Shown: positions 1 through 64,000 of the stretch, piece by piece
Layout: each line of letters opens with the position of its first letter
Position numbering within the stretch: position 1 is the stretch's first letter
From: Chloroflexota bacterium
GTDB lineage: Bacteria > Chloroflexota > Anaerolineae > Anaerolineales > Villigracilaceae
Assembly: GCA_016234485.1 (NCBI GenBank)
Contig: JACRBL010000040.1
Location: forward strand, 62,001-126,000
Reading direction: 5' to 3'
DNA length: 64,000 nucleotides
Notes under the pieces: model-generated
Told to the model about the DNA's origin: nothing
Seen by the model: the letters and a program-made list of their open reading frames with translations, nothing else
Databases searched by the model: none
Position numbers and translations under genes: made by a program

Positions 1-13
1 CAAGCGTTTTCAT
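1..13 (-). CDS. First codons of a gene running off the left edge
   Basis: On the minus strand an ATG at 13..11 overlaps the TGA stop of the acetyltransferase gene in the form CAATGA and continues as M-K-T-L to the window edge. An ATGA-type overlap is the usual sign of a translationally coupled next gene. Only four codons are visible, so no function can be given. Confidence 0.35.
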
Positions 14-786
14 TGCGAATTCCTTTCCTTGAGCAACTTCTCGAAATCCTTTTCGAGCAGATATTGATACGCCAAGAGCCGCCCGTCCAGCACCGTGCCG
101 AAGACGCCATACGCGGATGGCGAACGCTCCTGCACCTCGCGCGCGGACTGGAACTCCACCACCTTCGTTGGAATTCCCCGCGCCTCTGCAAATGACAGGA
201 TTCCGCTCGCGCCATTCTCGATGTACGGACACTGCGGCGTGCGAACTACGGTCAGGCCCGACCCGAAGGCTTGCGCGCGTTCCTCCCAATTTTTCGGCAG
301 GCTCGGCCCTTTGCCGGACCCGAAGCGGGTTGCCATCAACTGAAACGACGGTAGCGCCGAAGCCGCTTCCGTAAATCCGTTGCGCTCGAAGATGTCTTTG
401 CCAGCCAGCCAGGTGTGGTCGCTCGTCAGCATCGCGACGCCCTTCATCTTTTCGGCCTGCGCCTCGCGGACGCACTCCTGGATCAACACGCTCCCATATC
501 CCTTGCCCTTGCCCTTTCCCACCACCCACAAGCAATGGATGAACATATATCCCTTCGCGTTCACGGCGCGCCAGGCATATTCGCCAGGGATGTACTCGAT
601 GAAGGCTGTGTCGCGTCCGTCAATCTCGTGAATGACCTTGATCCGCATCCCTTCGGCGAAGCGCGCTTCCAGCCAATCGCGTTTCTGTTTGTAGCCTGGC
701 TCCTTGCGTTTGCTCATGTAGCAGAAGAAGCCGAGTGTATCCACGTTGCCCGCGTCCACTGTTTTGATTTCATACTTTGCTTTCAT
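10..786 (-). CDS. GNAT N-acetyltransferase with C-terminal YoaP-like domain
   Basis: Predicted cytoplasmic acetyl-CoA dependent N-acetyltransferase of 258 residues; substrate unknown. The first ~150 residues show a GNAT core, including the acetyl-CoA loop region VVGKGKGKGYGSVLIQECV. The last ~85 residues, from TVVRTPQCPYIENG onward, resemble the thioredoxin-like YoaP domain that follows GNAT in Bacillus YoaP, with a lone Cys in the PQCPY motif. I chose the ATG at 786 (MKAKYEIK) because a GAGG lies just upstream. An ATG at 819 also has a GGAG and would add 11 residues. Either start lies inside the end of the WYL regulator gene, so the two are probably co-transcribed and the regulator may control the enzyme. 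Confidence 0.8.
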   Translation of the reverse strand: MKAKYEIKTVDAGNVDTLGFFCYMSKRKEPGYKQKRDWLEARFAEGMRIKVIHEIDGRDTAFIEYIPGEYAWRAVNAKGYMFIHCLWVVGKGKGKGYGSVLIQECVREAQAEKMKGVAMLTSDHTWLAGKDIFERNGFTEAASALPSFQLMATRFGSGKGPSLPKNWEERAQAFGSGLTVVRTPQCPYIENGASGILSFAEARGIPTKVVEFQSAREVQERSPSAYGVFGTVLDGRLLAYQYLLEKDFEKLLKERNSQ

Positions 787-1747
787 TGTTGCCTCGCTTG
801 TATTTTTGACTTGTTGCATCCAGCCACTCCGCGATCATCAAGCGCAATTCGGGCGGCGCGATGACCTCCGCCGCGGGGCCATATGCCAGCGCTGTGCTGG
901 CCGCCCATTCGAGCGTCGGCGCGGGGAAGGTCACATCCACCGAACCGTCGGGGTTCACATCCACCGTTGCCCAATACGAACGATTCCCCGCCGCCACACT
1001 TGCCGCCTCGGGCGTGAACCGCAAGCGCGCGGTACTGTGCGGTTGCGCCTGCATCTCGCCTTTCAAATATTCCTGTAAATTGAAATCGGCGCGGCGCGAA
1101 AAATTCGTCTCCAGCAGAAGCGCTTCATGGATGCGGTCGGCGCGGAACGTGCGCGGCTCTTGATGCACGTGACAGAACCCGATCACGTACCACCATCCCC
1201 AGCGATGGACGAGCGCGTACGGGTCGAGTCTGCGCTGGACGGGGTGAGGGGTTTGCCCGCCCTGATATTTCATCTCCACCGTGCGATTCTCACGGATGGC
1301 GCGTCGCAATTTTTCCAGGATGGGAGTCAGCGCCTTCAGGTCGGAGCGGTTCAATCCCGTAACCGCCAGCGATCCACGCGCCCACGCCACCTCCCGCGTC
1401 TGCTCCTCGGGCAACAGGGTTTCGATCTTCGCCAGCGCGCCCCGCGCCGACGCGCGATACAACTCGCCCCACATCTCCTCCACAATGCCCGTCCCCAAAG
1501 CGATCGCCACTGACTCTTCGAGCGTGAAAACCAGCGGCGGCATTTTATATCCGCGGGCCAGCGAAAAGCCGCCATACGGCCCCCGCTCCGAATAGACAGG
1601 AACGCCCATCTCCTCCAGCATCTCGAAATAACGGTGAACCGTCCGTTGCGAAACGCCGAGTTTCTCCGCCAGTTCCGAAGCCTTCTGGTTCGGCTGGTTT
1701 TGCAGAAGAAAAATGAGCGTGATCAAACGCGTGGCTGTGTTCGTCAT
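770..1747 (-). CDS. WYL-domain transcriptional regulator (YafY/DeoR type)
   Basis: DNA-binding regulator of 325 residues. Residues ~1-60 form a winged helix-turn-helix (ITLIFLLQNQPNQKASELAE, then SQRTVHRYFEMLEEMGVPV). A WYL domain of the ligand-sensing type follows at ~140-215, with the WWYVIGFC strand, and a WCX-like tail ends the protein. The family usually acts as a repressor or activator of neighbouring genes in response to a nucleic acid or small-molecule signal. The gene overlaps the acetyltransferase downstream. The stretch just upstream (1748-1842) contains an inverted pair built on ATGACATAAATGCGGTT-like words, a possible operator. Confidence 0.9.
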   Translation of the reverse strand: MTNTATRLITLIFLLQNQPNQKASELAEKLGVSQRTVHRYFEMLEEMGVPVYSERGPYGGFSLARGYKMPPLVFTLEESVAIALGTGIVEEMWGELYRASARGALAKIETLLPEEQTREVAWARGSLAVTGLNRSDLKALTPILEKLRRAIRENRTVEMKYQGGQTPHPVQRRLDPYALVHRWGWWYVIGFCHVHQEPRTFRADRIHEALLLETNFSRRADFNLQEYLKGEMQAQPHSTARLRFTPEAASVAAGNRSYWATVDVNPDGSVDVTFPAPTLEWAASTALAYGPAAEVIAPPELRLMIAEWLDATSQKYKRGNNESKV

Positions 1748-1754
1748 GGGTCAA

Positions 1755-1812
1755 ATCCTTTACAAATATAAACCGCATTCATGTCAAATTATGACATAAA
1801 TGCGGTTCGCAA
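1755..1812. promoter_or_regulatory. Possible operator: repeated AAACCGCAT / ATGCGGTT words
   Basis: AAACCGCATTCATGTCA is followed about 20 bases later by TGACATAAATGCGGTT, forming an inverted repeat (AACCGCAT/ATGCGGTT with TGTCA/TGACA inside) directly before the WYL regulator start. The position and symmetry suggest an autoregulatory binding site or a 5' hairpin. No experimental support is visible. Confidence 0.4.
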
Positions 1813-1842
1813 TTTCAGCCATTTATCACATCTTTGGCGGTC

Positions 1843-3042
1843 TTAACTCACATCGCCTCGTTTGATCACATCCCTGCCATACTTCTCTTGTAACGAATCA
1901 ACCGCATCCTGCAACTTGCGCGACTTCTCCCCGCCATCGTCCCACAACGAAAGTTGACGGATGGGCGCGCCCAGCCCCCTGACTCCGACTCCAATCAGCC
2001 GCACGGCCTGTCCGCTTCTTCGCACGGACTTGAGGAGGGCCGCGGCCGTGGACGCGATCTCCTCCTCCAAATCTGTGGCCTGCACGAGCGTGGTCTGCCG
2101 CGAGAGGGTAGTGAAATCAGGCCAACGCAATTTCAGTTTAACGGTTTTCCCCGCCAGATCATTTTTGCGGAGTTGCCGCGCCACGCTGGCGGCTTGCTCA
2201 CGAATGGTTTTCTCTAACTCTTTGTCGCTACTCACGTCGCGGACAAAGGTCGTCTCCTGGCTGATGGACTTGGTCTCATGCTCAGTGACGATGGGACGGT
2301 CGTCGCGTCCCTGCGCGTGACGCCAGAGGTCGCGTCCATTTTCGCCGAAGCGCGCGATCAACTCAGTCTCGGGGAAATTGGCGATGTCACCGATAGTGTG
2401 GATGCCGATCTCGTTCAGCCGCGCCATCGTCTTTGGGCCGACGCCCCACAGCATGTCGGCGGGCAGGGGCGCGAGGAAGGTGGATTCTTCGCCCGCCGGC
2501 ACAACGGTCAACGCGAAGGGAGGGCCAGGTGGATTCCGCAGTTGAACTGCGGAATGAACGCGAGGGAGAGCTGCTTTCTTCCCAACCTCTGTGGCGATCT
2601 TCGCCACGAGTTTGTTCGTGGCGATGCCGATCGAGCAGGGTAAACCCAAATCGTCACGGATGCGCGCCTGGAGGTCCCGCGCGAGGCGTTCAATGGGGTC
2701 GCGGACGTCAGAGAGGTCGAGGAAGGCCTCGTCTATGGAAATCTGTTCCACGAGGGGAGTCAAGTCCCGCAGTTTTGCCATCACCTTTTCGGAGACTTCA
2801 GAATAGACGCGATGATGCCCTGATACGACGATCAGGCCGGGGCAGATCCGCAGGGCGCGCGACATGGGCATGGCGCTACGCACGCCAAAGGCCCGCGCCG
2901 CGTAGGAGCAGGACGAGACCACGCCGCGCTCCTCGGGGCGGCCGCCCACCGCGAAGGGCTTGCCGCGCAGAGACAGATCGCGCGTCTCTTCGACGGCGCA
3001 GTAAAACGCATCCAGGTCCAGGTGCAGGATGACGCGAGGCAT
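1843..3042 (-). CDS. dinB: DNA polymerase IV (Y family)
   Basis: Error-prone translesion polymerase of 399 residues. The catalytic start HLDLDAFYCAVEE carries the first metal-binding Asp residues. The palm motif QISIDEAFLDLSD supplies the second acidic pair. The HhH region GVGPKTMARLNEIGI and a little-finger domain follow. The ATG at 3042 is chosen because the DinB-conserved region begins there and a -10 box lies 6 nt upstream. A longer frame to 3225 has no homology. The loop around residues ~165-180 (PRVHSAVQLRNPPGPP) is longer than usual and is encoded by a perfect palindrome at 2533-2555 (see repeat entry). No LexA-like box is seen in front of the gene. Confidence 0.95.
   Translation of the reverse strand: MPRVILHLDLDAFYCAVEETRDLSLRGKPFAVGGRPEERGVVSSCSYAARAFGVRSAMPMSRALRICPGLIVVSGHHRVYSEVSEKVMAKLRDLTPLVEQISIDEAFLDLSDVRDPIERLARDLQARIRDDLGLPCSIGIATNKLVAKIATEVGKKAALPRVHSAVQLRNPPGPPFALTVVPAGEESTFLAPLPADMLWGVGPKTMARLNEIGIHTIGDIANFPETELIARFGENGRDLWRHAQGRDDRPIVTEHETKSISQETTFVRDVSSDKELEKTIREQAASVARQLRKNDLAGKTVKLKLRWPDFTTLSRQTTLVQATDLEEEIASTAAALLKSVRRSGQAVRLIGVGVRGLGAPIRQLSLWDDGGEKSRKLQDAVDSLQEKYGRDVIKRGDVS
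2533..2555. repeat. In-frame palindrome inside dinB
   Basis: A perfect palindrome with 11-bp arms (ATTCCGCAGTT / AACTGCGGAAT) around one centre base. Read on the coding strand it gives the peptide SAVQLRN in a loop between the palm and the segment ALTVVPAGEE. Nearly the same sequence, in the same frame, occurs in the ftsX-type gene at 19981-20018. The core GCAGTTGxACTGC also occurs in intergenic repeats near 7.35 and 10.1 kb. Confidence 0.85.
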
Positions 3043-3048
3043 GAGGCG

Positions 3049-3054
3049 ATTATA
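3049..3054 (-). promoter_or_regulatory. -10 box of dinB, placed for a leaderless transcript
   Basis: TATAAT on the minus strand ends 6 nt before the dinB ATG, so transcription would start at or next to the start codon. No Shine-Dalgarno sequence fits between them. Confidence 0.6.
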
Positions 3055-3218
3055 TAATACCCACGGTCGCAAACTACGTTTTCCATCTTTTAAAAAAACG
3101 CAGTTTTTGACCGAGTGCGGTATAGTCCAACGAGAGGCTTTCTCCGCGACGCTCGCCAACCCCAGTAGATACGGGAAACATCTTACAAAAGTGAAATTGA
3201 TAAGAACCATGGTGGGGA

Positions 3219-3247
3219 TTAACAATCCCTTTTAATTGTGGTATTGT
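3219..3247 (+). promoter_or_regulatory. Sigma-70-type promoter of the PPC-domain protein gene
   Basis: TTAACA and TATTGT are separated by exactly 17 bases, about 30 bp upstream of the ATG at 3278. A purine-rich ribosome binding site (GGAAAGGA) lies between. The divergent dinB promoter lies about 165 bp away. Confidence 0.65.
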
Positions 3248-3277
3248 GCAAAGGACAAATCTGGAAAGGAAAATTCG

Positions 3278-4417
3278 ATGAAAAAACAATTTAAATCATC
3301 CCTGCTGAAAGCGGTTTTTCTGCTTTCGTTAACCGCCCTGCTGGCCTCTGCCGCCAACCCCGCCTTCGCTTCACAAAGCGCGGGCGTGGAGGAAATTGTC
3401 TTGCAAGCGATTGCCCCCAATGATGATTTCGATTCTGCAACCAACATCACCAGCATCCCCTATCGCGTTACCAGGAACGATTTTGAAGCCACCGAGATTG
3501 GCGATGACCCCACCGCGACGCAATGCAACTTAAGCCCGGGGCTTGCCACGGTTTGGTATAAGTTCTCTCCCAGTGCAAACACCATGGTTCACATGGATAC
3601 CCTGGGCAGTAACTACGATACCTATATGGCATTGTGGACCGGGGTACGCGGCAACCTGACGCATGTGGCTTGCAACGACGACGCGAGCGCCTCCACTTTC
3701 ACGTCTGCGGTCAACATCACGCTACAGGGTGGGACAACTTACTACATCCAGGTGGCTCAATTCAACGGTAACACAGCCGACGCTTCGCAAAAATCCGTTT
3801 CGAGCGCGGGCGTGGAGGCTGGCACAACACATAAGTTCCGTCTCTTCCGACTTTACAGCAAGACCTATTATTCCAACGGAACGCATGATGGCTATGTTAC
3901 GGAATCCAGCGAGAATTCAAGCGTAGGGCAGGCAAAGAATTCGACCCTCACATATATCCGCCTGGGCGATGACGCACAAAGGCGTCAGGTTATGGGCATC
4001 GTTTCGTTCAACACCGCGGCGATCCCTGATAACGGCGTAGTGGTTTCCGCGTTGATCAAGATCAAACGTAGCGCAATCAGCGCCAACGCCATTTTCACCA
4101 CTCTCAATGGACTGAAAGTGGATATCCGCAAACCTTACTTCGGAGCCTCGCTCGGGCTGGCCGCCAATGATTTTCAGGCGGCGGCCTCCAGGCAGACGGT
4201 GGGAACGTTTAACCCCAACCTCGCCGCTGGTTGGTATTCGGCGAAATTGCTGAATACTTCGTTTGCGCTTGTAAACAAACTGGGGTATACGCAGTTCCGC
4301 ATTCGCTTCGCCAAGGGCGATGACGATGACTCAGTTTCCGACTACCTGCGCTTTTACAGCGGAAATGCCGCCCAGGCAAACAAACCCATTCTTATTATCA
4401 AATATTACGTGCCTTAA
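3278..4417 (+). CDS. Secreted protein with PPC-like and DNRLRE-like domains
   Basis: Exported protein of 379 residues, probably extracellular. Residues 1-32 are a Sec signal peptide (basic KKQFK, then a Leu/Ala core, cut near AFA-SQS). Residues ~45-165 resemble the bacterial pre-peptidase C-terminal (PPC) beta-sandwich: NDDFDSATNI, TVWYKFSPS, NYDTYMALWTG and CNDDASA are its typical strands. Residues ~200-379 resemble a DNRLRE-type beta domain (RRQVMGIVSFNTAAIPDN, then a YLRFYSGNAA end). There is no catalytic domain, so it may be a surface-binding or adhesive protein. The ATG at 3278 is preferred for its signal peptide and GGAAAGGA site. A clear terminator follows and the gene appears monocistronic. 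Confidence 0.8.
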   Translation: MKKQFKSSLLKAVFLLSLTALLASAANPAFASQSAGVEEIVLQAIAPNDDFDSATNITSIPYRVTRNDFEATEIGDDPTATQCNLSPGLATVWYKFSPSANTMVHMDTLGSNYDTYMALWTGVRGNLTHVACNDDASASTFTSAVNITLQGGTTYYIQVAQFNGNTADASQKSVSSAGVEAGTTHKFRLFRLYSKTYYSNGTHDGYVTESSENSSVGQAKNSTLTYIRLGDDAQRRQVMGIVSFNTAAIPDNGVVVSALIKIKRSAISANAIFTTLNGLKVDIRKPYFGASLGLAANDFQAAASRQTVGTFNPNLAAGWYSAKLLNTSFALVNKLGYTQFRIRFAKGDDDDSVSDYLRFYSGNAAQANKPILIIKYYVP

Positions 4418-4433
4418 ATCCATCTACAGCTTC

Positions 4434-4468
4434 AAAAAAGCGGTCACTCTCTCGGAGTGACCGCTTTT
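4434..4468. terminator. Intrinsic terminator after the PPC-domain gene
   Basis: Hairpin arms AGCGGTCACTC and GGAGTGACCGCT with a short loop, flanked by an A run on the left and TTTT on the right. Confidence 0.85.
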
Positions 4469-4616
4469 GATTCCCCCAAAGGGCGGAATTTGGCATCCAT
4501 TTATATTGAAGTATCCCCTGAGTGGGGATATACTTAAGAAACCTCAATAAAATGGAACGATTTTTAAAACGCGTTCGTCATTTAACTGCCTGTTAACGAA
4601 TCTCAAGGAGCATGCG

Positions 4617-7190
4617 ATGAACTTTTCATTCAAACTCGCTTCGATCGCCGCCATCCTGGCGCTATTGTTTTCATTCGCGCCGATCGTCGGTCCTGCCGCG
4701 CAACCTGTGGCCGCGGCCACCGTCTGCGACGCGGCGCAATTCGTGGCCGATGTGACCGTAGCCGATGGAACCGTCTTTGCGCCCGGCGCCACCTTTAAGA
4801 AAACCTGGCGATTAAAGAACGTCGGTACATGCACGTGGACGACCGGTTACAGCATCGCCTACGCGAGCGGCGAAAAGTTTGGTAACGTCGTCTCGGTGAC
4901 GCTGCCAGCCACGACCGCGCCCGGCCAAACCGTGGACGTGAGCGTGGACATGACCGCGCCCGCCGCCGCGGGAAAATATCGCGGCAACTGGCAATTGGTC
5001 AACGCATCGGGCGTCGCCTTTGGAATCGGCGCCAGCGCGAAGGGCGTCTTCTGGGTGGAGATCGTCGTCTCCAGCGGAGGCGGCGCGGGGGCCGTCTACA
5101 ACTTTGCGGATAAAGCCTGCGACGCGGCCTGGACGAGCGGCGCGGGAACGCTGACCTGCCCCGGAACCGATGGCGACGCGAAAGGCTTCGTGCTGAAACA
5201 GGCCAACCCCAAATTGGAAAATGGCGTGGCCGATGCCAGCGCGGGCTTGCTCGTTATGCCGCAAGCCGTGGATAGCGGATTCATTCAGGGCGAGTACCCC
5301 GCCTTCAAAGTCCAAAGCGGCGACCGCTTCCAGGCCATCGTCAGTTGCGAATATAACGCCACCTCTTGTTACGTGGCCTACCGCCTCGATTATCGCATCG
5401 GGACAGGCGCGGCTCAAACCCTCTGGACGTTCCGCGAAAAATATGAGGGACAGTTCTACCGCCTCAACCTGGACCTGAGCCGCCTCGCCGGCCAGGACGT
5501 GAAATTCATCCTCTACGTGAGCGCCTACGGCTCGCCCACCGGCGACCGCGCGCTGTGGGGCAACCCGGTCATTTACCGACAGGGAACCACGATCACCCCC
5601 ACCCCGGTGACGTTCACCCCCACCCCCGTCACGTTCACGCCCACCGCGCCCGCTTCGGGATGCGATAAAGCGCAATTCATCTCCGACGTCACCATCCCCG
5701 ATGGAACAGTGGTGGCCCCCGGCGCGACCTTCAAGAAAGTATGGCGCTTAAAGAATATCGGCACATGCACGTGGACGACCGGTTACTCACTGTTCTTCGT
5801 GGACGGCGAGAAGATGGGCGGCCCCACCACCGCGCCCTTCCCCACCGCCGTAATTCCCGGCCAAACCATTGACCTTACCGTAAACCTGATCGCGCCCGCC
5901 GCAAGCGGAACCTTCCGCGGCAACTGGAAATTGATGAACGCCAGCAGTCAGCCATTTGGCATTGGGACGAGCGCCAGCAATCCCTTCTGGGTGGAGATCA
6001 AGGTGACAGGCGGCCCGACCGTGACGCCCGCCACGCCTTCGCCCACGCCCACAGGGCCGACATCCACACCTTCTGCTGGAACCGCGTATGATTTCGTGGC
6101 GAAAGTATGCGAAGCGAAATGGGTCAGCGGCGCGGGCGTCTTGCCCTGCCCTGGAACAGACGGCGACGCGAAGGGTTGGGTTCTCACGCTCACCAACCCG
6201 CAATTGGAAACAGGCGCAACCGATACGCGCCCGGGTTTGCTCACCAATCCGCAGAACACCACCAACGGCTACATTCAGGGAACCTATCCCGCCTTCCGCG
6301 TGCAGGCTGGCGACCGCTTCCAGAGCATCATCAACTGTCAATACAACGCGACTTCGTGCTACGTGATCTTCCGTCTCGATTACCAGATCGGCGAGGCCGC
6401 GCCTAAAACCTTTTGGACTTTCGGCGAGAAATACGAAGGCCAGTATTACCAGGCCAACCTTGACCTGAGTTCGCTGGCGGGACAGGACGTGAAATTCATC
6501 CTGACCGTGATGGCGGGAAGTTACGCGGCGGGCGACCGCGCCGTTTGGGTTGCGCCACGCATCGTGCGCGGGACGGGGGCGGGGAGCGCGCCAGGTGTGG
6601 CCGCGTCCGCCACCCCGTCCGCGGGAAGCGTCGCGGCGACGGCCACGCCCACGATCCAGCCCGCGTCCGCTTCCGCGACCGCGACCACGCAGGCCGCTGT
6701 CGCTCCATCCGCCACCACGTCACCGCTCACGGATTGGACCGCGTACAAGAATACGAAATACAAATTCCAGTTCCTGTATCCGCCCAGTTCCACCGTGGTT
6801 GACGCGAAAGACGACAGCGCGAAAATTGACCTGCCCTTCACGGCTGGCACGACGCTTACATCCAAGTACATCAACGTCAGCGTGGTCGAGGGAGTCAGCC
6901 CGTGCAAAAACACGGTTGCCAGCGCAGGCGCTCCCACTTCGTCGGAGAATGTGACGATCAACGGGATCACCTTCCTGAAAGAAACGGGCGGAGATGTTGC
7001 CGCGGGGAATGTTTTCGAATGGGTTTCGTATTCCACCATTCGACCAGGTACGAACGCCTGCGTGAGCGTGGGCTTTGTGCTTCGCTCGCAAAACACTGGC
7101 ACAGATCCCGCCGCGCCGCCCGCCTTCGATAAGGTGGCAGAGTCGGCGGTCTTCCAGACCATCCTGTCCACGTTCGCGTGGTTGCCATAG
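4617..7190 (+). CDS. Secreted protein with duplicated NBR1-Ig and sandwich domains
   Basis: Large exported protein of 857 residues with a Sec signal peptide (~1-34). The body is a tandem duplication. An NBR1-type Ig-like domain (~37-150; WRLKNVGTCTWTTGY is its hallmark) is followed by a beta-sandwich of ~170 residues (~160-330; CPGTDGDAKGF, SGDRFQAIVSC, LAGQDVKFILYV). A TPTP linker leads to the second copy of both (~347-465 and ~490-665). A Ser/Thr/Ala-rich linker (~668-715) and a C-terminal PsbP-like module (~720-857, YKNTKYKFQFLYPPSS) complete it. NBR1-Ig domains outside eukaryotes are common in Chloroflexota exported proteins. The Cys pairs within each sandwich suggest disulfides. A role in surface binding is inferred. 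Confidence 0.8.
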   Translation: MNFSFKLASIAAILALLFSFAPIVGPAAQPVAAATVCDAAQFVADVTVADGTVFAPGATFKKTWRLKNVGTCTWTTGYSIAYASGEKFGNVVSVTLPATTAPGQTVDVSVDMTAPAAAGKYRGNWQLVNASGVAFGIGASAKGVFWVEIVVSSGGGAGAVYNFADKACDAAWTSGAGTLTCPGTDGDAKGFVLKQANPKLENGVADASAGLLVMPQAVDSGFIQGEYPAFKVQSGDRFQAIVSCEYNATSCYVAYRLDYRIGTGAAQTLWTFREKYEGQFYRLNLDLSRLAGQDVKFILYVSAYGSPTGDRALWGNPVIYRQGTTITPTPVTFTPTPVTFTPTAPASGCDKAQFISDVTIPDGTVVAPGATFKKVWRLKNIGTCTWTTGYSLFFVDGEKMGGPTTAPFPTAVIPGQTIDLTVNLIAPAASGTFRGNWKLMNASSQPFGIGTSASNPFWVEIKVTGGPTVTPATPSPTPTGPTSTPSAGTAYDFVAKVCEAKWVSGAGVLPCPGTDGDAKGWVLTLTNPQLETGATDTRPGLLTNPQNTTNGYIQGTYPAFRVQAGDRFQSIINCQYNATSCYVIFRLDYQIGEAAPKTFWTFGEKYEGQYYQANLDLSSLAGQDVKFILTVMAGSYAAGDRAVWVAPRIVRGTGAGSAPGVAASATPSAGSVAATATPTIQPASASATATTQAAVAPSATTSPLTDWTAYKNTKYKFQFLYPPSSTVVDAKDDSAKIDLPFTAGTTLTSKYINVSVVEGVSPCKNTVASAGAPTSSENVTINGITFLKETGGDVAAGNVFEWVSYSTIRPGTNACVSVGFVLRSQNTGTDPAAPPAFDKVAESAVFQTILSTFAWLP

Positions 7191-7229
7191 GTTTCCACTG
7201 GCGAACTTTCATGTGGAGCCTATGTAAAA

Positions 7230-7258
7230 AGTGGGGCGAGATATTATCTCGCCACTAC
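7230..7258. repeat. Palindrome of the GTAG...CTAC type
   Basis: Imperfect palindrome centred on CGAGATATTATCTCG with outer GTGG/CCACTAC. The same core occurs inside the mannosidase gene at 33747-33773. Confidence 0.65.
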
Positions 7259-7277
7259 ATCTGACGATAGTAAAAAG

Positions 7278-7305
7278 TGATGACCGTCAATTCTGGCGGT
7301 CATCA
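7278..7305. terminator. Hairpin downstream of the NBR1-Ig gene
   Basis: Arms TGATGACCG and CGGTCATCA around a 10-base loop. It lacks a T run, so it may be a weak terminator or only an mRNA-stabilising hairpin. Confidence 0.4.
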
Positions 7306-7344
7306 TCCGATTCATAAGAACCGGCTTGAATATCGGATCTCAAA

Positions 7345-7414
7345 GTTCGCGAGCAGTTGTACTGCGAGCCGTCAGCACGATTTGCCAGGCAAATCGAACT
7401 GCTGACGAAACACA
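7345..7414. repeat. Left copy of a 70-bp inverted repeat pair
   Basis: About 70 bp beginning GTTCGCGAGCAGTTG and ending GACGAAACACA. It recurs in inverted orientation at 10028-10097 with only a few mismatches. Internally it contains smaller palindromes: GCAGT-TGT-ACTGC and GATTTGCC-A-GGCAAATC. The pair brackets the response regulator, histidine kinase and sigma factor genes. Confidence 0.85.
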
Positions 7415-7452
7415 TTGGTTGTTGATGGAACCTTGCGCGGCTGAGTTGCGTT

Positions 7453-8184
7453 ATGCCCATGCAAAAAATGAAAGACGACCGCCCCCTCATTCTGCTCGCG
7501 GATGACGACCCGTCCATTGCGGATACGCTCGCGCCGTTCCTGGAACGCGCGGGCTTCCACGTGTTGACGGTCTCCAACGGCGCGGCCGCATTGGACAAGG
7601 TTCATTCGCATCGCCCCGCGCTGGTGATTTTGGACGTGTTGATGCCGCGCATGGACGGGCGCGAAGTGTTGCGTCGCATGCGCCGCGAAAATTTGTGGAT
7701 TCCCACCATCCTACTCACGCAAGTGGGAGAATCTTCGGAACGAGCGCTCGCGCTCGAAGAAGGCGCGGACGATTACCTGAACAAGCCCTTCGATCCGCAT
7801 GAACTGTTGGCGCGCGCCCGCGCCGTGTTACGACGCGCCCGCCCTGGCGAACGCTCGCTCTCCACCTCGTGGGCGCTGACTGCCCTCGATCTTTCCCTCG
7901 ACCGACGCGCCCGCCGCGCATCCTTGAGCGGCGAGACGCTCGAACTGACCCCCAAAGCCTTTGCCGTGCTGGAATACCTGATGACGCATCCCGATGAATG
8001 CGTACGGCGCGAACGCCTGCTCGAGGCTGTTTGGGGCTGGGAATATCCCGCGGGCGCGCGCACCGTGGACACGCGCATGGCCGAGTTGCGCCGCGCGTTG
8101 AACGACAATCCCGAAGAGCCGCGCTACATTGAAACCGTCCCCGCTGAAGGGTATCGGTTCATTGCCCCCGTGAAAGGTGAGTAA
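7453..8184 (+). CDS. OmpR/PhoB-family response regulator
   Basis: Two-component response regulator of 243 residues. The receiver domain (~10-125) has the acidic pocket DDD, the phospho-acceptor Asp in VILDVLMPRMDG, a Thr in LLTQ and the Lys in NKPFDP. The C-terminal winged helix (~145-238) is of OmpR type (LELTPKAFAVLEYLMTHPDE, then RTVDTRMAELRRALND, ending YRFIAPV). The kinase gene follows after 59 nt, so this is a cognate pair. A later in-frame ATG at 7459 or 7468 is possible because no Shine-Dalgarno is evident. The targets may include the neighbouring sigma factor gene; that is inference. Confidence 0.93.
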   Translation: MPMQKMKDDRPLILLADDDPSIADTLAPFLERAGFHVLTVSNGAAALDKVHSHRPALVILDVLMPRMDGREVLRRMRRENLWIPTILLTQVGESSERALALEEGADDYLNKPFDPHELLARARAVLRRARPGERSLSTSWALTALDLSLDRRARRASLSGETLELTPKAFAVLEYLMTHPDECVRRERLLEAVWGWEYPAGARTVDTRMAELRRALNDNPEEPRYIETVPAEGYRFIAPVKGE

Positions 8185-8243
8185 CACACGCTAGCCCTGG
8201 CGTGCAAGAGCCAGGGAAATTAATTTTGCGGTACTGTTTCGCC

Positions 8244-9206
8244 ATGCCACTCTTCCTACGCTTCCTCAACTGGCTTGCAAACTGGCGCCTCCTGCGGACG
8301 GTGATTGTCCTCACGCCTGCTGTCTTCGGCGCGCTGATCTCCGCCTTCTTGCAGGCTTATTATCAGCCTGTGCCGTTGCTGGCCTTCCGCGTGGATATTG
8401 GCATGATGGGCTTCATTCTCGGCGTCGTCATGTCCATCGTCCTGGCCGCGTATTTCTTCGGCGAGACCTCGCGCGGCTGGTACGCGCGCCGCGAAGTGGA
8501 CGAGATCGTCTCGCAGACCGAGGAGGGGCGCAGGCAATTTATCCGCAGGCTCGACCACGAGATCAAGAATCCGCTCACGGGGATGCAGGTGGCGCTGGTC
8601 AACATGTCGGAGGCCGCGGCCGAAACGGACAGAAAACGCGCGGGAGAAAATGCCCGCATCGCGGTGGAACGTCTGAAACGATTGCTGGCCGATTTGCGAA
8701 AACTGGCCGAGTTGGAGGAACGTCCGCTCGAGCGCCTGCCCGTGGACATCCCCGAACTGCTCGAGGAAGTGGCCGAAGCCGTGGAGACTCTGCCCGCCGC
8801 GCAGGATCGAAAAGTGCATCTGCTGATCGCGCGCGTCCCCTGGCCGTATCCGCCTGTGACGGGCGACCGCGACCTGCTGGGGTTGGTCTTTTACAACCTT
8901 GTGGAAAACGCGCTCAAATTCACGGGCGCGAATGATTCGGTGGAAGTGCGCGCGTTGGAAGACGGACGCTCCATCGTGGTGGAAGTGGCCGATAGCGGCG
9001 TGGGCATCCCGCCCGAAGAATTGATGCGAATTTTCGAGGAACTTTATCGCGGCGTAAACGCGCGCGGCACGGAGGGATCGGGACTCGGTCTCGCGTTGGC
9101 GCGGCGCATCGTCTACCTGCACGGCGGCTTGGTCGAAGTCCGCTCGCGGCAGGACGACCCGCGCGGCACCGTGTTTACTGTCCGATTGCCTGTTGGGAAA
9201 AAGTAA
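8244..9206 (+). CDS. Membrane sensor histidine kinase
   Basis: Histidine kinase of 320 residues. Two hydrophobic helices (~18-43 and ~50-78) lie close together, so there is almost no extracytoplasmic sensor and the signal is probably sensed in or at the membrane. The dimerisation box is RLDHEIKNPLTGMQVAL with the phospho-accepting His near residue 113. The ATP-binding domain has NLVENALKFTG (N box), DSGVGIPPEEL (G1), FEELYRG (F box) and GSGLGLALARRI (G2). The ATG at 8244 gives the most compact membrane start. A small hairpin (CCCTGG / CCAGGG) lies between this gene and the upstream response regulator gene. Confidence 0.92.
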   Translation: MPLFLRFLNWLANWRLLRTVIVLTPAVFGALISAFLQAYYQPVPLLAFRVDIGMMGFILGVVMSIVLAAYFFGETSRGWYARREVDEIVSQTEEGRRQFIRRLDHEIKNPLTGMQVALVNMSEAAAETDRKRAGENARIAVERLKRLLADLRKLAELEERPLERLPVDIPELLEEVAEAVETLPAAQDRKVHLLIARVPWPYPPVTGDRDLLGLVFYNLVENALKFTGANDSVEVRALEDGRSIVVEVADSGVGIPPEELMRIFEELYRGVNARGTEGSGLGLALARRIVYLHGGLVEVRSRQDDPRGTVFTVRLPVGKK

Positions 9207-9227
9207 ACTGGCTCTTCGGAAAAAGCC

Positions 9228-9311
9228 TAACCACAAAGGACACAAAGGGAAAAAAGGCTTGAATTTTACAGGCGGTTTTCCTTAGTGACCTCTGCGAAGC
9301 GCCCTGCGGGT
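9228..9311. repeat. Dispersed repeat with AACCACAAAGGACACAAAG end, copy 1
   Basis: Starts with AACCACAAAGGACACAAAGG and ends with TTCCTTAGTGACCTCTGCGAAGCGCCCTG-type sequence. The same blocks occur in altered arrangement at 17374-17515 and 50707-50791. Confidence 0.75.
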
Positions 9312-9373
9312 CAGTCGTTTTCCCTGTTACAAAACCGTGACATGCCTGAAACAGGCTGGTAACAACGGGGGGG

Positions 9374-9379
9374 TATAAA
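9374..9379 (+). promoter_or_regulatory. -10 box of the ECF sigma gene, leaderless spacing
   Basis: TATAAA ends 6 nt before the ATG at 9386, so the transcript would begin at the start codon. A small palindrome (GCCTG-AAA-CAGGC) lies about 30 bp further upstream and could be an operator. Confidence 0.5.
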
Positions 9380-9385
9380 ATAAAT

Positions 9386-10015
9386 ATGGAACGATTCATC
9401 CTCTCCCTGCCCGACGAAGACAGCCTGATCGCCTCTGCCCGCGCTGGCAATCTGGAGGCCTTCAACGATCTCATCCTCCTGCACCAGGACTTCCTCTTCA
9501 ACCTGGCGGCGCGCACCATCGGCGATGACGACCGCGCCGAAGACGCCGTGCAGGAAGCGCTCATCTCCGCGTTCCGAAGCCTGCGCACCTTCCACGGCGG
9601 ATCGTTCCGTGCCTGGCTGGCGCGCGCCGTCATCAACAAATGCTATGATGAATTTCGCCGCACGTCACGCCACCCGTCCGTCCCGCTCACGCCCGTCTTT
9701 GATGGCGAAGAGATGGAGGATTGGGGCTGGCTCCGCGACCCCTCGCCCTCGCTCCAATCGCAAATCGAAGCGGACGAACTGGGCGACGCGCTCCAGCGCT
9801 GTCTCGCGAGCCTGCCGTTCGTTCATCGCTCCGTGCTGGCGCTCGTGGACGTGGACGGCTTCACCTACGAAGAGACCGCCGCAACGCTCCAGATCCCCGT
9901 CGGCACGGTCAAGAGTCGCCTTGCCCGCGCCCGCGCCGCCATGCGCGCCGCGCTTGGCAACGTGTCCGAACTTCTGCCTTCTGTGTATCAAAATTTTCAC
10001 GCCGTCCCTGCCTGA
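9386..10015 (+). CDS. ECF-subfamily RNA polymerase sigma factor
   Basis: Alternative sigma factor of 209 residues. Region 2 (~20-90) reads FNDLILLHQDFLFNLAARTI, DRAEDAVQEALISAFR and FRAWLARAVINKCYDEFRR. Region 4 (~130-190) has LPFVHRSVLALVDVDGFTYE and the helix-turn-helix VGTVKSRLARARAAMR. No zinc-binding anti-sigma gene adjoins it; the next gene encodes a large lipoprotein. The factor may instead be controlled by the adjacent two-component pair or by that lipoprotein. This is inference from order only. Confidence 0.93.
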   Translation: MERFILSLPDEDSLIASARAGNLEAFNDLILLHQDFLFNLAARTIGDDDRAEDAVQEALISAFRSLRTFHGGSFRAWLARAVINKCYDEFRRTSRHPSVPLTPVFDGEEMEDWGWLRDPSPSLQSQIEADELGDALQRCLASLPFVHRSVLALVDVDGFTYEETAATLQIPVGTVKSRLARARAAMRAALGNVSELLPSVYQNFHAVPA

Positions 10016-10027
10016 CCAAATGTGCTC

Positions 10028-10097
10028 CGTGTTTCGTTAGCAGTTCAATTTGCTTGGCAAATCGTGCTGACGGCTCGCAGTCCAACTGCTCGCGAAC
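10028..10097. repeat. Right copy of the 70-bp inverted repeat pair
   Basis: Reverse complement of 7345-7414 with four or five differences. Right beside it (10111-10131) is a separate palindrome, GGATGCAGT-TGC-ACTGCATCC, with the same CAGTTGxACTG core as the in-gene palindromes of dinB and ftsX. Confidence 0.85.
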
Positions 10098-10110
10098 AGC
10101 CGCCAGTTTT

Positions 10111-10131
10111 GGATGCAGTTGCACTGCATCC
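10111..10131. repeat. Palindrome with CAGTTGxACTG core
   Basis: Perfect 9-bp arms (GGATGCAGT / ACTGCATCC) with loop TGC, between the sigma factor and lipoprotein genes. It is a further member of the palindrome family found in frame in dinB and ftsX. Confidence 0.7.
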
Positions 10132-10167
10132 TGCTTGCGAACAAACTATTAACCCAAACGAGAAACC

Positions 10168-12060
10168 ATGCGCCGCCTACTCCTCCTGACCCTGATCGCA
10201 TCTCTGCTCCTGACCGCCTGCGGTACATTTGAAGTGACCATCATCAACAACAACGGAGGCGATTCGCCCGCTGTGGACGTGACCGCCACCGACTCCCCCG
10301 CGGCGGTTGTGGCCCCTTTGAGCATGCTCTCCACTTCCGACGAAATCCGCCAGCGCCTCTTTGAGAGTCCGCTTAACTGGCGGACGATTTTCATCGAAGC
10401 GCAGGTGACCGAGAACGGCGCGTCCGCGCGACGCGTGCAAGTTTGGGTGGATCAATCAGCCCTGTCTTTCCGCGCCCTCAGAGGCCCCGTGGACGGGAAA
10501 GCCGAAACCTATCGCGCGGCAGACGGCATGAGCCTGCTCGAAATGGATTTGAAAACAGGCGCATCGAATCTTTCACCCTTCCTCAGCGAGACGATCAGCC
10601 TGCCTTATTTTCCCGTCGCGCCCAGCCGATACCCGACCGATATGATCCAGTCTCAGCCGCTGACTGCATTCATTGATTCGCATTTGGGGACGATGCTCTT
10701 CCCCTCCGACATCGCGCAAAACCAGGGGACGTTCAAAGCCGTCGCGATGGAAGTGGTGGATTACAAATTAACCCTCGTTGTCGAGTGGACGTACATCCAA
10801 AACGAACTGCCCTCCTATCGCGCCTGGGTGGATATTGCGACGGGCATCTTCCTGCGTTTCCAACAATTTGAAAAATCGGGCGGAACGACCGCGTTGAGCG
10901 AAACCGTCTTTACGCATGTGGTCTACGACCTGCCCATCCCCGCGAGTTTCTTCAGCCCCAACGTGACCGCCCTGCCCGATTTCGTCAGCGACCCGTTGTT
11001 GATCGCAGTGGAAGCGCCCACGCCCGCCGCGGCTGAGGGGGAGGATCCGCTCGGGCTGGTATACGCTTTCGTGGCAGGAGACGGCTCACCCGTCCGCGCG
11101 ATGCGGTTTGTCCGTATCCCCGCGTCGTGCGCGCTCGGCGAAGCGGACTGTCCCGAGGCAGAGGAGATCGCGACGCCCGTTCCGTTGACGTCGTCGCTTC
11201 AAAATGTGGTTTGGTCGGCGAAGCGCAACGAGGCCGCGTGGACGTATCCGATCAACCAAGACCAGCGCATTTGGACGCTGTTCCTTTTCAACGCCGCGGA
11301 GAAAACGTGGAAGGAATTGGCGCAGATGGATCGCTATATGGATCCGCCAATGTGGTCACGCAGTGGCGAATGGATTTCATTTCGCGCGCAGGATGGGAAC
11401 GGCAACGAAGCGATCTATGCCGTGCGCCGCGATGGAAGCGGCCTGAAAAATTTGACCGACAACAAAGACCTGCCCGCGGAGGGACGTCCGTATATTGCCG
11501 ACGCGTGGCTGGGTGAAAATATTATTTTACGCCCTGGAAATTTGGGAGGGACGGGGACGGTCTACCTGATGCGCGCCGAGGACGGATTCGTGAAACCGCT
11601 TTTTGAAACGGCGCTGAACAAGTTTGTTTTTGTGCCATCGCCCGACGCGTCGTTCCTGGCGTATGTGGAGTATGCGGACAACAACCAGAAACAATTGGTG
11701 AAGATCATCACACCCGACGGGAAAACTTTGCAAGACCTGGCGACATTTGTGAGCGGCTCGGTGATGGGCTTGACGTGGTCGCCCGATGGAAAACAACTCG
11801 GCTTCGTGTTGACGACCGACAGCGCCGCCAGCGTGTACGTGATTGACCGCGACGGCAGAAATCTGCGCGAAGTTTACAAGACGGCCACAGACGCGCACTT
11901 TGTCTTTTCGCCCAATGGAAATTATCTGCTGGTGGAAACCATAGACGGTACAGGCCAGCATGTCTACGCCGTCAACCTGTCCACGCTTGACGCGCGGCTG
12001 GTGCAAATCCCTGGCATCGCGTTGAACGAGGCGTGGATGTTTCCTTCGTGGATGAAATAA
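10168..12060 (+). CDS. Lipoprotein with LolA-like and TolB-type beta-propeller domains
   Basis: Exported lipoprotein of 630 residues. The signal peptide ends in the lipobox LLLTACG with Cys at ~17. Residues ~50-290 look like the LolA/LppX-type half-barrel fold (RVQVWVDQSALSFRA, MSLLEMDLKTG, YRAWVDIATGIFLRF). Residues ~330-630 carry WD40-like PD40 repeats of TolB type (DPPMWSRSGEWISFRAQD, GLTWSPDGKQLGFVL, HFVFSPNGNYLLVET). The Asn/Gly tract after the lipobox is a flexible tether. It lies directly downstream of the ECF sigma gene, so it may be its target or regulator. No enzyme motif was seen. Confidence 0.78.
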   Translation: MRRLLLLTLIASLLLTACGTFEVTIINNNGGDSPAVDVTATDSPAAVVAPLSMLSTSDEIRQRLFESPLNWRTIFIEAQVTENGASARRVQVWVDQSALSFRALRGPVDGKAETYRAADGMSLLEMDLKTGASNLSPFLSETISLPYFPVAPSRYPTDMIQSQPLTAFIDSHLGTMLFPSDIAQNQGTFKAVAMEVVDYKLTLVVEWTYIQNELPSYRAWVDIATGIFLRFQQFEKSGGTTALSETVFTHVVYDLPIPASFFSPNVTALPDFVSDPLLIAVEAPTPAAAEGEDPLGLVYAFVAGDGSPVRAMRFVRIPASCALGEADCPEAEEIATPVPLTSSLQNVVWSAKRNEAAWTYPINQDQRIWTLFLFNAAEKTWKELAQMDRYMDPPMWSRSGEWISFRAQDGNGNEAIYAVRRDGSGLKNLTDNKDLPAEGRPYIADAWLGENIILRPGNLGGTGTVYLMRAEDGFVKPLFETALNKFVFVPSPDASFLAYVEYADNNQKQLVKIITPDGKTLQDLATFVSGSVMGLTWSPDGKQLGFVLTTDSAASVYVIDRDGRNLREVYKTATDAHFVFSPNGNYLLVETIDGTGQHVYAVNLSTLDARLVQIPGIALNEAWMFPSWMK

Positions 12061-12093
12061 GAAGCGGAGTCGAGCGTCTCCGACATTCGTTAT

Positions 12094-12112
12094 CCAAAGT
12101 CAGAGGCTTTGG
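12094..12112. repeat. Short CCAAAG...CTTTGG palindrome
   Basis: CCAAAG-TCAGAGG-CTTTGG, preceded by GGAGTCGAGCGTCTCCGAC. It resembles the palindromes at 14940-15000 and the in-gene palindrome of the alcohol dehydrogenase at 46992-47021. Confidence 0.5.
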
Positions 12113-12136
12113 CCTCCGTCCCTTCTCTTTAAATCA

Positions 12137-12177
12137 TCACCCCGCCCTCTTGATGAGATAGGCGGGGTGAGTTTTTA
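12137..12177. terminator. Bidirectional terminator between convergent genes
   Basis: Strong GC arms TCACCCCGCC and GGCGGGGTGA with a T run (GTTTTTATTT) on the right. It serves the lipoprotein gene from the left and probably the transporter gene from the right. Confidence 0.8.
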
Positions 12178-12192
12178 TTTCAATCGGTCAGC

Positions 12193-14139
12193 TCAGGCTT
12201 CAGTACCGATCTCATGCACGTGATACGGCACATTGATGATGACGATGTCATATTGCCGCTTCAGTTGATTGCGGAGAAGTTCGGCGGTGTTCATGTGCAA
12301 CGCGCCCGTGACGCGGCTGTTCGAGACAAATTCCGGCACGACGATGGTGACGATCTCGCCAGGTTGACGTTCACTGATGATCTCGGCGATGTATCCCAAC
12401 AGGGGTTCGATGAAGAGGCGATATGGCGAATTTAACATCACCATCCGCACACCCTCGCCCCATGTCTTCCACTTCTGGCGGACTTTCTCGGATTCGGTCG
12501 GCTCGATCACCACGTGGACGGCGGTCACGTCATTGGACAATTGGCGCGCATAACGGAGCGCGGCCAGCGTCCCCTGGTGCACCCCGCTGACGGGTAGGAT
12601 GACGCGGTGACGGAGCGTGTGCGGGGGATTATCGGAAAAGTTATCGAGGGAAAGTTTTTTGGCAAGTTTCTTATAGTGGTGGTGAATACTAAAGAAGATG
12701 GTCACGAGTACAGGGGTCAGGATCAGCACCACCCAGGCGCCTTCCATGAATTTTGTGGCGGCAAACACGACCATCACCACCGCGGTGCAGACCGCGCCGA
12801 ATCCGTTGATGACCATACGCGTCTGCCAGCCGCGCTCGTAACGCAAGGTAGAGCCAGGCTCAACGATCTCTTCGCCCTCTTTCAAATGTCCGATCTTCCA
12901 CCAACGCCGCGCCATGCCCGCCTGCGATAGCGTAAAGGACAGGAACACGCCGATGGCATACAGCGGAATGAGACGCGTCACGCTGGCCTGGAAGATGACG
13001 ATCAAGATCGAAGCGATGACCGCCAACGTCACGATGCCGCGCGAGTAGACGAGGCGACTGCCGCGGTAGGTGAGTTGACGCGGCAGGAAACCATCGCCTG
13101 CGTGCAGAGCGCCCAGCCGCGGAAAATCGGCGAAGGCGGTATTGGCGGCCATGATGAGGATGACGGTCGTGCCAGAGATCAGCGCCAGGTACATCGCGCC
13201 CCTGCCATCATAAATGGTGCGCGCCAGTTGCGAGATGACCGTCTCCTCCTCGGAAAATACGACCTGCGTTTGACCAGAGAGGAAGGACAGCGCGAGAAAT
13301 AATGAACCGAGGATCAACGACATCCAGATCAGGGTGATGCCCGCGTTCTTACTGCGCGGTTCCTTGAAAGCGGTGATGCCATTCGAGATGGCTTCCACAC
13401 CCGTCAATGCGGTGGTTCCATTGGCAAAGGCATGGAGCAAAATGAATGGCGTAATGGTGGCAATGAGATGTTCCGCTTTAAAATGCGGCGGGTCCACGAC
13501 CACGCCCAGCGAGCCAGTGAAATAACGGAACAATCCGAAGCCCACCGTGGCGGCCATGACAACCACAAAGAAATAGGTGGGGACGGCAAAGGCCGCGCCC
13601 GATTCTTTTACGCCTCTCAAATTGATGAGCATGATAAAGAAGACGGCCAGCACGGCGATCCATACCCGATAGGGAAATAGGTCGGGGTAGGCAGAGACGA
13701 TCTGCGCGACGCCCGAAGAGATGGACACCGACACGGTCAGGATGTAATCGGTGAGCAACGCGGCGCCCGCCGTTTGAGCGGGCAACTCGCCGAGGTTGTC
13801 GCGCGCCACGATGTACGCGCCGCCGCCGCCAGGGTAGGCGTGGATCGTCTGCTCGTAAGAGATGGTGACGATCGCCAGCAGGGTGATGATTCCCAGCGAG
13901 ATGGGGAAAAGATAGCCGTAGGCAATCGTCCCTGCCGCGGCGATCACGCCCAGGATTTCCTGCGTGGCATAGGCCGTGGATGAAAGCGCGTCGGACGCGA
14001 ACACAGCCAGCCCGATGGCTTTGCCGATGGTCTGGTGCGGCGCGTCGGCGGTGGAGAGGGGACGGCCGATCAGCCATGAACTTAATGTCCGCTCTGGTTT
14101 GTGATTGGTGGTGCGTTCGATGATCGTTGTTTCTGACAT
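12193..14139 (-). CDS. APC-superfamily transporter, KimA-like (potassium or amino acid)
   Basis: Inner-membrane secondary transporter of 648 residues. About 12 hydrophobic helices occupy ~40-470. The first-helix motif GLAVFASDALSSTAYATQEIL and the conserved TISYEQTIHAYPGGGGAYIVA are typical of the APC subgroup that includes Bacillus KimA (a high-affinity K+/H+ symporter controlled by c-di-AMP). Residues ~490-648 form a cytosolic USP-like domain (HRVILPVSGVHQGTLAALRYA), as in KimA. The neighbours fit a potassium role: a USP-like membrane protein 26 bp upstream and a KdpDE-like pair further upstream. An amino acid substrate cannot be excluded from sequence alone. Confidence 0.8.
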   Translation of the reverse strand: MSETTIIERTTNHKPERTLSSWLIGRPLSTADAPHQTIGKAIGLAVFASDALSSTAYATQEILGVIAAAGTIAYGYLFPISLGIITLLAIVTISYEQTIHAYPGGGGAYIVARDNLGELPAQTAGAALLTDYILTVSVSISSGVAQIVSAYPDLFPYRVWIAVLAVFFIMLINLRGVKESGAAFAVPTYFFVVVMAATVGFGLFRYFTGSLGVVVDPPHFKAEHLIATITPFILLHAFANGTTALTGVEAISNGITAFKEPRSKNAGITLIWMSLILGSLFLALSFLSGQTQVVFSEEETVISQLARTIYDGRGAMYLALISGTTVILIMAANTAFADFPRLGALHAGDGFLPRQLTYRGSRLVYSRGIVTLAVIASILIVIFQASVTRLIPLYAIGVFLSFTLSQAGMARRWWKIGHLKEGEEIVEPGSTLRYERGWQTRMVINGFGAVCTAVVMVVFAATKFMEGAWVVLILTPVLVTIFFSIHHHYKKLAKKLSLDNFSDNPPHTLRHRVILPVSGVHQGTLAALRYARQLSNDVTAVHVVIEPTESEKVRQKWKTWGEGVRMVMLNSPYRLFIEPLLGYIAEIISERQPGEIVTIVVPEFVSNSRVTGALHMNTAELLRNQLKRQYDIVIINVPYHVHEIGTEA

Positions 14140-14165
14140 TTTTTGTAAACCGTCTTTCGATAATT

Positions 14166-14816
14166 TCAGCGTATTTCAAAGAGGCTGTTCCAACCCAGGA
14201 TCATCCAGACTTCAATAGGAATGGATAACATGAGAGTCAATGCGCTCACCGCATGATTGGGCAATGGCAGGGCGTTTACCTGCAACCAAAGGAAGCCCAG
14301 AATGATGAGGATGGAACCCGTCCACGCGAGCGCGGAGGAAAGCCAGGGAGCGCGTCCCTGCTCGGTTGGAATCAAGTCATCCAGCACATACACCGTGGAC
14401 GCAAAATCGGATTGTAGAAGCGAGTGGTACATGCTTCCGCGCTGTCCTGCCGTTTGGCGGGAAAAGCAGACGAATACATCCCCCTCCCGTGAGTTGGATC
14501 GGACGAGATTCACCCAATCTTTGCCGATTTCGATTCTGGTTTCAAACGCGAGCGCCTCATCCCGCACCATGGCGGAAAGGATGACAAGTTGCCGCCTCAG
14601 GCTGGATTCCTGCAACTTGTCGGAGCAAAGCCCGAGGAACAGGATGGGAGAGTGGAACGCCTCCGCGATGTCCAGGATGCGGCGGGCGACGGCGGGCGCG
14701 TCCATTTCGGAATCGGACACGAGGACAACCAGGCGGCGATTCGTCTGCGCCGCGCGTTCGTCTACGGCCGCGGGTGGAGGGATGGTCTTAACAGGGAGAT
14801 GGTCTAGTATTTGCAT
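14166..14816 (-). CDS. USP-like domain protein with two C-terminal membrane helices
   Basis: Protein of 216 residues in the same operon as the KimA-like transporter (26-nt gap). Residues ~25-155 look like a universal-stress/nucleotide-binding fold (RRLVVLVSDSEMDAPAVARRI, then VFVCFSRQTAGQR and STVYVLDDLIP). Two hydrophobic segments (~163-182 and ~186-208) then anchor it in the membrane. I know no named family with this layout. The USP part may bind ATP or a cyclic dinucleotide and regulate the partner transporter. That is inference from context. Confidence 0.6.
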   Translation of the reverse strand: MQILDHLPVKTIPPPAAVDERAAQTNRRLVVLVSDSEMDAPAVARRILDIAEAFHSPILFLGLCSDKLQESSLRRQLVILSAMVRDEALAFETRIEIGKDWVNLVRSNSREGDVFVCFSRQTAGQRGSMYHSLLQSDFASTVYVLDDLIPTEQGRAPWLSSALAWTGSILIILGFLWLQVNALPLPNHAVSALTLMLSIPIEVWMILGWNSLFEIR

Positions 14817-14894
14817 GGGACCTCACAGATGGACAAATCTTAATTCCCCGCTGTTAAATGGCGACAAAGAAATTCCCCAATCTCATAAAGAACA

Positions 14895-14922
14895 AATAAA
14901 AACGCCCTTTTGCAAGGGCGTT
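14895..14922 (-). terminator. Terminator after the KdpE-like gene
   Basis: Read on the minus strand: arms AACGCCCTT and AAGGGCGTT with a short loop, followed by TTTTATTTG. Confidence 0.7.
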
Positions 14923-14937
14923 GTAAGTTGAATTGAC

Positions 14938-15000
14938 GGACTCCAAAGTCTCCGACTTTGGAGTTTGTTGGGAGCGCTCCAACGTCAGAGACGTTGGAGT
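14938..15000. repeat. Two adjacent palindromes of the ACTCCAAAGTC family
   Basis: First palindrome ACTCCAAAGTC-TCC-GACTTTGGAGT (14940-14964), second CTCCAACGTC-AGA-GACGTTGGAG (14977-14999). The first is nearly the same sequence as the palindrome found in frame inside the alcohol dehydrogenase gene (46992-47021). Confidence 0.8.
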
Positions 15001-15014
15001 CCAAATCATCCGAG

Positions 15015-15710
15015 TCATTCCTCCGCAATAAACCGATAGCCGATCCCAGGCTCGGTGAGGATCACCTGTGGGCGTTCGGGATCTTCCTCCAATTTCTTTC
15101 GCAGTTGACGCATGTACACCCGCAAATACTCAGTGTGATCGGCGTCGGCGGGACCCCAAACGTGGACGAGAATGCTCTGGTGCGTGAGCACGCGTCCATG
15201 ATTGGAGGCGAGATACGATAGCAATTTATGCTCCGTGCCAGTCAGTTTGACCTCCTCCTCGCCGCGCTTAACGATGTGCCAAGCCAGGTCAATGGTCAAC
15301 GCGCCCGCGCGCACAATTTTGCTTTGCTCGGATTTCCTGCTCGCGGCGTGACGGATCGCCACGCGCACGCGCGCCAGCAGTTCTTCGATGCCGAATGGTT
15401 TGGTCAAATAATCGTCGGCGCCTTTATCGAGCGCGGCGACTTTGTCGCGTTCGCTGTCGCGCACGGACAGGATGATGATCGGGATCTGCGTCCACTCGCG
15501 CAGGCGCGTGCAGACTTCCACGCCGTCCATGTCGGGCAGGCCGAGATCGAGGATCACGATGTCGGGTTCGTTGGAAGCGGCCAGCGTGAGGCCCTCCTCG
15601 CCGCGGCTGGCCGTCGAAACGCGGAAGCCCTTCTCGGTGAGGATGGTGCGGATGGCGCGCTGGATCTGCGGTTCGTCGTCAATGACGAGGATGTGCGGCG
15701 CGTTGGTCAT
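15015..15710 (-). CDS. KdpE-like response regulator
   Basis: OmpR-family regulator of 231 residues. The receiver domain (~6-120) has DDEP, the phospho-acceptor Asp in VILDLGLPDMDG and the Lys in TKPFGIEELLARVR. The DNA-binding domain (~135-229) reads LTGTEHKLLSYLASNHGRVLT, then HTEYLRVYMRQLRKKLE and IGYRFIAEE. The sequence follows KdpE closely, including GVEVCTRLREW. It lies downstream of the KdpD-like kinase gene on the same strand, with a repeat element between. No kdpFABC is visible here, so the targets may be the KimA-like transporter operon next door. Confidence 0.9.
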   Translation of the reverse strand: MTNAPHILVIDDEPQIQRAIRTILTEKGFRVSTASRGEEGLTLAASNEPDIVILDLGLPDMDGVEVCTRLREWTQIPIIILSVRDSERDKVAALDKGADDYLTKPFGIEELLARVRVAIRHAASRKSEQSKIVRAGALTIDLAWHIVKRGEEEVKLTGTEHKLLSYLASNHGRVLTHQSILVHVWGPADADHTEYLRVYMRQLRKKLEEDPERPQVILTEPGIGYRFIAEE

Positions 15711-15754
15711 GCGCGCACCTCATTGCAGATTAAAATATCTAACCCACTCTTGCC

Positions 15755-15843
15755 CGTCATTGCGAGGGCGTTCTTCCCGAAGCAATCCCCAACTCGACCA
15801 GGGAGATTGCTTCGTCGGGAAGAGCGCCCTCCTCGCAAAGACG
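15755..15843. repeat. Modular hairpin repeat (CGTCATTGCGAG family), copy 1
   Basis: About 90 bp. It starts CGTCATTGCGAGGGCG and ends with the inverted CCCTCCTCGCAAAGACG. It can fold into one long hairpin through TTCTTCCCGAAGCAATC and GATTGCTTCGTCGGGAAGA. It sits between the kinase and regulator genes. Confidence 0.85.
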
Positions 15844-15861
15844 AAACCTTGGTGAAACGAA

Positions 15862-17316
15862 TCATTCAGTCTCCGTATCAATAGGAAGTTGCGGGGGCGG
15901 TGCGCCGTCCCACAGCAACGGCAGGGTGAAATTAAAGGCCAGCCCGTCTGGCACGTTCTCGGCCCAAATTTTTCCGCCATGCGCTTCGATGATGCCTTTG
16001 CAGATCGAAAGTCCCAGCCCCGTGCCGGTGACGCGCTCGGCGGCGGTGAGGCGGAAGAATTTATCGAAGATGCGTTCGAGATGTTCGGGCGGAACCTGCG
16101 GCCCCTGGTTGCTCACCAATGCGTGGACCGACTCGCCGTCCACAAACGCGCGCAGGCGGATGACCGTTTTCTCCGGCGCGTATTTCACGCTGTTGCTCAA
16201 CAAGTTGGTGAAGACCTGCTCCATCTGCAAAAAGTCCACAGGCACGAGCGGTAAATTCTCTGGCACATCCATTTCGAGACGATGCTCACCGATCAGGTTC
16301 TTCATGCGCGCCAGCACGGTCTCCACGATTTCGCGCAAAATGTTCCACTCGCGTTTGGGTTTGAGCGCGCCCGATTCAATGCGCGACATATCGAGCAGGT
16401 TGCCCACCAGCAGGTTCAGGTGGTCGGCTTCGTCGTCAATCTGTGCCACCAGTTCGGGACGCACGGCGGAATCCCAACTCACTTCATTACTTCGCAAACT
16501 CGACGAGGCGGCTTTGATGGTGGAAAGCGGCGTCCGCAATTCATGCGAGACGGATGACAGGATTGCGGACTTCAAACGGTCGCTCTCTTCGAGGACTTTC
16601 GCGCGGGACTCAGCCTCCGCAAGACGCGCCCTCTCGAGCGCCAACGCGCCCTGGCTGGCAAAGGTCTGCAACAGACGCTTCTCTCCCGACGTGATGGCGG
16701 GCGCGGCCCTCCACAGCCGAATCTCGCCGAGCAGTCCACGCGCGGCCTGGATGGGAAGGATTAACTCGGGCGCTCGGTCTGGCGCGGACGCGTCGGGCAG
16801 GAAAAAGATGAAGGGTGGAGGCCCGCCGAGGTCAATTTGGACGCGTTCGGCCTGCGAGACCGCGAGGGCCTGACGGGCGAGAATGTCCGCGATGGCGCGG
16901 TCGTTATGAAGCCCTGCGAGGGCCGCGCTGATTTCATAGAGCCGCGTGGCTTCGCGCTCGCGCGCAGTCGCCGCCGCGAGGCTGGCTTGCATCCGCCCCA
17001 CGAGTTGACTGATGACCACTGCCACGATGAGGAACACCACGAGAATCACCACGTCTGCAGGACGATGGACAGCGAAAGTGTAATAGGGCGGGATGAAGAG
17101 GTAGTTGAAGGTAAGGAATGTGAGCGCCGCGCCGGTGATGCCTGGCCCCAGCCCCCAAAAGGCGGTGATGATTCCGAGCGGAAGCAGATAGAGCAACGCG
17201 ATCAGCGTGGTATCGAGCGCCTCGCGCAAAACGTAAAAGACAGCCGTGACCAGCGCGATCAAGGCGAAGGCCGCGAGATATTGCCACGAACGGATTAAAA
17301 AAGATGGGCTTCGCAT
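15862..17316 (-). CDS. KdpD-like sensor histidine kinase without the N-terminal USP/KdpD domain
   Basis: Membrane histidine kinase of 484 residues. Four close hydrophobic helices (~8-105) form the DUF4118 module of KdpD (ALLYLLPLGIITAFWGLGPGI, FTFLTFNYLFIPPYYTFAV). A coiled linker and a GAF-like domain (~135-255) follow. The H box is SSVSHELRTPLSTIKAASS. The catalytic domain has LLSNSVKYAPE, FDKFFRLTAAERVTGTGLGLSICKGI and GGKIWAENV. The long N-terminal KdpD domain is absent, which makes this a short form. The start at 17316 is supported by the membrane module and a -10 box 12 nt upstream. Confidence 0.88.
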   Translation of the reverse strand: MRSPSFLIRSWQYLAAFALIALVTAVFYVLREALDTTLIALLYLLPLGIITAFWGLGPGITGAALTFLTFNYLFIPPYYTFAVHRPADVVILVVFLIVAVVISQLVGRMQASLAAATAREREATRLYEISAALAGLHNDRAIADILARQALAVSQAERVQIDLGGPPPFIFFLPDASAPDRAPELILPIQAARGLLGEIRLWRAAPAITSGEKRLLQTFASQGALALERARLAEAESRAKVLEESDRLKSAILSSVSHELRTPLSTIKAASSSLRSNEVSWDSAVRPELVAQIDDEADHLNLLVGNLLDMSRIESGALKPKREWNILREIVETVLARMKNLIGEHRLEMDVPENLPLVPVDFLQMEQVFTNLLSNSVKYAPEKTVIRLRAFVDGESVHALVSNQGPQVPPEHLERIFDKFFRLTAAERVTGTGLGLSICKGIIEAHGGKIWAENVPDGLAFNFTLPLLWDGAPPPQLPIDTETE

Positions 17317-17334
17317 ATAACGAAGCCCATTATA
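17301..17334 (-). promoter_or_regulatory. -10 box and start-codon hairpin of the KdpD-like kinase
   Basis: On the minus strand TATAAT lies at 17334..17329, then ATGGGCTTCG, a 7-base loop TTATATG holding the start codon, and the complementary CGAAGCCCAT. Any mRNA hairpin would place the ATG at the loop edge, and the leader would be only a few bases long. This suggests translational control by local structure. Confidence 0.55.
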
Positions 17335-17373
17335 CCGTTTGGATTCTACCGTTCTAACGGGAAAACCATTTTC

Positions 17374-17515
17374 AACCACAAAGGACACAACCCGCAGGGC
17401 GCTTCGCAGAGGTCACCAAGGAAAAACGCCCGAAAAAATTTTTCCCTTTTCCCCCCTTTGTGTACTCCCTGGCGCCGCCCGCCAGGGCAGGTGTCGTGTC
17501 CTTCGTGGTTAATCT
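17374..17515. repeat. Dispersed repeat with AACCACAAAGGACAC ends, copy 2
   Basis: It begins CAACCACAAAGGACACAAC and ends TCCTTCGTGGTTAA, so the ends are inverted repeats. Inside are CGCAGGGCGCTTCGCAGAGG (inverted relative to copy 1 at 9228-9311) and a GGCGCCGCCCGCCAGGGCAGG block that is shared with the modular hairpin family. Confidence 0.75.
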
Positions 17516-17544
17516 CTTTCCCGTGAAATCCGCGTACAGATTTT

Positions 17545-18564
17545 TTACTCCATCACGTCGAACGTGATCTCCACGGTCATGCCCCACAGGATGCGCGGAT
17601 CCACTTCGTCCACTTTGATTTTGACGCGATACAAAATATCGCCACCCTGCATGGTGAAGGCCTGGCTGATGGTTTCCACCACGCCTGTCATCTGCGCGTC
17701 TTCGAGCGCGTCGGGGATGAGCGCGGCCTTCAAACCGACCGCGATCTTCACCACTTCGAGTTCGGTCAGGTCGTTGGTTTCCACGTACCAGGCGCTGGTG
17801 TCGGCCACTTTCACGGCCCAGGTTTCGGGGCCAGCCTGTTTGCCCAGCGCGGTGTTGACGTCCATCACCGTCCCGTCGAAGGGCGCGACGATGGCGAACG
17901 CGCTGACGTTGGCTTTGGCCGCGTTCAGCCGCGCTTTGAGCAGGGCCAGTTGATCCACATCGGGGCCGTTTTTCACACGGTCGTAAACGCGCTGGGCTTC
18001 TTCATGCAACGCCTTCTTGAGTTCCATATCTGAGCGCACATCTTCCAGCGTCTCCTCGTCCACGTCTTCGACCGTCACTGTTTCCACGGTCGGGATGCGT
18101 TGCCCGCGAACGTTGACGTACGTGACCTTCTGGTATTCGTAATCGCCGTCGGTCATGTCGTCGTACAAATCCTGCGCGTCCTGGTAGATCGTCTCGGCCT
18201 CGCGCAACGTGATCCACGCTTTGGCGCGGACGATATCCGCCGCGTCGGTCAATGCCTCCACGGCCTGCTGCGCGCTGACCAGCTCCAATTGCGCGGCCGC
18301 CAGCGCCGCATCCGACTGACCGCCGAGGCGGGCAAGGACATCCCCAGCCTTGACCTTATCCCCCACCTTCACGCGCACTTCGATCACCGTCCCGCGCGCG
18401 GTGAACGCCAGCGTCGCGTCCTGCGCAGGGACGAGGCGTCCCTCCGCAATGACCGCGTTCGCAGGCGCGGGCGTGGACTGCACGACGGGCGACTCGGTCG
18501 CGGGGGTTCCGCAGGCCGCGAGGACGAAGACTAAAACGAAAAACGTAATGGTTATTTTTTTCAT
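17545..18564 (-). CDS. HlyD/MacA-type adaptor lipoprotein of an ABC exporter
   Basis: Extracytoplasmic adaptor of 339 residues. The lipobox is FVLAACG (Cys ~18). The first biotinyl-lipoyl half is GTVIEVRVKVGDKVKAGDVLARL (~58-80). A long alpha-helical hairpin follows (~85-215; Ala/Glu-rich, with an acidic insert TVETVTVEDVDEETLEDV). The second lipoyl half is FAIVAPFDGTVMDVNTALGK, and then a beta-barrel and a membrane-proximal part. It is the last gene of the export operon, behind the FtsX-type permease. With no outer membrane channel gene in view, it fits the Chloroflexota-style MacAB-like export systems. Confidence 0.88.
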   Translation of the reverse strand: MKKITITFFVLVFVLAACGTPATESPVVQSTPAPANAVIAEGRLVPAQDATLAFTARGTVIEVRVKVGDKVKAGDVLARLGGQSDAALAAAQLELVSAQQAVEALTDAADIVRAKAWITLREAETIYQDAQDLYDDMTDGDYEYQKVTYVNVRGQRIPTVETVTVEDVDEETLEDVRSDMELKKALHEEAQRVYDRVKNGPDVDQLALLKARLNAAKANVSAFAIVAPFDGTVMDVNTALGKQAGPETWAVKVADTSAWYVETNDLTELEVVKIAVGLKAALIPDALEDAQMTGVVETISQAFTMQGGDILYRVKIKVDEVDPRILWGMTVEITFDVME

Positions 18565-18596
18565 AACAAACCTTTCTTGAAATCATCATTTCATCC

Positions 18597-18718
18597 CGTC
18601 ATTGCGAGCGCTCTTTGCGACACTTGCACCGCGCTGCGTTTGGTGCAGTGCAGGTGAGCAATCCCTCCCCCGCGCGAAGATTGCTTCGTCGGGAAGAACA
18701 CCCTCCTCGCAATGACGA
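18597..18718. repeat. Modular hairpin repeat, copy 2
   Basis: CGTCATTGCGAGCGCTC at the left end and CCCTCCTCGCAATGACG at the right. It carries an insert module GACACTTGCACCGC...GGTGCAGTGCAGGTGAGCAATC. Part of that insert (GACACTTGCACCGC and AGTGCAGGTGA) also occurs in frame inside the GT39-like gene at 53462-53489. Confidence 0.85.
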
Positions 18719-18736
18719 ATCAACTGTGTTTCACTC

Positions 18737-18771
18737 AATTACCAATCACCAATTACCATTTACCAATTACT
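18737..18771. repeat. ATTACCAATTACCA repeat string, supplies the ftsX-type stop codon
   Basis: Repeats of CAATTACCA with variants. Read on the minus strand (TAATTGGTAAATGGTAATTGG) its first TAA is the stop codon of the permease gene. Similar strings lie at 24112-24136, 41068-41100, 47339-47377 and 57070-57125. Confidence 0.75.
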
Positions 18772-21220
18772 CATACGCCAGCACCTCGCGTATCGTCATC
18801 GTCGCCGCGTTGCGCGCGGGGATGATGGATGCCACCGCCGAAAGCGCCAGCACCAGTCCCAGCCAGATCGCGTATCCCACCCACGTAAACACCGTGTCAA
18901 TCGGCGTCTCGAACACAGCCAGGCTCACGATGGTCGAAAGCAAATACGTGAACGGGATGGAGAGCAAAATCGCGAACGCGAACGAGATCATCCCGATCAC
19001 CACGCCCTCCGCGATCACCGTCCGCATCACGGCGCGGTCATCTGCGCCAATGGCGCGGGTGATGCCAATTTCGCGTGTGCGCTCCAGCACATTCATGCTC
19101 ATCGTGCCAGTGAGGCCCATCGAGCCGACCACGGCCGTCAACACCGCCATGATGAGCAGGAAGACCACCAACGTATCGAGACTTTCCACCGCCGTATCGA
19201 GCGAGGCGCTGCCCGCTTCGGCGTTGTGAAGTTTGTAGCCGCGGTCGCGCAGGAACGAGTCCAATTCTTCGGCCTTCGCGTCCTGATACGCGCGCGTATG
19301 TTTTTCAGTCACGAGTCGGAACATGTAAGCGCGGTTGGCAAGGTCGGTCGTCTGCGAAATATATTCATACGGCGCGTACGCCAGCATTCCTTCGCGATCC
19401 ACAAACTTAAAAATACCAACCACTTCCCAGGTTTCTTTTTTTCCTAACACGGTCACGTTCAAATAATCACCCGGCTCTACGTCGGGATAATATTTATACA
19501 CGGCCTCGCTCACGGCAAATTTCCGAATATCGCCAGGCTCGATCCAGCGTCCCTTCACAAGGATCGGCTCGATCAATTCGCTGTGCGCGGGCGGCGCGAA
19601 AATGTTCATGTTCTCGAACACGTCGCCGTTCTCATCCAGCAACTCGCCGCTCACGAACTGCCAGCCCTCCATCCGCACCACGCCAGGAACTTGCATCACC
19701 TGTTGCTCCATCTCATGCAGGCGATAGGGCGCGTCGAAATCGAGCGACACGTCCGCCACGAAATAGCGGCTGATCGCGCCGATGTAATCGTGCAGGGTCA
19801 CGCGTACGTTGAAGACCGCGATGAAGATCGCGCCGCCCATCGTCAGCGTGAAGAGAGTCAGCAGGAGACGTCCGCGCCGCCTGAACGTGTTGCGAAGCGA
19901 GATGACGAACGGCCGCGGGATGTGGATGCCGCGCTTCGCGAGTTGGATCGTGAACTGAGTCTGAATCCACTCCCAGCGCGTCACGTTGTTCTGCAGTTCA
20001 ACTGCGGAACGAACGTGACCCTTGAGGCGGCCTCCTTCGTCGCGAGCCGCTTCCCCGCTGATGGCTTTCAGCACGGTGACGCGCGATCCGCCAATGACGG
20101 GGGCGAGGCCAGCGATCAGGGGGACGAGCAACCCCACCAACGTCTGGATGAGAAGCGCCAGGGGGACGATACGATAGCCCAGCAGGTTAAAGTTCATCTC
20201 GTCGGCGATGAAGGCGGCCAGTCCGTACGCGCCCTGTCCGCCGAGCGGAATCGCGATCGCGAGCGCCAGCGCGCCGAACGACATGATCAGCGCGAGGTAC
20301 ATCGCCAGCACCTGCCTGTCGCGCCCGCCGATGAGTTTGATGACGCCGATGTGACGCGTGTGCTGTTGCAACAACGCGGCCAGCGTGTTGGCAATCAGCG
20401 AGCTGGAGAGGAACACGATCAAAATACCGAGCGCCATCAGGATGCCGAGAATCGCGTTGACCGTATCCGCCAGCGGATGCTTGTGCGTCTCGGAGAAGCG
20501 CGAGCGGATGACGTACGCGCCGCCCTTTTCGAGATTGATCTTCAACTCGGCGCCGAGGTCGCGAATGTGGAGGATGTCATCTCCGCCCTCTACCGTGGTG
20601 ATGTAGGCGCGGTTGTATCCCTGCGATTCCTGCAAATAACCGAGCGTGTCCTGCGAGATGTAGCCGAATGGCGAGGCCAGAAAATCGCCCGCGCCCATAG
20701 CCGTATCCTGCGTGATGCCGACGACGGGCAGGGTCTTGATCGAGCCGTCGGGCAGTTGCAGTTCGAGCATGTCGCCCACGCCCACGTTGACGTGCGTGAT
20801 CGCGTCGCGTTCGAGAATTACTTCGCGTTTGCCAGGGAAGGGTTTGCCTTCGAGCGTTGTGAGCAGGTTAACTTTGTTGCCCTCGAAATCATCGAAGGCC
20901 ACCATGTCAAGGATAGTCCACTTCGTTGTGCCAGGCGCGCGCACGCGGATGCTGAACACGCGGCGTCCCTCGGCCTCGTCCACGCCCGAAGTTTGTCGAA
21001 TGGATTCCAGTGTGGTATCGCCAAAGTCCGCCATGCGCAGTTCAATGTTTGAGGGCGTGTTAATCGCGTAACTCTCGCGCATGTCGTTGGCGATAATCAC
21101 AAACGCGCCCGCGATGACTCCAATGGAAAACACACCCACCGCGATGGATAGCACCACCATTGCAGTACGGGCTTTGTTATCGAACAGGTCGTGGATTACT
21201 TTACGCCATCTTGGTCGCAT
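18767..21220 (-). CDS. ABC exporter permease with two FtsX/MacB-type units
   Basis: Membrane permease of 817 residues. Each half has one N-terminal helix, a large extracytoplasmic MacB-PCD-like domain and three helices. Half 1 has a helix at ~18-42, PCD ~50-245 and helices ~255-370. Half 2 has a helix at ~450-470, PCD ~475-670 and helices ~690-805. The segment WRKVIHDLFDNKARTAMVVLSIAVGVFSIGV is a typical FtsX start. The two ATPases for it lie upstream in the operon and the adaptor downstream. The cytosolic linker (~395-430) contains RSAVELQN, encoded by a palindrome at 19981-20018. The stop codon lies inside a repeat string. Confidence 0.88.
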   Translation of the reverse strand: MRPRWRKVIHDLFDNKARTAMVVLSIAVGVFSIGVIAGAFVIIANDMRESYAINTPSNIELRMADFGDTTLESIRQTSGVDEAEGRRVFSIRVRAPGTTKWTILDMVAFDDFEGNKVNLLTTLEGKPFPGKREVILERDAITHVNVGVGDMLELQLPDGSIKTLPVVGITQDTAMGAGDFLASPFGYISQDTLGYLQESQGYNRAYITTVEGGDDILHIRDLGAELKINLEKGGAYVIRSRFSETHKHPLADTVNAILGILMALGILIVFLSSSLIANTLAALLQQHTRHIGVIKLIGGRDRQVLAMYLALIMSFGALALAIAIPLGGQGAYGLAAFIADEMNFNLLGYRIVPLALLIQTLVGLLVPLIAGLAPVIGGSRVTVLKAISGEAARDEGGRLKGHVRSAVELQNNVTRWEWIQTQFTIQLAKRGIHIPRPFVISLRNTFRRRGRLLLTLFTLTMGGAIFIAVFNVRVTLHDYIGAISRYFVADVSLDFDAPYRLHEMEQQVMQVPGVVRMEGWQFVSGELLDENGDVFENMNIFAPPAHSELIEPILVKGRWIEPGDIRKFAVSEAVYKYYPDVEPGDYLNVTVLGKKETWEVVGIFKFVDREGMLAYAPYEYISQTTDLANRAYMFRLVTEKHTRAYQDAKAEELDSFLRDRGYKLHNAEAGSASLDTAVESLDTLVVFLLIMAVLTAVVGSMGLTGTMSMNVLERTREIGITRAIGADDRAVMRTVIAEGVVIGMISFAFAILLSIPFTYLLSTIVSLAVFETPIDTVFTWVGYAIWLGLVLALSAVASIIPARNAATMTIREVLAYE
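19981..20018. repeat. In-frame palindrome inside the ftsX-type gene
   Basis: The central palindrome TTCTGCAGTT-C-AACTGCGGAA has one mismatch. It is extended by the outer arms TCACGTT and AACGTGA, giving 38 bp of near-symmetry. The coding strand reads VRSAVELQNNV, in the same frame and almost the same peptide as the dinB palindrome (SAVQLRN). Confidence 0.85.
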
Positions 21221-21223
21221 AGT

Positions 21224-21338
21224 TTGCTAGTTTCATGGTTACGTGGTTTGGTATTGCGTATTACGTATTGCGTATTGCGTAATTTGCCAACGCAAGTCGC
21301 CTTCGCCCTAACGGATTACGCAGTACGCACTACTCAGT
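21224..21338. repeat. Low-complexity repeat stretch TATTGCGTATTACG
   Basis: Between the kinase and permease genes: GTATTGCGTATTACGTATTGCG is repeated, followed about 50 bp later by GATTACGCAGTACGCACTAC in inverted sense. It is another dispersed string of the kind found elsewhere in the window; no gene is seen. Confidence 0.55.
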
Positions 21339-21343
21339 ATTTT

Positions 21344-23434
21344 CTACCTCACCAACTCCGCCATCTCCTCATTCGTGTACGGCTTCAACTGCACATCTCG
21401 CACGCCCGCGTTGAGAAAATCCGCGACGCGTTCGGGGTTGATGGCCGTGGTCAGGATGATGGACTTGGCGAGCAGTTTGCCTTTCGTGAGCGCGGCCAGC
21501 GCATCGTCGGCAGAGACCGAGGCGCAGTGTTCGTCCACGAGGTAGAGATCGGCGGCGGGGAGTTTCTTCACGTCCGCGACGCGCGTCAGTTTCACGCCCA
21601 TCTTCTTCATTGCACCAGAAAAATGCTTCGCCCAAGCGTCGTCATCGTCCACGAGAACCACGCTGGGAGTTTTTTCCAGCGGCGCGGGCGCGTCCTCCAC
21701 GTGACCTTGCGGAAGGAAAACGGCCACTGTCGCGCCGTCGCCAGGCTCGCTGACGAGGGCGATGCGTCCCTGCGCCTGCGAGATGACGTGCATCGCGGCG
21801 GGCAGGCCGAGTCCGTGATGTTCGCCGCCGCGCGTGGAATAGAACGGCGACCAGGCCTTTTGCTGAGTCTCCGCGTCCATGCCCGCGCCATCGTCTTCGA
21901 TGACAATTTCGAGCAGGCCTTGCTCCTCGGTGGGATGTGCGCGTACTTTGACCGATTTCGCGCCCGCCTCGGCCGCGTTCTGCAACAGGTTGCCGAGGGC
22001 GCGCGTCAACTGCGTGCTATCCGCGATGACGTAGGCCGCTTCGGGTTCGATCTCGACCTGCATCAACCCTTCGCCGAGGCCGCGCTCGTGGACGGCGGTC
22101 TGCAAAATATCTTCGAGCAACACAGGCCGCGGATGCACTTCGCGCACTGCGCCGATCAATTGCTCTTTCACTTCGGTGATCTGCGCGGCAGACTCGGCGA
22201 TGATGTCCAAATCTTCGCGCAGGGATTCAATGTCAACTGTTCCATCTTTGGTTTCTTCCTGCAAACGCGCGATGGTCATCGAGATGGGCAGGGTCTTGTT
22301 GCCGATCCAGTGGATGGCCTCGGTGGTGACGGTGGTCAGCGCTTCGAAGACGCGGTTACGCAGAATCTCCGCGTGCGCTTCTTTCAACTCCGCGAGGGCG
22401 CGGGCGTTGTTGATGGCAACGGCCAGATGCTCGGCCATCGTCAGCAAGGTGGTGATGTCGTCCTGGCTAAAGGCACGCTCCTCCACGCTTTGGACAGTCA
22501 CCGCGCCGAGCACGTGTCCGCCATAGATGAGCGGCAACGCCATTTCAGAACGGGTATGAGGCAGGTGCGGATTCTTGAAGTGGACGCGCTCCTCCCCCAC
22601 GTCCAACGCGATGCGAGCCTCGCCAAACGCGATGCACGCGCCGATCATCGATCCCGCCCCGACCTTGAGACGGTGTCCCTCGGCCAGCATGGACGCGCCC
22701 GCCTCACCGTATCCCGCGCGCAGGACGGCGTACTCGCCCGCCGCGTCCACGAGAAAGACGCCCGCGTAATAAAATCCGTAGGCTTCGCAGATCACGTTGA
22801 CGGTCTGCGGAAGGAGCACATTCAAATCGAGAATGGACGTGACCTCGCGTCCCACCACGTTCGCGGCCTCGAAGAGACGCGAGCGGCGTTCAGCCTGTCG
22901 CAACAATTCCTGATTGGCGCGGTGCGCGTTCGAGTTTTCGATTGCCACCGCGAGCTGGTCGGCCATGGTCTGCAAGGCGGCGATGTCTTCATCGTGGAAG
23001 GCGGCCTCCTCCGTGCTTTGGACGGTCAGCGCGCCGATCACGTCATCGCCCGCGATGAGCGGGAGAGCCATCTCGGAGCGCGTGTTCGGGAGGTGGGGAT
23101 TCTCGAAGAAAACCGCCTCCGCCCCAACGTCGAGGGCGATGCGGCCTTGCCGATTTTGGATGGACGCGCCGATCATCGAGTTGCCGCCGACGGCGAGTTT
23201 GTGTCCCTCGGCCAGCATGGCGCGTCCCGCTTCGCCGCGTCCCGCGCGCAGGACGGCGAATTGTGCGTCCTTATCCACGAGGAAGACGCCCGCGTAATAG
23301 AAGCCAAACTCGTCGCAGATGATGTCCACGGTGCGGACGAAGAGTTCCTGCGGGTCGAGAATGGTGACGATGTTGCGCGCGGCCCGCGCCGCGGCCTTCA
23401 ATAAAGTTGCGTGACGATGAATGTCTTGTGTCAT
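21344..23434 (-). CDS. Double-GAF histidine kinase with C-terminal receiver domain
   Basis: Cytosolic hybrid kinase of 696 residues. GAF 1 (~12-165) and GAF 2 (~185-340) are close copies of each other and of the GAF in the kinase at 24133 (each has PHLPNTRSEMALPLI or a near variant, and a GAVTVQS-like strand). A dimerisation helix carries the unusual H box EAIHWIGNKTLPISMTIARL. The ATPase domain has GNLLQNAAEAG, EDDGAGMD and HGLGLPAAMHVI. A receiver-like domain closes the protein (~580-696; VLVDDDD, LYLVDEHC, QLKPY). No membrane segment is present. It lies inside the export operon between permease and receiver genes and probably tunes export or its expression. Confidence 0.85.
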   Translation of the reverse strand: MTQDIHRHATLLKAAARAARNIVTILDPQELFVRTVDIICDEFGFYYAGVFLVDKDAQFAVLRAGRGEAGRAMLAEGHKLAVGGNSMIGASIQNRQGRIALDVGAEAVFFENPHLPNTRSEMALPLIAGDDVIGALTVQSTEEAAFHDEDIAALQTMADQLAVAIENSNAHRANQELLRQAERRSRLFEAANVVGREVTSILDLNVLLPQTVNVICEAYGFYYAGVFLVDAAGEYAVLRAGYGEAGASMLAEGHRLKVGAGSMIGACIAFGEARIALDVGEERVHFKNPHLPHTRSEMALPLIYGGHVLGAVTVQSVEERAFSQDDITTLLTMAEHLAVAINNARALAELKEAHAEILRNRVFEALTTVTTEAIHWIGNKTLPISMTIARLQEETKDGTVDIESLREDLDIIAESAAQITEVKEQLIGAVREVHPRPVLLEDILQTAVHERGLGEGLMQVEIEPEAAYVIADSTQLTRALGNLLQNAAEAGAKSVKVRAHPTEEQGLLEIVIEDDGAGMDAETQQKAWSPFYSTRGGEHHGLGLPAAMHVISQAQGRIALVSEPGDGATVAVFLPQGHVEDAPAPLEKTPSVVLVDDDDAWAKHFSGAMKKMGVKLTRVADVKKLPAADLYLVDEHCASVSADDALAALTKGKLLAKSIILTTAINPERVADFLNAGVRDVQLKPYTNEEMAELVR

Positions 23435-23459
23435 GGGTTCCTCTTGTGTGGTCTTCGCC

Positions 23460-23575
23460 CGTCATTGCGAGGAGGGCGTTCTTCCCGACGAAGCAATCTC
23501 CTCGCCACGTGAGGGGATTGCTCCCTAGCACTGCCCGCCAGGGCAAGTGTCGGGACGATCACCCTCGCAATGACG
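23460..23575. repeat. Modular hairpin repeat, copy 3
   Basis: CGTCATTGCGAGGAGGGCG at the left, CACCCTCGCAATGACG at the right. It contains the insert block CTGCCCGCCAGGGCAAGTGTCGGGACGA. It fills the space between the double-GAF kinase and the single receiver gene. Confidence 0.85.
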
Positions 23576-23577
23576 AA

Positions 23578-23958
23578 TCAATTCAATATCTTCTCAATCA
23601 ACTCCACCAATCCCTGCTCGCGGCCTTTGACGAAGAACGCGCTCGCGCCGCCCGAGACGGCTTCCTTGGCTTTGTTCACTTCATCATACGCCGTGAGAAT
23701 CACCACAGGCAGGGATTTTTTCTGCTTTTTCAAATCGGCCAATAGGTCGAGACCCGCGCCCGATTTCGGCAGGCCGTCGAAACTCGGCATGTTCAAATCC
23801 AACACCGCGATATCAATCTGCGCGGCGTTCTGCGCGAAGGTCTCACTCCCGTTCTTGCAGTCCGACGCGGTGATTACATCGTATCCCGCGCGCAGGAGAG
23901 TCTTTTCGAGACTCCGCAAAACCAATTTCTCATCGTCCACCAACAAAACAGTCGTCAT
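23578..23958 (-). CDS. Single-domain response regulator (receiver only)
   Basis: CheY-like receiver of 126 residues. Acidic residues VDDEK, the phospho-acceptor Asp in IAVLDLNMPSFDG, Thr in VILTAYD and Lys in FFVKGRE are present. No output domain exists, so it probably passes phosphate between, or acts allosterically on, the two flanking GAF kinases. It ends three bases from a hairpin repeat and starts just after another one. The ribosome binding site on the minus strand (AAGGAGATG) is good. Confidence 0.9.
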   Translation of the reverse strand: MTTVLLVDDEKLVLRSLEKTLLRAGYDVITASDCKNGSETFAQNAAQIDIAVLDLNMPSFDGLPKSGAGLDLLADLKKQKKSLPVVILTAYDEVNKAKEAVSGGASAFFVKGREQGLVELIEKILN

Positions 23959-23984
23959 AACATCTCCTTAATATTGTTCTGTTC

Positions 23985-24104
23985 CGTCATTGCGAGGGCG
24001 ATAGCCCCGACACTTGCCCTGGCGGGCAGTGCCAGGGAGCAATCTCCACCCCGTGTGCGAGGATTGCTTCGTCGCTCACTACCGTTCGCTCCTCTCAATG
24101 ACAG
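23985..24104. repeat. Modular hairpin repeat, copy 4
   Basis: Starts CGTCATTGCGAGGGCGATAG, contains CCGACACTTGCCCTGGCGGGCAG and its partner TGCCAGGGAGCAATC, and ends CCTCTCAATGACAG. The right end has diverged. Confidence 0.8.
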
Positions 24105-24111
24105 AAAAAAA

Positions 24112-24136
24112 TTACCAATTACCAATCTCCAATTAC
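24112..24136. repeat. ATTACCAATTACCA repeat, supplies a stop codon
   Basis: Read on the minus strand, GAG-TAATTGGAGATTGGTAA begins with the TAA stop of the hybrid regulator at 24133. Confidence 0.7.
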
Positions 24137-26025
24137 TCTTGCGCCACAGGCAACAGCACAAAAAACTCCGCGCCATGGCCAGGCTCGCTTTGCATCCAAA
24201 TGCGGCCGCGGTTCTGGTTCACGATCTGCATACAGGCCGAAAGCCCCAGCCCTGTGCCGCCGCGTCCGCCTTTCGTTGTAAAAAACGACATCCAAATCCG
24301 ATCCTGCAACTCCTTCGGGATGCCCGCGCCGTTATCGCGCACGCTCACCAGCAAAAACTTCGGATCGTCGTCGCGGCGCGCCCGCACCAAAATTTTCGGC
24401 GCGGGATGTTCGTTCAACGCTTCCCACGCGTTCTTCACCAAATTGTTAAAGACCTGCTCCACCTGCCGCGCGTCGCACAACGCGTTCGGCAAATTTTCAG
24501 GCGCGCTCAATTCCACTACGTCATGCGGCAATCCCATGTTCGCGATCATCGTCGCTAGCATCTCGCGCAACGAAACCGACGACGGGTTCCTCTGCCGCGC
24601 GGGACCGATCAGATCTTCCTTGATATTCAAAATCGTGACGGCGCTCCGCTCGACAATCTGCAGATCCTCCATCAACGACTCGACGCTGAGCAACGACTCC
24701 AATTGACGCGGCTTGATCGTGGACATTTCGCGCGCCATCTGTTCCACGTCCACGCCCGCGGCCTTCGCTTCATTCACGACGGTTTGGGCGGCCTCCATCG
24801 TGGACGCGTCCCCCCCGCCCGCGCCGACTCCGCGCGCGATCAGCGCCAGCAGATAGCCGAGACTCTCGCGCACGCGCGCCACGCTCCCTGGGATGGGCGC
24901 GGCCTTGTTCCCCACCCAATGAATCGCCTCGCCTGTCGCGGTCGCAATCGCCTCAAACGTCTTCGTGCGGACGATCTCTGCCGTGGCCTCTTCGAGTTTC
25001 TGCAAAGCCTGCGCGTTGCTGATGGCAATCGCGGCCTGATCGGCCATCACTTGCAACGACGTGATGTCTTCCTCGCTAAACGCGTCTGCCTGCGCGCTTT
25101 GGACGGTGAGCGCGCCTAGCGCTATGTCATTGACGATAAGCGGCAAGGCCACTTCAGAGCGCGTGTTCGGCAGGTGCGGATTCTTGAAACGCGATTCCTG
25201 TCCTGCCGCGTCGTGCGCGATCTGGGCGCGCTTCTGTAAAATGGACGTACCGATCATCGAGGCCTCGTCCACTGGCAGGCGGAAGCCGTCCGCCAGCATT
25301 GTCCGCCCCGCGTCGCCAAATCCCGCGCGCAGAACAGCCCACTTGCCGTCTTCTGAAACGAGGAAGACTCCCGAATAATACAAATCGAATTCGTTGCAGA
25401 TGATGTCTACCATGTGCGGGAGCAATTCGTCCAAATCCAAAATGAACGTGACTTCATGTCCCACATGCGCGGCGGTTTCAAGCAACTTGTGTCTGCGCTC
25501 GAGCATGGCGAACATACGCTGGTTCTGGTCGAGCAAAAACTTGTTGCGCTCCGCCGATTGCGAGGCCTGGCGGACATTCGCCTCCAACCGTTCCACCAAC
25601 TCCTGCTGGTAGGCTTGCATGTGAAACTCGCGCTGTTCCAACCGCTCGCGCTTGCCATTAAGATAGGCTTCCACTTCCTCTTCAAACGTCAACACGTTGA
25701 TGGGCTTGCTGATGAATCCCGCCGCGCCCGCCGCCAACGCGCGTTCGCGCGCCCCCGTATCATCCGCCGAGACGATGACCAACGGCGTGGTTGGTAACAT
25801 CGTACGCAGGCGCGTCGCCACTTCGCTACCCGTCATATGCGGAAGGTTGTGGTCGAGCAAGATCAGATTCGGCTGGGTTTCGTCCGCGAGTTGGAGCCCA
25901 TTCAATGGGTCGGCGGCCTCGAGAACCACATAGCTCCCCGAAAGCAATCGGCGCACGAGCACGCGCGAAGATTCATCGTCTTCGATGTAGAGAATACGCG
26001 GGAGGGTGCGGGGGTCAACGGGCAT
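24133..26025 (-). CDS. Receiver-GAF-histidine kinase hybrid
   Basis: Cytosolic protein of 630 residues. The N-terminal receiver (~8-125) has IEDDESSR, the Asp in LILLDHNLPHMTG and the Lys in FISKPIN. A coiled coil (~128-190) leads to one GAF domain (~195-350) nearly identical in motif to those of the double-GAF kinase. The H box is EAIHWVGNKAAPIPGSVARV. The ATPase domain has NNLVKNAWEALNE, RDNGAGIPKEL, FFTTKGGRGGTGLGLSACMQI. The start at 26025 (MPVDPRTLP) overlaps the upstream ATPase gene by 11 nt. An alternative start lies at 26043. The signal passes from receiver to kinase, so it could be a mid-relay enzyme for this operon. Confidence 0.85.
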   Translation of the reverse strand: MPVDPRTLPRILYIEDDESSRVLVRRLLSGSYVVLEAADPLNGLQLADETQPNLILLDHNLPHMTGSEVATRLRTMLPTTPLVIVSADDTGARERALAAGAAGFISKPINVLTFEEEVEAYLNGKRERLEQREFHMQAYQQELVERLEANVRQASQSAERNKFLLDQNQRMFAMLERRHKLLETAAHVGHEVTFILDLDELLPHMVDIICNEFDLYYSGVFLVSEDGKWAVLRAGFGDAGRTMLADGFRLPVDEASMIGTSILQKRAQIAHDAAGQESRFKNPHLPNTRSEVALPLIVNDIALGALTVQSAQADAFSEEDITSLQVMADQAAIAISNAQALQKLEEATAEIVRTKTFEAIATATGEAIHWVGNKAAPIPGSVARVRESLGYLLALIARGVGAGGGDASTMEAAQTVVNEAKAAGVDVEQMAREMSTIKPRQLESLLSVESLMEDLQIVERSAVTILNIKEDLIGPARQRNPSSVSLREMLATMIANMGLPHDVVELSAPENLPNALCDARQVEQVFNNLVKNAWEALNEHPAPKILVRARRDDDPKFLLVSVRDNGAGIPKELQDRIWMSFFTTKGGRGGTGLGLSACMQIVNQNRGRIWMQSEPGHGAEFFVLLPVAQE

Positions 26026-27256
26026 TCCTCGCCATCCTCTCATCCATCACCTTCTCAATGGCCTCTGCGGTGATGGGCGATTGTTCGATGATGCGGACGA
26101 AGTCTTCGCGGGGGTAGATCAACACGTCCACGGGTTCTTTCTCCGAAGCGCGCACGCAGGCGATGGATTGGCCGCCGCGCAGCAATTCGATCTCGCCGAA
26201 GAATTCACCCGCGCCGAGGGTTGTCAGCAGTTTGGGCGCGCCCTGCGACTTTTCCATCACATCCACCGCGCCGCGTTTGACGATGAACAAGCTATCCACG
26301 TGCTGATTGCAGTCGAGGATCAACTCGCCAGGCTGGTAGGTGACGTGCGTCGCGTTCTTCGTCATTTCGAGCATGTGACGGTGACGCAATTGCGGCAGGC
26401 CGCGCGAGATGGCTTCGTCTATTAGTTCGCCATCGGAGATGATGATGTTGCGATGCGTGCGCGAGGTGAGCGAGGGATCGTGCGTGACCATTACGATGGT
26501 TTTGCCAGTGTCCACCAGATGCAGGAAGACGTCAATGATCTTGTCGGCCGATTTCGAGTCGAGGTTGCCTGTCGGTTCGTCCGCGATGAGGAGGGGCGGA
26601 TCGCAGGCGAGGGCGCGGGCGATGGCCGCGGCTTGTTGCTGTCCTGTGGACACGGCCGCGGGGAGTTTACTGGCTTCTTTTTCGAGGCCGACCAACGCAA
26701 GCAATTCTTTGGCGCGTTGCGGACGCGCGTCGAAATCGTACAGGTCGGCATAGTCCATCGGGAGCATGACGTTTTCGAGCAGGGTCAGCATCGGGAGCAA
26801 CTGGAAGAACTGGAAGACGATGCCGAGATTTTTGCCGCGCCAACGCGAACGGGCAGACTCGGTCATGTTGTGATAAATGTCCACGCCACCGACGATCATC
26901 TGTCCCGCAGTGGGATGGTCAATGCCTGTGATCATGTTGAGCAACGTGGACTTGCCGCTGCCCGACTTGCCGACGATGGAGACGAACTCGCCGCGCTCGA
27001 TGGTCAGGTCTACGCCTTTGAGGACAATGAACTCTCCCGCCGCGTTTTTGTAGGTTTTGACGATTTTATGAGTCTCGATCATCGGGGTGGTCGCGTTGTC
27101 AGATGGTCGAGTAGTCGCGTGGTCGGGTGGTCGCGTGGTCGGAGTTTCGGTGGGAAGAGCCGAGGTTGTTTTTTGACGCGAAGGTTTGGAGACCGCTCGC
27201 GAGGGAGACTGCTTTTGGGCAGTAGGCTTGGCTAATCTGGCTACGCGCAAGGTCAT
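26015..27256 (-). CDS. ABC ATPase fused to a cyclic-nucleotide-binding domain
   Basis: 413 residues. The core (~60-285) is a LolD/MacB-class ATPase: Walker A GKSGSGKST, signature region AAVSTGQQQAAAIARAL (degenerate: STGQQ in place of SGGQQ), Walker B LLIADEPTGNLDS and switch His in VMVTHD. Residues ~295-400 are a cNMP-binding beta-roll (PGELILDCNQHVDSLFIVKRGAVDV, GAGEFFGEIELLRGGQS). The family fold would let a cyclic nucleotide gate export. The first 58 residues are Thr/Pro/Arg-rich, partly encoded by a GTCGCGTGGTCGG repeat at 27086-27146. The start at 27256 is coupled (ATGA) to the preceding gene, but 27082 (MIETHKIVK) is also possible. Confidence 0.85.
   Translation of the reverse strand: MTLRVARLAKPTAQKQSPSRAVSKPSRQKTTSALPTETPTTRPPDHATTRPSDNATTPMIETHKIVKTYKNAAGEFIVLKGVDLTIERGEFVSIVGKSGSGKSTLLNMITGIDHPTAGQMIVGGVDIYHNMTESARSRWRGKNLGIVFQFFQLLPMLTLLENVMLPMDYADLYDFDARPQRAKELLALVGLEKEASKLPAAVSTGQQQAAAIARALACDPPLLIADEPTGNLDSKSADKIIDVFLHLVDTGKTIVMVTHDPSLTSRTHRNIIISDGELIDEAISRGLPQLRHRHMLEMTKNATHVTYQPGELILDCNQHVDSLFIVKRGAVDVMEKSQGAPKLLTTLGAGEFFGEIELLRGGQSIACVRASEKEPVDVLIYPREDFVRIIEQSPITAEAIEKVMDERMARNAR
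27086..27146. repeat. Tandem-like GGTCGCGTGGTCGG repeat at the N-terminus of the ABC-cNMP gene
   Basis: Several variants of GTGGTCGCG/ATGGTCGAGTAGTCG in a row. They encode PTTRPPDHATTRPSDNATT. The pattern resembles the GACTATTCGACTA string after pgk (55848-55886). Confidence 0.6.
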
Positions 27257-28026
27257 TTCGCGGCTCGCTTTCGAGGGGGGCGCGAAGGCTCGGGTTGGCG
27301 CGTCCCGCGCGAGGTCGGGGTGGAGGCGAGGAGTTGGTCGGAGGTCAGCTCCCCATCGGCGAGGGTCAGGTGACGCGAGAAGCGTGGCGCGAGGGAGGAG
27401 TCATGCGTCACCATCACGATGGTCTTGCCCTGGTCGGTGACGAGATGTTCGAAGACTTCGAAGATGTGGTCGGCGGTGATCGAGTCGAGGCTGCCTGTGG
27501 GTTCGTCGGCGACGAGGATGGGCGGGTCGTTGGCGAGGGCGCGGGCGATGGCGACGCGCTGTTGTTGGCCGCCCGAAATTTGAGTGGGATATTTGTTGGC
27601 GTGCTCTTCGATCTCTACGAGGCGGAGGAGGTCGAGGGCGCGCGCGCGGCTTTCGCGGGGGTTGAAGTTGCCGCACAAATCTATCGGGAGGGTGACGTTT
27701 TCGATGAGGGTGAGCATGGGCAGGAGTTGGAAGGATTGGAGGATGATGCCCATGGTGCGGCCGCGCCAGAGGGCGAGGCGGCCTTCGTCGAGGGCATGAA
27801 CCGCCACTTCGTCGGAGGTGGTGCGGACGAGGACTTCGCCTGAGGTGAGGCGATCCACGCCGTCTATCATGTTGAGGAGGGTGGATTTGCCCGCGCCTGA
27901 TTTGCCGACCACGCCGAGAAATTCGCCCACGTTCACGGAAAACGAAACGCCCCGAAGCGCGGGAAACTCGCCCGCTTCGGTGGAGTAGATTTTTACAACG
28001 TCGCGAAGTTCGATAATCGGTTCCAT
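27253..28026 (-). CDS. ABC transporter ATPase (LolD/MacB class)
   Basis: Cytosolic ATPase of 257 residues, first gene of the export operon. Walker A GKSGAGKST (~42-50), Q loop, signature ISGGQQQRVAIARAL, Walker B ILVADEPTGSLDS and switch His VMVTHD are intact. The LolD-type PTQISGG and the long D loop fit lipoprotein or macrolide-type exporters that pair with FtsX permeases. The start at 28026 (MEPIIELRDVVK) is where homology begins. The tail is Arg/Pro-rich. With the second ATPase downstream (ATGA overlap), the pair probably forms a heterodimer serving the two-unit permease. Confidence 0.9.
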   Translation of the reverse strand: MEPIIELRDVVKIYSTEAGEFPALRGVSFSVNVGEFLGVVGKSGAGKSTLLNMIDGVDRLTSGEVLVRTTSDEVAVHALDEGRLALWRGRTMGIILQSFQLLPMLTLIENVTLPIDLCGNFNPRESRARALDLLRLVEIEEHANKYPTQISGGQQQRVAIARALANDPPILVADEPTGSLDSITADHIFEVFEHLVTDQGKTIVMVTHDSSLAPRFSRHLTLADGELTSDQLLASTPTSRGTRQPEPSRPPRKRAAK

Positions 28027-28030
28027 AATT

Positions 28031-28090
28031 TGGCGCAAGAAAAGCGGCCTGGAGGCCGCGAAGAGGCCGTTCTTGTGCAATTGGATTTTA
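28031..28090 (-). promoter_or_regulatory. Upstream hairpin and -10-like box of the export operon
   Basis: Minus strand: TAAAAT at 28090..28085, then inverted ends TTGCACAAGA / TGGCGCAAGA (as their complements) enclosing GCGGCCT-CC-AGGCCGC. The leader would fold into a strong hairpin close to the first gene's start. This may stabilise or regulate the transcript. Confidence 0.45.
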
Positions 28091-28151
28091 CCCCGATTGC
28101 GAGTTTGTGGGAAATTGCGCGATGATTACACTTGCTTTACAGGTTTCCCTA

Positions 28152-28157
28152 TATAAT
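28152..28157 (+). promoter_or_regulatory. -10 box of the zinc-ribbon gene
   Basis: TATAAT about 23 bp before the ATG at 28181, with GGAG as ribosome binding site in between. The -35 region is not clear. Confidence 0.5.
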
Positions 28158-28180
28158 TCCGTCCATTGGAGACCTGACCC

Positions 28181-28549
28181 ATGCCTGAATTTCCCTGCCC
28201 TGCCTGCGGCGCGCCGAACGAACCTGAAGCGGGCCGCGCCCAAATGACCTGTCGCTACTGCGGAGCGAATCTCACCATCCCCGCTTCGATGCGGAGCGCC
28301 GCGCCGCCCAAAGTGGAGAAAGCGCCCGCGAGCGAAGCGAGTGTCGCGCCCGCGCCAAGTCCAGAGATTGATGCGAGCGAGTTCTTGAGGCAAGCGCAAC
28401 CCGTCGTCGCCCAAGCGTGGAATACGTTCGCGTGGTGGACGTGGATTCGTCGGGTGTTGCCCACCTGTCTGGTCTTCGTGCTGATTGGGGTTTGCGCGTG
28501 TGCCATCTTGAGCGCGTTGCCGTTTATTTTGAATGGGGCTGGAAGATAA
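28181..28549 (+). CDS. Zinc-ribbon protein with one membrane helix
   Basis: Small protein of 122 residues. The start has two Cys pairs (CPAC at ~6-9 and CRYC at ~24-27) that make a zinc ribbon. A Pro/Ala-rich linker follows, then a hydrophobic helix (~92-115, TCLVFVLIGVCACAILSALPF). Zinc ribbons of this type are common in small bacterial membrane proteins of unknown role. It starts a plus-strand run that continues into the flippase-like gene 24 bp later. Function unknown. Confidence 0.75.
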   Translation: MPEFPCPACGAPNEPEAGRAQMTCRYCGANLTIPASMRSAAPPKVEKAPASEASVAPAPSPEIDASEFLRQAQPVVAQAWNTFAWWTWIRRVLPTCLVFVLIGVCACAILSALPFILNGAGR

Positions 28550-28572
28550 AAAAAACATTTCAAGGACTCGCC

Positions 28573-31098
28573 ATGAAAAGACTCGCCATTGTCTTCGTTA
28601 CATTGCTTGTGCTTTTCTCGTTTGTACAACCTGTCCACGCCGATGATAGCCTGCGCGTTTTCTATGCGGGGCAAGATGGAGGTGTGAAGACCGCGTTGGA
28701 GTTGGCGGAGTTCACGCTGGTGGACGACCCTGCGCGGGCGGATGTGTTCGTGCTGAACGGAGTCATTCCCGATGACGAGTCGATTCGCGCGCGGGTGGCG
28801 GAGGGCGCGGGGTTGGTGTTGATTCTCGGTGCGGAATTGACGGAAACGCAAGTTGGCGAAGCGCTGGGGATGCCGCTGGTGTTGCGTCCGATGGAGGAGG
28901 CGGTCAGCGTCACGACGCTCGATGTAAATGACCCGCTTCTCACAGAGATCATCTGGAACGGCGCGCCGCAGATTCGCGAACGGTTTGACTTGCAGACGCC
29001 TGTTTCGTCGGTGCAGCCGTTGGTGGTGGCGCATGAAACGGGCGAGTGGATTTTGTGGAAGGCGCATGGAAACACGTTTGTGGTTAACGCGTTTTTGGAT
29101 GGAGTTAATCCGCAGATTCAGGAATGGGCGTATTTCAATTATTTGATCTATCATCTCGTTGAGCGCGCGGCGGGACGTGCGCCGATGTCGTTTGCGGAGT
29201 ATCCTGTCTCGCCTGTGCCGCATGAGGGCGATCAGATCATTTTGTTTGTGGTGTTGGCGCTGATGGTGGTGAGCGCGTTCGGGGCGTTCGCGTATGTCCG
29301 AAGGTATAGCCAGAATCACCCTGAGGCGTTGGATCAAATTGTTTCGGACAGAACCCGCTTCGAGGTCCGCGTGGAGGCAACGGGATGGGAGCAGGTGGGA
29401 TTCCATCGTCCGCTGTCGGGCTTTTTGGTCGCGCTCGCGACGGGCGTCGTGCTATTCATCCCGTTGATCATCTATCAAAATTTAATTTTGCCGACGTTCA
29501 TTTTGCCGTCGGCGCAGGCGCTGGGGATTTGGGGACGCGTGACGCAGTTCTTTAATTTGGCGTGGTTCATCTTTGACATGGGCACGAGCATTGCGTTCGT
29601 GAAATACATGGCGCAACATCGCGTGGACGACCCAAAGCGCGGCATTCAATACGGACAGGTGTTCGTGTGGTGGCAGTTCCTTTCGGGCGCGGTGCAGGTG
29701 GCGCTGGTGGTGGCGCTAGCCGCAACTGCCGCGCCGCGCTCGGCGTACGCGCTGTATGCGTGGAGCATCATCATTCATGCGTTCATTCAGATCCCTGGGT
29801 TTTATCGGCTGTTCCTGTACGCGTTCGGCGGACTGCAACGCGGCGACTACGCTCGTTATCTTGATTTGGGACTCAACGTGTTGTTGCCGATGATCGTGCA
29901 ACCGATTTTCGTCGGCGTGGCGTACGCGTGGGGACGCGCGCATCCCGCATTTGGCGGCGCGATGGGCGGACTGCTCGGACTGGGCATCGCGGCCTACGCG
30001 GCGGAACTGCTCACGTTCATCCTTGGACTTTGGCTGTATCGCCGCATCGGACTCAACGCGCGCATTTTGTTTCTCGCACACTTCGATTGGGACATCGTGA
30101 AGAAAAGTTTCCGCTTCGGCGTTTTCGAAATGCTCGGCTCGGCGGCGTGGTCAGCGGGGCAGGCCGCGGAGATTTGGATCACGCAGGCGCGGCTGGTGAA
30201 CTACGCGGAAATTTGGGGCAACTGGACTCTGGCGCAAAATTTTGTATTCGCGTTCAACGTGGTCAGCACGCTCAGCGATGGCACGATGGCTTCAATATCG
30301 GAAGCGATCTCGCATGGACGAAAAATCCTGAGCCAATATTACGCGGTGATGGTCTACAAATGGGGTGGGATGATCTCCGCGTTCCTTGCGGCTGTGTTAC
30401 TCGCAGTGGGACCGCGCTTCATCCTTGGCGCGTCGGGAATCGAATTTGAGCGCGCGGCAGTCTATGCTGTGCCTTTGCTTATCTGGGGCGCGGCGCAGTA
30501 TCCCTCGTGGGTTGGCGATGTGACTCAACTTGGCTCGAACAAGCCGTATCTCAAATCCATCTTGATTACAGGGGAACAAACCATCCGCGTCATTCTCGCG
30601 TTGGTTTTACTCGAACGGCTCCAGGTCAACGCGCTGATCGTCGCGTATTTTGTCGGCTTGCTGACCAAAGACTTCGTGGCGTATTTCGTCAACGACAGGT
30701 TGTGCTTCCCGCAACGATTCTTTTTCTGGCAATCCATCGCCGCGCCCCTGCTGGCGGCGGGCGTCCACTACCTGCTGATGGATCAACTCTCCGCGCTGAT
30801 CTGGCAGGGCGACCAGATCACGTCCATCGCCATCTTCTTCATCGGCGTGCTACCATCCCTGCCCGTGTACATGTTCCTCTACGGTCTCTTCGGCGGCTGG
30901 GACGACGCGACCCTATCCGAGTTCCGCGAAGCCGCGGCGATGACGGGTCCCGTGCGCGGGATGGTGGAGTGGATGATGGTGAGGCCAACCGCGTTCGGGG
31001 CGCGCCTGAGTCCGATCAACGGGCGGTTCCCGATTTCGATTCGGGAGTCCGCGATGGTGGAGGCGAGGGAATTGACGGAAGAAAGAGTTAAATTGTAA
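28573..31098 (+). CDS. Polysaccharide flippase-like membrane protein with extracytoplasmic N-domain
   Basis: 841 residues. A signal peptide (~1-23, cut near VHA-DD) precedes a soluble domain (~25-210) with a Rossmann/GATase-like look (DVFVLNGVIPDDESIRARV, GLVLILGAEL), recalling DUF4350-type domains. One helix (~219-242) follows. The remainder, from ~276, has about 12-14 helices and the layout of MOP/MATE-type polysaccharide flippases (MGTSIAFVKYMAQHR, FRFGVFEMLGSAAWSAGQAAEIWI). A role in moving a lipid-linked glycan is likely, and the alpha-mannosidase gene follows. The fusion with the N-domain is unusual. The ATG at 28573 starts the signal peptide. Confidence 0.72.
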   Translation: MKRLAIVFVTLLVLFSFVQPVHADDSLRVFYAGQDGGVKTALELAEFTLVDDPARADVFVLNGVIPDDESIRARVAEGAGLVLILGAELTETQVGEALGMPLVLRPMEEAVSVTTLDVNDPLLTEIIWNGAPQIRERFDLQTPVSSVQPLVVAHETGEWILWKAHGNTFVVNAFLDGVNPQIQEWAYFNYLIYHLVERAAGRAPMSFAEYPVSPVPHEGDQIILFVVLALMVVSAFGAFAYVRRYSQNHPEALDQIVSDRTRFEVRVEATGWEQVGFHRPLSGFLVALATGVVLFIPLIIYQNLILPTFILPSAQALGIWGRVTQFFNLAWFIFDMGTSIAFVKYMAQHRVDDPKRGIQYGQVFVWWQFLSGAVQVALVVALAATAAPRSAYALYAWSIIIHAFIQIPGFYRLFLYAFGGLQRGDYARYLDLGLNVLLPMIVQPIFVGVAYAWGRAHPAFGGAMGGLLGLGIAAYAAELLTFILGLWLYRRIGLNARILFLAHFDWDIVKKSFRFGVFEMLGSAAWSAGQAAEIWITQARLVNYAEIWGNWTLAQNFVFAFNVVSTLSDGTMASISEAISHGRKILSQYYAVMVYKWGGMISAFLAAVLLAVGPRFILGASGIEFERAAVYAVPLLIWGAAQYPSWVGDVTQLGSNKPYLKSILITGEQTIRVILALVLLERLQVNALIVAYFVGLLTKDFVAYFVNDRLCFPQRFFFWQSIAAPLLAAGVHYLLMDQLSALIWQGDQITSIAIFFIGVLPSLPVYMFLYGLFGGWDDATLSEFREAAAMTGPVRGMVEWMMVRPTAFGARLSPINGRFPISIRESAMVEARELTEERVKL

Positions 31099-31172
31099 AA
31101 ATGAATGATGAATTGTGAAGGATGAAAATCCTGACACGTGAAACTTGAAACCTGAAACCTGGAACTTGAACC
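31099..31172. repeat. Dispersed string GAAACTTGAAACCTGAAACC
   Basis: Between the flippase and mannosidase genes: ATGAATGATGAATTGTGAAGG followed by ACGTGAAACTTGAAACC and TGGAACTTGAACC. Related words (GTTGGAACGTTCAAACCTG) occur inside the mannosidase gene at 32084-32156. Confidence 0.55.
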
Positions 31173-34112
31173 ATGAAAACCATCCACCTCATCTCTCACA
31201 CCCACTGGGACCGCGAATGGTATCGCACATTTCAGCAGTTCCGCCTGCGACTCGTCCATCTTGTGGACGGGTTGCTCGACATCCTCGCCTCTGACCGCGA
31301 CTACAAACACTTCATGCTCGACGGGCAGACGATCATCCTGGACGATTACCTGCTAATGCGACCTGAGGCCGAGTCCACGCTTCGGAACCACGTTCGCGCG
31401 GGGCGCGTCCTCATCGGCCCCTGGCATATCTTGCCCGACATGTTTCTCGTCAGCCCCGAAGCGCACATCCGCAACCTGCTGGCGGGTGACCGTAACGCGC
31501 GCCGCTTCGGACCCAAGATGAACATCGGCTACATGCCCGACTCGTTCGGTCACATCGGACAAATGCCGCAGATCCTGCAAGGCTTCGGCATTGACAACGC
31601 CTGTCTCTGGCGCGGACTCGACGACCAGCCCGCCGAATTCTGGTGGCAATCCCCCGACGGGACGCGGGTCCTCATGCTCTATCTACGCGACTCGTACAGC
31701 AACGGCGCGGGACTCAATGCGGGCAATCACGCGCAATTCACGGCGCAAATCCAACAAGCCGCCGACTCGCTTGCGCCGCATTCTTACACGAATGACCTTC
31801 TTGTTATGTATGGCACCGACCACATGGAGCCGCCGCGCGAAACGGGTAAAGCCGTCAAAGCCGCGAACAAGGGGTTGAAGGGGTATCGGTTGGTTCATTC
31901 TACGTTGCCGAAATATCTGGCGGCGGTCAAGTCGAAGGTCGAAGATCAAAAGTCTGTTCCGACTATTACAGGAGAATTGCGTTCATCGAAGCGATCTCAT
32001 CTCCTGCCTGGGATTCTGTCCACCCGCATGTGGATCAAACAACGCAACCACGCCTGCGAGAATTTATTAGAGAAATGGGCCGAGCCGTTTTCTACGTTTG
32101 CACGTTTACAGGTTGGAACGTTGGAACGTTCAAACCTGACAACATTCAAACCTGCTAACATCCTCCGCCAGGCCTGGTTATTGCTCCTCCAAAACCACCC
32201 GCACGACTCCATCTGCGGTTGCTCCATTGACCAGGTTCACGATGAAATGCTCCCGCGCTTCGATCAAGTGGAGCAAATCGGCGAGGAGATTACGCGACAA
32301 TCGCTCGAAGTTCTCGCCGCGCAAGTGGACACGTCACACGGCGCCTCATCACTCGCCACCCTTGTTGTGTTCAATCCGTTATCGGCAACGCGAACAGATG
32401 TCGTTTCTGCCGAGTTATCCCTGCCTTCGGACGTGTCGGATTTTGAAATTGTGGATGAAGCAGGAAACACGATCCCGCACCAATCTGCCAGCGGACAGAC
32501 AGCCGAGTTCATCAATGTCCGCATCCAGCGCGAGGAACTGGGCGGCTTGCTCGGCATGGTCAACGAAGGCCGCGCGGGGAACCTGGCGGTTCAAGGTCTC
32601 CGCTTCGAGCGCGACGGCGCGACCTTGCGCGTGGAAGCCGTCTTCGCGGAAAACGCCAGCCCGCGACTGGATATCTGGAACAAGGGCGTGAAAGCCTTTC
32701 AGGGATTCATCAACGACGCCAGCATCGAGACCTTCCACATTCGGGCGCGTTCGCCCGAGTCGGCCAGCGTCACCTTCTGCGCGGCAGACGTCCCTGGGCT
32801 GGGATGGAAGGCGTTTTACGTACGCGGCAAAGAAAGCGTCCCCGCGGAGATCAAAGTCACGCCGCTGATGAAAGCGCTCGCGCCGTTGGCGAAACTCTCC
32901 ATCGCGCAGAAACTTTTGGCAAGACTCGGACAATCGAAAACGCGTCCACCGTACGTCATCGAAAACGACTTCCTCGTTGTGGAATTGAACGCGGACGACA
33001 ACACCCTCACCGTCACTGACAAGACGGCGGGCCAGATTTACCGCGGCCTCAATCGTTTCGTGGACTCGGGCGACTGCGGCGACGAATACAACTTCTCCCC
33101 GCCGATCAACGATAGCCAGCAGGACGCGCCCAAATTGCGCGACCTGAAGATTCAGCGCGGGGTCGTCCAACAGACAATGACGGTCTCGCTCGCGTTGACT
33201 GTCCCTGCCAGTTTGAGCGCGGATAGAAAATCGCGGTCGCAGGAAAAGGTGGAGACTCTCATCACGACAACGATCATGCTGACGAATGGCGTCCCGCGCG
33301 TGGACATCCACACCCGCGTGGAAAATCGCGCCAAAGATCATCGTCTGCGCGTCCACTTTCCTATGCTTACAAAAAGGGTTGGGAGAGCAGAACATGACGG
33401 GCATTTCGAAATCGTAAAACGCACAATCGGCGTCCCACCATTCGATGAGACGTGGGCTGAAGAGCCGCGCCCTGAAACGCATCAACGCGCGTTCACATCT
33501 ATTTCTGATGGCGAGAACAAATTGACAATCGCTAATCGTGGCCTTCCAGAAGTGGAAGTTCTCCAAAGAATCCAGGCATCGCCAATGTCTCAAGGCTCTG
33601 ATGATGGGATAGCCATCACCCTCCTCCGTTGTGTCGGCTGGCTTTCGCGCGATGATTTCTCCACGCGCAAGAATCACGCGGGGCCGTTTTTGGAAACACC
33701 GAAAGCGCAGATGATTGGGAAGTGGGAGTTTGATTACTCGGTTGTCGTAGCACGAGATAATATCTCGTGCTACCAACAAGCCTGGAATTTTGAAACGCCC
33801 CTCCGCGCGGCAGGGACGGACGTCCACGCGGGGACGTTGCCCGCCAGCGGATCATGTGTCCGCGTGGATAACGCGTCGTTTGTGGTCAGCGCGGTGAAGG
33901 AGGCGGAGGATGGTCGCGGCTGGATCGTGCGCGGGTACAACATTGGCGATGAGGAGATTGAGGTCACGATCACGCCGTGGCGCAGGTTCGCGAAAGCCGA
34001 ACGGGCGAACATGGCCGAGGAAACAGTCACCCGCCTCAAGGTCGGGAGAGGCGGCGAAGCGTCGGTGAAGGCGCGAGGGCACGAGGCGGTCACCGTCAAG
34101 TTTAGTCAGTAA
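31173..34112 (+). CDS. Glycoside hydrolase family 38 alpha-mannosidase (MngB-like)
   Basis: Probably cytosolic enzyme of 979 residues that removes alpha-mannosyl units; no signal peptide. The start HLISHTHWDREWYRTFQQFR holds the zinc His/Asp. GYMPDSFGHIGQMPQIL (~119-135) contains the likely nucleophile Asp 123. LLVMYGTDHMEP and LLLQNHPHDSICGCSIDQVH are further GH38 marks, the latter with a zinc His. The C-terminal half is a beta-sandwich region. Length fits bacterial GH38. Two stretches look inserted: QVGTLERSNLTTFKPAN (~312-328), and VARDNISCYQ (~859-868), encoded by a perfect palindrome. It probably acts on mannose glycans with the upstream flippase-like protein in the same locus. Confidence 0.92.
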   Translation: MKTIHLISHTHWDREWYRTFQQFRLRLVHLVDGLLDILASDRDYKHFMLDGQTIILDDYLLMRPEAESTLRNHVRAGRVLIGPWHILPDMFLVSPEAHIRNLLAGDRNARRFGPKMNIGYMPDSFGHIGQMPQILQGFGIDNACLWRGLDDQPAEFWWQSPDGTRVLMLYLRDSYSNGAGLNAGNHAQFTAQIQQAADSLAPHSYTNDLLVMYGTDHMEPPRETGKAVKAANKGLKGYRLVHSTLPKYLAAVKSKVEDQKSVPTITGELRSSKRSHLLPGILSTRMWIKQRNHACENLLEKWAEPFSTFARLQVGTLERSNLTTFKPANILRQAWLLLLQNHPHDSICGCSIDQVHDEMLPRFDQVEQIGEEITRQSLEVLAAQVDTSHGASSLATLVVFNPLSATRTDVVSAELSLPSDVSDFEIVDEAGNTIPHQSASGQTAEFINVRIQREELGGLLGMVNEGRAGNLAVQGLRFERDGATLRVEAVFAENASPRLDIWNKGVKAFQGFINDASIETFHIRARSPESASVTFCAADVPGLGWKAFYVRGKESVPAEIKVTPLMKALAPLAKLSIAQKLLARLGQSKTRPPYVIENDFLVVELNADDNTLTVTDKTAGQIYRGLNRFVDSGDCGDEYNFSPPINDSQQDAPKLRDLKIQRGVVQQTMTVSLALTVPASLSADRKSRSQEKVETLITTTIMLTNGVPRVDIHTRVENRAKDHRLRVHFPMLTKRVGRAEHDGHFEIVKRTIGVPPFDETWAEEPRPETHQRAFTSISDGENKLTIANRGLPEVEVLQRIQASPMSQGSDDGIAITLLRCVGWLSRDDFSTRKNHAGPFLETPKAQMIGKWEFDYSVVVARDNISCYQQAWNFETPLRAAGTDVHAGTLPASGSCVRVDNASFVVSAVKEAEDGRGWIVRGYNIGDEEIEVTITPWRRFAKAERANMAEETVTRLKVGRGGEASVKARGHEAVTVKFSQ
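32084..32156. repeat. In-frame repeat string inside the mannosidase gene
   Basis: ACGTTTGCACGTTTACAGGTTGG, then GAACGTTGGAACGTTCAAACC and a second ATTCAAACCTGC. The part 32109-32138 is palindromic (CAGGTT...AACGTT...AACCTG). It encodes ARLQVGTLERSNLTTFKPANI just before the conserved LRQAWLLLLQNHPHDS. Homologues normally have a much shorter join here. Confidence 0.7.
33747..33773. repeat. In-frame perfect palindrome inside the mannosidase gene
   Basis: Arms GTAGCACGAGATA and TATCTCGTGCTAC (13 bp, no mismatch) with one centre base. It encodes VARDNISCYQ. The core CGAGATAxTATCTCG is shared with the intergenic palindrome at 7230-7258, and the GTAG/CTAC ends with 53982-54008. Confidence 0.9.
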
Positions 34113-34155
34113 AAAAAGACTTCCGAAATCTTGGAGATTTCGGAAGTCTTTTTTC
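34111..34155. terminator. Bidirectional terminator between convergent genes
   Basis: A run, arms GACTTCCGAAATCT and AGATTTCGGAAGTC, T run. It ends the mannosidase gene and the nitroreductase gene. Confidence 0.9.
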
Positions 34156-34573
34156 AATTCACTTTAATTCGCACGAACAACCGATCTTTCGCCGTGCGGG
34201 AAATATCTTCTGGAGTGGCTTGTCCATTTTCGATTCGAATCCCCATCGGCTTTGCGGCTTGCGGGACGTGACGCAGGTATTCGTACATGCGCGCTTCGAC
34301 TGATTTTTCATCGAGGTCGGGTTCGGCCTGCGCGGTCACGGGTTGGCGCTTTAACAGCAATTCCACCTGCGCGCCGCCTTGCAGATTTTTCCACCATGTT
34401 CGGTCGCGGCTGGTGAGAATCCAAAGCGAGTCGCCTTCGCGATAGTAGCCGATGGGGGTGGTGTATTTTTTGCCGGTCTTGCGGCCCGTGATGGTTATGA
34501 GCGCCATGCCGCCGCTCAAGATGCCGTGAAGAGGCGAGCGCAAGACCCAAGCCATGAAATCATTGCCAGTCAT
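34154..34573 (-). CDS. DDN-type nitroreductase/quinone reductase family protein
   Basis: Protein of 139 residues of the split-barrel family that includes F420H2-dependent Ddn (formerly DUF385). Marks are LITITGRKTGKKYTTPIGYYREGDSLWILTS and the following WWKNLQGGAQVELLL. The family binds deazaflavin F420 or flavin and reduces quinones or nitro compounds; whether this host makes F420 is unknown. The start at 34573 overlaps the radical SAM stop by four bases (ATGA), so the two are coupled. The upstream continuation of the frame is out-of-family sequence. Confidence 0.82.
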   Translation of the reverse strand: MTGNDFMAWVLRSPLHGILSGGMALITITGRKTGKKYTTPIGYYREGDSLWILTSRDRTWWKNLQGGAQVELLLKRQPVTAQAEPDLDEKSVEARMYEYLRHVPQAAKPMGIRIENGQATPEDISRTAKDRLFVRIKVN

Positions 34574-35457
34574 AAGCCGACTCCATACATCTGATCGGGC
34601 GCGAGCAATTCGGGGAAACGCGGCATCAGCGCGGTGCGCGCTTCGTAGCACAGGTGGCAGGCGTCGGCGTAGGAGGAAGCGTGTTCGAGGTGGTATTCCG
34701 TCACGAGCGCGGCGGGTCCGCCTGAGAGTAGGAGTCCGCAGATCGGGTGCGCGTCGGCGTCGTATTCCTCGCAGATTTGGCGCAATGATTTCTCGAACAA
34801 ATTTCCGATGACCAGCCCCTGGCAAATATGGAGATTCCCGAACGGGTCCACGTGGATGCGGCCCGGCTCGCGCAAATCTTCGTGCGTGCACGCGTCGAAC
34901 ATCTGCCACGGATGGGACGCGGCGCGCGGCGCAAGTTGGCTGGCGCGGCCTCGATACATGACCTGCCCCTCGTCTTCGATCTTGCCGTGTGTTTTAGGCG
35001 CGCTGATATCGGGTTGCGCGATGGCGATCATGCCCGTGGGAATGTTGAGCCACTTGGCCGCGACCAGCGCGTTTTGCGGACGCTCGCCGAGACATTCGCC
35101 GCAATGGTAGTAGTCACTGCTCACGGTCAGGTCTTCGATGCGGCCCGCGAAGGGTTGCAGGTTTTCCATGGCGTCGGCCACCGAGTTGGCCCAATACGCG
35201 TTACTGACGATGCCCACTGAAAATCTCATTTCGGCCGCCAGGCGCACGCCCCTGGCAAGGATGGCGTAAAACAGGAACGGCTCGCCGCCCTCAAAGTAAA
35301 TGGATTTGATGCCCGCGTCGCGCGCTTGTTTGAGAATCTCCTCCACCTGTTCAAGCGTGAGCGCGCCCGTCTGGCGCGGACTGCCCCACACAAAGCAATG
35401 CTCGCACTCGAAGGTGCATTGGTAGGTCAAAAGGATGTGAAGGCCGTTGAGTTTCAT
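34570..35457 (-). CDS. Radical SAM protein
   Basis: 295-residue SAM radical enzyme. The cluster motif is CTFECEHC (Cys-x3-Cys-x2-Cys, ~15-22), followed by the GGEP SAM-binding motif in YFEGGEPFLF. Later Cys residues (CGEC, HICQGLV, CGLL, CHLC) could hold an auxiliary cluster of SPASM type; HVDPFGNLHICQG is the typical auxiliary-cluster strand. Substrate unknown. It is coupled to the nitroreductase gene downstream. I prefer the ATG at 35457 (MKLNGLH), which has GGAG 11 nt upstream. The ATG at 35469 would add four residues. Confidence 0.85.
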   Translation of the reverse strand: MKLNGLHILLTYQCTFECEHCFVWGSPRQTGALTLEQVEEILKQARDAGIKSIYFEGGEPFLFYAILARGVRLAAEMRFSVGIVSNAYWANSVADAMENLQPFAGRIEDLTVSSDYYHCGECLGERPQNALVAAKWLNIPTGMIAIAQPDISAPKTHGKIEDEGQVMYRGRASQLAPRAASHPWQMFDACTHEDLREPGRIHVDPFGNLHICQGLVIGNLFEKSLRQICEEYDADAHPICGLLLSGGPAALVTEYHLEHASSYADACHLCYEARTALMPRFPELLAPDQMYGVGL

Positions 35458-35477
35458 GGCGCGCTCCATTTTTTTTG

Positions 35478-35528
35478 TACCAACGGCGCAATGTGGTACA
35501 TCGTACCCGAAGGGTAAATTGCGCCTAC
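35478..35528. repeat. Palindromic repeat GGCGCAAT...ATTGCGCCTAC
   Basis: Outer arms GGCGCAAT and ATTGCGCC, inner TACCC-GAA-GGGTA. It lies just upstream of the radical SAM gene. The GTAG-type end (as CTAC) links it to the palindromes at 7230, 33747 and 53982. Confidence 0.6.
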
Positions 35529-35783
35529 GACTTCACTGTAACAAATATCAAAGTTAAAGTCATGGGTCAAACATCACATCCGAGGCAATGAATAAGTAAC
35601 ACGTTCCAAAGAACATTCAATTGCGTTAATCGCCCCATTCGCGATCCTCTTTCGCGATTACATAAAGAATGAGATAATGAGACAAAGGTTGTCATAATTT
35701 GTAAATTTTTGTACAAATCGCGTTGAAAATCAGTGGCTCATATGTAAAACAAGTGCGATTTGTTTCTCCCGAAGGACATCGGG
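35529..35783. other. AT-rich intergenic stretch without a gene
   Basis: About 250 bp of lower GC than its surroundings between divergent genes. It holds a short hairpin (TCGCGA-TCCTCTT-TCGCGA type, near 35640) and AT-rich words such as TTGTCATAATTTGTAAATTTTTG. No convincing ORF or clear paired -35/-10 is seen. It probably carries the promoters of the two flanking operons. Confidence 0.4.
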
Positions 35784-35914
35784 ACGATGTGCGAGGAGGG
35801 CTTTCTTCCCGACGACCCTGGCGCCGTGCGGCTTAAGCCGTACCAGGGCAGGTGAGCAGTCTCCTAGCCGTGGAGGGGGTTGCTTCGACGGAAGAACACC
35901 GTCTCGCAACGACA
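35784..35914. repeat. Modular hairpin repeat, copy 5 (long form)
   Basis: A diverged left end GATGTGCGAGGAGGGC, the insert GACCCTGGCGCCGTGCGGC...GTACCAGGGCAGGTGAGCAG, and the right end AACACCGTCTCGCAACGACA. This is the longest copy of the family here. Confidence 0.75.
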
Positions 35915-35967
35915 GCACACAGTTTACACATGAGCCAAATCAGTTCAGGAAATTGGAGTCACGATAG

Positions 35968-38900
35968 ATGAGCGACCATTCTTCCCCCTCCGCATTTGTC
36001 ATTATTGCTGGACCTGGAGCAGGTAAAACCATTGAACTACCCAACAAGGAAATCGTCATCGGCAGGATTAGTCCCGCCGAACTTGTGATCAGCCACGTGG
36101 AAGTATCGCGCCGTCACGCGCAGGTTGCGTATCGCGGCGGGAAATATTTCATCCAGGACGCGGGTAGTAAAAATGGCGTGCGGGTGAATGGGGAAAAGAT
36201 CTCCAATGAACGCGCGCTCGCAGATGGGGACGAGATCGAATTGGCCGTGGGCGTGAAATTGAAATTCCAGGCCAGGGCGGGCATCCAACCCACGTCCGCG
36301 CCTCGACCCGCCCTCGCAGATTTCGCGCTCAACCAGACCATGATCGAAGAGGACCTGCACCTCTCGGCCATGCTCAAATCCGCCATCCCCCCCACCCTGC
36401 TGGTGACGATGGCTGGCGGCGAATCCGCATCATTCACGTTGACCAAAGACAAGATGACGATCGGGCGCGCCGAGGATAACGACATCGTCATCAATTCGAT
36501 GATCGTCTCGCGCTACCACGCCACGCTGGAAAATACGCCGCGCGGCTACGAGGTGGTCGTCAAATCGGGGGCTACGAACACGCTCTCGCTTCAGGGACAT
36601 CCCGTGACCGACCGTCACCTGCTCTCCGATGGCGACGTCCTGCGCATTGACAGCGAGTTCCCCGGTATGATGGTGAGCATGGCGTACCAATCGCCGATGC
36701 AGGCCGCGGCCAAAGTCCCGTTCACGCTGCGCTTCGGCGAAAAAGATAAGATGACCTTCGGCCGCGACGCGGGCAACGACGTGGCGCTGGATACGCCCAA
36801 CGTCTCGCGTTACCACGCCCAGATCACGCGCGTGGGACGTCGCTACTTCATCACCGATCTGCGCTCGGCCAACGGGACCTTCGTCAACGACCAGCGCGTC
36901 GTCGGGGACGTTTGGCTGAATCCGGACGACACGATCCGAGTCGGCCCGTACAAGTTTGTGATGGGCGAAGACAAGTTCACGCGCTACGATGAGACCGAAG
37001 GCTTGAAAGTCGAAGCCTATCATCTCAACAAGTGGGTGCGAAAAGATTTGAACCTGTTGCAAGATATTTCGCTCGTCTACCAGCCGCGCGAATTTATTGT
37101 GGTGGTGGGGCAAAGCGGCGGCGGAAAGTCTACGCTCGTTGATTCCATCGCGGGCTACCGTCCCGCGAGCCACGGCAAGGTATTCGTCAACGGCATTGAC
37201 GTGTACCAGAATTTCGACGCCATCCGCAACGAGATCGGATACGTGCCGCAAAAAGACATCATCCACATGGAGTTGACGGTTTATCAGGCGCTGGACTTCG
37301 CCGCGCAATTACGCATGCCCAAAGACACCACGTCCGCCGAACGCAAAAAGCGCATCATGGAAGTGCTGGCAGATCTCGATCTCACCCATCGCAAGGACGT
37401 GCAGATCAGCGGGCTGAGCGGCGGACAGCAGAAACGCGTCTCCATCGGCGTGGAGTTGCTCACCCGCCCGGGCCTCTTCTTCCTCGACGAGCCGACCTCG
37501 GGTCTCGACCCTGGGACGGAGACCATGTTCATGCACCTGATGCGCCGCCTCGCCGATCAGGGACGCACGATCATCACAGTCACCCACGCGACCAAGAACG
37601 TGATGCTCGCCGACAAGGTGGTCTTCCTGGCGCGCGGCGGGTTTCTGGCATGGTTTGGTCCGCCCAACGAAGCGCTGGCCTACTTCGACCAGTTCCGCAG
37701 TGAGCATGATCGGCGCGTGAGGGCGATGGAGTTCGATCAGATCTACACCATCCTCGACGACGCGTCGAAGGGAAGTCCCAAAGACTGGGCGAAGCGCTAT
37801 CAGGAAAATGAGGCCTACCAGAAGTACATCTACGAGCCGTTGCTCTCCAAGGAGAAAAAGGCCGCGGGTCCAGCGACCCCGCCAAAAGTCGAGAAGAAGC
37901 GAAAGACCGCGCGCAGTTCGGCGTGGAGACAATTTGTCGTCCTATCGAAGCGCAATCTCACCATTTTGCGGAGAGATCGGTCGAGTCTCATTTTGATGTT
38001 GGTGGCCGCGCCCGCCGTGGCCGCGCTGGACTTGATCCTTGCGCCTGCGATGGGACGCGCCCCGTTCAGTTTTCAGGACGGGGACGCAGCCAACGGCGGC
38101 GTGACGCTCTTCCTGATGACGATTTACGCATTACTCGTGGGCGGCATGTCGCAGATGCGCGAGTTTGTGCGCGAGGCCGATATTTATAAACGCGAACGGC
38201 TGGTGAATTTGCAGATCGTTCCGTACGTGACGTCAAAAGTTTGGGTGGCCTTGCTCCTGGCGTTTTATCATGGACTGGCCTACACCGCGATGCACTATCT
38301 GGCCTTCGAAATGCCAGGCGGTTTTGCGGAATTTATTCAGATTTACATCACGATGGCGTTCGCCACATTGACGGGCATGATGCTCGGACTGGTGGCGTCG
38401 TCGCTGGCGCCCAACGCGGCCTCCGCACCGTTGACGATGATCATGATGATCGTGCCGCTGATCGTGTTGAGCGGCGCGCTGGCTCCGATCCCGCCGAACA
38501 TCAGCCAGGTCGCGTCGACGCGCTGGGCCTTTCAGGGTTTGTTGGGAATCGTCGGCGCGGGCAAGGACGTGGCCGCGGACGCCTGCTGGCAATTGGACGA
38601 AGACCTGCGCGACGCGATGACGCTGGACGACAAAGCCTACAACCAATGCCTGTGCATGGGCGTCAACGTTTTCAATGAAGCCGCGTGCAGTTTCCCTGGC
38701 GTTGGAAAATATTACGTGTCCGAGATTGATGAGATCGCGCCGACCGAGCCGCCCGCCATGCCGCCCGAACCGCCCGAACCTGTCATCCCCGATGCGCCCG
38801 CGCCGCCCGACGATAATTTCGACCAGGTAAAGATGGCGCAATATCTCAACACGTTGAGTTCGTATCAGGACAACGTCAAAGATATTCAAGACGGTTACAA

Positions 38901-39186
38901 GAACCAGATGAACCTGTATCGTTCGGTGGGCGACGTGTACGAAGGCGAGATGAAAAAATATCAGGAAGACTTGGCGCTGTACAACATCTCGCGCGTCTCG
39001 GCGGTGAAGGGCGCGGAGGGAGTTATCGGAAGCGTGACGGAGCAATATGGCTGGGCCTGGGTGGATAAGGACGACCCCAACCTCTATTTTCCGTGGCTGT
39101 TCAACACCTGGTTCGCGCAGGTGAAGATCTCGCTCGTATACTTTGTCCTCATCCTGTACTTGATTAAGCGAAAGGATGTCAAATAA
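35968..39186 (+). CDS. Triple-FHA ABC exporter (ABCG/Rv1747-like half transporter)
   Basis: 1072 residues. Three FHA domains come first (~8-95, ~135-215, ~243-330), each with the phospho-Thr reading motif: GRISPAELVISHVEVSRRHA, IGRAEDNDIVINSMIVSRYHA and GRDAGNDVALDTPNVSRYHA. The ABC domain (~350-575) has Walker A GQSGGGKST (~377), LSGGQQKR, Walker B FFLDEPTSGLDPG and switch His TVTHAT. The membrane domain (~650-1070) has about six helices and a large Pro-rich extracellular loop (PPAMPPEPPEPVIPDAPAPP). Mycobacterial Rv1747 has the same logic: FHA binding of kinase-phosphorylated Thr controls export. The Ser/Thr kinase at 44912 could be the partner (inference). Confidence 0.92.
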   Translation: MSDHSSPSAFVIIAGPGAGKTIELPNKEIVIGRISPAELVISHVEVSRRHAQVAYRGGKYFIQDAGSKNGVRVNGEKISNERALADGDEIELAVGVKLKFQARAGIQPTSAPRPALADFALNQTMIEEDLHLSAMLKSAIPPTLLVTMAGGESASFTLTKDKMTIGRAEDNDIVINSMIVSRYHATLENTPRGYEVVVKSGATNTLSLQGHPVTDRHLLSDGDVLRIDSEFPGMMVSMAYQSPMQAAAKVPFTLRFGEKDKMTFGRDAGNDVALDTPNVSRYHAQITRVGRRYFITDLRSANGTFVNDQRVVGDVWLNPDDTIRVGPYKFVMGEDKFTRYDETEGLKVEAYHLNKWVRKDLNLLQDISLVYQPREFIVVVGQSGGGKSTLVDSIAGYRPASHGKVFVNGIDVYQNFDAIRNEIGYVPQKDIIHMELTVYQALDFAAQLRMPKDTTSAERKKRIMEVLADLDLTHRKDVQISGLSGGQQKRVSIGVELLTRPGLFFLDEPTSGLDPGTETMFMHLMRRLADQGRTIITVTHATKNVMLADKVVFLARGGFLAWFGPPNEALAYFDQFRSEHDRRVRAMEFDQIYTILDDASKGSPKDWAKRYQENEAYQKYIYEPLLSKEKKAAGPATPPKVEKKRKTARSSAWRQFVVLSKRNLTILRRDRSSLILMLVAAPAVAALDLILAPAMGRAPFSFQDGDAANGGVTLFLMTIYALLVGGMSQMREFVREADIYKRERLVNLQIVPYVTSKVWVALLLAFYHGLAYTAMHYLAFEMPGGFAEFIQIYITMAFATLTGMMLGLVASSLAPNAASAPLTMIMMIVPLIVLSGALAPIPPNISQVASTRWAFQGLLGIVGAGKDVAADACWQLDEDLRDAMTLDDKAYNQCLCMGVNVFNEAACSFPGVGKYYVSEIDEIAPTEPPAMPPEPPEPVIPDAPAPPDDNFDQVKMAQYLNTLSSYQDNVKDIQDGYKNQMNLYRSVGDVYEGEMKKYQEDLALYNISRVSAVKGAEGVIGSVTEQYGWAWVDKDDPNLYFPWLFNTWFAQVKISLVYFVLILYLIKRKDVK

Positions 39187-39194
39187 ATTACGCT

Positions 39195-39287
39195 CGTCAT
39201 TGCGAGGAGGGCGCTCTTCCCGACGAAGCAATCTCCCCCATCGTGACGGGGATTGCTTCGTCGCAACAAACGCTCCTCGCAATGACG
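39195..39287. repeat. Modular hairpin repeat, copy 6 (short form)
   Basis: CGTCATTGCGAGGAGGGCG, TTCCCGACGAAGCAATCTCC, then the inverted GGGATTGCTTCGTCG and CTCCTCGCAATGACG. It has no insert and near-perfect symmetry. Confidence 0.9.
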
Positions 39288-39310
39288 GTGTAATGTTGAG
39301 GTAATTATTC

Positions 39311-40327
39311 ATGCAAAGAAAAAATCTTCCCATCCTGAGTCTATTGACCATCCTCTTCGTCCTCGCCTGCGGATTTGGAACCGCGCCGCTCGACTCCATC
39401 GCGTTGACGGTGACGCCGATGAGCGCGCTCGTCCGCGAGACCGTGACCGCGCGCGCCGCCGAGGAAGGCGGTTCAAGCTCGGACCTCGCGACGGCTGTCT
39501 CGAAGGCGACGGAACAGGCCCAGGGCATCCACGCCACGCAGACAGCCCGCGCTGCGCTGAACGAACCTTCGCGTCTCGCCACCTCGACGGCCATCGCGCC
39601 CGTGGTGGCGGAACTGCCCCGCTACGACGTTGACCCCGCTTCGGGTTATGTGGCTTGGATCCACAACCCCGTCACCATCAATTTCGACGGCTTCCAGAAA
39701 ACAGGCTACGCCAATGACTTTCCGCAAATCACCGCGGCCGATTTCGCCATGGCAACAGACATCCAATGGAACACGCGCAACAGCCTTTCAGGCTGCGGAT
39801 TCATGTTCCGCTCCGACGGCGACACCAACAAGCCCAGCCAGTACAACATCATCATCACGCGCACCGCGTCGGGACATCTCGCCTTCCTCGCCATGATTAA
39901 GGGCGAGCTCAGCAACTACCGTGAATACTTCCCGAAGACCTTCGACAACTCTTTCGATTGGCTCAACGATTCCACCAACCGCCTCGCGATCGTGGCACGC
40001 AAAAACCTGATTGACGTGTACACCAACGGCGTCCACATCGGGCAGATTGACGTGACCCAGCCGCCGCCCGACCGAAAGTTCGAGTTCCCCAAAATGGAGA
40101 TTCCGGGCGGGCTGAGTCCTGTCCAACTGCAACAATTCACCGATCAAGCCAATCAATACGAAGCGCAGAACAAACAGATCGAAGATCAACTGTCGGAGTC
40201 AAAAAAGAATTTCAACAAGAATCAGCCGTTCCTTTACGAAGGCTTGCTTGGTTTCTTGGGACTCAGCCAGTCGGGACAGATGGTCTGCACGTTTAGCAAT
40301 TCGTGGTTGTTCATTCTCAATCCGTAA
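39311..40327 (+). CDS. Lipoprotein with LamG/DUF1080-like sandwich domain
   Basis: 338 residues. The signal peptide ends in LFVLACG (Cys ~20). A Thr/Ala-rich stretch (~35-95) precedes a concanavalin-like beta-sandwich (~120-240): FAMATDIQWNTRNSLSGCGFMFRSDG, then NIIITRTASGHLAFLAM, NRLAIVARKNLIDVYTNGVHIG. The end of the gene encodes an alpha-helical Gln/Lys-rich segment (LQQFTDQANQYEAQNKQIEDQLSESKKNFNK) and a final hydrophobic patch. The fold type is like the lipoprotein family at 42-45 kb but sequence similarity is low. It follows the FHA exporter gene and may be part of the same envelope system. Confidence 0.75.
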   Translation: MQRKNLPILSLLTILFVLACGFGTAPLDSIALTVTPMSALVRETVTARAAEEGGSSSDLATAVSKATEQAQGIHATQTARAALNEPSRLATSTAIAPVVAELPRYDVDPASGYVAWIHNPVTINFDGFQKTGYANDFPQITAADFAMATDIQWNTRNSLSGCGFMFRSDGDTNKPSQYNIIITRTASGHLAFLAMIKGELSNYREYFPKTFDNSFDWLNDSTNRLAIVARKNLIDVYTNGVHIGQIDVTQPPPDRKFEFPKMEIPGGLSPVQLQQFTDQANQYEAQNKQIEDQLSESKKNFNKNQPFLYEGLLGFLGLSQSGQMVCTFSNSWLFILNP

Positions 40328-40341
40328 GCCCTCACCCCCAA

Positions 40342-40378
40342 CCCCTCTCCCAAAAATCGGGAGAGGGGCGCTTTGTTT
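40342..40378 (+). terminator. Terminator-like hairpin after the LamG lipoprotein
   Basis: Arms CCCCTCTCCC and GGGAGAGGGG with an AAAAATC loop, followed by CGCTTTGTTT. Confidence 0.65.
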
Positions 40379-40416
40379 GCATGTACACATTCGCGTTCTG
40401 AATGGAAACATGGGGC

Positions 40417-40422
40417 TATAAT
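40417..40422 (+). promoter_or_regulatory. -10 box of upp
   Basis: TATAAT about 20 bp before the ATG at 40443. A GGAGG ribosome binding site (40431-40435) lies between. Confidence 0.6.
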
Positions 40423-40442
40423 CGGGCGTGGAGGCTACACCC

Positions 40443-41069
40443 ATGTCCAACGTTTACGAATCCAAACACCCGCTCGTTGCCCACAAACTTTCTCGCCTGC
40501 GCGACAAAAACACCGACCCGAAAAAATTCCGCGAACTCGTCCGCGAGATCGCCGCGCTTTTAGCCTACGAAGCCACCGCGGACCTGGTGACGGTTCCCCG
40601 CGAACTGGAGACTCCGCTCGCCAAAGTGATCGGCGCGGAACTCAAAGAGAAGATCGGACTCGTCCCCGTGTTGCGCGCGGGATTGGGCATGGTCGAAGGA
40701 TTTTGGGAATTGATGCCCAGCGCCGAAGTCTGGCACATCGGTCTCTACCGCGACGAGAAAACCCTCCGCCCCGTGGAATACTACAACAAACTCCCGCTCG
40801 AGCCAACCGTCTCCGTCTGCCTCATCCTTGACCCGATGCTTGCCACGGGCGGATCCGCCACCGCCACCGCGGACGTGTTGAAGCGCTGGGGCGTGAAGAA
40901 GATCAAATACGTCGGTCTCATCGCCGCGCCCGAGGGAATCAAAACCATGCAGACCGCGCATCCCGATATTCCCATCTACGTTGCCGCGATTGACGATCAT
41001 CTCAATGAACGCGCATATATTGTGCCGGGGTTGGGAGACGCGGGAGATCGGCAGTTTGGGACGGGGTGA
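40443..41069 (+). CDS. upp: Uracil phosphoribosyltransferase
   Basis: Pyrimidine salvage enzyme of 208 residues: uracil plus PRPP gives UMP and pyrophosphate. The PRPP loop is [20 protein letters not shown]. The flexible-loop region [35 protein letters not shown] and the uracil-binding end [16 protein letters not shown] are as in other Upp proteins, and the length is normal. It has its own promoter and a good GGAGG site. The stop codon TGA is the first word of an ATTGG repeat that runs into the next gene's leader. Confidence 0.97.
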
Positions 41070-41100
41070 TTGGAAATTGGTAAATTGGTAATTGGAGATT
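41068..41100. repeat. ATTGGTAATTGG repeat supplying a stop codon and a ribosome binding site
   Basis: TGATTGGAAATTGGTAAATT continues to GGTAATTGGAGATTG. Its first TGA ends upp and its GGAG lies 7 nt before the ATG at 41103. It is the inverted form of the strings at 18737 and 24112. Confidence 0.75.
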
Positions 41101-41102
41101 GA

Positions 41103-41435
41103 ATGGCATATAACTTGAAGTTGGCGGAGCGGATTCGCGCAGAGGTGAGCGGGACTCCCGTCATCGAAAAGAAGATGTTCGGCGGGGTGGGGTATATGCT
41201 TAAAGGCAACATGGCTTGCGGGATTCTCGGCGATGACATGATTGTGCGCGTGAATCTGGAAGATTACGAAAAGCTCCTCAAACGCGCGCACGTCAAGATA
41301 TTCACCATGAAAAACGGACCGCGTCCCATGAAAGGCTGGCTGATGGTGGAGCCCACGGGAACCAAAACCGCCAAGCAACTGGCCGATTGGGTGAAGATGG
41401 GCGTGGAATTTGCTGCGTCCCTGCCGCCGAAATGA
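41103..41435 (+). CDS. TfoX N-terminal domain protein
   Basis: Cytosolic protein of 110 residues covering only the TfoX_N fold: KKMFGGVGYMLKGNMACGIL is its hallmark, with LMVEPTGTKTAKQLADWVKMG near the end. In Proteobacteria TfoX/Sxy relates to competence; stand-alone N-domains in other phyla have no known role. Its leader and ribosome binding site come from a repeat, and it overlaps the next gene by four bases (ATGA), so they are coupled. Confidence 0.88.
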   Translation: MAYNLKLAERIRAEVSGTPVIEKKMFGGVGYMLKGNMACGILGDDMIVRVNLEDYEKLLKRAHVKIFTMKNGPRPMKGWLMVEPTGTKTAKQLADWVKMGVEFAASLPPK

Positions 41436-41980
41436 AGCTTATCCTCTTCTCCCTGGGTACGCTCATTCTCACGTACATCTCGCGCGCATCTTTGAAACAA
41501 CCGCGCTCGCATGGCTTTTATCGCTTCTTCGCGTGGGAATCGATTCTCGCGCTTTTTCTGGTCAACGTGAATTTCTGGTTTCGCGACCCGCTCGCGTGGA
41601 ATCAACTCATCGCGTGGACTCTGCTGGCCGTGTCGCTGATTCCGCTTGGGCTGGGACTCCACTCCCTGAAAACGCGCGGCCGCCCAAACGTCACGCGCGC
41701 AGCGGACGCGAGTCTGCTGGCGTTCGAGAAGACAACACAATTGGTCGTCACGGGCATCTATCGTTACATCCGTCATCCGCTTTATAGTTCCCTGCTCCTT
41801 TTGACGTGGGGAATTTTCTTTAAAGCGCCATCGCTCGTTGGCGGAGCGTTGGCAGTTGCCGCAACCATCTTTTTGGTCTACACCGCCAAGGCGGATGAAG
41901 AAGAATGCGTACGATATTTTGGGCAGGAATATCTGGAATACATAAAGAGGACGAGGCGATTCATTCCTCTCATCTACTGA
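41432..41980 (+). CDS. Isoprenylcysteine/phospholipid methyltransferase-family membrane protein
   Basis: 182 residues with about four to five hydrophobic helices. The C-terminal part has the ICMT/PEMT-type motif TGIYRYIRHPLYSSLLLLTWG followed by AKADEEECVRYFGQEYLEYIKRTRRFIP (SAM-binding RHP...E-E pattern). This family methylates carboxyls, lipids or other hydrophobic substrates; the substrate here is unknown. The start at 41432 is coupled to the TfoX-type gene. A second, longer member of the family is encoded at 50818. Confidence 0.85.
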   Translation: MKLILFSLGTLILTYISRASLKQPRSHGFYRFFAWESILALFLVNVNFWFRDPLAWNQLIAWTLLAVSLIPLGLGLHSLKTRGRPNVTRAADASLLAFEKTTQLVVTGIYRYIRHPLYSSLLLLTWGIFFKAPSLVGGALAVAATIFLVYTAKADEEECVRYFGQEYLEYIKRTRRFIPLIY

Positions 41981-42050
41981 ACAAAGCCAGCAAAGAATAC
42001 AAAGTAGATGTGATTTACGTCATAACAAGGTTGTGACATTCCTATGATAT

Positions 42051-42127
42051 TAGAAATGCTATACTAATTCCCGTGGAGGGTTAAAGAGATTCCCTTCCAA
42101 ACCATTTTCCACAATTTAGGAGGCAGA
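42051..42127 (+). promoter_or_regulatory. Extended -10 promoter and conserved leader of lipoprotein A
   Basis: TTAGAAATGCTATACT: TATACT at 42060-42065 with the TG extension. The leader GTGGAGGGTT...TCCCTTCCAA...TTTTCCAC...AGGAGGCAG closely matches the leader of the second paralogue (43033-43113), including the same -10, so the promoter was duplicated with the gene. Confidence 0.7.
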
Positions 42128-42886
42128 ATGAAAAACGCAAGACACGTCCGTTGGTTTAGTTTGATCGTCATCGCTACGCTGTTGATGGGATGTTCCATGG
42201 GGGCCGCCGCGCCAACGGCAACCCCTGTGCCTCCCACCAATACGCCCATCCCGCCCACCGCCACACCCGTCCCTCCCACCGCCACGCCCCTCCCAACCGA
42301 TACGCCCCTGCCCTCGCCCACTCCAGGCCCGATCGTCATTGATGACGATTTCAGCGCGGATAGCGGCAGGTTTAAGTGTGACAACTGCGTCGTCCAAGAC
42401 GGGGCATTGACTGTCGGCCCGTTCGCCGTGGTGGATTCTTATGAACCCTACCTTGCCATCTGTAGCGACTGCGGTACCGCATCGAACTTCAAAATGTCGG
42501 TGGACACCTGGTATGTGGAAGGGAACTCCAACTCCGGCTTCGGCCTTATTCTCAGCTCTGGCGGATCCTACTCCTTCTTCATGGCAGTTTCATCCTGGCA
42601 GTTATATAATGTCCTGGCCTACGATCCTTCAGTGGGCGGCGGCCGGGGATGGTACACCATCCTGGGCAACTGGAGTAAAGGCGGTTTGAAAGCAGGCCGA
42701 GGCGTCAACCACATTGATGTCGCCATGAAGACCACTGGCGGCAGGTCCAACTTAACCCTGACGATCAATAATGACTTCACCCGCACCGTTGATTTTGACG
42801 GGATCAGCGGAGAGGTAGGCGTCTACGTGGGTCGCTGGGAAATCGGCGCCGCGTTCGACAACTTCCACTACGAAGAAATTCGCTAG
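42128..42886 (+). CDS. Lipoprotein with LamG-like ectodomain, paralogue A
   Basis: 252 residues. The lipobox is LLMGCSM (Cys 19). A Thr/Pro linker (~24-58, PTATP units) leads to a beta-sandwich (~65-250) of laminin-G/DUF1080 type: DDDFSADSGRFKCDNCVVQDG, FKMSVDTWYVEGNSNSGFGL, NWSKGGLKAGRGVNHIDVAM and the end AAFDNFHYEEIR. Two Cys pairs (CDNC, CSDC) may form disulfides. The same domain occurs in the two following lipoproteins and outside the membrane in the Ser/Thr kinase at 44912. It is probably a sugar- or ligand-binding surface domain. Confidence 0.85.
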   Translation: MKNARHVRWFSLIVIATLLMGCSMGAAAPTATPVPPTNTPIPPTATPVPPTATPLPTDTPLPSPTPGPIVIDDDFSADSGRFKCDNCVVQDGALTVGPFAVVDSYEPYLAICSDCGTASNFKMSVDTWYVEGNSNSGFGLILSSGGSYSFFMAVSSWQLYNVLAYDPSVGGGRGWYTILGNWSKGGLKAGRGVNHIDVAMKTTGGRSNLTLTINNDFTRTVDFDGISGEVGVYVGRWEIGAAFDNFHYEEIR

Positions 42887-42905
42887 TTTTCTACCCGAGT
42901 GCTTT

Positions 42906-42938
42906 CAGGACGGCAGGATTGCCGTCCTGATTTTTTTA
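42906..42938 (+). terminator. Terminator of lipoprotein A
   Basis: Arms CAGGACGGCA / TGCCGTCCTG with a GGAT loop, then a T run. The same hairpin follows paralogue B. Confidence 0.9.
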
Positions 42939-43032
42939 CTACCCCGCTTTAATCCTTTTCAGCGTTATTCTAAACTCAATAGATCAAGGATATGACGCAT
43001 GTCATGTCAACATTATGACGTTTCTATGAAGT

Positions 43033-43113
43033 TAGAAATGCTATACTACTTTGCATGGAGGGTTGACGTGATCCCCTTCAACACCTTTTTTCCACCACAA
43101 TTCAGGAGGCAGA
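43033..43113 (+). promoter_or_regulatory. Extended -10 promoter and conserved leader of lipoprotein B
   Basis: TTAGAAATGCTATACT with TATACT at 43042-43047. The leader has the same blocks as in front of paralogue A, ending in CAGGAGGCAG before the ATG. Confidence 0.7.
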
Positions 43114-43869
43114 ATGAAAAATGCAAGACAGATCCGTTGGTTTAGTTTGATCGTCCTCGCCACGCTATTGATGGGATGCTCCATGGGGGCCGCCGCGCCA
43201 ACGGCCACCCCTGTGCCTCCCACCGATACGCCAATCCCACCCACAGCCACGCCCGTCCCCCCCACCGCCACGCCCCTCCCAACCGATACGCCCCTGCCCA
43301 CGCCCACCCCAGGCCCGATCGTCATTGACGACGATTTCAGCGCGGATAATGGCAGGTTTACGTGTGAAAGTTGTACCATTGAGGGCGGGCAATTGACCAT
43401 CGGCCCATTCCCACTGGTAGACTCCTGGCAACCGTTCACTGTCCTTTGCAATGATTGCGGCGATGTTCCCAATTACAAAATGTCGGTGGACACCTGGTAC
43501 AACTCCGGGAATAACAGTTTCGGGTGGGGACTTGTCGTCCGCCAGGATGAAAAAACCACCTACCTTATTGCCTCCTCGTCGTGGCTGGTGTATAACGTCT
43601 TCTCGTTCGACCTATCATCGGCATCGAGCGGCGGACTGGGGTACAAATCGCTCATCCGCGGCTGGGACAAGAAGAGTGGGCTGGTCGCCGGCAGAGGCGT
43701 GAACCATTTCGAGATCACCATGCAAGGCTCCACCATGACGATCATGATCAATGGGTTGAATCTCCGCACCTTTGATCTCCCAACCAACGATGGGCAGGTC
43801 GGCTTGTGGGTTGGCAACTGGGAAACGAGCGCCTTCTTCGATAACTTCCATTTCGAAGAAATTCGCTAA
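43114..43869 (+). CDS. Lipoprotein with LamG-like ectodomain, paralogue B
   Basis: 251 residues, the closest relative of paralogue A. The first ~65 residues are nearly identical (lipobox LLMGCSM, PTATPVPPTDTP linker). The sandwich has diverged: CESCTIEGGQLTIGPFPLVDSW, YKMSVDTWYNSGNNSFGWGLVV, RGWDKKSGLVAGRGVNHFEITM, FFDNFHFEEIR. This is recent tandem duplication with divergence focused on the ligand-facing domain. It has its own promoter and terminator, so it is transcribed alone. Confidence 0.85.
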   Translation: MKNARQIRWFSLIVLATLLMGCSMGAAAPTATPVPPTDTPIPPTATPVPPTATPLPTDTPLPTPTPGPIVIDDDFSADNGRFTCESCTIEGGQLTIGPFPLVDSWQPFTVLCNDCGDVPNYKMSVDTWYNSGNNSFGWGLVVRQDEKTTYLIASSSWLVYNVFSFDLSSASSGGLGYKSLIRGWDKKSGLVAGRGVNHFEITMQGSTMTIMINGLNLRTFDLPTNDGQVGLWVGNWETSAFFDNFHFEEIR

Positions 43870-43887
43870 TTCCGCTTTCACCCACTT

Positions 43888-43920
43888 CAGGACGGCAGGA
43901 TTGCCGTCCTGATTTTTTAA
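43888..43920 (+). terminator. Terminator of lipoprotein B
   Basis: Same CAGGACGGCA / TGCCGTCCTG hairpin as after paralogue A, followed by TTTTTT. Confidence 0.9.
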
Positions 43921-43952
43921 AACCGCCTCGCTTCAAATCCCCTTCTCGGCGC

Positions 43953-43958
43953 TATACT
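43953..43958 (+). promoter_or_regulatory. -10 box of lipoprotein C
   Basis: TATACT, like the two paralogues, about 52 bp before the ATG at 44010; a GGAGGCAG ribosome site precedes the ATG. The leader is less similar than those of A and B. Confidence 0.5.
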
Positions 43959-44009
43959 TCAATCAATGGGTGAGGGACACCCACCAAAAAATTTTCTTGC
44001 GGAGGCAGA

Positions 44010-44771
44010 ATGCAAACCAAATCGTCCGTTCGCTGGCTATGGCTGGCGGTCATCGTCATCCTGACGTTGAGTTGTTCAATTGATTTCGGCACGGCAACCG
44101 AAGCGCCCGCGCCAATCGAACCCATTGTCCAAACAGAGGAGCCCGCGCCCATTCCGCCCACGGCTCCGCCGCCCACCGCCACCCAACTCCCCACCGAAAC
44201 CCCATTGCCCACGCCCACCCCAGGGCCGATCGTCGTCAATGACGATTTCAGCGCCGACACCGGCAACTTCAAATGCGAAAGTTGTGTCATCGAATCAGGC
44301 GCGCTCACCATCGGCCCCTTCCCCATGGTCGACTCGTGGAAACCCTTCGTCGCCCTCTGCGAACCATGCGGAACCGCCAAAAACTTCAAACTGTCGGTGG
44401 AAACATGGTACGCCGACGGCAACTCGAACCGCGGCTTCGGCGTGGTGGTGCGCCAGGACAAGAAATTCATCTACATGGTCGCCATGTCATCGTGGCAGGT
44501 CTATAACGTCTTTGAATTCGACACCACTGCCGGCGGCGGAGCGGGATACCGATCCCTCATCGGTAACTGGTCCAAAGGCGGCCTCGGCGCGGGGCGGGCC
44601 GTCCACTTCATAGACATCACCATGCAAGACGGTTCCATGACCCTCACCATCAACAAAGACTTCACCCGCGTCTTTGAAATCCCATCAAGCGATGGACAGG
44701 TCGGCCTGTGGACGGGCAGTTGGGAAACCAGCGCATCGTTCGACAACTTCCATTTTGAAGAAATACGCTAG
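44010..44771 (+). CDS. Lipoprotein with LamG-like ectodomain, paralogue C
   Basis: 253 residues. The signal peptide ends in LTLSCSI (Cys 22). The Pro/Thr/Glu linker (~29-70) is followed by the sandwich (~72-253). This sandwich is far closer to the kinase ectodomain than to paralogues A and B: GALTIGPFPMVDSWKPFVALCE, NSNRGFGVVVRQDKKF, FEFDTTAGGGAGYRSLIGNWSKGG and GQVGLWTGSWETSASFDNFHFEEIR recur in the kinase with few changes. This suggests that the kinase gained its ectodomain from this gene, or the reverse. Confidence 0.85.
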   Translation: MQTKSSVRWLWLAVIVILTLSCSIDFGTATEAPAPIEPIVQTEEPAPIPPTAPPPTATQLPTETPLPTPTPGPIVVNDDFSADTGNFKCESCVIESGALTIGPFPMVDSWKPFVALCEPCGTAKNFKLSVETWYADGNSNRGFGVVVRQDKKFIYMVAMSSWQVYNVFEFDTTAGGGAGYRSLIGNWSKGGLGAGRAVHFIDITMQDGSMTLTINKDFTRVFEIPSSDGQVGLWTGSWETSASFDNFHFEEIR

Positions 44772-44792
44772 TACGGCCCCACATTCCTTTCC

Positions 44793-44820
44793 GGGCGGCA
44801 GTCCTCTGCCGCCCTTTTTT
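44793..44820 (+). terminator. Terminator of lipoprotein C
   Basis: Arms GGGCGGCAG and CTGCCGCCC, loop TCCT, followed by TTTTTT. Confidence 0.9.
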
Positions 44821-44841
44821 ATTCCTTATCAAGCCGGCGTC

Positions 44842-44870
44842 TTGTCGCAATACCGCGGTGCGTGTACAAT
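44842..44870 (+). promoter_or_regulatory. Promoter of the Ser/Thr kinase
   Basis: TTGTCG and TACAAT separated by 17 bases, about 40 bp before the ATG at 44912; an AAGGAG ribosome binding site lies between. Confidence 0.6.
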
Positions 44871-44911
44871 AATCCCATCGTCTTTTCCACTCCTGGCCGA
44901 AGGAGCAAGCC

Positions 44912-46714
44912 ATGTCAAATCTGATCGGAAAATCACTCGGACGCTACCATATTATTGAACAACTCGGTGAAGGTGGGATGGCTGTTGTCTACAAGGCATA
45001 CGATACGCGTCTTGAAACTGACGTTGCGGTAAAAGTCATACGCACCGAAGCCCTTGCCCCCGAGATATTGGAAAACGCCCTCGTGCGCTTCGAACGCGAA
45101 GCCAAAGCGCTCGCCAAACTGACACATGCCAACATCGTCAAAGTGCAGGATTACGGTCAGTATGAAGATAAGCCCTGGCTGGTGATGCCTTTCATGCCAG
45201 GCGGGACGTTGAAGGAAAAATTACACGGCGCGCCAATGCCTTACCAGGAATCTGCCGCCCTTTTAACCCCCATCGCGCGTGCACTGGACTACGCGCACCA
45301 ACAAGGCATGATTCATCGCGACGTAAAACCGTCCAATATTTTGATCACGCAGGCGGGCGATCCGATGCTTACCGATTTTGGCATTGCCAAGATCATTGGC
45401 CCAGAGGCCACCCACGAATTGACAGGCACAAACATCACAATTGGTACGCCGGAATATATGGCCCCTGAGCAAATTACCGGCAACAAAATAGACCACCGTA
45501 TAGACATTTACTCGCTCGGCATCGTCTTCTTTGAAATGGTGGCTGGGCGCAAACCCTACCAAGCCGATACGCCCCTGGCGGTGCTGATCAAGCATGTCAA
45601 CGAGCCGCTGCCACGCCCAAAGATCTTTGTCGCAAATTTGCCAGATATGGTGGAACGCGTCCTCTTGAAGGCCCTGGCAAAAGAGCCAGACGATCGCTAC
45701 CAGACCATGAGCGATTTCGCCGCCGCGCTGGAACGCCTCGCCAAAGGCGATTTCGCTTCAACCACGGAACAGTTGCCGAATCAGCCGCTACCGACAACGC
45801 CCCCGCCAGCGCAACCAGCGGTGACAGCGTCACAGGCAAAGATCCAACCCCTCGCGCCAACGCCGACAAATCAAACACACTCCCAACCCATGCCTCTCGT
45901 AAAACCCACGCCATGGTGGAAACGTCCACTCATCATTGGCATCGGCGGAACAGGCGTCGTCCTGGCGGGCATCTGCATTTTGGCAATCGCCATTCTTTAC
46001 CTGTCCAATGCAAACAAGGCAACGCCTCTACCAACGCCCGTTCCGCCCATCTTGGAATCCCCACAAGCCCCGCCCGCAACGCAAACAGAAACGCTTCAAA
46101 CGCCAGCCGCGCAAGTAAGTTCCACGCCTGCGCCAACCAATCCACCCGACGCGACCCCAACCGGCCAGACCATCTCCATCAATGAGAGTTTCAACGCAGA
46201 CAATGGCCTTTTCAAATGCGATAACTGCCAGGTGGCATCAGGCGCGCTCACCATCGGCCCCTTCCCCATGGTCGACTCATGGAAACCCTTTGTGGCCCTA
46301 TGCGAATCATGCGGAACCGTCAAAAATTACAAACTGTCGGTGGAAACATGGTACACCGCTGGCAACTCAAACCGCGGCTTTGGCGTTGTTGTGCGGCAGG
46401 ACAAGAAATTCACCTACATGGTAGCCGTATCATCGTGGCAGGTATACAACGTCTTTGAATTCGACAACACTGCGGGCGGCGGGGCGGGATACCGATCCCT
46501 CATTGGCAACTGGTCCAAAGGCGGGCTTGGCCCAGGGCGGGCAGTCCACTTTTTGAATATCGTCATGCAAGACGGCTCCATGACCCTCACCATCAATAAA
46601 AACTTCACCCGCATCTTCGAAATCCCATCCAACGAAGGGCAAGTCGGCCTCTGGACAGGCAGTTGGGAAACCAGCGCCTCGTTCGACAACTTCCACTTTG
46701 AAGAGATCAAATAA
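44912..46714 (+). CDS. Transmembrane Ser/Thr protein kinase with lipoprotein-type ectodomain
   Basis: 600 residues. The PknB-type kinase domain (~8-270) has the glycine loop LGEGGMAVVYKAYD, the Lys in DVAVKVI, HRDVKPSNIL, DFGIAK and TPEYMAPEQI. A Pro/Gln-rich juxtamembrane stretch precedes one helix (~340-362). A Pro/Thr linker then leads to an extracellular LamG-like domain (~420-600) that almost matches lipoprotein C. Bacterial kinases of this class usually carry PASTA or other domains outside; sharing an ectodomain with neighbouring lipoproteins is unusual. Ligand binding outside would be sensed by the kinase. The triple-FHA exporter at 35968 is a plausible phospho-Thr target. Confidence 0.95.
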   Translation: MSNLIGKSLGRYHIIEQLGEGGMAVVYKAYDTRLETDVAVKVIRTEALAPEILENALVRFEREAKALAKLTHANIVKVQDYGQYEDKPWLVMPFMPGGTLKEKLHGAPMPYQESAALLTPIARALDYAHQQGMIHRDVKPSNILITQAGDPMLTDFGIAKIIGPEATHELTGTNITIGTPEYMAPEQITGNKIDHRIDIYSLGIVFFEMVAGRKPYQADTPLAVLIKHVNEPLPRPKIFVANLPDMVERVLLKALAKEPDDRYQTMSDFAAALERLAKGDFASTTEQLPNQPLPTTPPPAQPAVTASQAKIQPLAPTPTNQTHSQPMPLVKPTPWWKRPLIIGIGGTGVVLAGICILAIAILYLSNANKATPLPTPVPPILESPQAPPATQTETLQTPAAQVSSTPAPTNPPDATPTGQTISINESFNADNGLFKCDNCQVASGALTIGPFPMVDSWKPFVALCESCGTVKNYKLSVETWYTAGNSNRGFGVVVRQDKKFTYMVAVSSWQVYNVFEFDNTAGGGAGYRSLIGNWSKGGLGPGRAVHFLNIVMQDGSMTLTINKNFTRIFEIPSNEGQVGLWTGSWETSASFDNFHFEEIK

Positions 46715-46728
46715 CCGCAAGCATGAAA

Positions 46729-46761
46729 GACAGGGCGACATCACCGCCCTGTCTTTTTTTT
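46729..46761 (+). terminator. Terminator of the kinase gene
   Basis: Arms GACAGGGCG and CGCCCTGTC, then eight T. The ribosome binding site of the next gene (AGGGAG) starts directly after it. Confidence 0.9.
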
Positions 46762-46772
46762 AGGGAGAAGAC

Positions 46773-47807
46773 GTGAAAGCCCAACTCCTCGAAAATCTCT
46801 CTGACTTGCTCACGCATCCGCCTCCCTTGCGCGGGGTCGCTGTCCCCAAGCCGATTCCTGGCCCGGGCGAAATCCTCCTGCGCGTCACCCGTTGCGGAGT
46901 CTGCCACACCGAGTTGGACGAAATCGAAGGCCGCACTCCCCCGCCGCGCTTGCCTGTCATTTTGGGGCATCAGGTGGTGGGAACAGTGGTTGGAGTCCAA
47001 AGTCTGGAGACTTTGGACTCCGCTCCTGCCATCGGTCAGCGCGTCGGCGTGGCGTGGATCGCGTCCGCGTGCGGCGCGTGCGAATTCTGCCGATCGGGAC
47101 AGGAAAATCTCTGCCCTCACTTCCGCGCCACCGGCCGCGACGTGGACGGCGGATACGCCGAGTACATGAAAATTCGCGCGGACTTTGTACACCCCATCCC
47201 CGATTCGTTATCGGATTCCGAAGCCGCGCCGTTGCTGTGCGCGGGCGCGATTGGATATCGCTCACTACGATTGAGCAATCTGCGCGATGGACAGGCGCTT
47301 GGATTAATGGGGTTTGGCGGCTCGAATCACCTTGTCCTAAAAATTACCAATTACCAATTTCCCAATTCCAAAATTTTCGTTTTCAGTCGAAACCCCGAAG
47401 AACGCGAATTTTCCCTCTCTCTCGGCGCAACCTGGGCAGGCGCGATGGACGCGATTCCCCCGTCGGCGCTGGACGCGATCATAGACACCACGCCCGTTTG
47501 GGGTCCGGATATGGAAGCGTTGAAAATTCTCAAGCCAGGCGGACGACTCGTCATCAACGCCATCCGCAAGCAGGATACGGATCGGCAGGTTTTGTCCACG
47601 CTCGATTACCCGTCACAATTGTGGATGGAGAAGGAGATCAAGTCCGTTGCGAACGTCACGCGGCAGGACGTGCGCGAGTTTTTAAATTTGGCGGGGGAGG
47701 CGGGCATCAAACCCGAGTTTCAGGAATACGAATTGAAGGATGCCAATCAGGCGCTGTTGGAGATGAAGCGGGGTAAAATTCGAGGCGCAAAAATCTTGAG
47801 GATATGA
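46773..47807 (+). CDS. Zinc-dependent alcohol dehydrogenase family protein
   Basis: Medium-chain dehydrogenase of 344 residues starting at GTG (AGGGAG 6 nt upstream). Catalytic zinc ligands lie in TRCGVCHTELDE and GHQVVG (Gln where many homologues have Glu). The structural zinc Cys cluster is CGACEFCRSGQENLC. The Rossmann region is atypical: after LGLMGFGGSNHLVLK comes ITNYQFPNSK, encoded by the ATTACCAATTACC repeat at 47339-47377. A second intrusion, GVQSLETLDSAP (~74-85), is encoded by a perfect palindrome at 46992-47021. Both lie in loops or edge segments, so the enzyme may still work. The amidase gene follows 6 bp later. Confidence 0.88.
   Translation: MKAQLLENLSDLLTHPPPLRGVAVPKPIPGPGEILLRVTRCGVCHTELDEIEGRTPPPRLPVILGHQVVGTVVGVQSLETLDSAPAIGQRVGVAWIASACGACEFCRSGQENLCPHFRATGRDVDGGYAEYMKIRADFVHPIPDSLSDSEAAPLLCAGAIGYRSLRLSNLRDGQALGLMGFGGSNHLVLKITNYQFPNSKIFVFSRNPEEREFSLSLGATWAGAMDAIPPSALDAIIDTTPVWGPDMEALKILKPGGRLVINAIRKQDTDRQVLSTLDYPSQLWMEKEIKSVANVTRQDVREFLNLAGEAGIKPEFQEYELKDANQALLEMKRGKIRGAKILRI
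46992..47021. repeat. In-frame perfect palindrome inside the alcohol dehydrogenase gene
   Basis: Arms GGAGTCCAAAGTCT and AGACTTTGGACTCC (14 bp, perfect) with a two-base centre. It encodes VQSLETLDS. The intergenic palindrome at 14940-14964 has almost the same arms. Confidence 0.92.
47339..47377. repeat. In-frame ATTACCAATTACC repeat inside the alcohol dehydrogenase gene
   Basis: AAATTACCAATTACCAATTT continues CCCAATTCCAAAATT. It encodes ITNYQFPNSKIF within the nucleotide-binding half. The same string lies between genes at 18737 and 24112. Confidence 0.8.
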
Positions 47808-47813
47808 GGAACC

Positions 47814-49499
47814 ATGGAAAACCAATACGATCTCAAATCAGTAAAACTTCCATACCTGGCGGGCGGGGCGTTGAAAATATTTGCGTCCCTCGTGGAGGGA
47901 CCGTTGCGCGGCGCGCTGATCCCCACTCTGTTTGAAAGCGCGGGGTTGAATTGGTTCAACGCCCAACAGTTTGACCAGACGCCAACCTACCTGCCTTTCC
48001 ATTACACAGGCGAGTTGCAATCCAAAGACGCTTCTGTGCCAGAAAAGGAATGGCCGCGCGAACCCGCAACGGTCAAGGGCTTTGGCTTCGCATCCGTACA
48101 CGAATACGCCGAAGCCTATCGCAAGGGCGAAACAACGCCAGAAGAAGTGGCGCAAAAAGTATTGGATGCCATCGCGGCCAGCGACGCCACCGCCGCTCCC
48201 CTGCGCGCCTTCATCGCCATCAACCGTGACGAAGTAATGCGCCAGGCGCGCGAGTCCACGCAACGCATTAAGGCGCGCAAGCCCCTCGGCATTTTCGACG
48301 GCGTCCCGACCGCCATCAAAGACGAATTGGATATGCTTCCCTACCCGACCACCGTCGGCACATCGTTCCTCGGAAAGAATCCTGCCCGCGAAGATTCAAC
48401 CGCCGCGGCGCGTTTACGCGCGGCGGGCGCGTTGTTGATCGGCAAGACCAACATGCACGAGATCGGCATCAACGTCACGGGGCTTAATCCGCATTACGGC
48501 GTCACGCGCAATCCGTACAACACGGCCCATTACACAGGCGCCAGTTCCAGCGGATCGGCCACCGCGGTCGCGGCGGGATTCGTCCCCTTTGCGATCGGCG
48601 CGGACGGCGGCGGCTCGATCCGCATCCCCGCTTCGTTTTGCGGCGTGGTCGGACTCAAGCCCACCTTTGGACGCGTCAGCGAACACGGCGCGTACCCTCT
48701 CGATTGGAGCGTCGCTCATATCGGACCTCTCGCGGGCTCTGCCACCGACGCGGCGTTGGCCTACGCCCTGATTGCCGGCCCCGACCCGAAAGACCCCAAC
48801 TCCCTACACCAGCCGAATCCAACCTTGAAAGGCTGGGACAAGACCAACCTCAAAGGCCTCAAGATCGGCGTCTACTGGCCCTGGTTCCGCCATGCCGATA
48901 GTGAGACGGTGGCAGCGTGCGAGTCTATGCTCAAACAATTCGAAGCGATGGGCTGTGAAGTGTGCGAGATCGTCATCCCCAATCTCGAAGCCAACCGCGT
49001 GGCGCACACCATCTCGATCCTGTGCGAGATGGCGAACGGCGTGAGCGCCACCTACCCCAAACATCACCGCGAGCATGGATTGGATGTCCGCATCAACCTG
49101 GCGCTGGCCTACGCGATCAGCGCGGAGGTATACGTCAAAGCCCAACGCGTCCGCACATTGATGATCCAACACTTCAACCGCGCCTTCACCAATGTGGACG
49201 TGATCCTCACCCCCGCCACAGGCATCAGCGCGCCGCCGATCAAACCTGGCGCGCTCCCCGCCGGCGATTCCGACCTTTCCACCACCGTCGAGATCATGCG
49301 CTTCGCCACCGCCCCCAACTTGACCGGCCTGCCCGCCATTTCCTTCCCCGTTGGCTACACCCAAAAGGGACTGCCCATCGGCATGCAAGTCATCGGGCGC
49401 GCCTGGGAGGAACATCAACTCCTGCGCATGGCGCTGGCCGCCGAACAAGTCGTCGAGAAACGCATCCCGCAGGTTTTCTATCCGATATTGAACGATTAG
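47814..49499 (+). CDS. Amidase signature family hydrolase
   Basis: Amidase of 561 residues. The Ser-cisSer-Lys triad can be placed: Lys in [12 protein letters not shown], the first Ser in [15 protein letters not shown] and the nucleophile Ser in [26 protein letters not shown]. The N-terminal ~110 residues are an extra helical part ([23 protein letters not shown] is the usual amidase start, here ~100). There is no signal peptide, so the enzyme is cytosolic. The substrate (fatty amide, nitrile-derived amide or peptide amide) is not evident. It lies 6 bp after the dehydrogenase gene, suggesting one operon and linked metabolism. Confidence 0.93.
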
Positions 49500-49511
49500 C
49501 GTCAATCCCGT

Positions 49512-49607
49512 AGACCCTAAAGGTTTTCTTTGCTGACGGAAACGATTGTTTGCTAGTGGTTCGTTGCAATCGGTGGTTTTGGTTCACAAGAAAAATCTTT
49601 AGGGTCT
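49512..49607. mobile_element. MITE-like element with 20-bp terminal inverted repeats
   Basis: Left end AGACCCTAAAGGTTTTCTT, right end the inverted AAGAAAAATCTTTAGGGTCT, about 96 bp in total and without coding capacity. It lies between the amidase stop and a remnant of a dehydrogenase gene. The ends are unlike the other repeat families here. Confidence 0.65.
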
Positions 49608-49661
49608 CTGATGGAAATGAAGCGGGATAAAATTCGAGGAGAGAAAGTTTTCAGAGTTTGA
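49608..49661 (+). pseudogene. 3' remnant of a second alcohol dehydrogenase gene
   Basis: The 54 bp directly after the MITE-like element encode LMEMKRDKIRGEKVFRV-stop. The intact dehydrogenase upstream ends LLEMKRGKIRGAKILRI-stop at 47757-47807, with about 80 percent nucleotide identity over 49 bp. The substitutions are conservative, so this is the tail of a diverged paralogue whose body is gone, perhaps through deletion at the element. Confidence 0.75.
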
Positions 49662-49682
49662 TTCACAACAAGGAGGTTTCGA

Positions 49683-50237
49683 ATGAAAGCAAATTTAATA
49701 CTATTAATTGTGTTGGTCGCTCTTTCGCACATGGTAACTGCCTGCGGACCTGGTCAACTTTTCGGCCCGACCATTACGCCCTCGCCTACAAACACGCCCA
49801 CCCCTTCGCCCACATTAACACCCACCATCACACCAAGCCCGACCGCGACCCTGACACCTACAATCACCCCGTCTCCTACGCCATCCTGCGCCGTAAAAAA
49901 CGGTAAATGGGAAAGTAATGAGGTCGGCGCCGGCCACGCTACCGGTCCAATTTTCACTTTTACTGTTGAAAATTGTCAGATAACCCAAGCGGCCTTTTGG
50001 GCAAATCTCGCGCCAGGCGCAATGTTCTGGTTGCCGATTAAAACAGATGTCACTATTCAGGATAAATCCTTCAGCCATACCAACACAGATCCTTTAGGAG
50101 GATTCACTGTCGAGGGAACCTTCGACTCAGAAACTTATTCGCAAGGCATCATCTTCTTTCCAAAGGGATACAATGCGTTGATGTATGTTCTACCTGAGGA
50201 TCTTATTATCAATTGGACCGCACATCCCATTCAATAA
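49683..50237 (+). CDS. Small lipoprotein with Thr/Pro linker
   Basis: 184 residues. The signal peptide ends in MVTACGP (Cys 21). A TPSPTxTPTPSP linker (~29-67) leads to a beta-rich domain (~68-184) with two Cys (SCAVKNG, ENCQITQ) and strands such as PIFTFTVENCQI and GGFTVEGTFDSETY. The domain recalls small lipocalin- or Ig-like surface domains of Chloroflexota; no specific family is recognised. A strong AAGGAGG precedes the ATG. Function unknown. Confidence 0.78.
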   Translation: MKANLILLIVLVALSHMVTACGPGQLFGPTITPSPTNTPTPSPTLTPTITPSPTATLTPTITPSPTPSCAVKNGKWESNEVGAGHATGPIFTFTVENCQITQAAFWANLAPGAMFWLPIKTDVTIQDKSFSHTNTDPLGGFTVEGTFDSETYSQGIIFFPKGYNALMYVLPEDLIINWTAHPIQ

Positions 50238-50278
50238 CATGTAAAATGTTCAAATGAGATTTTTTATAGGAGACTAAA

Positions 50279-50695
50279 ATGGCCGAACTCAAAACCAAAC
50301 AGACCGACGCCAGCGTAGACGACTTCCTCGCCGCCTACCCCGAAGAGACGCGCAAAGACTGTTACGAAATTTTAAAAATGATGAAGTCCGCCACCAAAGC
50401 CGAGCCGAAAATGTGGGGGACGAGCATCGTCGGCTTCGGCAGTTATCACTACAAAAGCGAGAGGAGCCGTCAGGAAGGCGATTGGCCGCTGACGGGTTTC
50501 TCCCCGCGCAAACAAAACCTCACCATCTACATTATGGCTGGCTTTGACCGTTATACCGCCCAACTCAAGAAACTCGGCAAACACTCGCTCGGCAAAGGCT
50601 GTCTCTACATCAAACGCCTCAGCGACGTGGACAAGAAAGTCTTGAAGGAACTCATCACCGAATCGGTCAAGGTGATGAAAGCAAACAACAAATAA
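50279..50695 (+). CDS. DUF1801 domain protein
   Basis: 138 residues covering the whole DUF1801 (YdhG-like) fold: SVDDFLAAYPEETRKDCYEILKMM, the middle MWGTSIVGFGSYHYKSERSRQEGDWPLTGFSPRKQNLTIYIM and the end LGKGCLYIKRLSDVDKKVLKELI. The fold is cytosolic, and in Bacillus a related protein has a frataxin-like role in iron handling. No direct evidence for that role here. A TAGGAGA site precedes the ATG. Confidence 0.88.
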   Translation: MAELKTKQTDASVDDFLAAYPEETRKDCYEILKMMKSATKAEPKMWGTSIVGFGSYHYKSERSRQEGDWPLTGFSPRKQNLTIYIMAGFDRYTAQLKKLGKHSLGKGCLYIKRLSDVDKKVLKELITESVKVMKANNK

Positions 50696-50706
50696 TCCCA
50701 ATGCCT

Positions 50707-50791
50707 TTAACCACAAAGGACACAAAGTTCACGAAGGCAAAAACAAGGAAGTGCATTTCCTTTGTGTCCCTTCGTGGACTTTGTGGTTAAC
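50707..50791. repeat. Dispersed repeat with TTAACCACAAAGGACAC ends, copy 3
   Basis: The left TTAACCACAAAGGACACAAAG and the right CTTTGTGGTTAA are inverted repeats, with TTTGTGTCCCTTCGTGG inside. It is the simplest form of the family. Confidence 0.8.
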
Positions 50792-50817
50792 TGCCTTTGA
50801 GTAAGAAAAGAGTCGAA

Positions 50818-51498
50818 ATGACCCGATCATCCACCAAACCGATTCTCATCGCCACCCTCCGCCTCGTCATCGGAATACCGATCATCGGCCTGTGCTTCTT
50901 CTGGCCTGCTGGCACGTTCGACTACTGGCAGGCCTGGCTCTGGCTGGCGATCCTCTTCCTTCCTCTGATGGGCATGTTCCTCTATCTCATCCAACGCGAT
51001 CCCGCCCTGCTCGAGCGCCGCGTCCGCACGGGCGAACAGCGGCCCGAACAACGTCGCATCATCGCCGCGTCGGCGCTCTTCCTCATCCTCATCTTCCTCC
51101 TCCCCGGCCTCGACAAACGCTTCGGCTGGTCGAGCGTCCCCGTCTGGCTCGTCATCGTCGCGGACGTGTTCGTGCTGGCCGCCTTCCTGCTCAACTTCCT
51201 CGTCATCCGCGTCAACAGTTACGCCTCGCGCGTCGTCGAAATTCAAGACGGTCAACAGGTCATCACCAGCGGCCCCTACGCGCTCGTCCGCCATCCCATG
51301 TACCTGTCCATCATCCTCATCCTGCTCGCCACGCCCGTCGCGCTCGGCTCCTACTGGGGCGTCATCCCCACCCTCGCCTACCTCCCCCTACTAGCGGCCC
51401 GCGCCAAAAACGAAGAAGAACTCCTCGTCAACGACCTGCCCGGCTATCGCGAATACATGCAAAAAACGCGCTATCGCCTCTTCCCTGGAATCTGGTAA
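50818..51498 (+). CDS. Isoprenylcysteine methyltransferase-family membrane protein
   Basis: 226 residues, about five helices (~10-30, 38-60, 85-105, 112-137, 175-200). The C-terminal motif GPYALVRHPMYLSIILILLATP with RAKNEEELLVNDLPGYREYMQKTRYRLFPG is the ICMT/PEMT SAM-binding pattern, as in the shorter paralogue at 41432. The early RVRTGEQRPEQRRI loop is typical of the bacterial DUF1295/ICMT branch. The ATG at 50818 is chosen; the frame is open upstream to a TTG at 50797 inside a repeat. Confidence 0.85.
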   Translation: MTRSSTKPILIATLRLVIGIPIIGLCFFWPAGTFDYWQAWLWLAILFLPLMGMFLYLIQRDPALLERRVRTGEQRPEQRRIIAASALFLILIFLLPGLDKRFGWSSVPVWLVIVADVFVLAAFLLNFLVIRVNSYASRVVEIQDGQQVITSGPYALVRHPMYLSIILILLATPVALGSYWGVIPTLAYLPLLAARAKNEEELLVNDLPGYREYMQKTRYRLFPGIW

Positions 51499-51509
51499 CG
51501 TCTGCCCTC

Positions 51510-51590
51510 CGTCATTGCGAGCGGAGCGAAGCAATCTCCTCCACGTGCGCGGTGATTGCTTCGTCGCAACGAACGCTCCTCGCAATGACG
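51510..51590. repeat. Modular hairpin repeat, copy 7 (short form)
   Basis: CGTCATTGCGAGCGGAGCGA, GAAGCAATCTCC, the inverted GGTGATTGCTTCGTCG and GCTCCTCGCAATGACG. The inner TTCTTCCCGAC block is missing. Confidence 0.88.
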
Positions 51591-51606
51591 GCACAAACGT
51601 GATTCA

Positions 51607-52341
51607 ATGAAACCTCTCAAAGACCCCGATGGATTTGAACGTAAAAAACTGCTGGACTTTGTGGACTTTACCGACTCACGCGTCCTCGAAGTAGGATGCG
51701 GCGAAGGACGCCTCACCTGGAAATACGCCCCCGCTTCCCACCTGACGTTTGGGCTGGATCCCGATTTTGACGCGTTACGCGTCGCCCGAGCCGATTGCCC
51801 TCCCGACCTTCGTGGACGCGTCCACCTCGCCCGCGCGTCTGCCTACCATCTCCCCTTCCCCAAAGAGACATTCGACATCGCCCTCCTCGCCTGGTCGCTC
51901 TGATGAATGGAACACACGAGCATGGTTCATGCTCTCCAGGAAATTCATCACACGCTGACACCCAACGGCCTCCTCATCGACCTCCGCCCCGTGGAAGACA
52001 ACTGGACGGTGGAAATCCCCTCCTCATCAGGTCTCCAAATCGCAGGCCGCCTCACCGACATGCCCATCGGCAAAGCGGACGATGAAGCCGCCTTTGCCGC
52101 GATGAAGGATGTCGAGACGCGCGGCTGGTACGTCCGCGAGCGCGAGGAGGAGTTCGCCTTCTTCTATTATTGGGATACCCCCTCCGAGATGAAGGAATGG
52201 ATTGACGCTGAATGGGATGATTTCGAGAAGATCGAAGAGGATGTTTACCGCAAGGCGCAAGCGCGATGGGCAACCGCAAACGCCGATGCAAGAGTCCGCG
52301 TCCGCGTGAAGATGTTGATCACGAGGTGGAGAAAAATGTAG
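51607..52341 (+). pseudogene. SAM-dependent methyltransferase interrupted by two in-frame TGA codons
   Basis: The first part (51607-51903) is the N-terminal half of a class I methyltransferase: VLEVGCGEGRLTWKYAP is the SAM motif, and SAYHLPFPKETFDIALLAWSL the following strands. Two adjacent TGA codons (51901-51906) then interrupt the frame. The same frame continues (51907-52341) with MEHTSMVHALQEIHHTLTPNGLLIDLRP, the expected next motif, and a normal C-terminal half of 145 residues without further stops. So the gene has intact coding on both sides. It may be a recent pseudogene, two coupled polypeptides restarting at ATG 51907 (TGATGAATG), or a recoded gene. A 7-bp hairpin follows the TGA pair. 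Confidence 0.75.
51918..51934 (+). other. Hairpin just after the double TGA
   Basis: Perfect arms GAGCATG and CATGCTC with a three-base GTT loop, its loop G 18 nt after the second TGA. This spacing falls in the range described for bacterial SECIS elements, but no other SECIS feature can be confirmed by eye. Confidence 0.45.
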
Positions 52342-52347
52342 TTATTC

Positions 52348-52467
52348 TGTCATTGCGAGGAGGGCGGGTTTCCCGACGACCCTGGCACCACCCGCCAGGG
52401 CAGGTGAGCAATCTCCGCACCGTACGAGGGAGGGGATTGCTTCGGGAAGATCACCCTCGCAATGACG
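52348..52467. repeat. Modular hairpin repeat, copy 8 (with insert)
   Basis: GTCATTGCGAGGAGGGCGGG at the left, the insert GACCCTGGCACCACCCGCC...GGGCAGGTGAGCAATC, and ATCACCCTCGCAATGACGG at the right. Confidence 0.88.
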
Positions 52468-52485
52468 GACAGTAATGAGAGAAAT

Positions 52486-53970
52486 TTATTTCGGGGAAAT
52501 CTGATAAACCACAAACTTCTTGTTGCTGAAAATTTCCGTCAGCGCCACTGAGACGTTGCAGGCTTCAATTTTCTCGGGCGAAATCTGATCCACGTCGCCG
52601 CGTGATTTGCGGAGGACCATGTAATCGGCAAGAGTCACTCCATCGCAAGTGTCGATCAGCAGGGAGGCGCGGTCGGTAAAGAGACGCAAGGCGCGCGGCT
52701 TGTAGAAACTCACCACGGCGTCGGCGGGAGTCTCGGATTTGACGAACTCGAACATTTCAATCGAAAGCGGATCGAAGGCGTTGCCGTAGGGACCGCGTCC
52801 CTGCGCGAGGTTGCTGCGGGCGAGGCTGAGCGAGGTCCACGCGAAGGAGGCGGCAATCACCAGCCAGAAGCCGCGCGTGAGCCAGAGTCCGAGGCGGGGA
52901 TAGGCGTCGGTGAGGGCGAAGCGGGCCGCGTCCATGCCGCGGTAGGCGAAGTAGACGAGGAGAGGAAGAAGCGGAAAGAGGAAGCGAATCCCCTGCTGTT
53001 CAGGCCAGAGAATGAAAAGCGCGTAACTGAAGATCAAATAGACGATCAGGGGAAAGTCTTGTTTAAAATTCAGGACAATGCCGCCGAGGATGAAGGGAAG
53101 GAGCAGGCCGTAAACGATTTCGGGATAGGGCAGGTCGCTGAAGAAGAAGGCGGGCATGGCGAAGTAGGCCATGAGGTTGTCACCGAGGCTGTCGAGGGAA
53201 ATTTGCGAGAGGTGCGCGAGGTGCGATCCCTCCCCCGCGGGGAAGAGGACGAGGTTGAGGACGGTGAGGAGACCAAAGACGAGGTAGGGAATCGCCTCGT
53301 TGGTGAGGATCCGCTTGAGGTCAGGGAAGACGCGGGGAGTCGCTTGGAGGTAGTGAAAGGCTTGGGCGCAGAAGAGGGTCGGGACGAGGAGAATCCCATT
53401 TGTCCGTATAAAAAAAGCGAAGAAGAGCGCGAGGCCGAGCAGGTAGGGAGGAATGCTATCACCTGCACTTGCGTGCGGTGCAAGTGTCCGCCCCACGATG
53501 AGGAAGAGGGCCAGCGTGGAAAAAAACAGAAAGGCGATGTCGGAGCCGATTTGATCGGTGAATTTGAGGAGCAGGGGGCTGAAGGCAAAGACTGCGACGA
53601 TCAGCGCGGATTCGAGCGGCGCGAGACGGCGGGCGAGGAGCGCGTAAAAGACCCAGAGAAAAAGCCCGAAGAGAATTGGATTGATGACTTTGAGACAGAG
53701 AATGTTGAGCGGCCCGCAGACGAGGGTGAACGGCGCGAGGAGCGTGGGATAGCCCCACGGGTACGCGTCGGGGCCGATAAAGTGCGTGGACTCGCGCATC
53801 GTGAAGGTGTTGCGCTCGATGAACCCTTGCGCGTCGCCCTGGGTGATGGCGACGGCCTGCATGAGGTACGAAGCCCAGTCGTCGCCCCACTCGTGGTCGA
53901 GGCTGAGGAGGGAGAAGGCGAGGAGGAGGGAGAGGAGGATGAGGGCAAGGGGGAGGAGGTGTTTTTTCAT
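52486..53970 (-). CDS. GT39/ArnT-like membrane glycosyltransferase
   Basis: 494 residues with about 11 helices. The early extracytoplasmic loop after helix 1 carries DHEWGDDWASYLMQA, the acidic motif of GT-C transferases that use polyprenyl-phosphate sugars (PMT/ArnT class). A soluble end (~390-494) follows the last helix (FEFVKSETPADAVVSFYKPRAL). The acceptor may be a lipid or protein. The stretch APHASAGD (~168-175) is encoded by a repeat at 53462-53489 in an external loop. A perfect palindrome lies just upstream of the start. Specific substrate not inferable. Confidence 0.82.
   Translation of the reverse strand: MKKHLLPLALILLSLLLAFSLLSLDHEWGDDWASYLMQAVAITQGDAQGFIERNTFTMRESTHFIGPDAYPWGYPTLLAPFTLVCGPLNILCLKVINPILFGLFLWVFYALLARRLAPLESALIVAVFAFSPLLLKFTDQIGSDIAFLFFSTLALFLIVGRTLAPHASAGDSIPPYLLGLALFFAFFIRTNGILLVPTLFCAQAFHYLQATPRVFPDLKRILTNEAIPYLVFGLLTVLNLVLFPAGEGSHLAHLSQISLDSLGDNLMAYFAMPAFFFSDLPYPEIVYGLLLPFILGGIVLNFKQDFPLIVYLIFSYALFILWPEQQGIRFLFPLLPLLVYFAYRGMDAARFALTDAYPRLGLWLTRGFWLVIAASFAWTSLSLARSNLAQGRGPYGNAFDPLSIEMFEFVKSETPADAVVSFYKPRALRLFTDRASLLIDTCDGVTLADYMVLRKSRGDVDQISPEKIEACNVSVALTEIFSNKKFVVYQISPK
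53462..53489. repeat. In-frame repeat inside the GT39-like gene
   Basis: CACTTGC and GCAAGTG arms around GTGCGGT. On the coding strand GGACACTTGCACCGC and AAGTGCAGGTGA match the insert module of the hairpin repeat at 18597-18718. It encodes TLAPHASAGD. Confidence 0.75.
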
Positions 53971-53981
53971 GTGAGGCTATT

Positions 53982-54008
53982 GTAGAACAATTTGGCAAAT
54001 TGTTCTAC
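53982..54008. repeat. Perfect palindrome with GTAG/CTAC ends
   Basis: Arms GTAGAACAATTTG and CAAATTGTTCTAC with one centre base, between the GT39-like start and the stop codon of the M50-like gene. It has the same length and terminal bases as the palindrome inside the mannosidase gene. Confidence 0.88.
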
Positions 54009-54010
54009 TC

Positions 54011-54760
54011 TCAAGCAATATCCACCTTCAACAACCGCGCCAAAAACTTGTGGAGGAGGAAGGTCGGCAAGACGAGGATGACATGGACGACCACACTCAT
54101 GCCAAACAGCATCGCCACCGATTGCAAAAAATCATTCAACGGCGGCGCGACAGTGACGGCCATCCACGGGCCTGCGCCCGCGAGGAGCGCCAGCGCCAGG
54201 ATGCCCGCCACCCACACCGCGAGCGGAGTCCACGCGTGGCGGTCGGAGGCGGAGGGAAGCATGGTGCTACTGACCGCGAAGGTGAGGTAGAACCACAGCG
54301 AAAAATCGTTCACCGATGGCAACGCGCCCAGCGCATCGAAGAAGAGATCGAATTGCCTGTTTTGGAAGGTCTGCCAGAGCAGGAGCAGATTCAATTGGTA
54401 GATGGAAGCGTACGTGAGGAAGAGTCCGCCCGCGATGAGGGGGGCGAGACCGATCAGCGAGTCGCGGACCACGTCGGCGCGCTGGGTTTCCACGTAGCCG
54501 AGCATGAGACGTCCATCGGGCAGAACCTGCGGCAGGAGCGAAAATCCGCCCGTGCGCACGCCGAGCAATTTGGCCGTCACGAAATGACTCAGTTCGTGCA
54601 ACAACACGCCAGGGAAAAACAGCATCGAGAAGAGTCCTACCGTCAAACCTGGGTGACGGGTGGAGATGAGGAACACGGCCTGGATCTCGCGGTGCAAAAG
54701 CCGCTGTAGGAAGACCAGCGGCGTGAGAGTGAGGAGGAACCAGGCGAGGCCGGAGAACAT
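54011..54760 (-). CDS. M50-like membrane zinc metalloprotease
   Basis: 249 residues with about five hydrophobic helices. The zinc motif HELSH lies in FFPGVLLHELSHFVTAKLLG (~50-70), as in site-2-protease-like membrane peptidases. A further conserved Asp/Asn motif (NPDG type) is not obvious; PLIAGG near residue 118 may be its counterpart. It could cleave transmembrane proteins or be a structural homologue. The start is uncertain: the ATG at 54760 fits the first helix, while the one at 54817 would lie inside a repeat and adds 19 residues. Confidence 0.75.
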   Translation of the reverse strand: MFSGLAWFLLTLTPLVFLQRLLHREIQAVFLISTRHPGLTVGLFSMLFFPGVLLHELSHFVTAKLLGVRTGGFSLLPQVLPDGRLMLGYVETQRADVVRDSLIGLAPLIAGGLFLTYASIYQLNLLLLWQTFQNRQFDLFFDALGALPSVNDFSLWFYLTFAVSSTMLPSASDRHAWTPLAVWVAGILALALLAGAGPWMAVTVAPPLNDFLQSVAMLFGMSVVVHVILVLPTFLLHKFLARLLKVDIA

Positions 54761-54811
54761 GCGGGGATCAGTAATCAGTAAGCGGGTGTCGAAAATTTCA
54801 TAAAAATGTTT

Positions 54812-54900
54812 CGTCATTGCGAGGTCGGCGCTCTTCCGACCGAAGCAATCTCCTCACTGTAGTGGGGGATTGCTTCGTCGCTTCGCTCCTCGCAAAGACG
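54812..54900. repeat. Modular hairpin repeat, copy 9 (short form)
   Basis: CGTCATTGCGAGGTCGGCGC, CCGAAGCAATCTCC, inverted GGATTGCTTCGTCG and GCTCCTCGCAAAGACG. Confidence 0.85.
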
Positions 54901-54933
54901 GAAAAATTTAAAGAGCTTACTGGCAGGTACTTT

Positions 54934-55716
54934 TCAGTTCATCGGTTTAAACATGAGCGAGGCGCGGGCGGCTTTGGTAATCTCGAGGAACTCGTCCTGT
55001 TTGAGACTCGCGCCGCCGACGAGGGCGCCGTCAATTTCAGGGCTGGCGAAGTATTCGGCCGCGTTGGCCGCGGTGACCGATCCGCCATAGAGGACGCGGA
55101 TCGCCTGCGCCACGTCCAAGCCGAAGAGCTCGGTCAGCGCGGGACGGATGATGTCGCGGATCACGCCCTCGGCGTTTTCGCGCGTCGAGGCGCGTCCCGT
55201 CCCGATGGCCCAGACGGGTTCGTAGGCAATGACGAGTCGAGACGCGAGCGCGGGATCGGTCCCAGTGAGGCCGTCGCGCATTTGACGCGCGACCACCTCC
55301 CTCGTCTGGTTTGACTCGTACTGTTCGAGCGTCTCGCCCACGCAGACGATGGGAGTCAAGTCGTTGGCCTGCGCGGCGCGGACTTTTTTGTTCACGCTCT
55401 CATCTGTTTCGCCGAAATACGTCCGCCGTTCGGAGTGGCCGATGATGACGTAGTTGCAAAATTCCTTCACCATGTTCGGCGCCACTTCGCCGGTGAACGC
55501 GCCTTTGGCTTCCCAGTGCATGTTCTGCGCGCCGAGGCCAATGTCTGTGCCGACGAGGAGCGAGGAGATCGCCACCAGCGAGGGAAAGGGTGGGCAGAGA
55601 ACTTTTTCGACGCCGCGAATTTCGCGCAGTTGAATCGCCATCTTAAAAACCAAGTCGCGCGCTTCGGCGACGGTCTTGTTCATTTTCCAGTTTCCAGCAA
55701 CGAGGGGAATGCGCAT
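54934..55716 (-). CDS. tpiA: Triosephosphate isomerase
   Basis: Glycolytic enzyme of 260 residues that interconverts dihydroxyacetone phosphate and glyceraldehyde 3-phosphate. The active-site Lys is in AGNWKMNK (residue 11), His in VIIGHSERR and Glu in VIAYEPVWAIGTG. The phosphate-binding loop GGSVTAANA is near the end. The ATG at 55716 begins the conserved MRIPLVAGNWKMN; longer frames are not conserved. It is the third gene of a gap-pgk-tpi cluster, with its own -10 box and a CTGGAG ribosome site upstream. Confidence 0.97.
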   Translation of the reverse strand: MRIPLVAGNWKMNKTVAEARDLVFKMAIQLREIRGVEKVLCPPFPSLVAISSLLVGTDIGLGAQNMHWEAKGAFTGEVAPNMVKEFCNYVIIGHSERRTYFGETDESVNKKVRAAQANDLTPIVCVGETLEQYESNQTREVVARQMRDGLTGTDPALASRLVIAYEPVWAIGTGRASTRENAEGVIRDIIRPALTELFGLDVAQAIRVLYGGSVTAANAAEYFASPEIDGALVGGASLKQDEFLEITKAARASLMFKPMN

Positions 55717-55738
55717 GTTGTCTCCAGATTTTTTTCTG

Positions 55739-55744
55739 ATTATA
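55739..55744 (-). promoter_or_regulatory. -10 box of tpiA
   Basis: TATAAT on the minus strand, 22 nt before the tpiA ATG. A CTGGAG ribosome site lies between. No good -35 is seen. Confidence 0.5.
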
Positions 55745-55847
55745 CTGCCAGGAATGCGTAGCGCCTCACCTTTTGGACTCACTCGACGGGTGGTGCGACG
55801 CATCCTCCCACCAGACAAATTGTGGGCCGCAAACTTCCGCGACCCAC

Positions 55848-55886
55848 AACCATCAGACTATTTGACTAACTGACTATTCGACTATT
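55848..55886. repeat. GACTATTTGACTAACTGACT repeat after pgk
   Basis: Short tandem-like variants of GACTATTTGACTA that run into the pgk stop codon. Similar in kind to the GGTCGCGTGGTCGG string at 27086. Confidence 0.55.
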
Positions 55887-57057
55887 TATCGTTCAACGCC
55901 GCCACGCCAGGAAGGACCTTCCCCTCCAGGAATTCCAGCGACGCGCCACCGCCCGTAGAGACGTGCGCCATCTGCTTGGCGACGCCCGCCTTCTTGACCG
56001 CGCTGGCGCTGTCGCCGCCGCCGATGACGGTGGTCGCGCCCGACTCGGCCAGCATCTTCGCCAGGGCAAACGTGCCCTCCGCGAACCTCGGGAACTCGAA
56101 CACGCCGACGGGACCGTTCCACACGACGAGTTTCGCGCCCGCGAGCGCGGCCTTGTACGCGGCGAGCGTCTTCGGGCCGACATCCAACATGCGCCAGCCC
56201 GCGGGGATCTTGTCCACGTCCACGGTCTGCGCGTTGGCTTCCGCGTCGAACTTGTCCGCGATGACCGCGTCCACGGGTAGGATGAGTTTTCCGTCCGCTT
56301 TCGCGAGGATGGATTTCGCCAGCTCGAGCGAGGCAGTTTCCACGAGACTGTCTTGCATGTTCAATCCCTGCGCGGCGAGGAAGGTGTTCGCCATGCCGCC
56401 GCCGATAATCAACTTGTCACATTTGCCGAGCAGGTTTTCCACCACGGCAATCTTGTCGCTGATCTTCGCGCCGCCGAGAATGCCGATATACGGATGCTCG
56501 GGATTCAGCGCGGCGCGTCCGAGATATTCCAGCTCCTGCTCCATCAAAAAGCCAGAGACGGCGGCGGGCAGGAAGCGCGCCACGCCTTCGGTGGACGAGT
56601 GGGCGCGGTGCGCCGACCCGAACGCGTCGTTGACATACACTTCGCCGAGCGCAGCCATCTGCTTGGCGAGTTCGAGATCGTTCTTCTCCTCGGTGGGATG
56701 GAAGCGCGTGTTCTCGAGCATCAACACATCGCCAGGTTTGAGAGCCTTCGCCAGCGCTTCCACGTCCGCGCCGACACAATCGTTCGCCATCTGGACGGGA
56801 CGCTTGAGATGCCCCGCCAACACTTCCGCCGCGGCTTTCAGGCTGAACTCGGGATCGGGTCCACCCTTGGGACGGCCGAGGTGACTCATCAGAATCACCG
56901 ACGCGCCCTGATCGAGCACATATTGAATCGTCGGCAGAGAGGCCTTGATGCGCTTGTCATCCGTCACCTTGCCATCCGCCATCGGCACGTTAAAGTCCAC
57001 GCGCATGAGGACGCGTTTGCCTTTGAGATCAATGTCTTTTACGGTTTTCTTGTTCAT
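55882..57057 (-). CDS. pgk: Phosphoglycerate kinase
   Basis: Glycolytic kinase of 391 residues: 1,3-bisphosphoglycerate plus ADP gives 3-phosphoglycerate plus ATP. Substrate-binding [16 protein letters not shown] (~20-35) and [10 protein letters not shown] are at the start; [16 protein letters not shown] in the middle; the ATP site [15 protein letters not shown] and [13 protein letters not shown] at the end. Length is normal. The ATG at 57057 starts the conserved region and is preceded by GAGGAA. It lies 68 bp after gap, and the stop codon abuts a repeat string. Confidence 0.97.
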
Positions 57058-57069
57058 AACTTCCTCGGC

Positions 57070-57125
57070 ACATTGGGAATTAGAAAAATTGGTAGATTGG
57101 TTTTCCCAATCTACCAAGTTACTAA
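57070..57125. repeat. ATTGG-type string supplying the gap stop codon
   Basis: AAAAATTGGTAGATTGG and the inverted CCAATCTACCAAGTTACTAA form a hairpin between gap and pgk. On the minus strand CTG-TAATTAGTAACTTGG provides the TAA stop of gap. Confidence 0.7.
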
Positions 57126-58184
57126 TTACAGGCTCTTCGCCATCAACGCGGCCAAATCCGCCGTGCGGCACGAATAACCCCACTCGTTATCGTACCAGGT
57201 GACGACCTTGATGAAGTTGCTCTTCTCTTTGCCGAGAACGCTGGTGAACGGCAGGTCAACGGAGGAACTGTAGGAACTGCCCTTGAAGTCCATGCTGACC
57301 AACGGTTCGTCCACGGCTTCGAGAATGCCCAGGAAATTCGGTTGCTTGGCGGCATCGCGGAAAGCCTGGCGCAATTCTTCGGTGGTCGTTTCTTTTTCGA
57401 GCTCGGCGGTGAAATCCACCACCGAAACGGTCGGGGTCGGGACACGCAGAGAATAACCGTCGAACTTGCCCTTCAAGTCGGGGATGACCAGAGAAATGGC
57501 CTTGGCGGCGCCTGTGGTGGTCGGGATGATGTTCAAGCCCGAGGCACGCGCGCGGCGCAGGTCAGAGTGCGGCATGTCCAGCACCTTCTGATCGTTGGTG
57601 TAGGAATGGATGGTGGTCATAAACGCGCGCTTGATGACGTACTTATCATGCACAACCTTGGCGGCCGGGGCCAAACAGTTCGTGGTGCAAGAAGCATTCG
57701 AGACCACGTGATGCACGTTCGGGTCGTACTGCTCCTCGTTCACGCCCAACACAACGGTCAGGTCTTCGCCCTCAGCAGGAGCCGAGATGATGACCTTCTT
57801 CGCGCCGCCCGAGGTGATATGGTTGACAGCGCCCTTAACGGTCTTGCCCTTTTTATTGACGCCATCGTTCTTGATGGTGAACAAGCCCGTGGACTCGATC
57901 ACGATCTCCACGCCCAGGTCGCTCCACTTGATCGCGGCAGGATCGGTCTCCTTGAAAACCTTCACCTTTTTGCCGTCAATCGTCAGGCCGTCTTCAGAAA
58001 ATTCGACGGAGCCATTGAAACGACCATAGGTCGAATCATACTTGAGCAGATGCGCCATGGTTTTCATGTCGCCGATGTCGTTGAACGCAACGACTTCCAG
58101 TTCGTTCGGATACATATCGCGGATCGCCTTCAAAACCTGACGTCCGATGCGTCCGAATCCATTAATACCAATTTTGACTGTCAT
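57126..58184 (-). CDS. gap: Glyceraldehyde-3-phosphate dehydrogenase (type I)
   Basis: 352 residues. The NAD-binding start [18 protein letters not shown] and the active-site Cys 166 in [12 protein letters not shown] are present; the His is in [12 protein letters not shown] and the phosphate sites follow ([19 protein letters not shown]). It is slightly longer than usual because of an insert near residues 105-122. It is first in the gap-pgk-tpi cluster, with a strong promoter and GGAGG site, so these are likely the main glycolytic genes. Confidence 0.97.
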
Positions 58185-58225
58185 GGAAACCTCCGATGAA
58201 ATTTGATTGTGAAATTTTTCACTTT

Positions 58226-58255
58226 ATTTTACACCAGATTGAAAAAACGTGTCAA
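58226..58255 (-). promoter_or_regulatory. Promoter of gap
   Basis: Minus strand: TTGACA at 58255..58250, an 18-base spacer and TAAAAT at 58231..58226. The ATG at 58184 follows a GGAGG. It also reads as the likely promoter of the whole glycolytic cluster. Confidence 0.75.
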
Positions 58256-58291
58256 TCTTTGTAATCAATTTCACGAAATTTTACCACCCAT

Positions 58292-59032
58292 TCAATCCCG
58301 TTTTCCCAAAAATTTTTGCACCGACGAACGGAACGCGTCCGACTGGAACGCGCGGTCGCGAAACTGACGCGCCACCAGCCCCGCTTCTTCGGGATGGAGA
58401 CGATGCGATTGCTGGATGAACAACAGCCCCTGCGAAAGCGCTTCCGCGTCAAACGCCTCCATCTGGACGGCGATCCGCGTCGCGGCTTCGTGAAGTTTTT
58501 CCGCAGGGACGACGTGATGCACCAGCCCCCACTCGTACGCTTCCGAGGCGGGAACCACGCGTCCCGTCAACGCGAGCTCGGCCGCGCGGCGCTCACCCAA
58601 CGCGTTCGCGATGGCGCGAAACGCGACGTAGGGCCACATCCCGATGTGTATCTCCGTCGAGCAAAACTTCGCGTCCTCTGCCGCTACTACGATATGCGCC
58701 GAAGCGACCAGCGCCACCGCCCCACCGAAGGCCGCGCCCTGCACCGCCGCGATGATCGGCTTCGAGTAACGCGTCCCGATCGTCAGCAGTTCCTCATGCA
58801 CGTCCGCATCGCGAATGAAATTCGGATCGAGAATCTCGCTCAAATCCATGCCCGCCGAAAATGACGGCCCCGCCGCCTCAAGCAGCACCACACTGACAGA
58901 TTGATCCGACTCGGCCTCGCGGAAAGCGCTCATCAACTCACGGCACAACGCGATGCTCAACGCGTTCCGCTTTTCGGGACGGTTGATCGTGATGCGACAG
59001 GTTTTGTTGATTTTGGTGGTTTTCACAAGCAT
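58292..59032 (-). CDS. Enoyl-CoA hydratase/isomerase family protein
   Basis: Crotonase of 246 residues. Oxyanion-hole strands are EAAGPSFSAGMDLSEI and VQGAAFGGAVALVASAHIVVAAEDAKF, with STEIHIGMWPYVAFRAIANALG giving the position of one catalytic Glu. The mid-part AAELALTGRVVPASEAYEWGLVHHVVP is typical. Possible reactions include hydration or isomerisation of enoyl-CoA; the exact substrate is unknown. The ATG at 59032 is chosen over a TTG nine bases upstream. The gene lies in its own unit between gap and yvcK. Confidence 0.9.
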   Translation of the reverse strand: MLVKTTKINKTCRITINRPEKRNALSIALCRELMSAFREAESDQSVSVVLLEAAGPSFSAGMDLSEILDPNFIRDADVHEELLTIGTRYSKPIIAAVQGAAFGGAVALVASAHIVVAAEDAKFCSTEIHIGMWPYVAFRAIANALGERRAAELALTGRVVPASEAYEWGLVHHVVPAEKLHEAATRIAVQMEAFDAEALSQGLLFIQQSHRLHPEEAGLVARQFRDRAFQSDAFRSSVQKFLGKRD

Positions 59033-59052
59033 AAGATTCAATTCCCAAATCC

Positions 59053-59146
59053 CGAAGGGATGAAATGATTATAGACGTGGAAATTCCGTTTATCAAAACC
59101 CCGAAGGGGTGGTATGGATTTATGTCATCCCCTCGGGATTGAACGA
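59053..59146. repeat. AATCCCGAAGGGATG-type dispersed repeat
   Basis: Hairpin words AATCCCGAAGGGATGA, CCCCGAAGGGGTGG and ATCCCCTCGGGAT in tandem and inverted order between two minus-strand genes. Confidence 0.5.
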
Positions 59147-60460
59147 TCAACTCAATGGCCCCGTCCGCTCAGAGAATAAATCCATTAATACCTGGCCGAG
59201 TTTGGCAGAGTCGTGGCGCCAGGGATGTTCCTCGTCCAGCAGATCGGCGCAGTAGGAGCGAGAGTCGGTCAATGTCTTTTGGTCGGCGCGCACCCACTCG
59301 GTCCCGCGCGGAAGCGGCGTGGAATGGTTCTGGTTGCAGAGCACCACGTCGAACAAGTCTTCGCCGATGTGTTCCTCCAACGAGCGGACGTGGTCATGGC
59401 AGGAGTACGAATCGGTCTCGCCCGTCTGCGTGGCGATGTTGCAGACGAAGATCTTGATGGCACGGCTGGCATGGATGGCCGCGAGCAAGTCGCGCACCAG
59501 CAGGTTGGGCAGCAAACTGGTGTAAAGGCTGCCTGGCCCCACCACGATCAACTCGGCGTTGAGGATGGCCTTGAGCGCGGGAGGGAACGCGGGCGCGTCG
59601 TTCGGTTCGAGCCAGACGCGGCGGACGCGTCCCGCGGCTTCGGGGATGGCGCTCTCGCCGCGCACGCGAATCTCGTTGACAGTGTCGGGCAGTTGAATAT
59701 CGGCCACCAGTTTCACGTCATGCAACGTGGACGGGAGGACGCGTCCACTCACGGAAAGCACGCGTCCCGATTCGGCCACGGCCTCCTCGAAACTGCCCGT
59801 GATGTCACTGAGCGCGGTGATGAAGAGATTGCCAAACGAATGACCGTCGAGATCGGACGCGCCGCTGAAACGATATTGAAAAAGTTGGGTGAGCATGGCC
59901 TCGTCGTTGGAGAGCGCGGCGAGACAGTTGCGGATGTCGCCTGGCGGGAGAATGCCGAGGCTCTCGCGCAGTCGTCCCGAGGAGCCGCCGTCATCCGCCA
60001 CGGTGACGATCGCCGTCAGGTTGCGAGTGTGTTCCTTCAGTCCGCGCAGGAGCGTGGCGAGTCCGTGCCCGCCGCCGATGGCCACCATGCGCGGGCCGCG
60101 GGCGCGTCGGTTGTATTCCGCCACCTGGTTAAGGACGTTGCGTCCGGGTTTCATAAAAGGTCGAAGCAGGGCGCGGTTGAGTCCCCAAATGCCGTAGGCG
60201 ACGATGCCAATCCCGATCCCGCCGAAGATCAATACGCGCAAAATGCGCGGCAGGAATCGAAGCGAGACGTAGGAGAGGATCGTCAGAAACGTTTCGTTGG
60301 TGTATTCGGCGCGATAGAAATCGAGCAGGAGAATCGCAAGCCCCACCCCCAAAAACGTGATGCCCGCCAGCGTGACCAGCATCCAGCGTTTGATGCCGAG
60401 GCCAGGCAGGAGCCAGCTTTGAAGCGATTGCCAGAGTTTCGATGGTTTGCGCTCGTTCAT
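59147..60460 (-). CDS. yvcK: YvcK/CofD-family gluconeogenesis factor, membrane-anchored form
   Basis: 437 residues. Two hydrophobic helices near the N-terminus (~22-45, ~63-95) anchor the protein. The YvcK core has [39 protein letters not shown] and [16 protein letters not shown], the nucleotide-sugar binding part, and [15 protein letters not shown] near the end. YvcK binds UDP-sugars and is needed for cell shape and growth on gluconeogenic carbon in Bacillus. The ATG at 60460 begins the family match. A TGCTATATT box ends 7 nt before it, so the transcript is probably leaderless. Confidence 0.92.
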
Positions 60461-60467
60461 GGGAGGG

Positions 60468-60473
60468 AATATA
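60468..60473 (-). promoter_or_regulatory. Extended -10 box of yvcK, leaderless spacing
   Basis: TGCTATATT on the minus strand with TATATT ending 7 nt before the ATG at 60460. There is no room for a ribosome binding site in the mRNA. Confidence 0.55.
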
Positions 60474-60511
60474 GCAGGGTTCGGGGAGTGAGTCAACTTG
60501 GCAAATTTTCC

Positions 60512-60554
60512 TTGACAAAAATACCAGTCGGTATATAATCAGAACAGATGTTCT
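60512..60554 (+). promoter_or_regulatory. Promoter with two overlapping palindromic operators
   Basis: TTGACA (60512-60517) and TATAAT (60534-60539) lie 16 bp apart. Between them is the palindrome ATACC-AGTC-GGTAT (60521-60534), a TetR-type pattern. Directly after the -10 comes AGAACAGATGTTCT (60541-60554), a perfect GAAC-N4-GTTC box, the form recognised by Gram-positive-type LexA. The start codon is at 60559 and no Shine-Dalgarno is visible. Confidence 0.7.
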
Positions 60555-60558
60555 AATT

Positions 60559-61350
60559 ATGAGCAAAAACAACATCTTCGCAATGGCATTGGAAGCGCTG
60601 ACCGAACTCGCGCCCGAAATCAACGCGGCTCGCACGGACGTTTCGCCGGTCTTGCCCACCCTGGCCGATGTGCTGGCGGACTTCTCCTCCCTGCCGCGCG
60701 AGGCGCTCTTCCTTGGCCTGGCAGAGGACGGCCTGCCCGTGCTGTTGAACCTGCACGATCCCGTGCCTGGCCCTCTGCTGGTCTGCGCGGACGCGGGCAA
60801 GACGGCTTTGCTTCAAATCATGGCAAAGGGCATCAGCGAGACGCACAACGCGGAAGACGTGCAGTTTGGCGTGATCAGCGCCCGCCCCGAAGAGTGGGAC
60901 GGATTCGACGCCACCGAACATTGCGTGGGCATCTTTCCCATCGAAGACGCGAGCGCGGCGGGCTTCCTCGTCTCGCTGGCTGAGTGGGCGCACGAAAACA
61001 AGTCGCGGCAGGCCATCGTCCTGCTCATGGACGATCTCGCCCGCGTGGACGATCTCGAGCCAGAAGCGAAGGATGCCCTGCGCTGGCTACTCCTACGCGG
61101 CCCTTCGCGCCGCGTCTGGCCGATCGTGACGTTGAACCCGTCGGACAGCAAAGCGCTAGCGGACTGGCTGGAACTCTTCCGCACACGCATCTTCGGCGCG
61201 ATGAAAAACGCCTGGTCGATGGAATCTGTCCTCGGCGCGGCGCGCGAAGAAGTGGAAGCGCTGATCGCGGGTTCGCAGTTCATCCTGCGCGAGGGACGCA
61301 ACTGGCTCCGCTTCTGGATTCCACGTTTGAATGAAGGAGAGTCAGAATGA
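60559..61350 (+). CDS. P-loop-like protein with degenerate Walker A
   Basis: 263 residues. The region LHDPVPGPLLVCADAGKTALLQIMAKGIS (~56-85) looks like an FtsK/HerA-type Walker A that has lost two residues (ADAGKT for GxxxxGKT). A Walker B-like strand follows (RQAIVLLMDDLARVDDL, ~148-165), with WPIVTLNPSD as a sensor-like strand. Such truncated motors may bind but not hydrolyse nucleotide. The gene has a strong promoter with palindromic operators and is coupled to the small gene downstream by an ATGA overlap. The family is unknown to me; a role under DNA-damage or ligand control is only inference. Confidence 0.65.
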   Translation: MSKNNIFAMALEALTELAPEINAARTDVSPVLPTLADVLADFSSLPREALFLGLAEDGLPVLLNLHDPVPGPLLVCADAGKTALLQIMAKGISETHNAEDVQFGVISARPEEWDGFDATEHCVGIFPIEDASAAGFLVSLAEWAHENKSRQAIVLLMDDLARVDDLEPEAKDALRWLLLRGPSRRVWPIVTLNPSDSKALADWLELFRTRIFGAMKNAWSMESVLGAAREEVEALIAGSQFILREGRNWLRFWIPRLNEGESE

Positions 61351-61577
61351 ACAGCGGCATGATGTGGTTCGACAACAATCCCAAGACGGCGCTGGCCGCC
61401 AAGATCCAACAGGCCGCGGACTATTACCGCCAGAAATACGGCGCGACGCCGAACCTGTGCTACGTCCACCCGTCCATGTTAAAAGAGAACGAATCAGGCG
61501 CGGGCAAGATCAACGTGCGCGGCTACCGTCCCGTTTTACCTGGTTATCTCTGGATCGGCCTTGCAGAAAAGAATTAA
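61347..61577 (+). CDS. Small conserved-looking protein coupled to the P-loop gene
   Basis: 76 residues, cytosolic, no membrane segment. It begins at an ATG overlapping the previous stop (ATGA), preceded by GGAGAG. Features are IQQAADYYRQKYGATPNLCYVHPSML and NVRGYRPVLPGYLWIGL, with one Cys. The amphipathic start and the aromatic end suggest a small folded partner of the P-loop protein. No family recognised. Confidence 0.7.
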   Translation: MNSGMMWFDNNPKTALAAKIQQAADYYRQKYGATPNLCYVHPSMLKENESGAGKINVRGYRPVLPGYLWIGLAEKN

Positions 61578-61604
61578 CCCTGTGGCTTCTCCCCCCTTTT
61601 TGCT

Positions 61605-61634
61605 AGACCTCCCACAGAAATCTGCGGGAGGTCT
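61605..61634. repeat. Palindromic hairpin AGACCTCCC...GGGAGGTCT
   Basis: Arms AGACCTCCCACAGA and TCTGCGGGAGGTCT with few mismatches. No T run follows on the plus strand, so it may be a repeat rather than a terminator; it does follow the two-gene P-loop operon. Confidence 0.55.
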
Positions 61635-61687
61635 GCGTATGGACGTGTTGGGAAGATTGAATAACCTTTCCCCATCTCCTGCTGGAT

Positions 61688-61693
61688 TATAAT
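61688..61693 (+). promoter_or_regulatory. -10 box of the nucleotidyltransferase-like gene
   Basis: TATAAT 25 nt before the ATG at 61719, with GGAGAG as ribosome binding site. Confidence 0.5.
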
Positions 61694-61718
61694 TGGGTCG
61701 TTCCAACGGAGAGAAACT

Positions 61719-62243
61719 ATGCAAGCGCTCGATTTTTGGAAGGTGATCACCAGGGACAAGGCCAATCAGTTGGAATCTTTTCTGACGATGCTGGAAGAAG
61801 ACCAGATTCGCTTTTGCGTCATTGATGGATATGGAGTTAACGCCTACGTTGACCCCCTCGTCAGCCTTGACTTGGATCTGGCGGTCGTTACGGCGCAAGC
61901 CGAGCGCATCGAGTCCCTGCTGGCCGCGCATTACAAAGTGACCCGCTTTCCGCACAGCCTCAACATCGAACTACCCGATTCCGACCTGCGAATTCAAATC
62001 CAGGCCGATGCCCGTTATGGAGCATTCGCGGACTACGCCACTCGCAGGGAAATATTGGGGCTGGAACTGCCCGTCGCCCGCCTGGAAGATATTTTGCAGG
62101 GAAAAATTTGGGCGCTCCAAGACCCCGACCGCAGGGCAAGCAAACGCCAAAAAGACCTGGCCGATGTTGCGCGGATTTTAGAGGCCTATCCCGAATTGAG
62201 GGCGCGCGTTCCTGATGATGTTTTGTCACGGCTGATGATATAG
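61719..62243 (+). CDS. Nucleotidyltransferase-fold protein (AbiEii/DUF6036-like)
   Basis: 174 residues. The fold start FCVIDGYGVNAYVDPLVSLDLDLAVV has the Asp pair of nucleotidyltransferase-fold proteins, and RLEDILQGKIWALQDPDRRASKRQKDLADVARIL is the typical helical end (LEDLIxxKxxAxxxRxxxKDxxDL pattern). Relatives are toxin parts of AbiE systems or stand-alone proteins. No antitoxin gene adjoins it, and the active-site GS motif is replaced by GYGV, so activity is doubtful. Confidence 0.7.
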   Translation: MQALDFWKVITRDKANQLESFLTMLEEDQIRFCVIDGYGVNAYVDPLVSLDLDLAVVTAQAERIESLLAAHYKVTRFPHSLNIELPDSDLRIQIQADARYGAFADYATRREILGLELPVARLEDILQGKIWALQDPDRRASKRQKDLADVARILEAYPELRARVPDDVLSRLMI

Positions 62244-62358
62244 ACTCGTCGCCACAAACAACAACGACCTCGTAGACATTTTGTCCCGAGGCCGTTTTTC
62301 ATTGCATGCGGAGTGGCGATTCCCTGGCATTATGTGACTGAAGCCATACCAGGCAGTA

Positions 62359-62733
62359 TTAATCGCTCATCCCCATCGCCACCACCATCGCCACCGCGTG
62401 GCTCTGGCTGTGACTCAAACTCAGCGACCAGGTCGTCAGTCCCTGTTCGCGCGCCATCCGTTCGGCCGCGCCGTGCAGGATAAGTTGCGGCGCGCCCGAT
62501 TCGGCGCGCAGGATCTCGATCTCCTTCCACGAAACATCGCCGATACCGCAACCCAGCGCCTTCGCGGCCGCTTCCTTGGCGGCGAAACGTCCTGCCAGCG
62601 ATTCGATCTTTTTCTGGTTGGCGTCCAACTCCTGCCGGGTGAAAATGCGATGCAGGAATTTTTCGCCGTGCGTTGCGATCGCGTCGCGCAGGCGTTCGAT
62701 CTCGAGCAAGTCCACGCCCGTTGCCAGTTTCAT
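62359..62733 (-). CDS. acpS: Holo-[acyl-carrier-protein] synthase
   Basis: 124 residues; transfers 4'-phosphopantetheine from CoA to acyl carrier protein. Magnesium-binding Asp in ATGVDLLEIERL and Glu in LAGRFAAKEAAAKALGCG are present, with the end SLSHSQSHAVAMVVA being the family mark. It starts one base after the M16 peptidase stop codon, so they form one operon. Confidence 0.95.
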   Translation of the reverse strand: MKLATGVDLLEIERLRDAIATHGEKFLHRIFTRQELDANQKKIESLAGRFAAKEAAAKALGCGIGDVSWKEIEILRAESGAPQLILHGAAERMAREQGLTTWSLSLSHSQSHAVAMVVAMGMSD

Positions 62734-62734
62734 G

Positions 62735-63997
62735 TCACGGCCCCGCGACGGCGATCACCAGTTTATCGGGGTCAATGAATTTCTCCGCCACGGCCTTCAC
62801 CTGCGCGCGCGTTACGCCGCGCACCAGCCCTTCGTAGCGGCGGTAGTAATCCAGCCCCAGGTCAAAGCGCTCGATGTTGATCAACGAACCCGCCACGCCG
62901 CCATTCGACTCGAACGAAAGCGGCAGGCGTCCAACGTAACTATTCTGACTATCGGACAGTTCCTGCGCCGACACGCCCTTCTGCACAAATCGCTTCATCT
63001 CCGAGACGATGAGATCCGCGGCCTTCTGGACGTTGAGCGGATTCACCCCCGCCGAAACTTCCCACGATCCCGGCCCCGTCCCCGCGCTCAAACTGCTCGA
63101 CGCGTAATACGCCAGCCCAGACTTTTCGCGCACGATGTCGCCGATGCGGCCCATCATGCCAAATTGACCGAGAACCGAGTTGCCCAGCGAGGCGGCCATG
63201 AAATCCGCATCTTTGCGACGCGGTCCGATCGTGCCGATGATGAGATCACTCTGCGTCTTCCCCGCGATCGGGTGGACGCGCTTCACCGTCTGCGCGGGCG
63301 CGGACTTGTCGGGGATGGCGGGGCGCTCCTCCTGCGCGGGATTCGTCCACGCGCCGAGCGCGCGTTGGACCGCTTCGACCGCCCGCTTCGGGTCCACCGC
63401 GCCGACGATGGAGATGACCATCCCGCGCGGACCGATCGTCCGCTGGTGGAAATTCTGCATGTCCTCGCGCGTGATGGACTGGATCGTCTCAGGCCAGCCG
63501 TCTTCGGGACGGGCGTACGGGTGTCCCTCGAACAGCGCATCGTTGAAAATCAGGTCGGCCATGTCGGAGGTATCCTGCGCGCGGATGGCGAGGCCCGTCA
63601 ACATTTGGGCGCGCAGGCGTTCGATCTGCTCGGCGGGAAAGGTCGGCACTTGAATCGTCTCGGCGAGAATATCGAGCAGGAGAGGCAGGTCTTCCGCGAG
63701 GGAGCGTCCGCTGAAGCCCGAAGTGTATGTGCCGGAGTCGTAGCCGAAACCTGCGCCTGCTGATTCGAGCGCATCGTACAGCCCTTGCATGTCACGCTTC
63801 TGCGTGCCACGCATCAAGGCGGCAAAGGTGAAGTCGGCCAGGCCGAGTTTTTCATCGGATTCAAAAAGACTACCCGAAGTGAAATATCCACTCACCACCA
63901 CCGACGGGCTGTTGAAGTTTGCGCGGCTGAGGACGGTGATCCCATTCGGGAGGACTTCGCGGTGGATATCTTCGGGGCCTGGCAGGCTGACGTTCAT
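62735..63997 (-). CDS. M16-family peptidase subunit lacking the zinc motif
   Basis: 420 residues with two M16 halves. The place where active M16 enzymes have HxxEH (after the Gly-Leu-Ala) reads GLADFTFAALMRGT, so the zinc site is absent. The C-terminal half keeps the Arg-Tyr substrate-binding part (IVREKSGLAYYASSS). This is the layout of the non-catalytic partner in heterodimeric M16B proteases, whose active subunit is often encoded next door, probably just beyond the right edge. It precedes acpS in an operon. The ATG at 63997 is three bases from the window edge, so a longer N-terminus cannot be excluded. Confidence 0.85.
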   Translation of the reverse strand: MNVSLPGPEDIHREVLPNGITVLSRANFNSPSVVVSGYFTSGSLFESDEKLGLADFTFAALMRGTQKRDMQGLYDALESAGAGFGYDSGTYTSGFSGRSLAEDLPLLLDILAETIQVPTFPAEQIERLRAQMLTGLAIRAQDTSDMADLIFNDALFEGHPYARPEDGWPETIQSITREDMQNFHQRTIGPRGMVISIVGAVDPKRAVEAVQRALGAWTNPAQEERPAIPDKSAPAQTVKRVHPIAGKTQSDLIIGTIGPRRKDADFMAASLGNSVLGQFGMMGRIGDIVREKSGLAYYASSSLSAGTGPGSWEVSAGVNPLNVQKAADLIVSEMKRFVQKGVSAQELSDSQNSYVGRLPLSFESNGGVAGSLINIERFDLGLDYYRRYEGLVRGVTRAQVKAVAEKFIDPDKLVIAVAGP

Positions 63998-64000
63998 CGG

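Follow-up and report, generated by a model that had tools for sequence, protein, structure and literature searches.

A REP-like hairpin family in a Chloroflexota genome, with in-frame copies in dinB and in an FtsX-type permease gene

The closest described systems are the REP and REPIN elements with RAYT/TnpAREP transposases (REPtrons) and the Rickettsia palindromic elements (RPEs). In the excerpted text of PMC3733652, REPs within genes are known from several species, many of them in replication and repair genes. The same excerpts place RPE-4 and RPE-6 among the CGTC repeats, which apparently have no dedicated transposase. An earlier, sequence-only reading of the DNA studied here described two nearly identical palindromes in unrelated genes and knew of no such report for Chloroflexota. 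Among the literature matches listed, neither this hairpin family nor in-frame elements were reported for Chloroflexota (the supplementary gene lists of PMC3733652 lie outside this scope). Within that scope the claim stands for the family itself but not for REPs at large, as GTAG repeats are already known from Chloroflexi (PMC3733652, excerpted text).

We analyzed a 64,000-nucleotide stretch of a Chloroflexota contig (the window), in which both genes lie on the minus strand. The dinB (DNA polymerase IV) ORF spans 1843–3225, with a likely start at 3039 (MPRVILHLDLDAF) from homology, and its product contains Pfam IMS domains; the second ORF (18767–21220, 817 amino acids) encodes an ABC permease with a Pfam FtsX match. 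The dinB palindrome (ATTCCGCAGTTGAACTGCGGAAT, 2533–2555, minus strand) has its core at 2538–2550 and a GTTC tag at its 5′ foot (2556–2559, minus strand; GAAC on the plus strand). The permease palindrome (19980–20019, minus strand) is near-perfect, its left arm differing from the right by one missing base and one substitution, with the core at 19993–20005 and the GTTC tag at 20011–20014 (minus strand; GAAC on the plus strand). The core is read in frame 0 in both genes, giving SAVQLRN in DinB and SAVELQN in the permease, which bears out the claim of a common orientation and reading frame. The further claim that both copies lie in loops also held: in an AlphaFold2 model, the dinB hairpin encodes loop residues about 157–175, between helix 144–158 and strand 177–180, with a mean pLDDT of 52 for residues 161–170, and the permease copy falls in a linker.

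The core had also been said to occur between genes, near 7.35 and 10.1 kb. Cores were indeed found there at 7353, 10077, and 10115, although each differs from the 13-mer by 1 mismatch. Those at 7353 and 10077 belong to longer elements with two hairpins. One of these (7345–7411, plus strand) is REPIN-like, is bounded by GTTC and AAAC, and has a second hairpin with another tip; the other (10031–10097, minus strand) is of the same type in the opposite orientation. A further hairpin adjoins the latter (10106–10142, plus strand; core GCAGTTGCACTGC) and has GTTT and GAAC on its sides. Taken alone, the window gives weak evidence for a palindrome family, because the 17-mer matches twice when up to 3 mismatches are allowed (0.24 expected) and 2 of 100 shuffles also reach 2; the genome-wide counts are decisive.

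The genome-wide search for the core, which the sequence-only reading had proposed, returned 42 sites for the 17-base core with up to 2 mismatches, compared with 1 in a reversed control, and 55 places for the exact 13-mer, compared with 4 in the control. These counts make the two near-identical palindromes members of one dispersed family. The hairpin tip is constant, GCAGT-nnn-ACTGC, and the stem is variable with pairing kept. Among 50 distinct arm pairs from the genome's own loci, two to four pair types occurred per offset at offsets 1–5, and at each of these offsets 0 of 2000 shuffles matched the observed pairing; in a second locus set, in which the search pattern mostly dictates offsets 1–2, 79 arm pairs covaried at offsets 3–6 and 8 (0 of 2000 shuffles). 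We rejected the possibility that the varying complementary arms are inverted target duplications, since hairpin constraint explains the stem covariation.

With 8 of the 87 hairpins left out because their loops differed, GTT was present at −12 to −5 in 73 of the 79 scored on the strand with the TGN loop, compared with 20 of 79 on the opposite strand. This GTT(Y) tag, one-sided and 5′ of the hairpin, is neither GTAG (or GTGG) nor CGTC, and we therefore place the family in neither the GTAG nor the CGTC REP super-family. Inverted pairs occur as GTTC-hairpin (TGN loop)-hairpin (NCA loop)-GAAC units. The copies are mostly extragenic: an open, coding-like frame surrounds 5 of 53, whereas the share among 4000 random positions is 58%. 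Exact core counts in eight genomes of a single genus are 55, 6, 5, 1, 0, 0, 0, and 0. The dinB region, used as query against plasmids, gave no match. The data on tip, stem, tag, and copies assign both palindromes to a single REP-like hairpin family with the features of REP/REPIN elements in the broad sense.

In the orthologue comparison suggested in the earlier reading, the segment is absent in 24 of 24 aligned DinB relatives and in 23 of 23 aligned permease relatives, and no case of a segment conserved in distant orthologues without the palindrome was found. The segment is missing from the nearest permease homologue (95%), and the permease homologue P0243 has KGSPTRVSRWEW in place of the window's own KGHVRSAVELQNNVTRWEW. 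The palindrome of the permease measures 40 bases and the net gain only 18–21 bases; therefore, part of the linker was replaced. Neither a clean insertion boundary nor an exact empty site at the DNA level, the latter sought also as a test of inverted target duplication, was found. The four closest DinB homologues differ at this site: one has the segment, another a related peptide in tandem, a third a different insert, and the remaining one no insert. The inserts in this loop among homologues include HRPST-type, tandem, and further types, and P0126 carries six 12-residue units in tandem. Peptides of the SAVQL/PAVEL type were read in 7 of 120 DinB homologues (own included) and, as the same peptide type, in 3 of 113 permease rows; beyond the 24 and 23 aligned relatives, the hairpins are deduced from these peptides. 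Judged from their sequences, the in-gene copies behave like in-frame insertions.

GMP synthase (guaA), which is essential in many bacteria, has two hairpin copies in frame. The exact tip occurs at the DNA level in one guaA loop of G000 (two copies), G116, G084, G077, G104, and G126, with a variant tip in G021 and an interrupted one in G004. G077 and G104 have CGTTCGTCCAGCAGTTCAACTGCTGGAC in common with the first hairpin of G000, in the identical reading frame; the second G000 hairpin is in another frame. By eye, the guaA genes of G013 and G112 carry another stem-loop at the same loop. In trees built without the loop, by quick methods with SH-type branch support, the distribution needs 5 changes for guaA (from DNA; 4 forced by well supported branches), 7 for the peptide type in dinB (6 forced), and 3 for the permease (3 forced). 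Because several changes are needed in each tree, the distribution suggests several independent entries of such hairpins into these loops in relatives.

In the relatives G097, G077, and G024, a RAYT gene is flanked on both sides by GCAGT-tip hairpins. The RAYT identity is given by NF047646 at 111 and 101 bits (cut-off 80), with L330 and L298 above the cut-off, and the alignment contains the HUH motif SSHIHAI and the catalytic tyrosine motif DYIHMNPV; the sole solved-structure match is E. coli TnpAREP (4er8). The hairpins beside these genes have TGT, TGC, TGG, and similar loops and none has TGA/TCA as in the window; loops of the former kind occur in 33 of the 87 own hairpins. The RAYT gene of G118 is split over two frames.

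The window's genome yielded no RAYT of the GCAGT-hairpin type; among the 10 family genomes with at least 10 exact cores, 7 lack one. Presence of this RAYT goes with high copy number, a partial correlation (3 of 10 high-copy genomes versus 2 of 140 others, Fisher p 0.002, at a threshold of at least 10 exact cores chosen after the counts were known). Three Y1 matches occur in the window's genome, namely the IS200-like L144, the 562-amino-acid L145 with a Y1 region, and the RAYT-like L146. We rejected these as movers, since none has a GCAGT tip within about 1.5 kb. L146 carries another hairpin family. In the GTTY-branch RAYT, P, E, and F stand where the E. coli protein has E100, H101, and R104. 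These changed guide residues were rejected as a clean explanation of the tag, as RAYTs from a branch with GTAG-like tags, for example L349 and L350, have F for R104 and Q for H101 and keep only E100.

We consider it likely that the hairpins form one REP-like family that a RAYT, an HUH tyrosine transposase, mobilizes in single-stranded form, and that the two in-gene palindromes reside in frame in tolerant loops. We infer that a RAYT would be the mover, predicted to recognize the GCAGT...ACTGC tip plus the GTTY tag. The window's lineage may once have had a GCAGT-type RAYT and then lost it, or the gene may lie in the missing part of the assembly. The in-frame hairpins would sit in protein loops that tolerate an added peptide; selection would purge out-of-frame and core-disrupting insertions so that those in loops remain, and the proteins with the inserted peptide presumably still work. 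More tentatively, and with considerable doubt, a GTTY-tagged RAYT branch with a changed guide (P, E, F) may use the loops of the DinB palm, of GuaA between LGK and SQAF, and of the permease linker as landing pads, real insertion targets rather than mere survival sites, where new peptides would be written repeatedly and sometimes amplified in tandem.

It is unlikely, in our view, that each gene received one old insertion, later carried from species to species when short homologous recombination exchanged the loop region. The sequence and frame shared by G077, G104, and the first G000 hairpin would fit such exchange, but the second G000 hairpin lies in another frame, different elements occupy the same loops (guaA of G013 and G112; HRPST-type, tandem, and other inserts in DinB), and flanking genes group otherwise in trees. 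The 55 genomic cores would in any case require mobile dispersal. Another alternative is growth in place, by which quasi-palindrome template switching in hypervariable linkers would make and repair perfect inverted repeats and so yield covarying stems without transposition. Stems that are variable yet complementary, permease arms that differ so little, and the tandem units of P0126, which suggest local copying, agree with this mechanism; local copying would not be expected to give an unchanging 13-base tip at 55 places or a GTT tag on one side only, and the same tip stands beside the flanking RAYT genes, making it quite improbable.

We give hardly any credence to the view that the hairpins are regulatory or terminator structures, or binding sites of dimeric proteins, and that the in-gene copies are sequence accidents. 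Most copies do lie outside coding-like frames, and some core-bearing hairpins of other phyla resemble terminators. A binding site, however, would keep its arms conserved rather than covarying, and neither the patchy amplification between sister species nor the in-frame presence and absence among near orthologues is accounted for.

Read as insertions of a REP-like family, the copies make up a natural series: mobile DNA seems to have entered coding genes again and again at one place, where near relatives are empty, single, double, or tandem. Two open questions thereby become testable, namely how REPs move and whether new protein segments can come from short mobile elements, and a RAYT branch with a different tag offers a direct test of guide reading by RAYTs.

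As far as the excerpted texts describe them (PMC3733652, PMC6006769, and PMC8266576), REP/REPIN elements resemble this family in that short hairpins occur in many copies, most of them extragenic, either alone or as inverted pairs, with a tag 5′ of the hairpin foot and alternative complementary stem residues; RAYT genes have hairpins of their own type on their flanks, and some copies lie within genes, repair genes included. Unlike the known REPs, which carry GTAG/GTGG or CGTC, the tag here is GTTY; the tip is constant but the stem sequence next to it is highly variable, copies in separate lineages fall in the same protein loops, and the window's genome has no matching RAYT. RPEs, in the excerpts of PMC3733652, are likewise palindromes in frame in genes that likely encode functional proteins, and in-frame insertion absent from orthologues is found here as well; the GTTY tag and the RAYT in relatives set the present family apart from RPEs as described there. 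The earlier likening to a tolerated, Rickettsia-like in-frame element thus survives for dispersed palindromes that lie in frame in loops and are missing from orthologues, but not for their type. T. roseum is a member of Chloroflexota. Its GTAG-23 repeats are REPs in the same phylum with another tag (PMC3733652, excerpted text). The novelty apparently lies in the GTTY tag, in the host group, and in the same loops being used repeatedly, whereas REPs inside genes were already known. Its structure, its tag, and the flanking RAYT genes indicate an element of the REP/REPIN type, closer to REP/RAYT systems than to the Rickettsia RPEs.

Both the dinB palindrome (DNA polymerase IV; window positions 2533-2555) and the FtsX-type permease palindrome (19980-20019) lie in genes on the minus strand, and their common core is read in the same frame, giving SAVQLRN and SAVELQN, as the sequence-only reading had stated. 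Within the window, the 17-mer core pattern matched twice at up to three mismatches, compared with 0.24 matches expected, and 2 of 100 shuffles also reached two; taken by itself, the window makes a modest case against chance. The whole-genome counts make that case overwhelming. The 17-mer had 42 sites at up to two mismatches against one for the reversed pattern, and the 13-mer core occurred 213 times versus 49 in the control at up to one mismatch and 55 times versus 4 when exact. The nearest named matches belong to Anaerolineales. Across the phylum, 400 genomes were surveyed, and 75 held at least one exact core. Amplification of the exact core beyond the window's bacterial family is no more than sporadic: outside it, 10 or more copies were counted only in G358 (27) and G421 (14), two genomes of one other family.

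Other repeats were seen alongside this one. In the window (33747-33773 and 53982-54008) and in loci L147-L166, there are odd palindromes bounded by GTAG...CTAC, such as GTAGAACAATTTGGCAAATTGTTCTAC, together with a TCCGAAGTCTCYGAGACTTCGGA family whose complementary arms vary. A more abundant family with CCGTCATTGCGAG / CGACGAAGCAATC words, also in the window and L147-L166, has 30 copies of one 13-mer in 464 kb. In contigs of a Thermoflexales MAG (L046, L076, L081, and L088), the core is part of longer repeats that are similar to each other (GTTTGCCGAA...TTACACACAATCCGG) and resemble a MITE of ∼100 bases.

We examined 87 distinct GCAGT-nnn-ACTGC hairpins from fetched stretches of the window's own genome, 79 of which could be oriented by a TGN or NCA loop (8 were left out). 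The tag GTT was present 5′ of the hairpin, at positions −12 to −5, in 73 of the 79 on the TGN strand and in 20 on the opposite strand. From tag to tip the stem varies in sequence, with pairing maintained: for 50 distinct own-genome arm pairs, none of 2000 shuffles matched the pairing observed at offsets 1 to 5, where each offset showed two to four pair types. A second set of 79 arm pairs, from loci found by a pattern search, in which offsets 1-2 are mostly dictated by the search pattern, gave the same result at offsets 3 to 6 and 8 (0 of 2000) and a weaker one at offset 7 (5 of 2000). Unpaired bases at offsets 1-2 mostly form opposed GA steps (GCGA-GCAGT...ACTGC-GAGC). Copies occur singly or as inverted pairs, GTTC-hairpin-hairpin-GAAC. 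The intergenic cores previously noticed near 7.35 and 10.1 kb belong to elements of this hairpin-pair class (7345-7411 and 10031-10097); the second hairpin of each has another tip.

When the count was limited to open frames scoring at least 0.1 as coding-like, 5 of 53 exact-core copies fell in genes, compared with 58% of 4000 random positions; counting any open frame, the figures were 10 of 53 and 71%. Copies are therefore depleted in genes. The five lie in four genes, namely dinB, the permease gene, guaA (GMP synthase; two copies), and a GT87 membrane protein gene. A core with G or C in the middle is free of stops in five of six readings and has TGA in one.

The earlier proposal of in-frame insertion was supported by the alignments, in which the window's segment was missing from all 24 DinB and all 23 permease relatives. 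In the DinB alignment, different extra residues occupy this site in G001, G008, G023, and G026. Sorted by patterns of our own definition, the best 120 of 7998 DinB homologues comprised 61 with an empty loop, 7 (own included) of the SAVQL/PAVEL type, 18 of the HRPST type, 17 of the KRIKAQG type, and 17 others. The four closest in this sample, besides the window's own record, are 89-93% identical; P0124 has the same peptide as the window's, P0126 repeats a related 12-residue peptide six times in tandem (RPAVQLLGERDV and near variants of it), P0125 has another insert, and P0127 has none. On the DinB tree, the SAVQL/PAVEL type needs seven changes, six of them forced. In an AlphaFold2 model of DinB (mean pLDDT 77.6), the segment is preceded by helix 144-158 and followed by strand 177-180; residues 161-170 have a mean pLDDT of 52, and the model draws a short helix at 165-169. 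The alignments with two solved DinB structures are gapped at this position.

The closest database homologue of the permease, P0243 (95% identical, or 96% by the alignment used for the tree), has GGRLKGSPTRVSRWEW in the linker at the site of GGRLKGHVRSAVELQNNVTRWEW in the window. P0262 has two such peptides in tandem at this site (RSAVQLRNNTVYPAVELLDNN), its 94% sister P0266 has no such peptide, and P0250 reads RPAVQLL. After exclusion of 8 unparseable matches of 120, the permease tree (113 rows, linker removed) needs three changes for the three peptide rows (own, P0262, and P0250), all forced by well supported branches.

The guaA gene of the window's own genome contains two in-frame hairpins, which lie between AGFLGK and SQAF. 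We searched guaA in 150 family genomes (144 matched) and read 69 loci, 63 of them parseable, which were picked partly for a long match and partly from outside the family, so that shares among them are not frequencies. In the DNA, the exact tip is present in G000, G116, G084, G077, G104, and G126; G021 and G004, labeled by eye, have an ACAGT variant and an interrupted copy, respectively. A different stem-loop occupies this position in G013 and G112. On the guaA tree (65 rows, loop removed; four loci excluded, G126 among them), seven rows of the GCAGT-hairpin type, including G021 and G004, need five changes, four forced; one change could reflect a loss in G090 and G094. Separately, the guaA matches of G056 (L437), G105 (L439), and G045 (L438) break at other positions, close to query residues 310, 119, and 111, and additional DNA separates the pieces, an indication of further insertion sites. 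The trees suggest separate entries of hairpins into the same loops. The host proteins would tolerate the in-frame copies, and the loops could be either preferred targets or mere survivors of insertion.

In search of a candidate mobilizer, we looked for Y1-family transposases in 24 genomes, among them the own one, and scanned 69 loci, of which 29 came from that search and 40 from separately fetched regions. The own genome gave three matches, and the GCAGT-n(1-4)-ACTGC tip was absent from all three loci. The tip flanks a gene on both sides at two of the 69, L330 (G097; one hairpin pair per side) and L298 (G077; three hairpins per side); L319 (G118) has one hairpin, and those of L304 and L308 are >1 kb off. 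At both L330 and L298, the encoded protein passes the REP-associated tyrosine transposase (RAYT) model, and E. coli TnpAREP was the only match of L330 in a solved-structure search. Homologues at ≥62% identity occur in 5 of 150 family genomes: G097 itself, G077, G024 (tip on both sides; GTTY at six of seven hairpins listed), G118 (split across two frames), and G060 (chiefly the ACAGT variant). RAYT loci of lower similarity, read alongside these, mostly have nearby hairpins of other tips; of the 30 loci in that scan, 4 showed none. At many other family RAYT loci (L341-L365), the hairpins have their own tip each (CGTT-agag-AACG, GGTC-agga-GACC, CGCCG-agga-CGGCG, or GGGGCT-a-AGCCCC), some with GTAG-like tags. 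Glu-100, His-101, and Arg-104, GTAG contacts of E. coli TnpAREP according to PMC6006769, correspond to P, E, and F in the L330-type branch; this is only a lead, because two of the three are also missing in RAYTs with GTAG-like tags.

The own genome also has a RAYT-like gene (L146 1282-1896, minus strand, 204 aa; REP_Tyr_transpos 70.8 bits, below the cut-off of 80) flanked by GTGACAGTCAC...GTGACTGTCAC hairpins (L146 1224-1268, 1892-1936, 2104-2148, and 3301-3339). This hairpin has nine genome copies versus none in the control, five of them in the L146 cluster, with which L191 (C32:33736-37346) is listed. An adjoining MmeI-like gene contains two copies in an open frame of 975 codons, both read VTVTSQVTVTS.

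The GCAGT-tip hairpins would be mobilized by an L330-type RAYT. Such a RAYT was present in 3 of 10 high-copy versus 2 of 140 other genomes (Fisher p 0.002), high copy being at least 10 exact cores, a threshold chosen with the counts already known. Among the 150 family genomes searched at ≥62% identity, the own genome had none. The RAYT may have been lost from the window's lineage with the hairpins persisting, and deletion of REPtrons in E. coli is reported (PMC3733652); alternatively, the incomplete assembly (94% complete) could account for the absence. No hairpin next to the RAYT of G097, G077, or G024 has the window's TGA/TCA loop; the chief loops there (TGT, TGC, TGG, and complements) are in 33 of the 87 own-genome hairpins. 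This difference in loop bases slightly weakens our explanation.

The copies, their anatomy, the RAYT flanks, and the pattern of presence and absence are direct observations. From these we consider it likely that the GCAGT-tip hairpins are REPs of the RAYT type that have a new tag, their in-frame copies tolerated in a few loops and the same loops seemingly entered in separate lineages. Compared with REPs and REPINs as described in PMC3733652 and PMC6006769, the family has the same anatomy, whereas its tag is GTTY rather than the GTAG, GTGG, or CGTC of the known elements.
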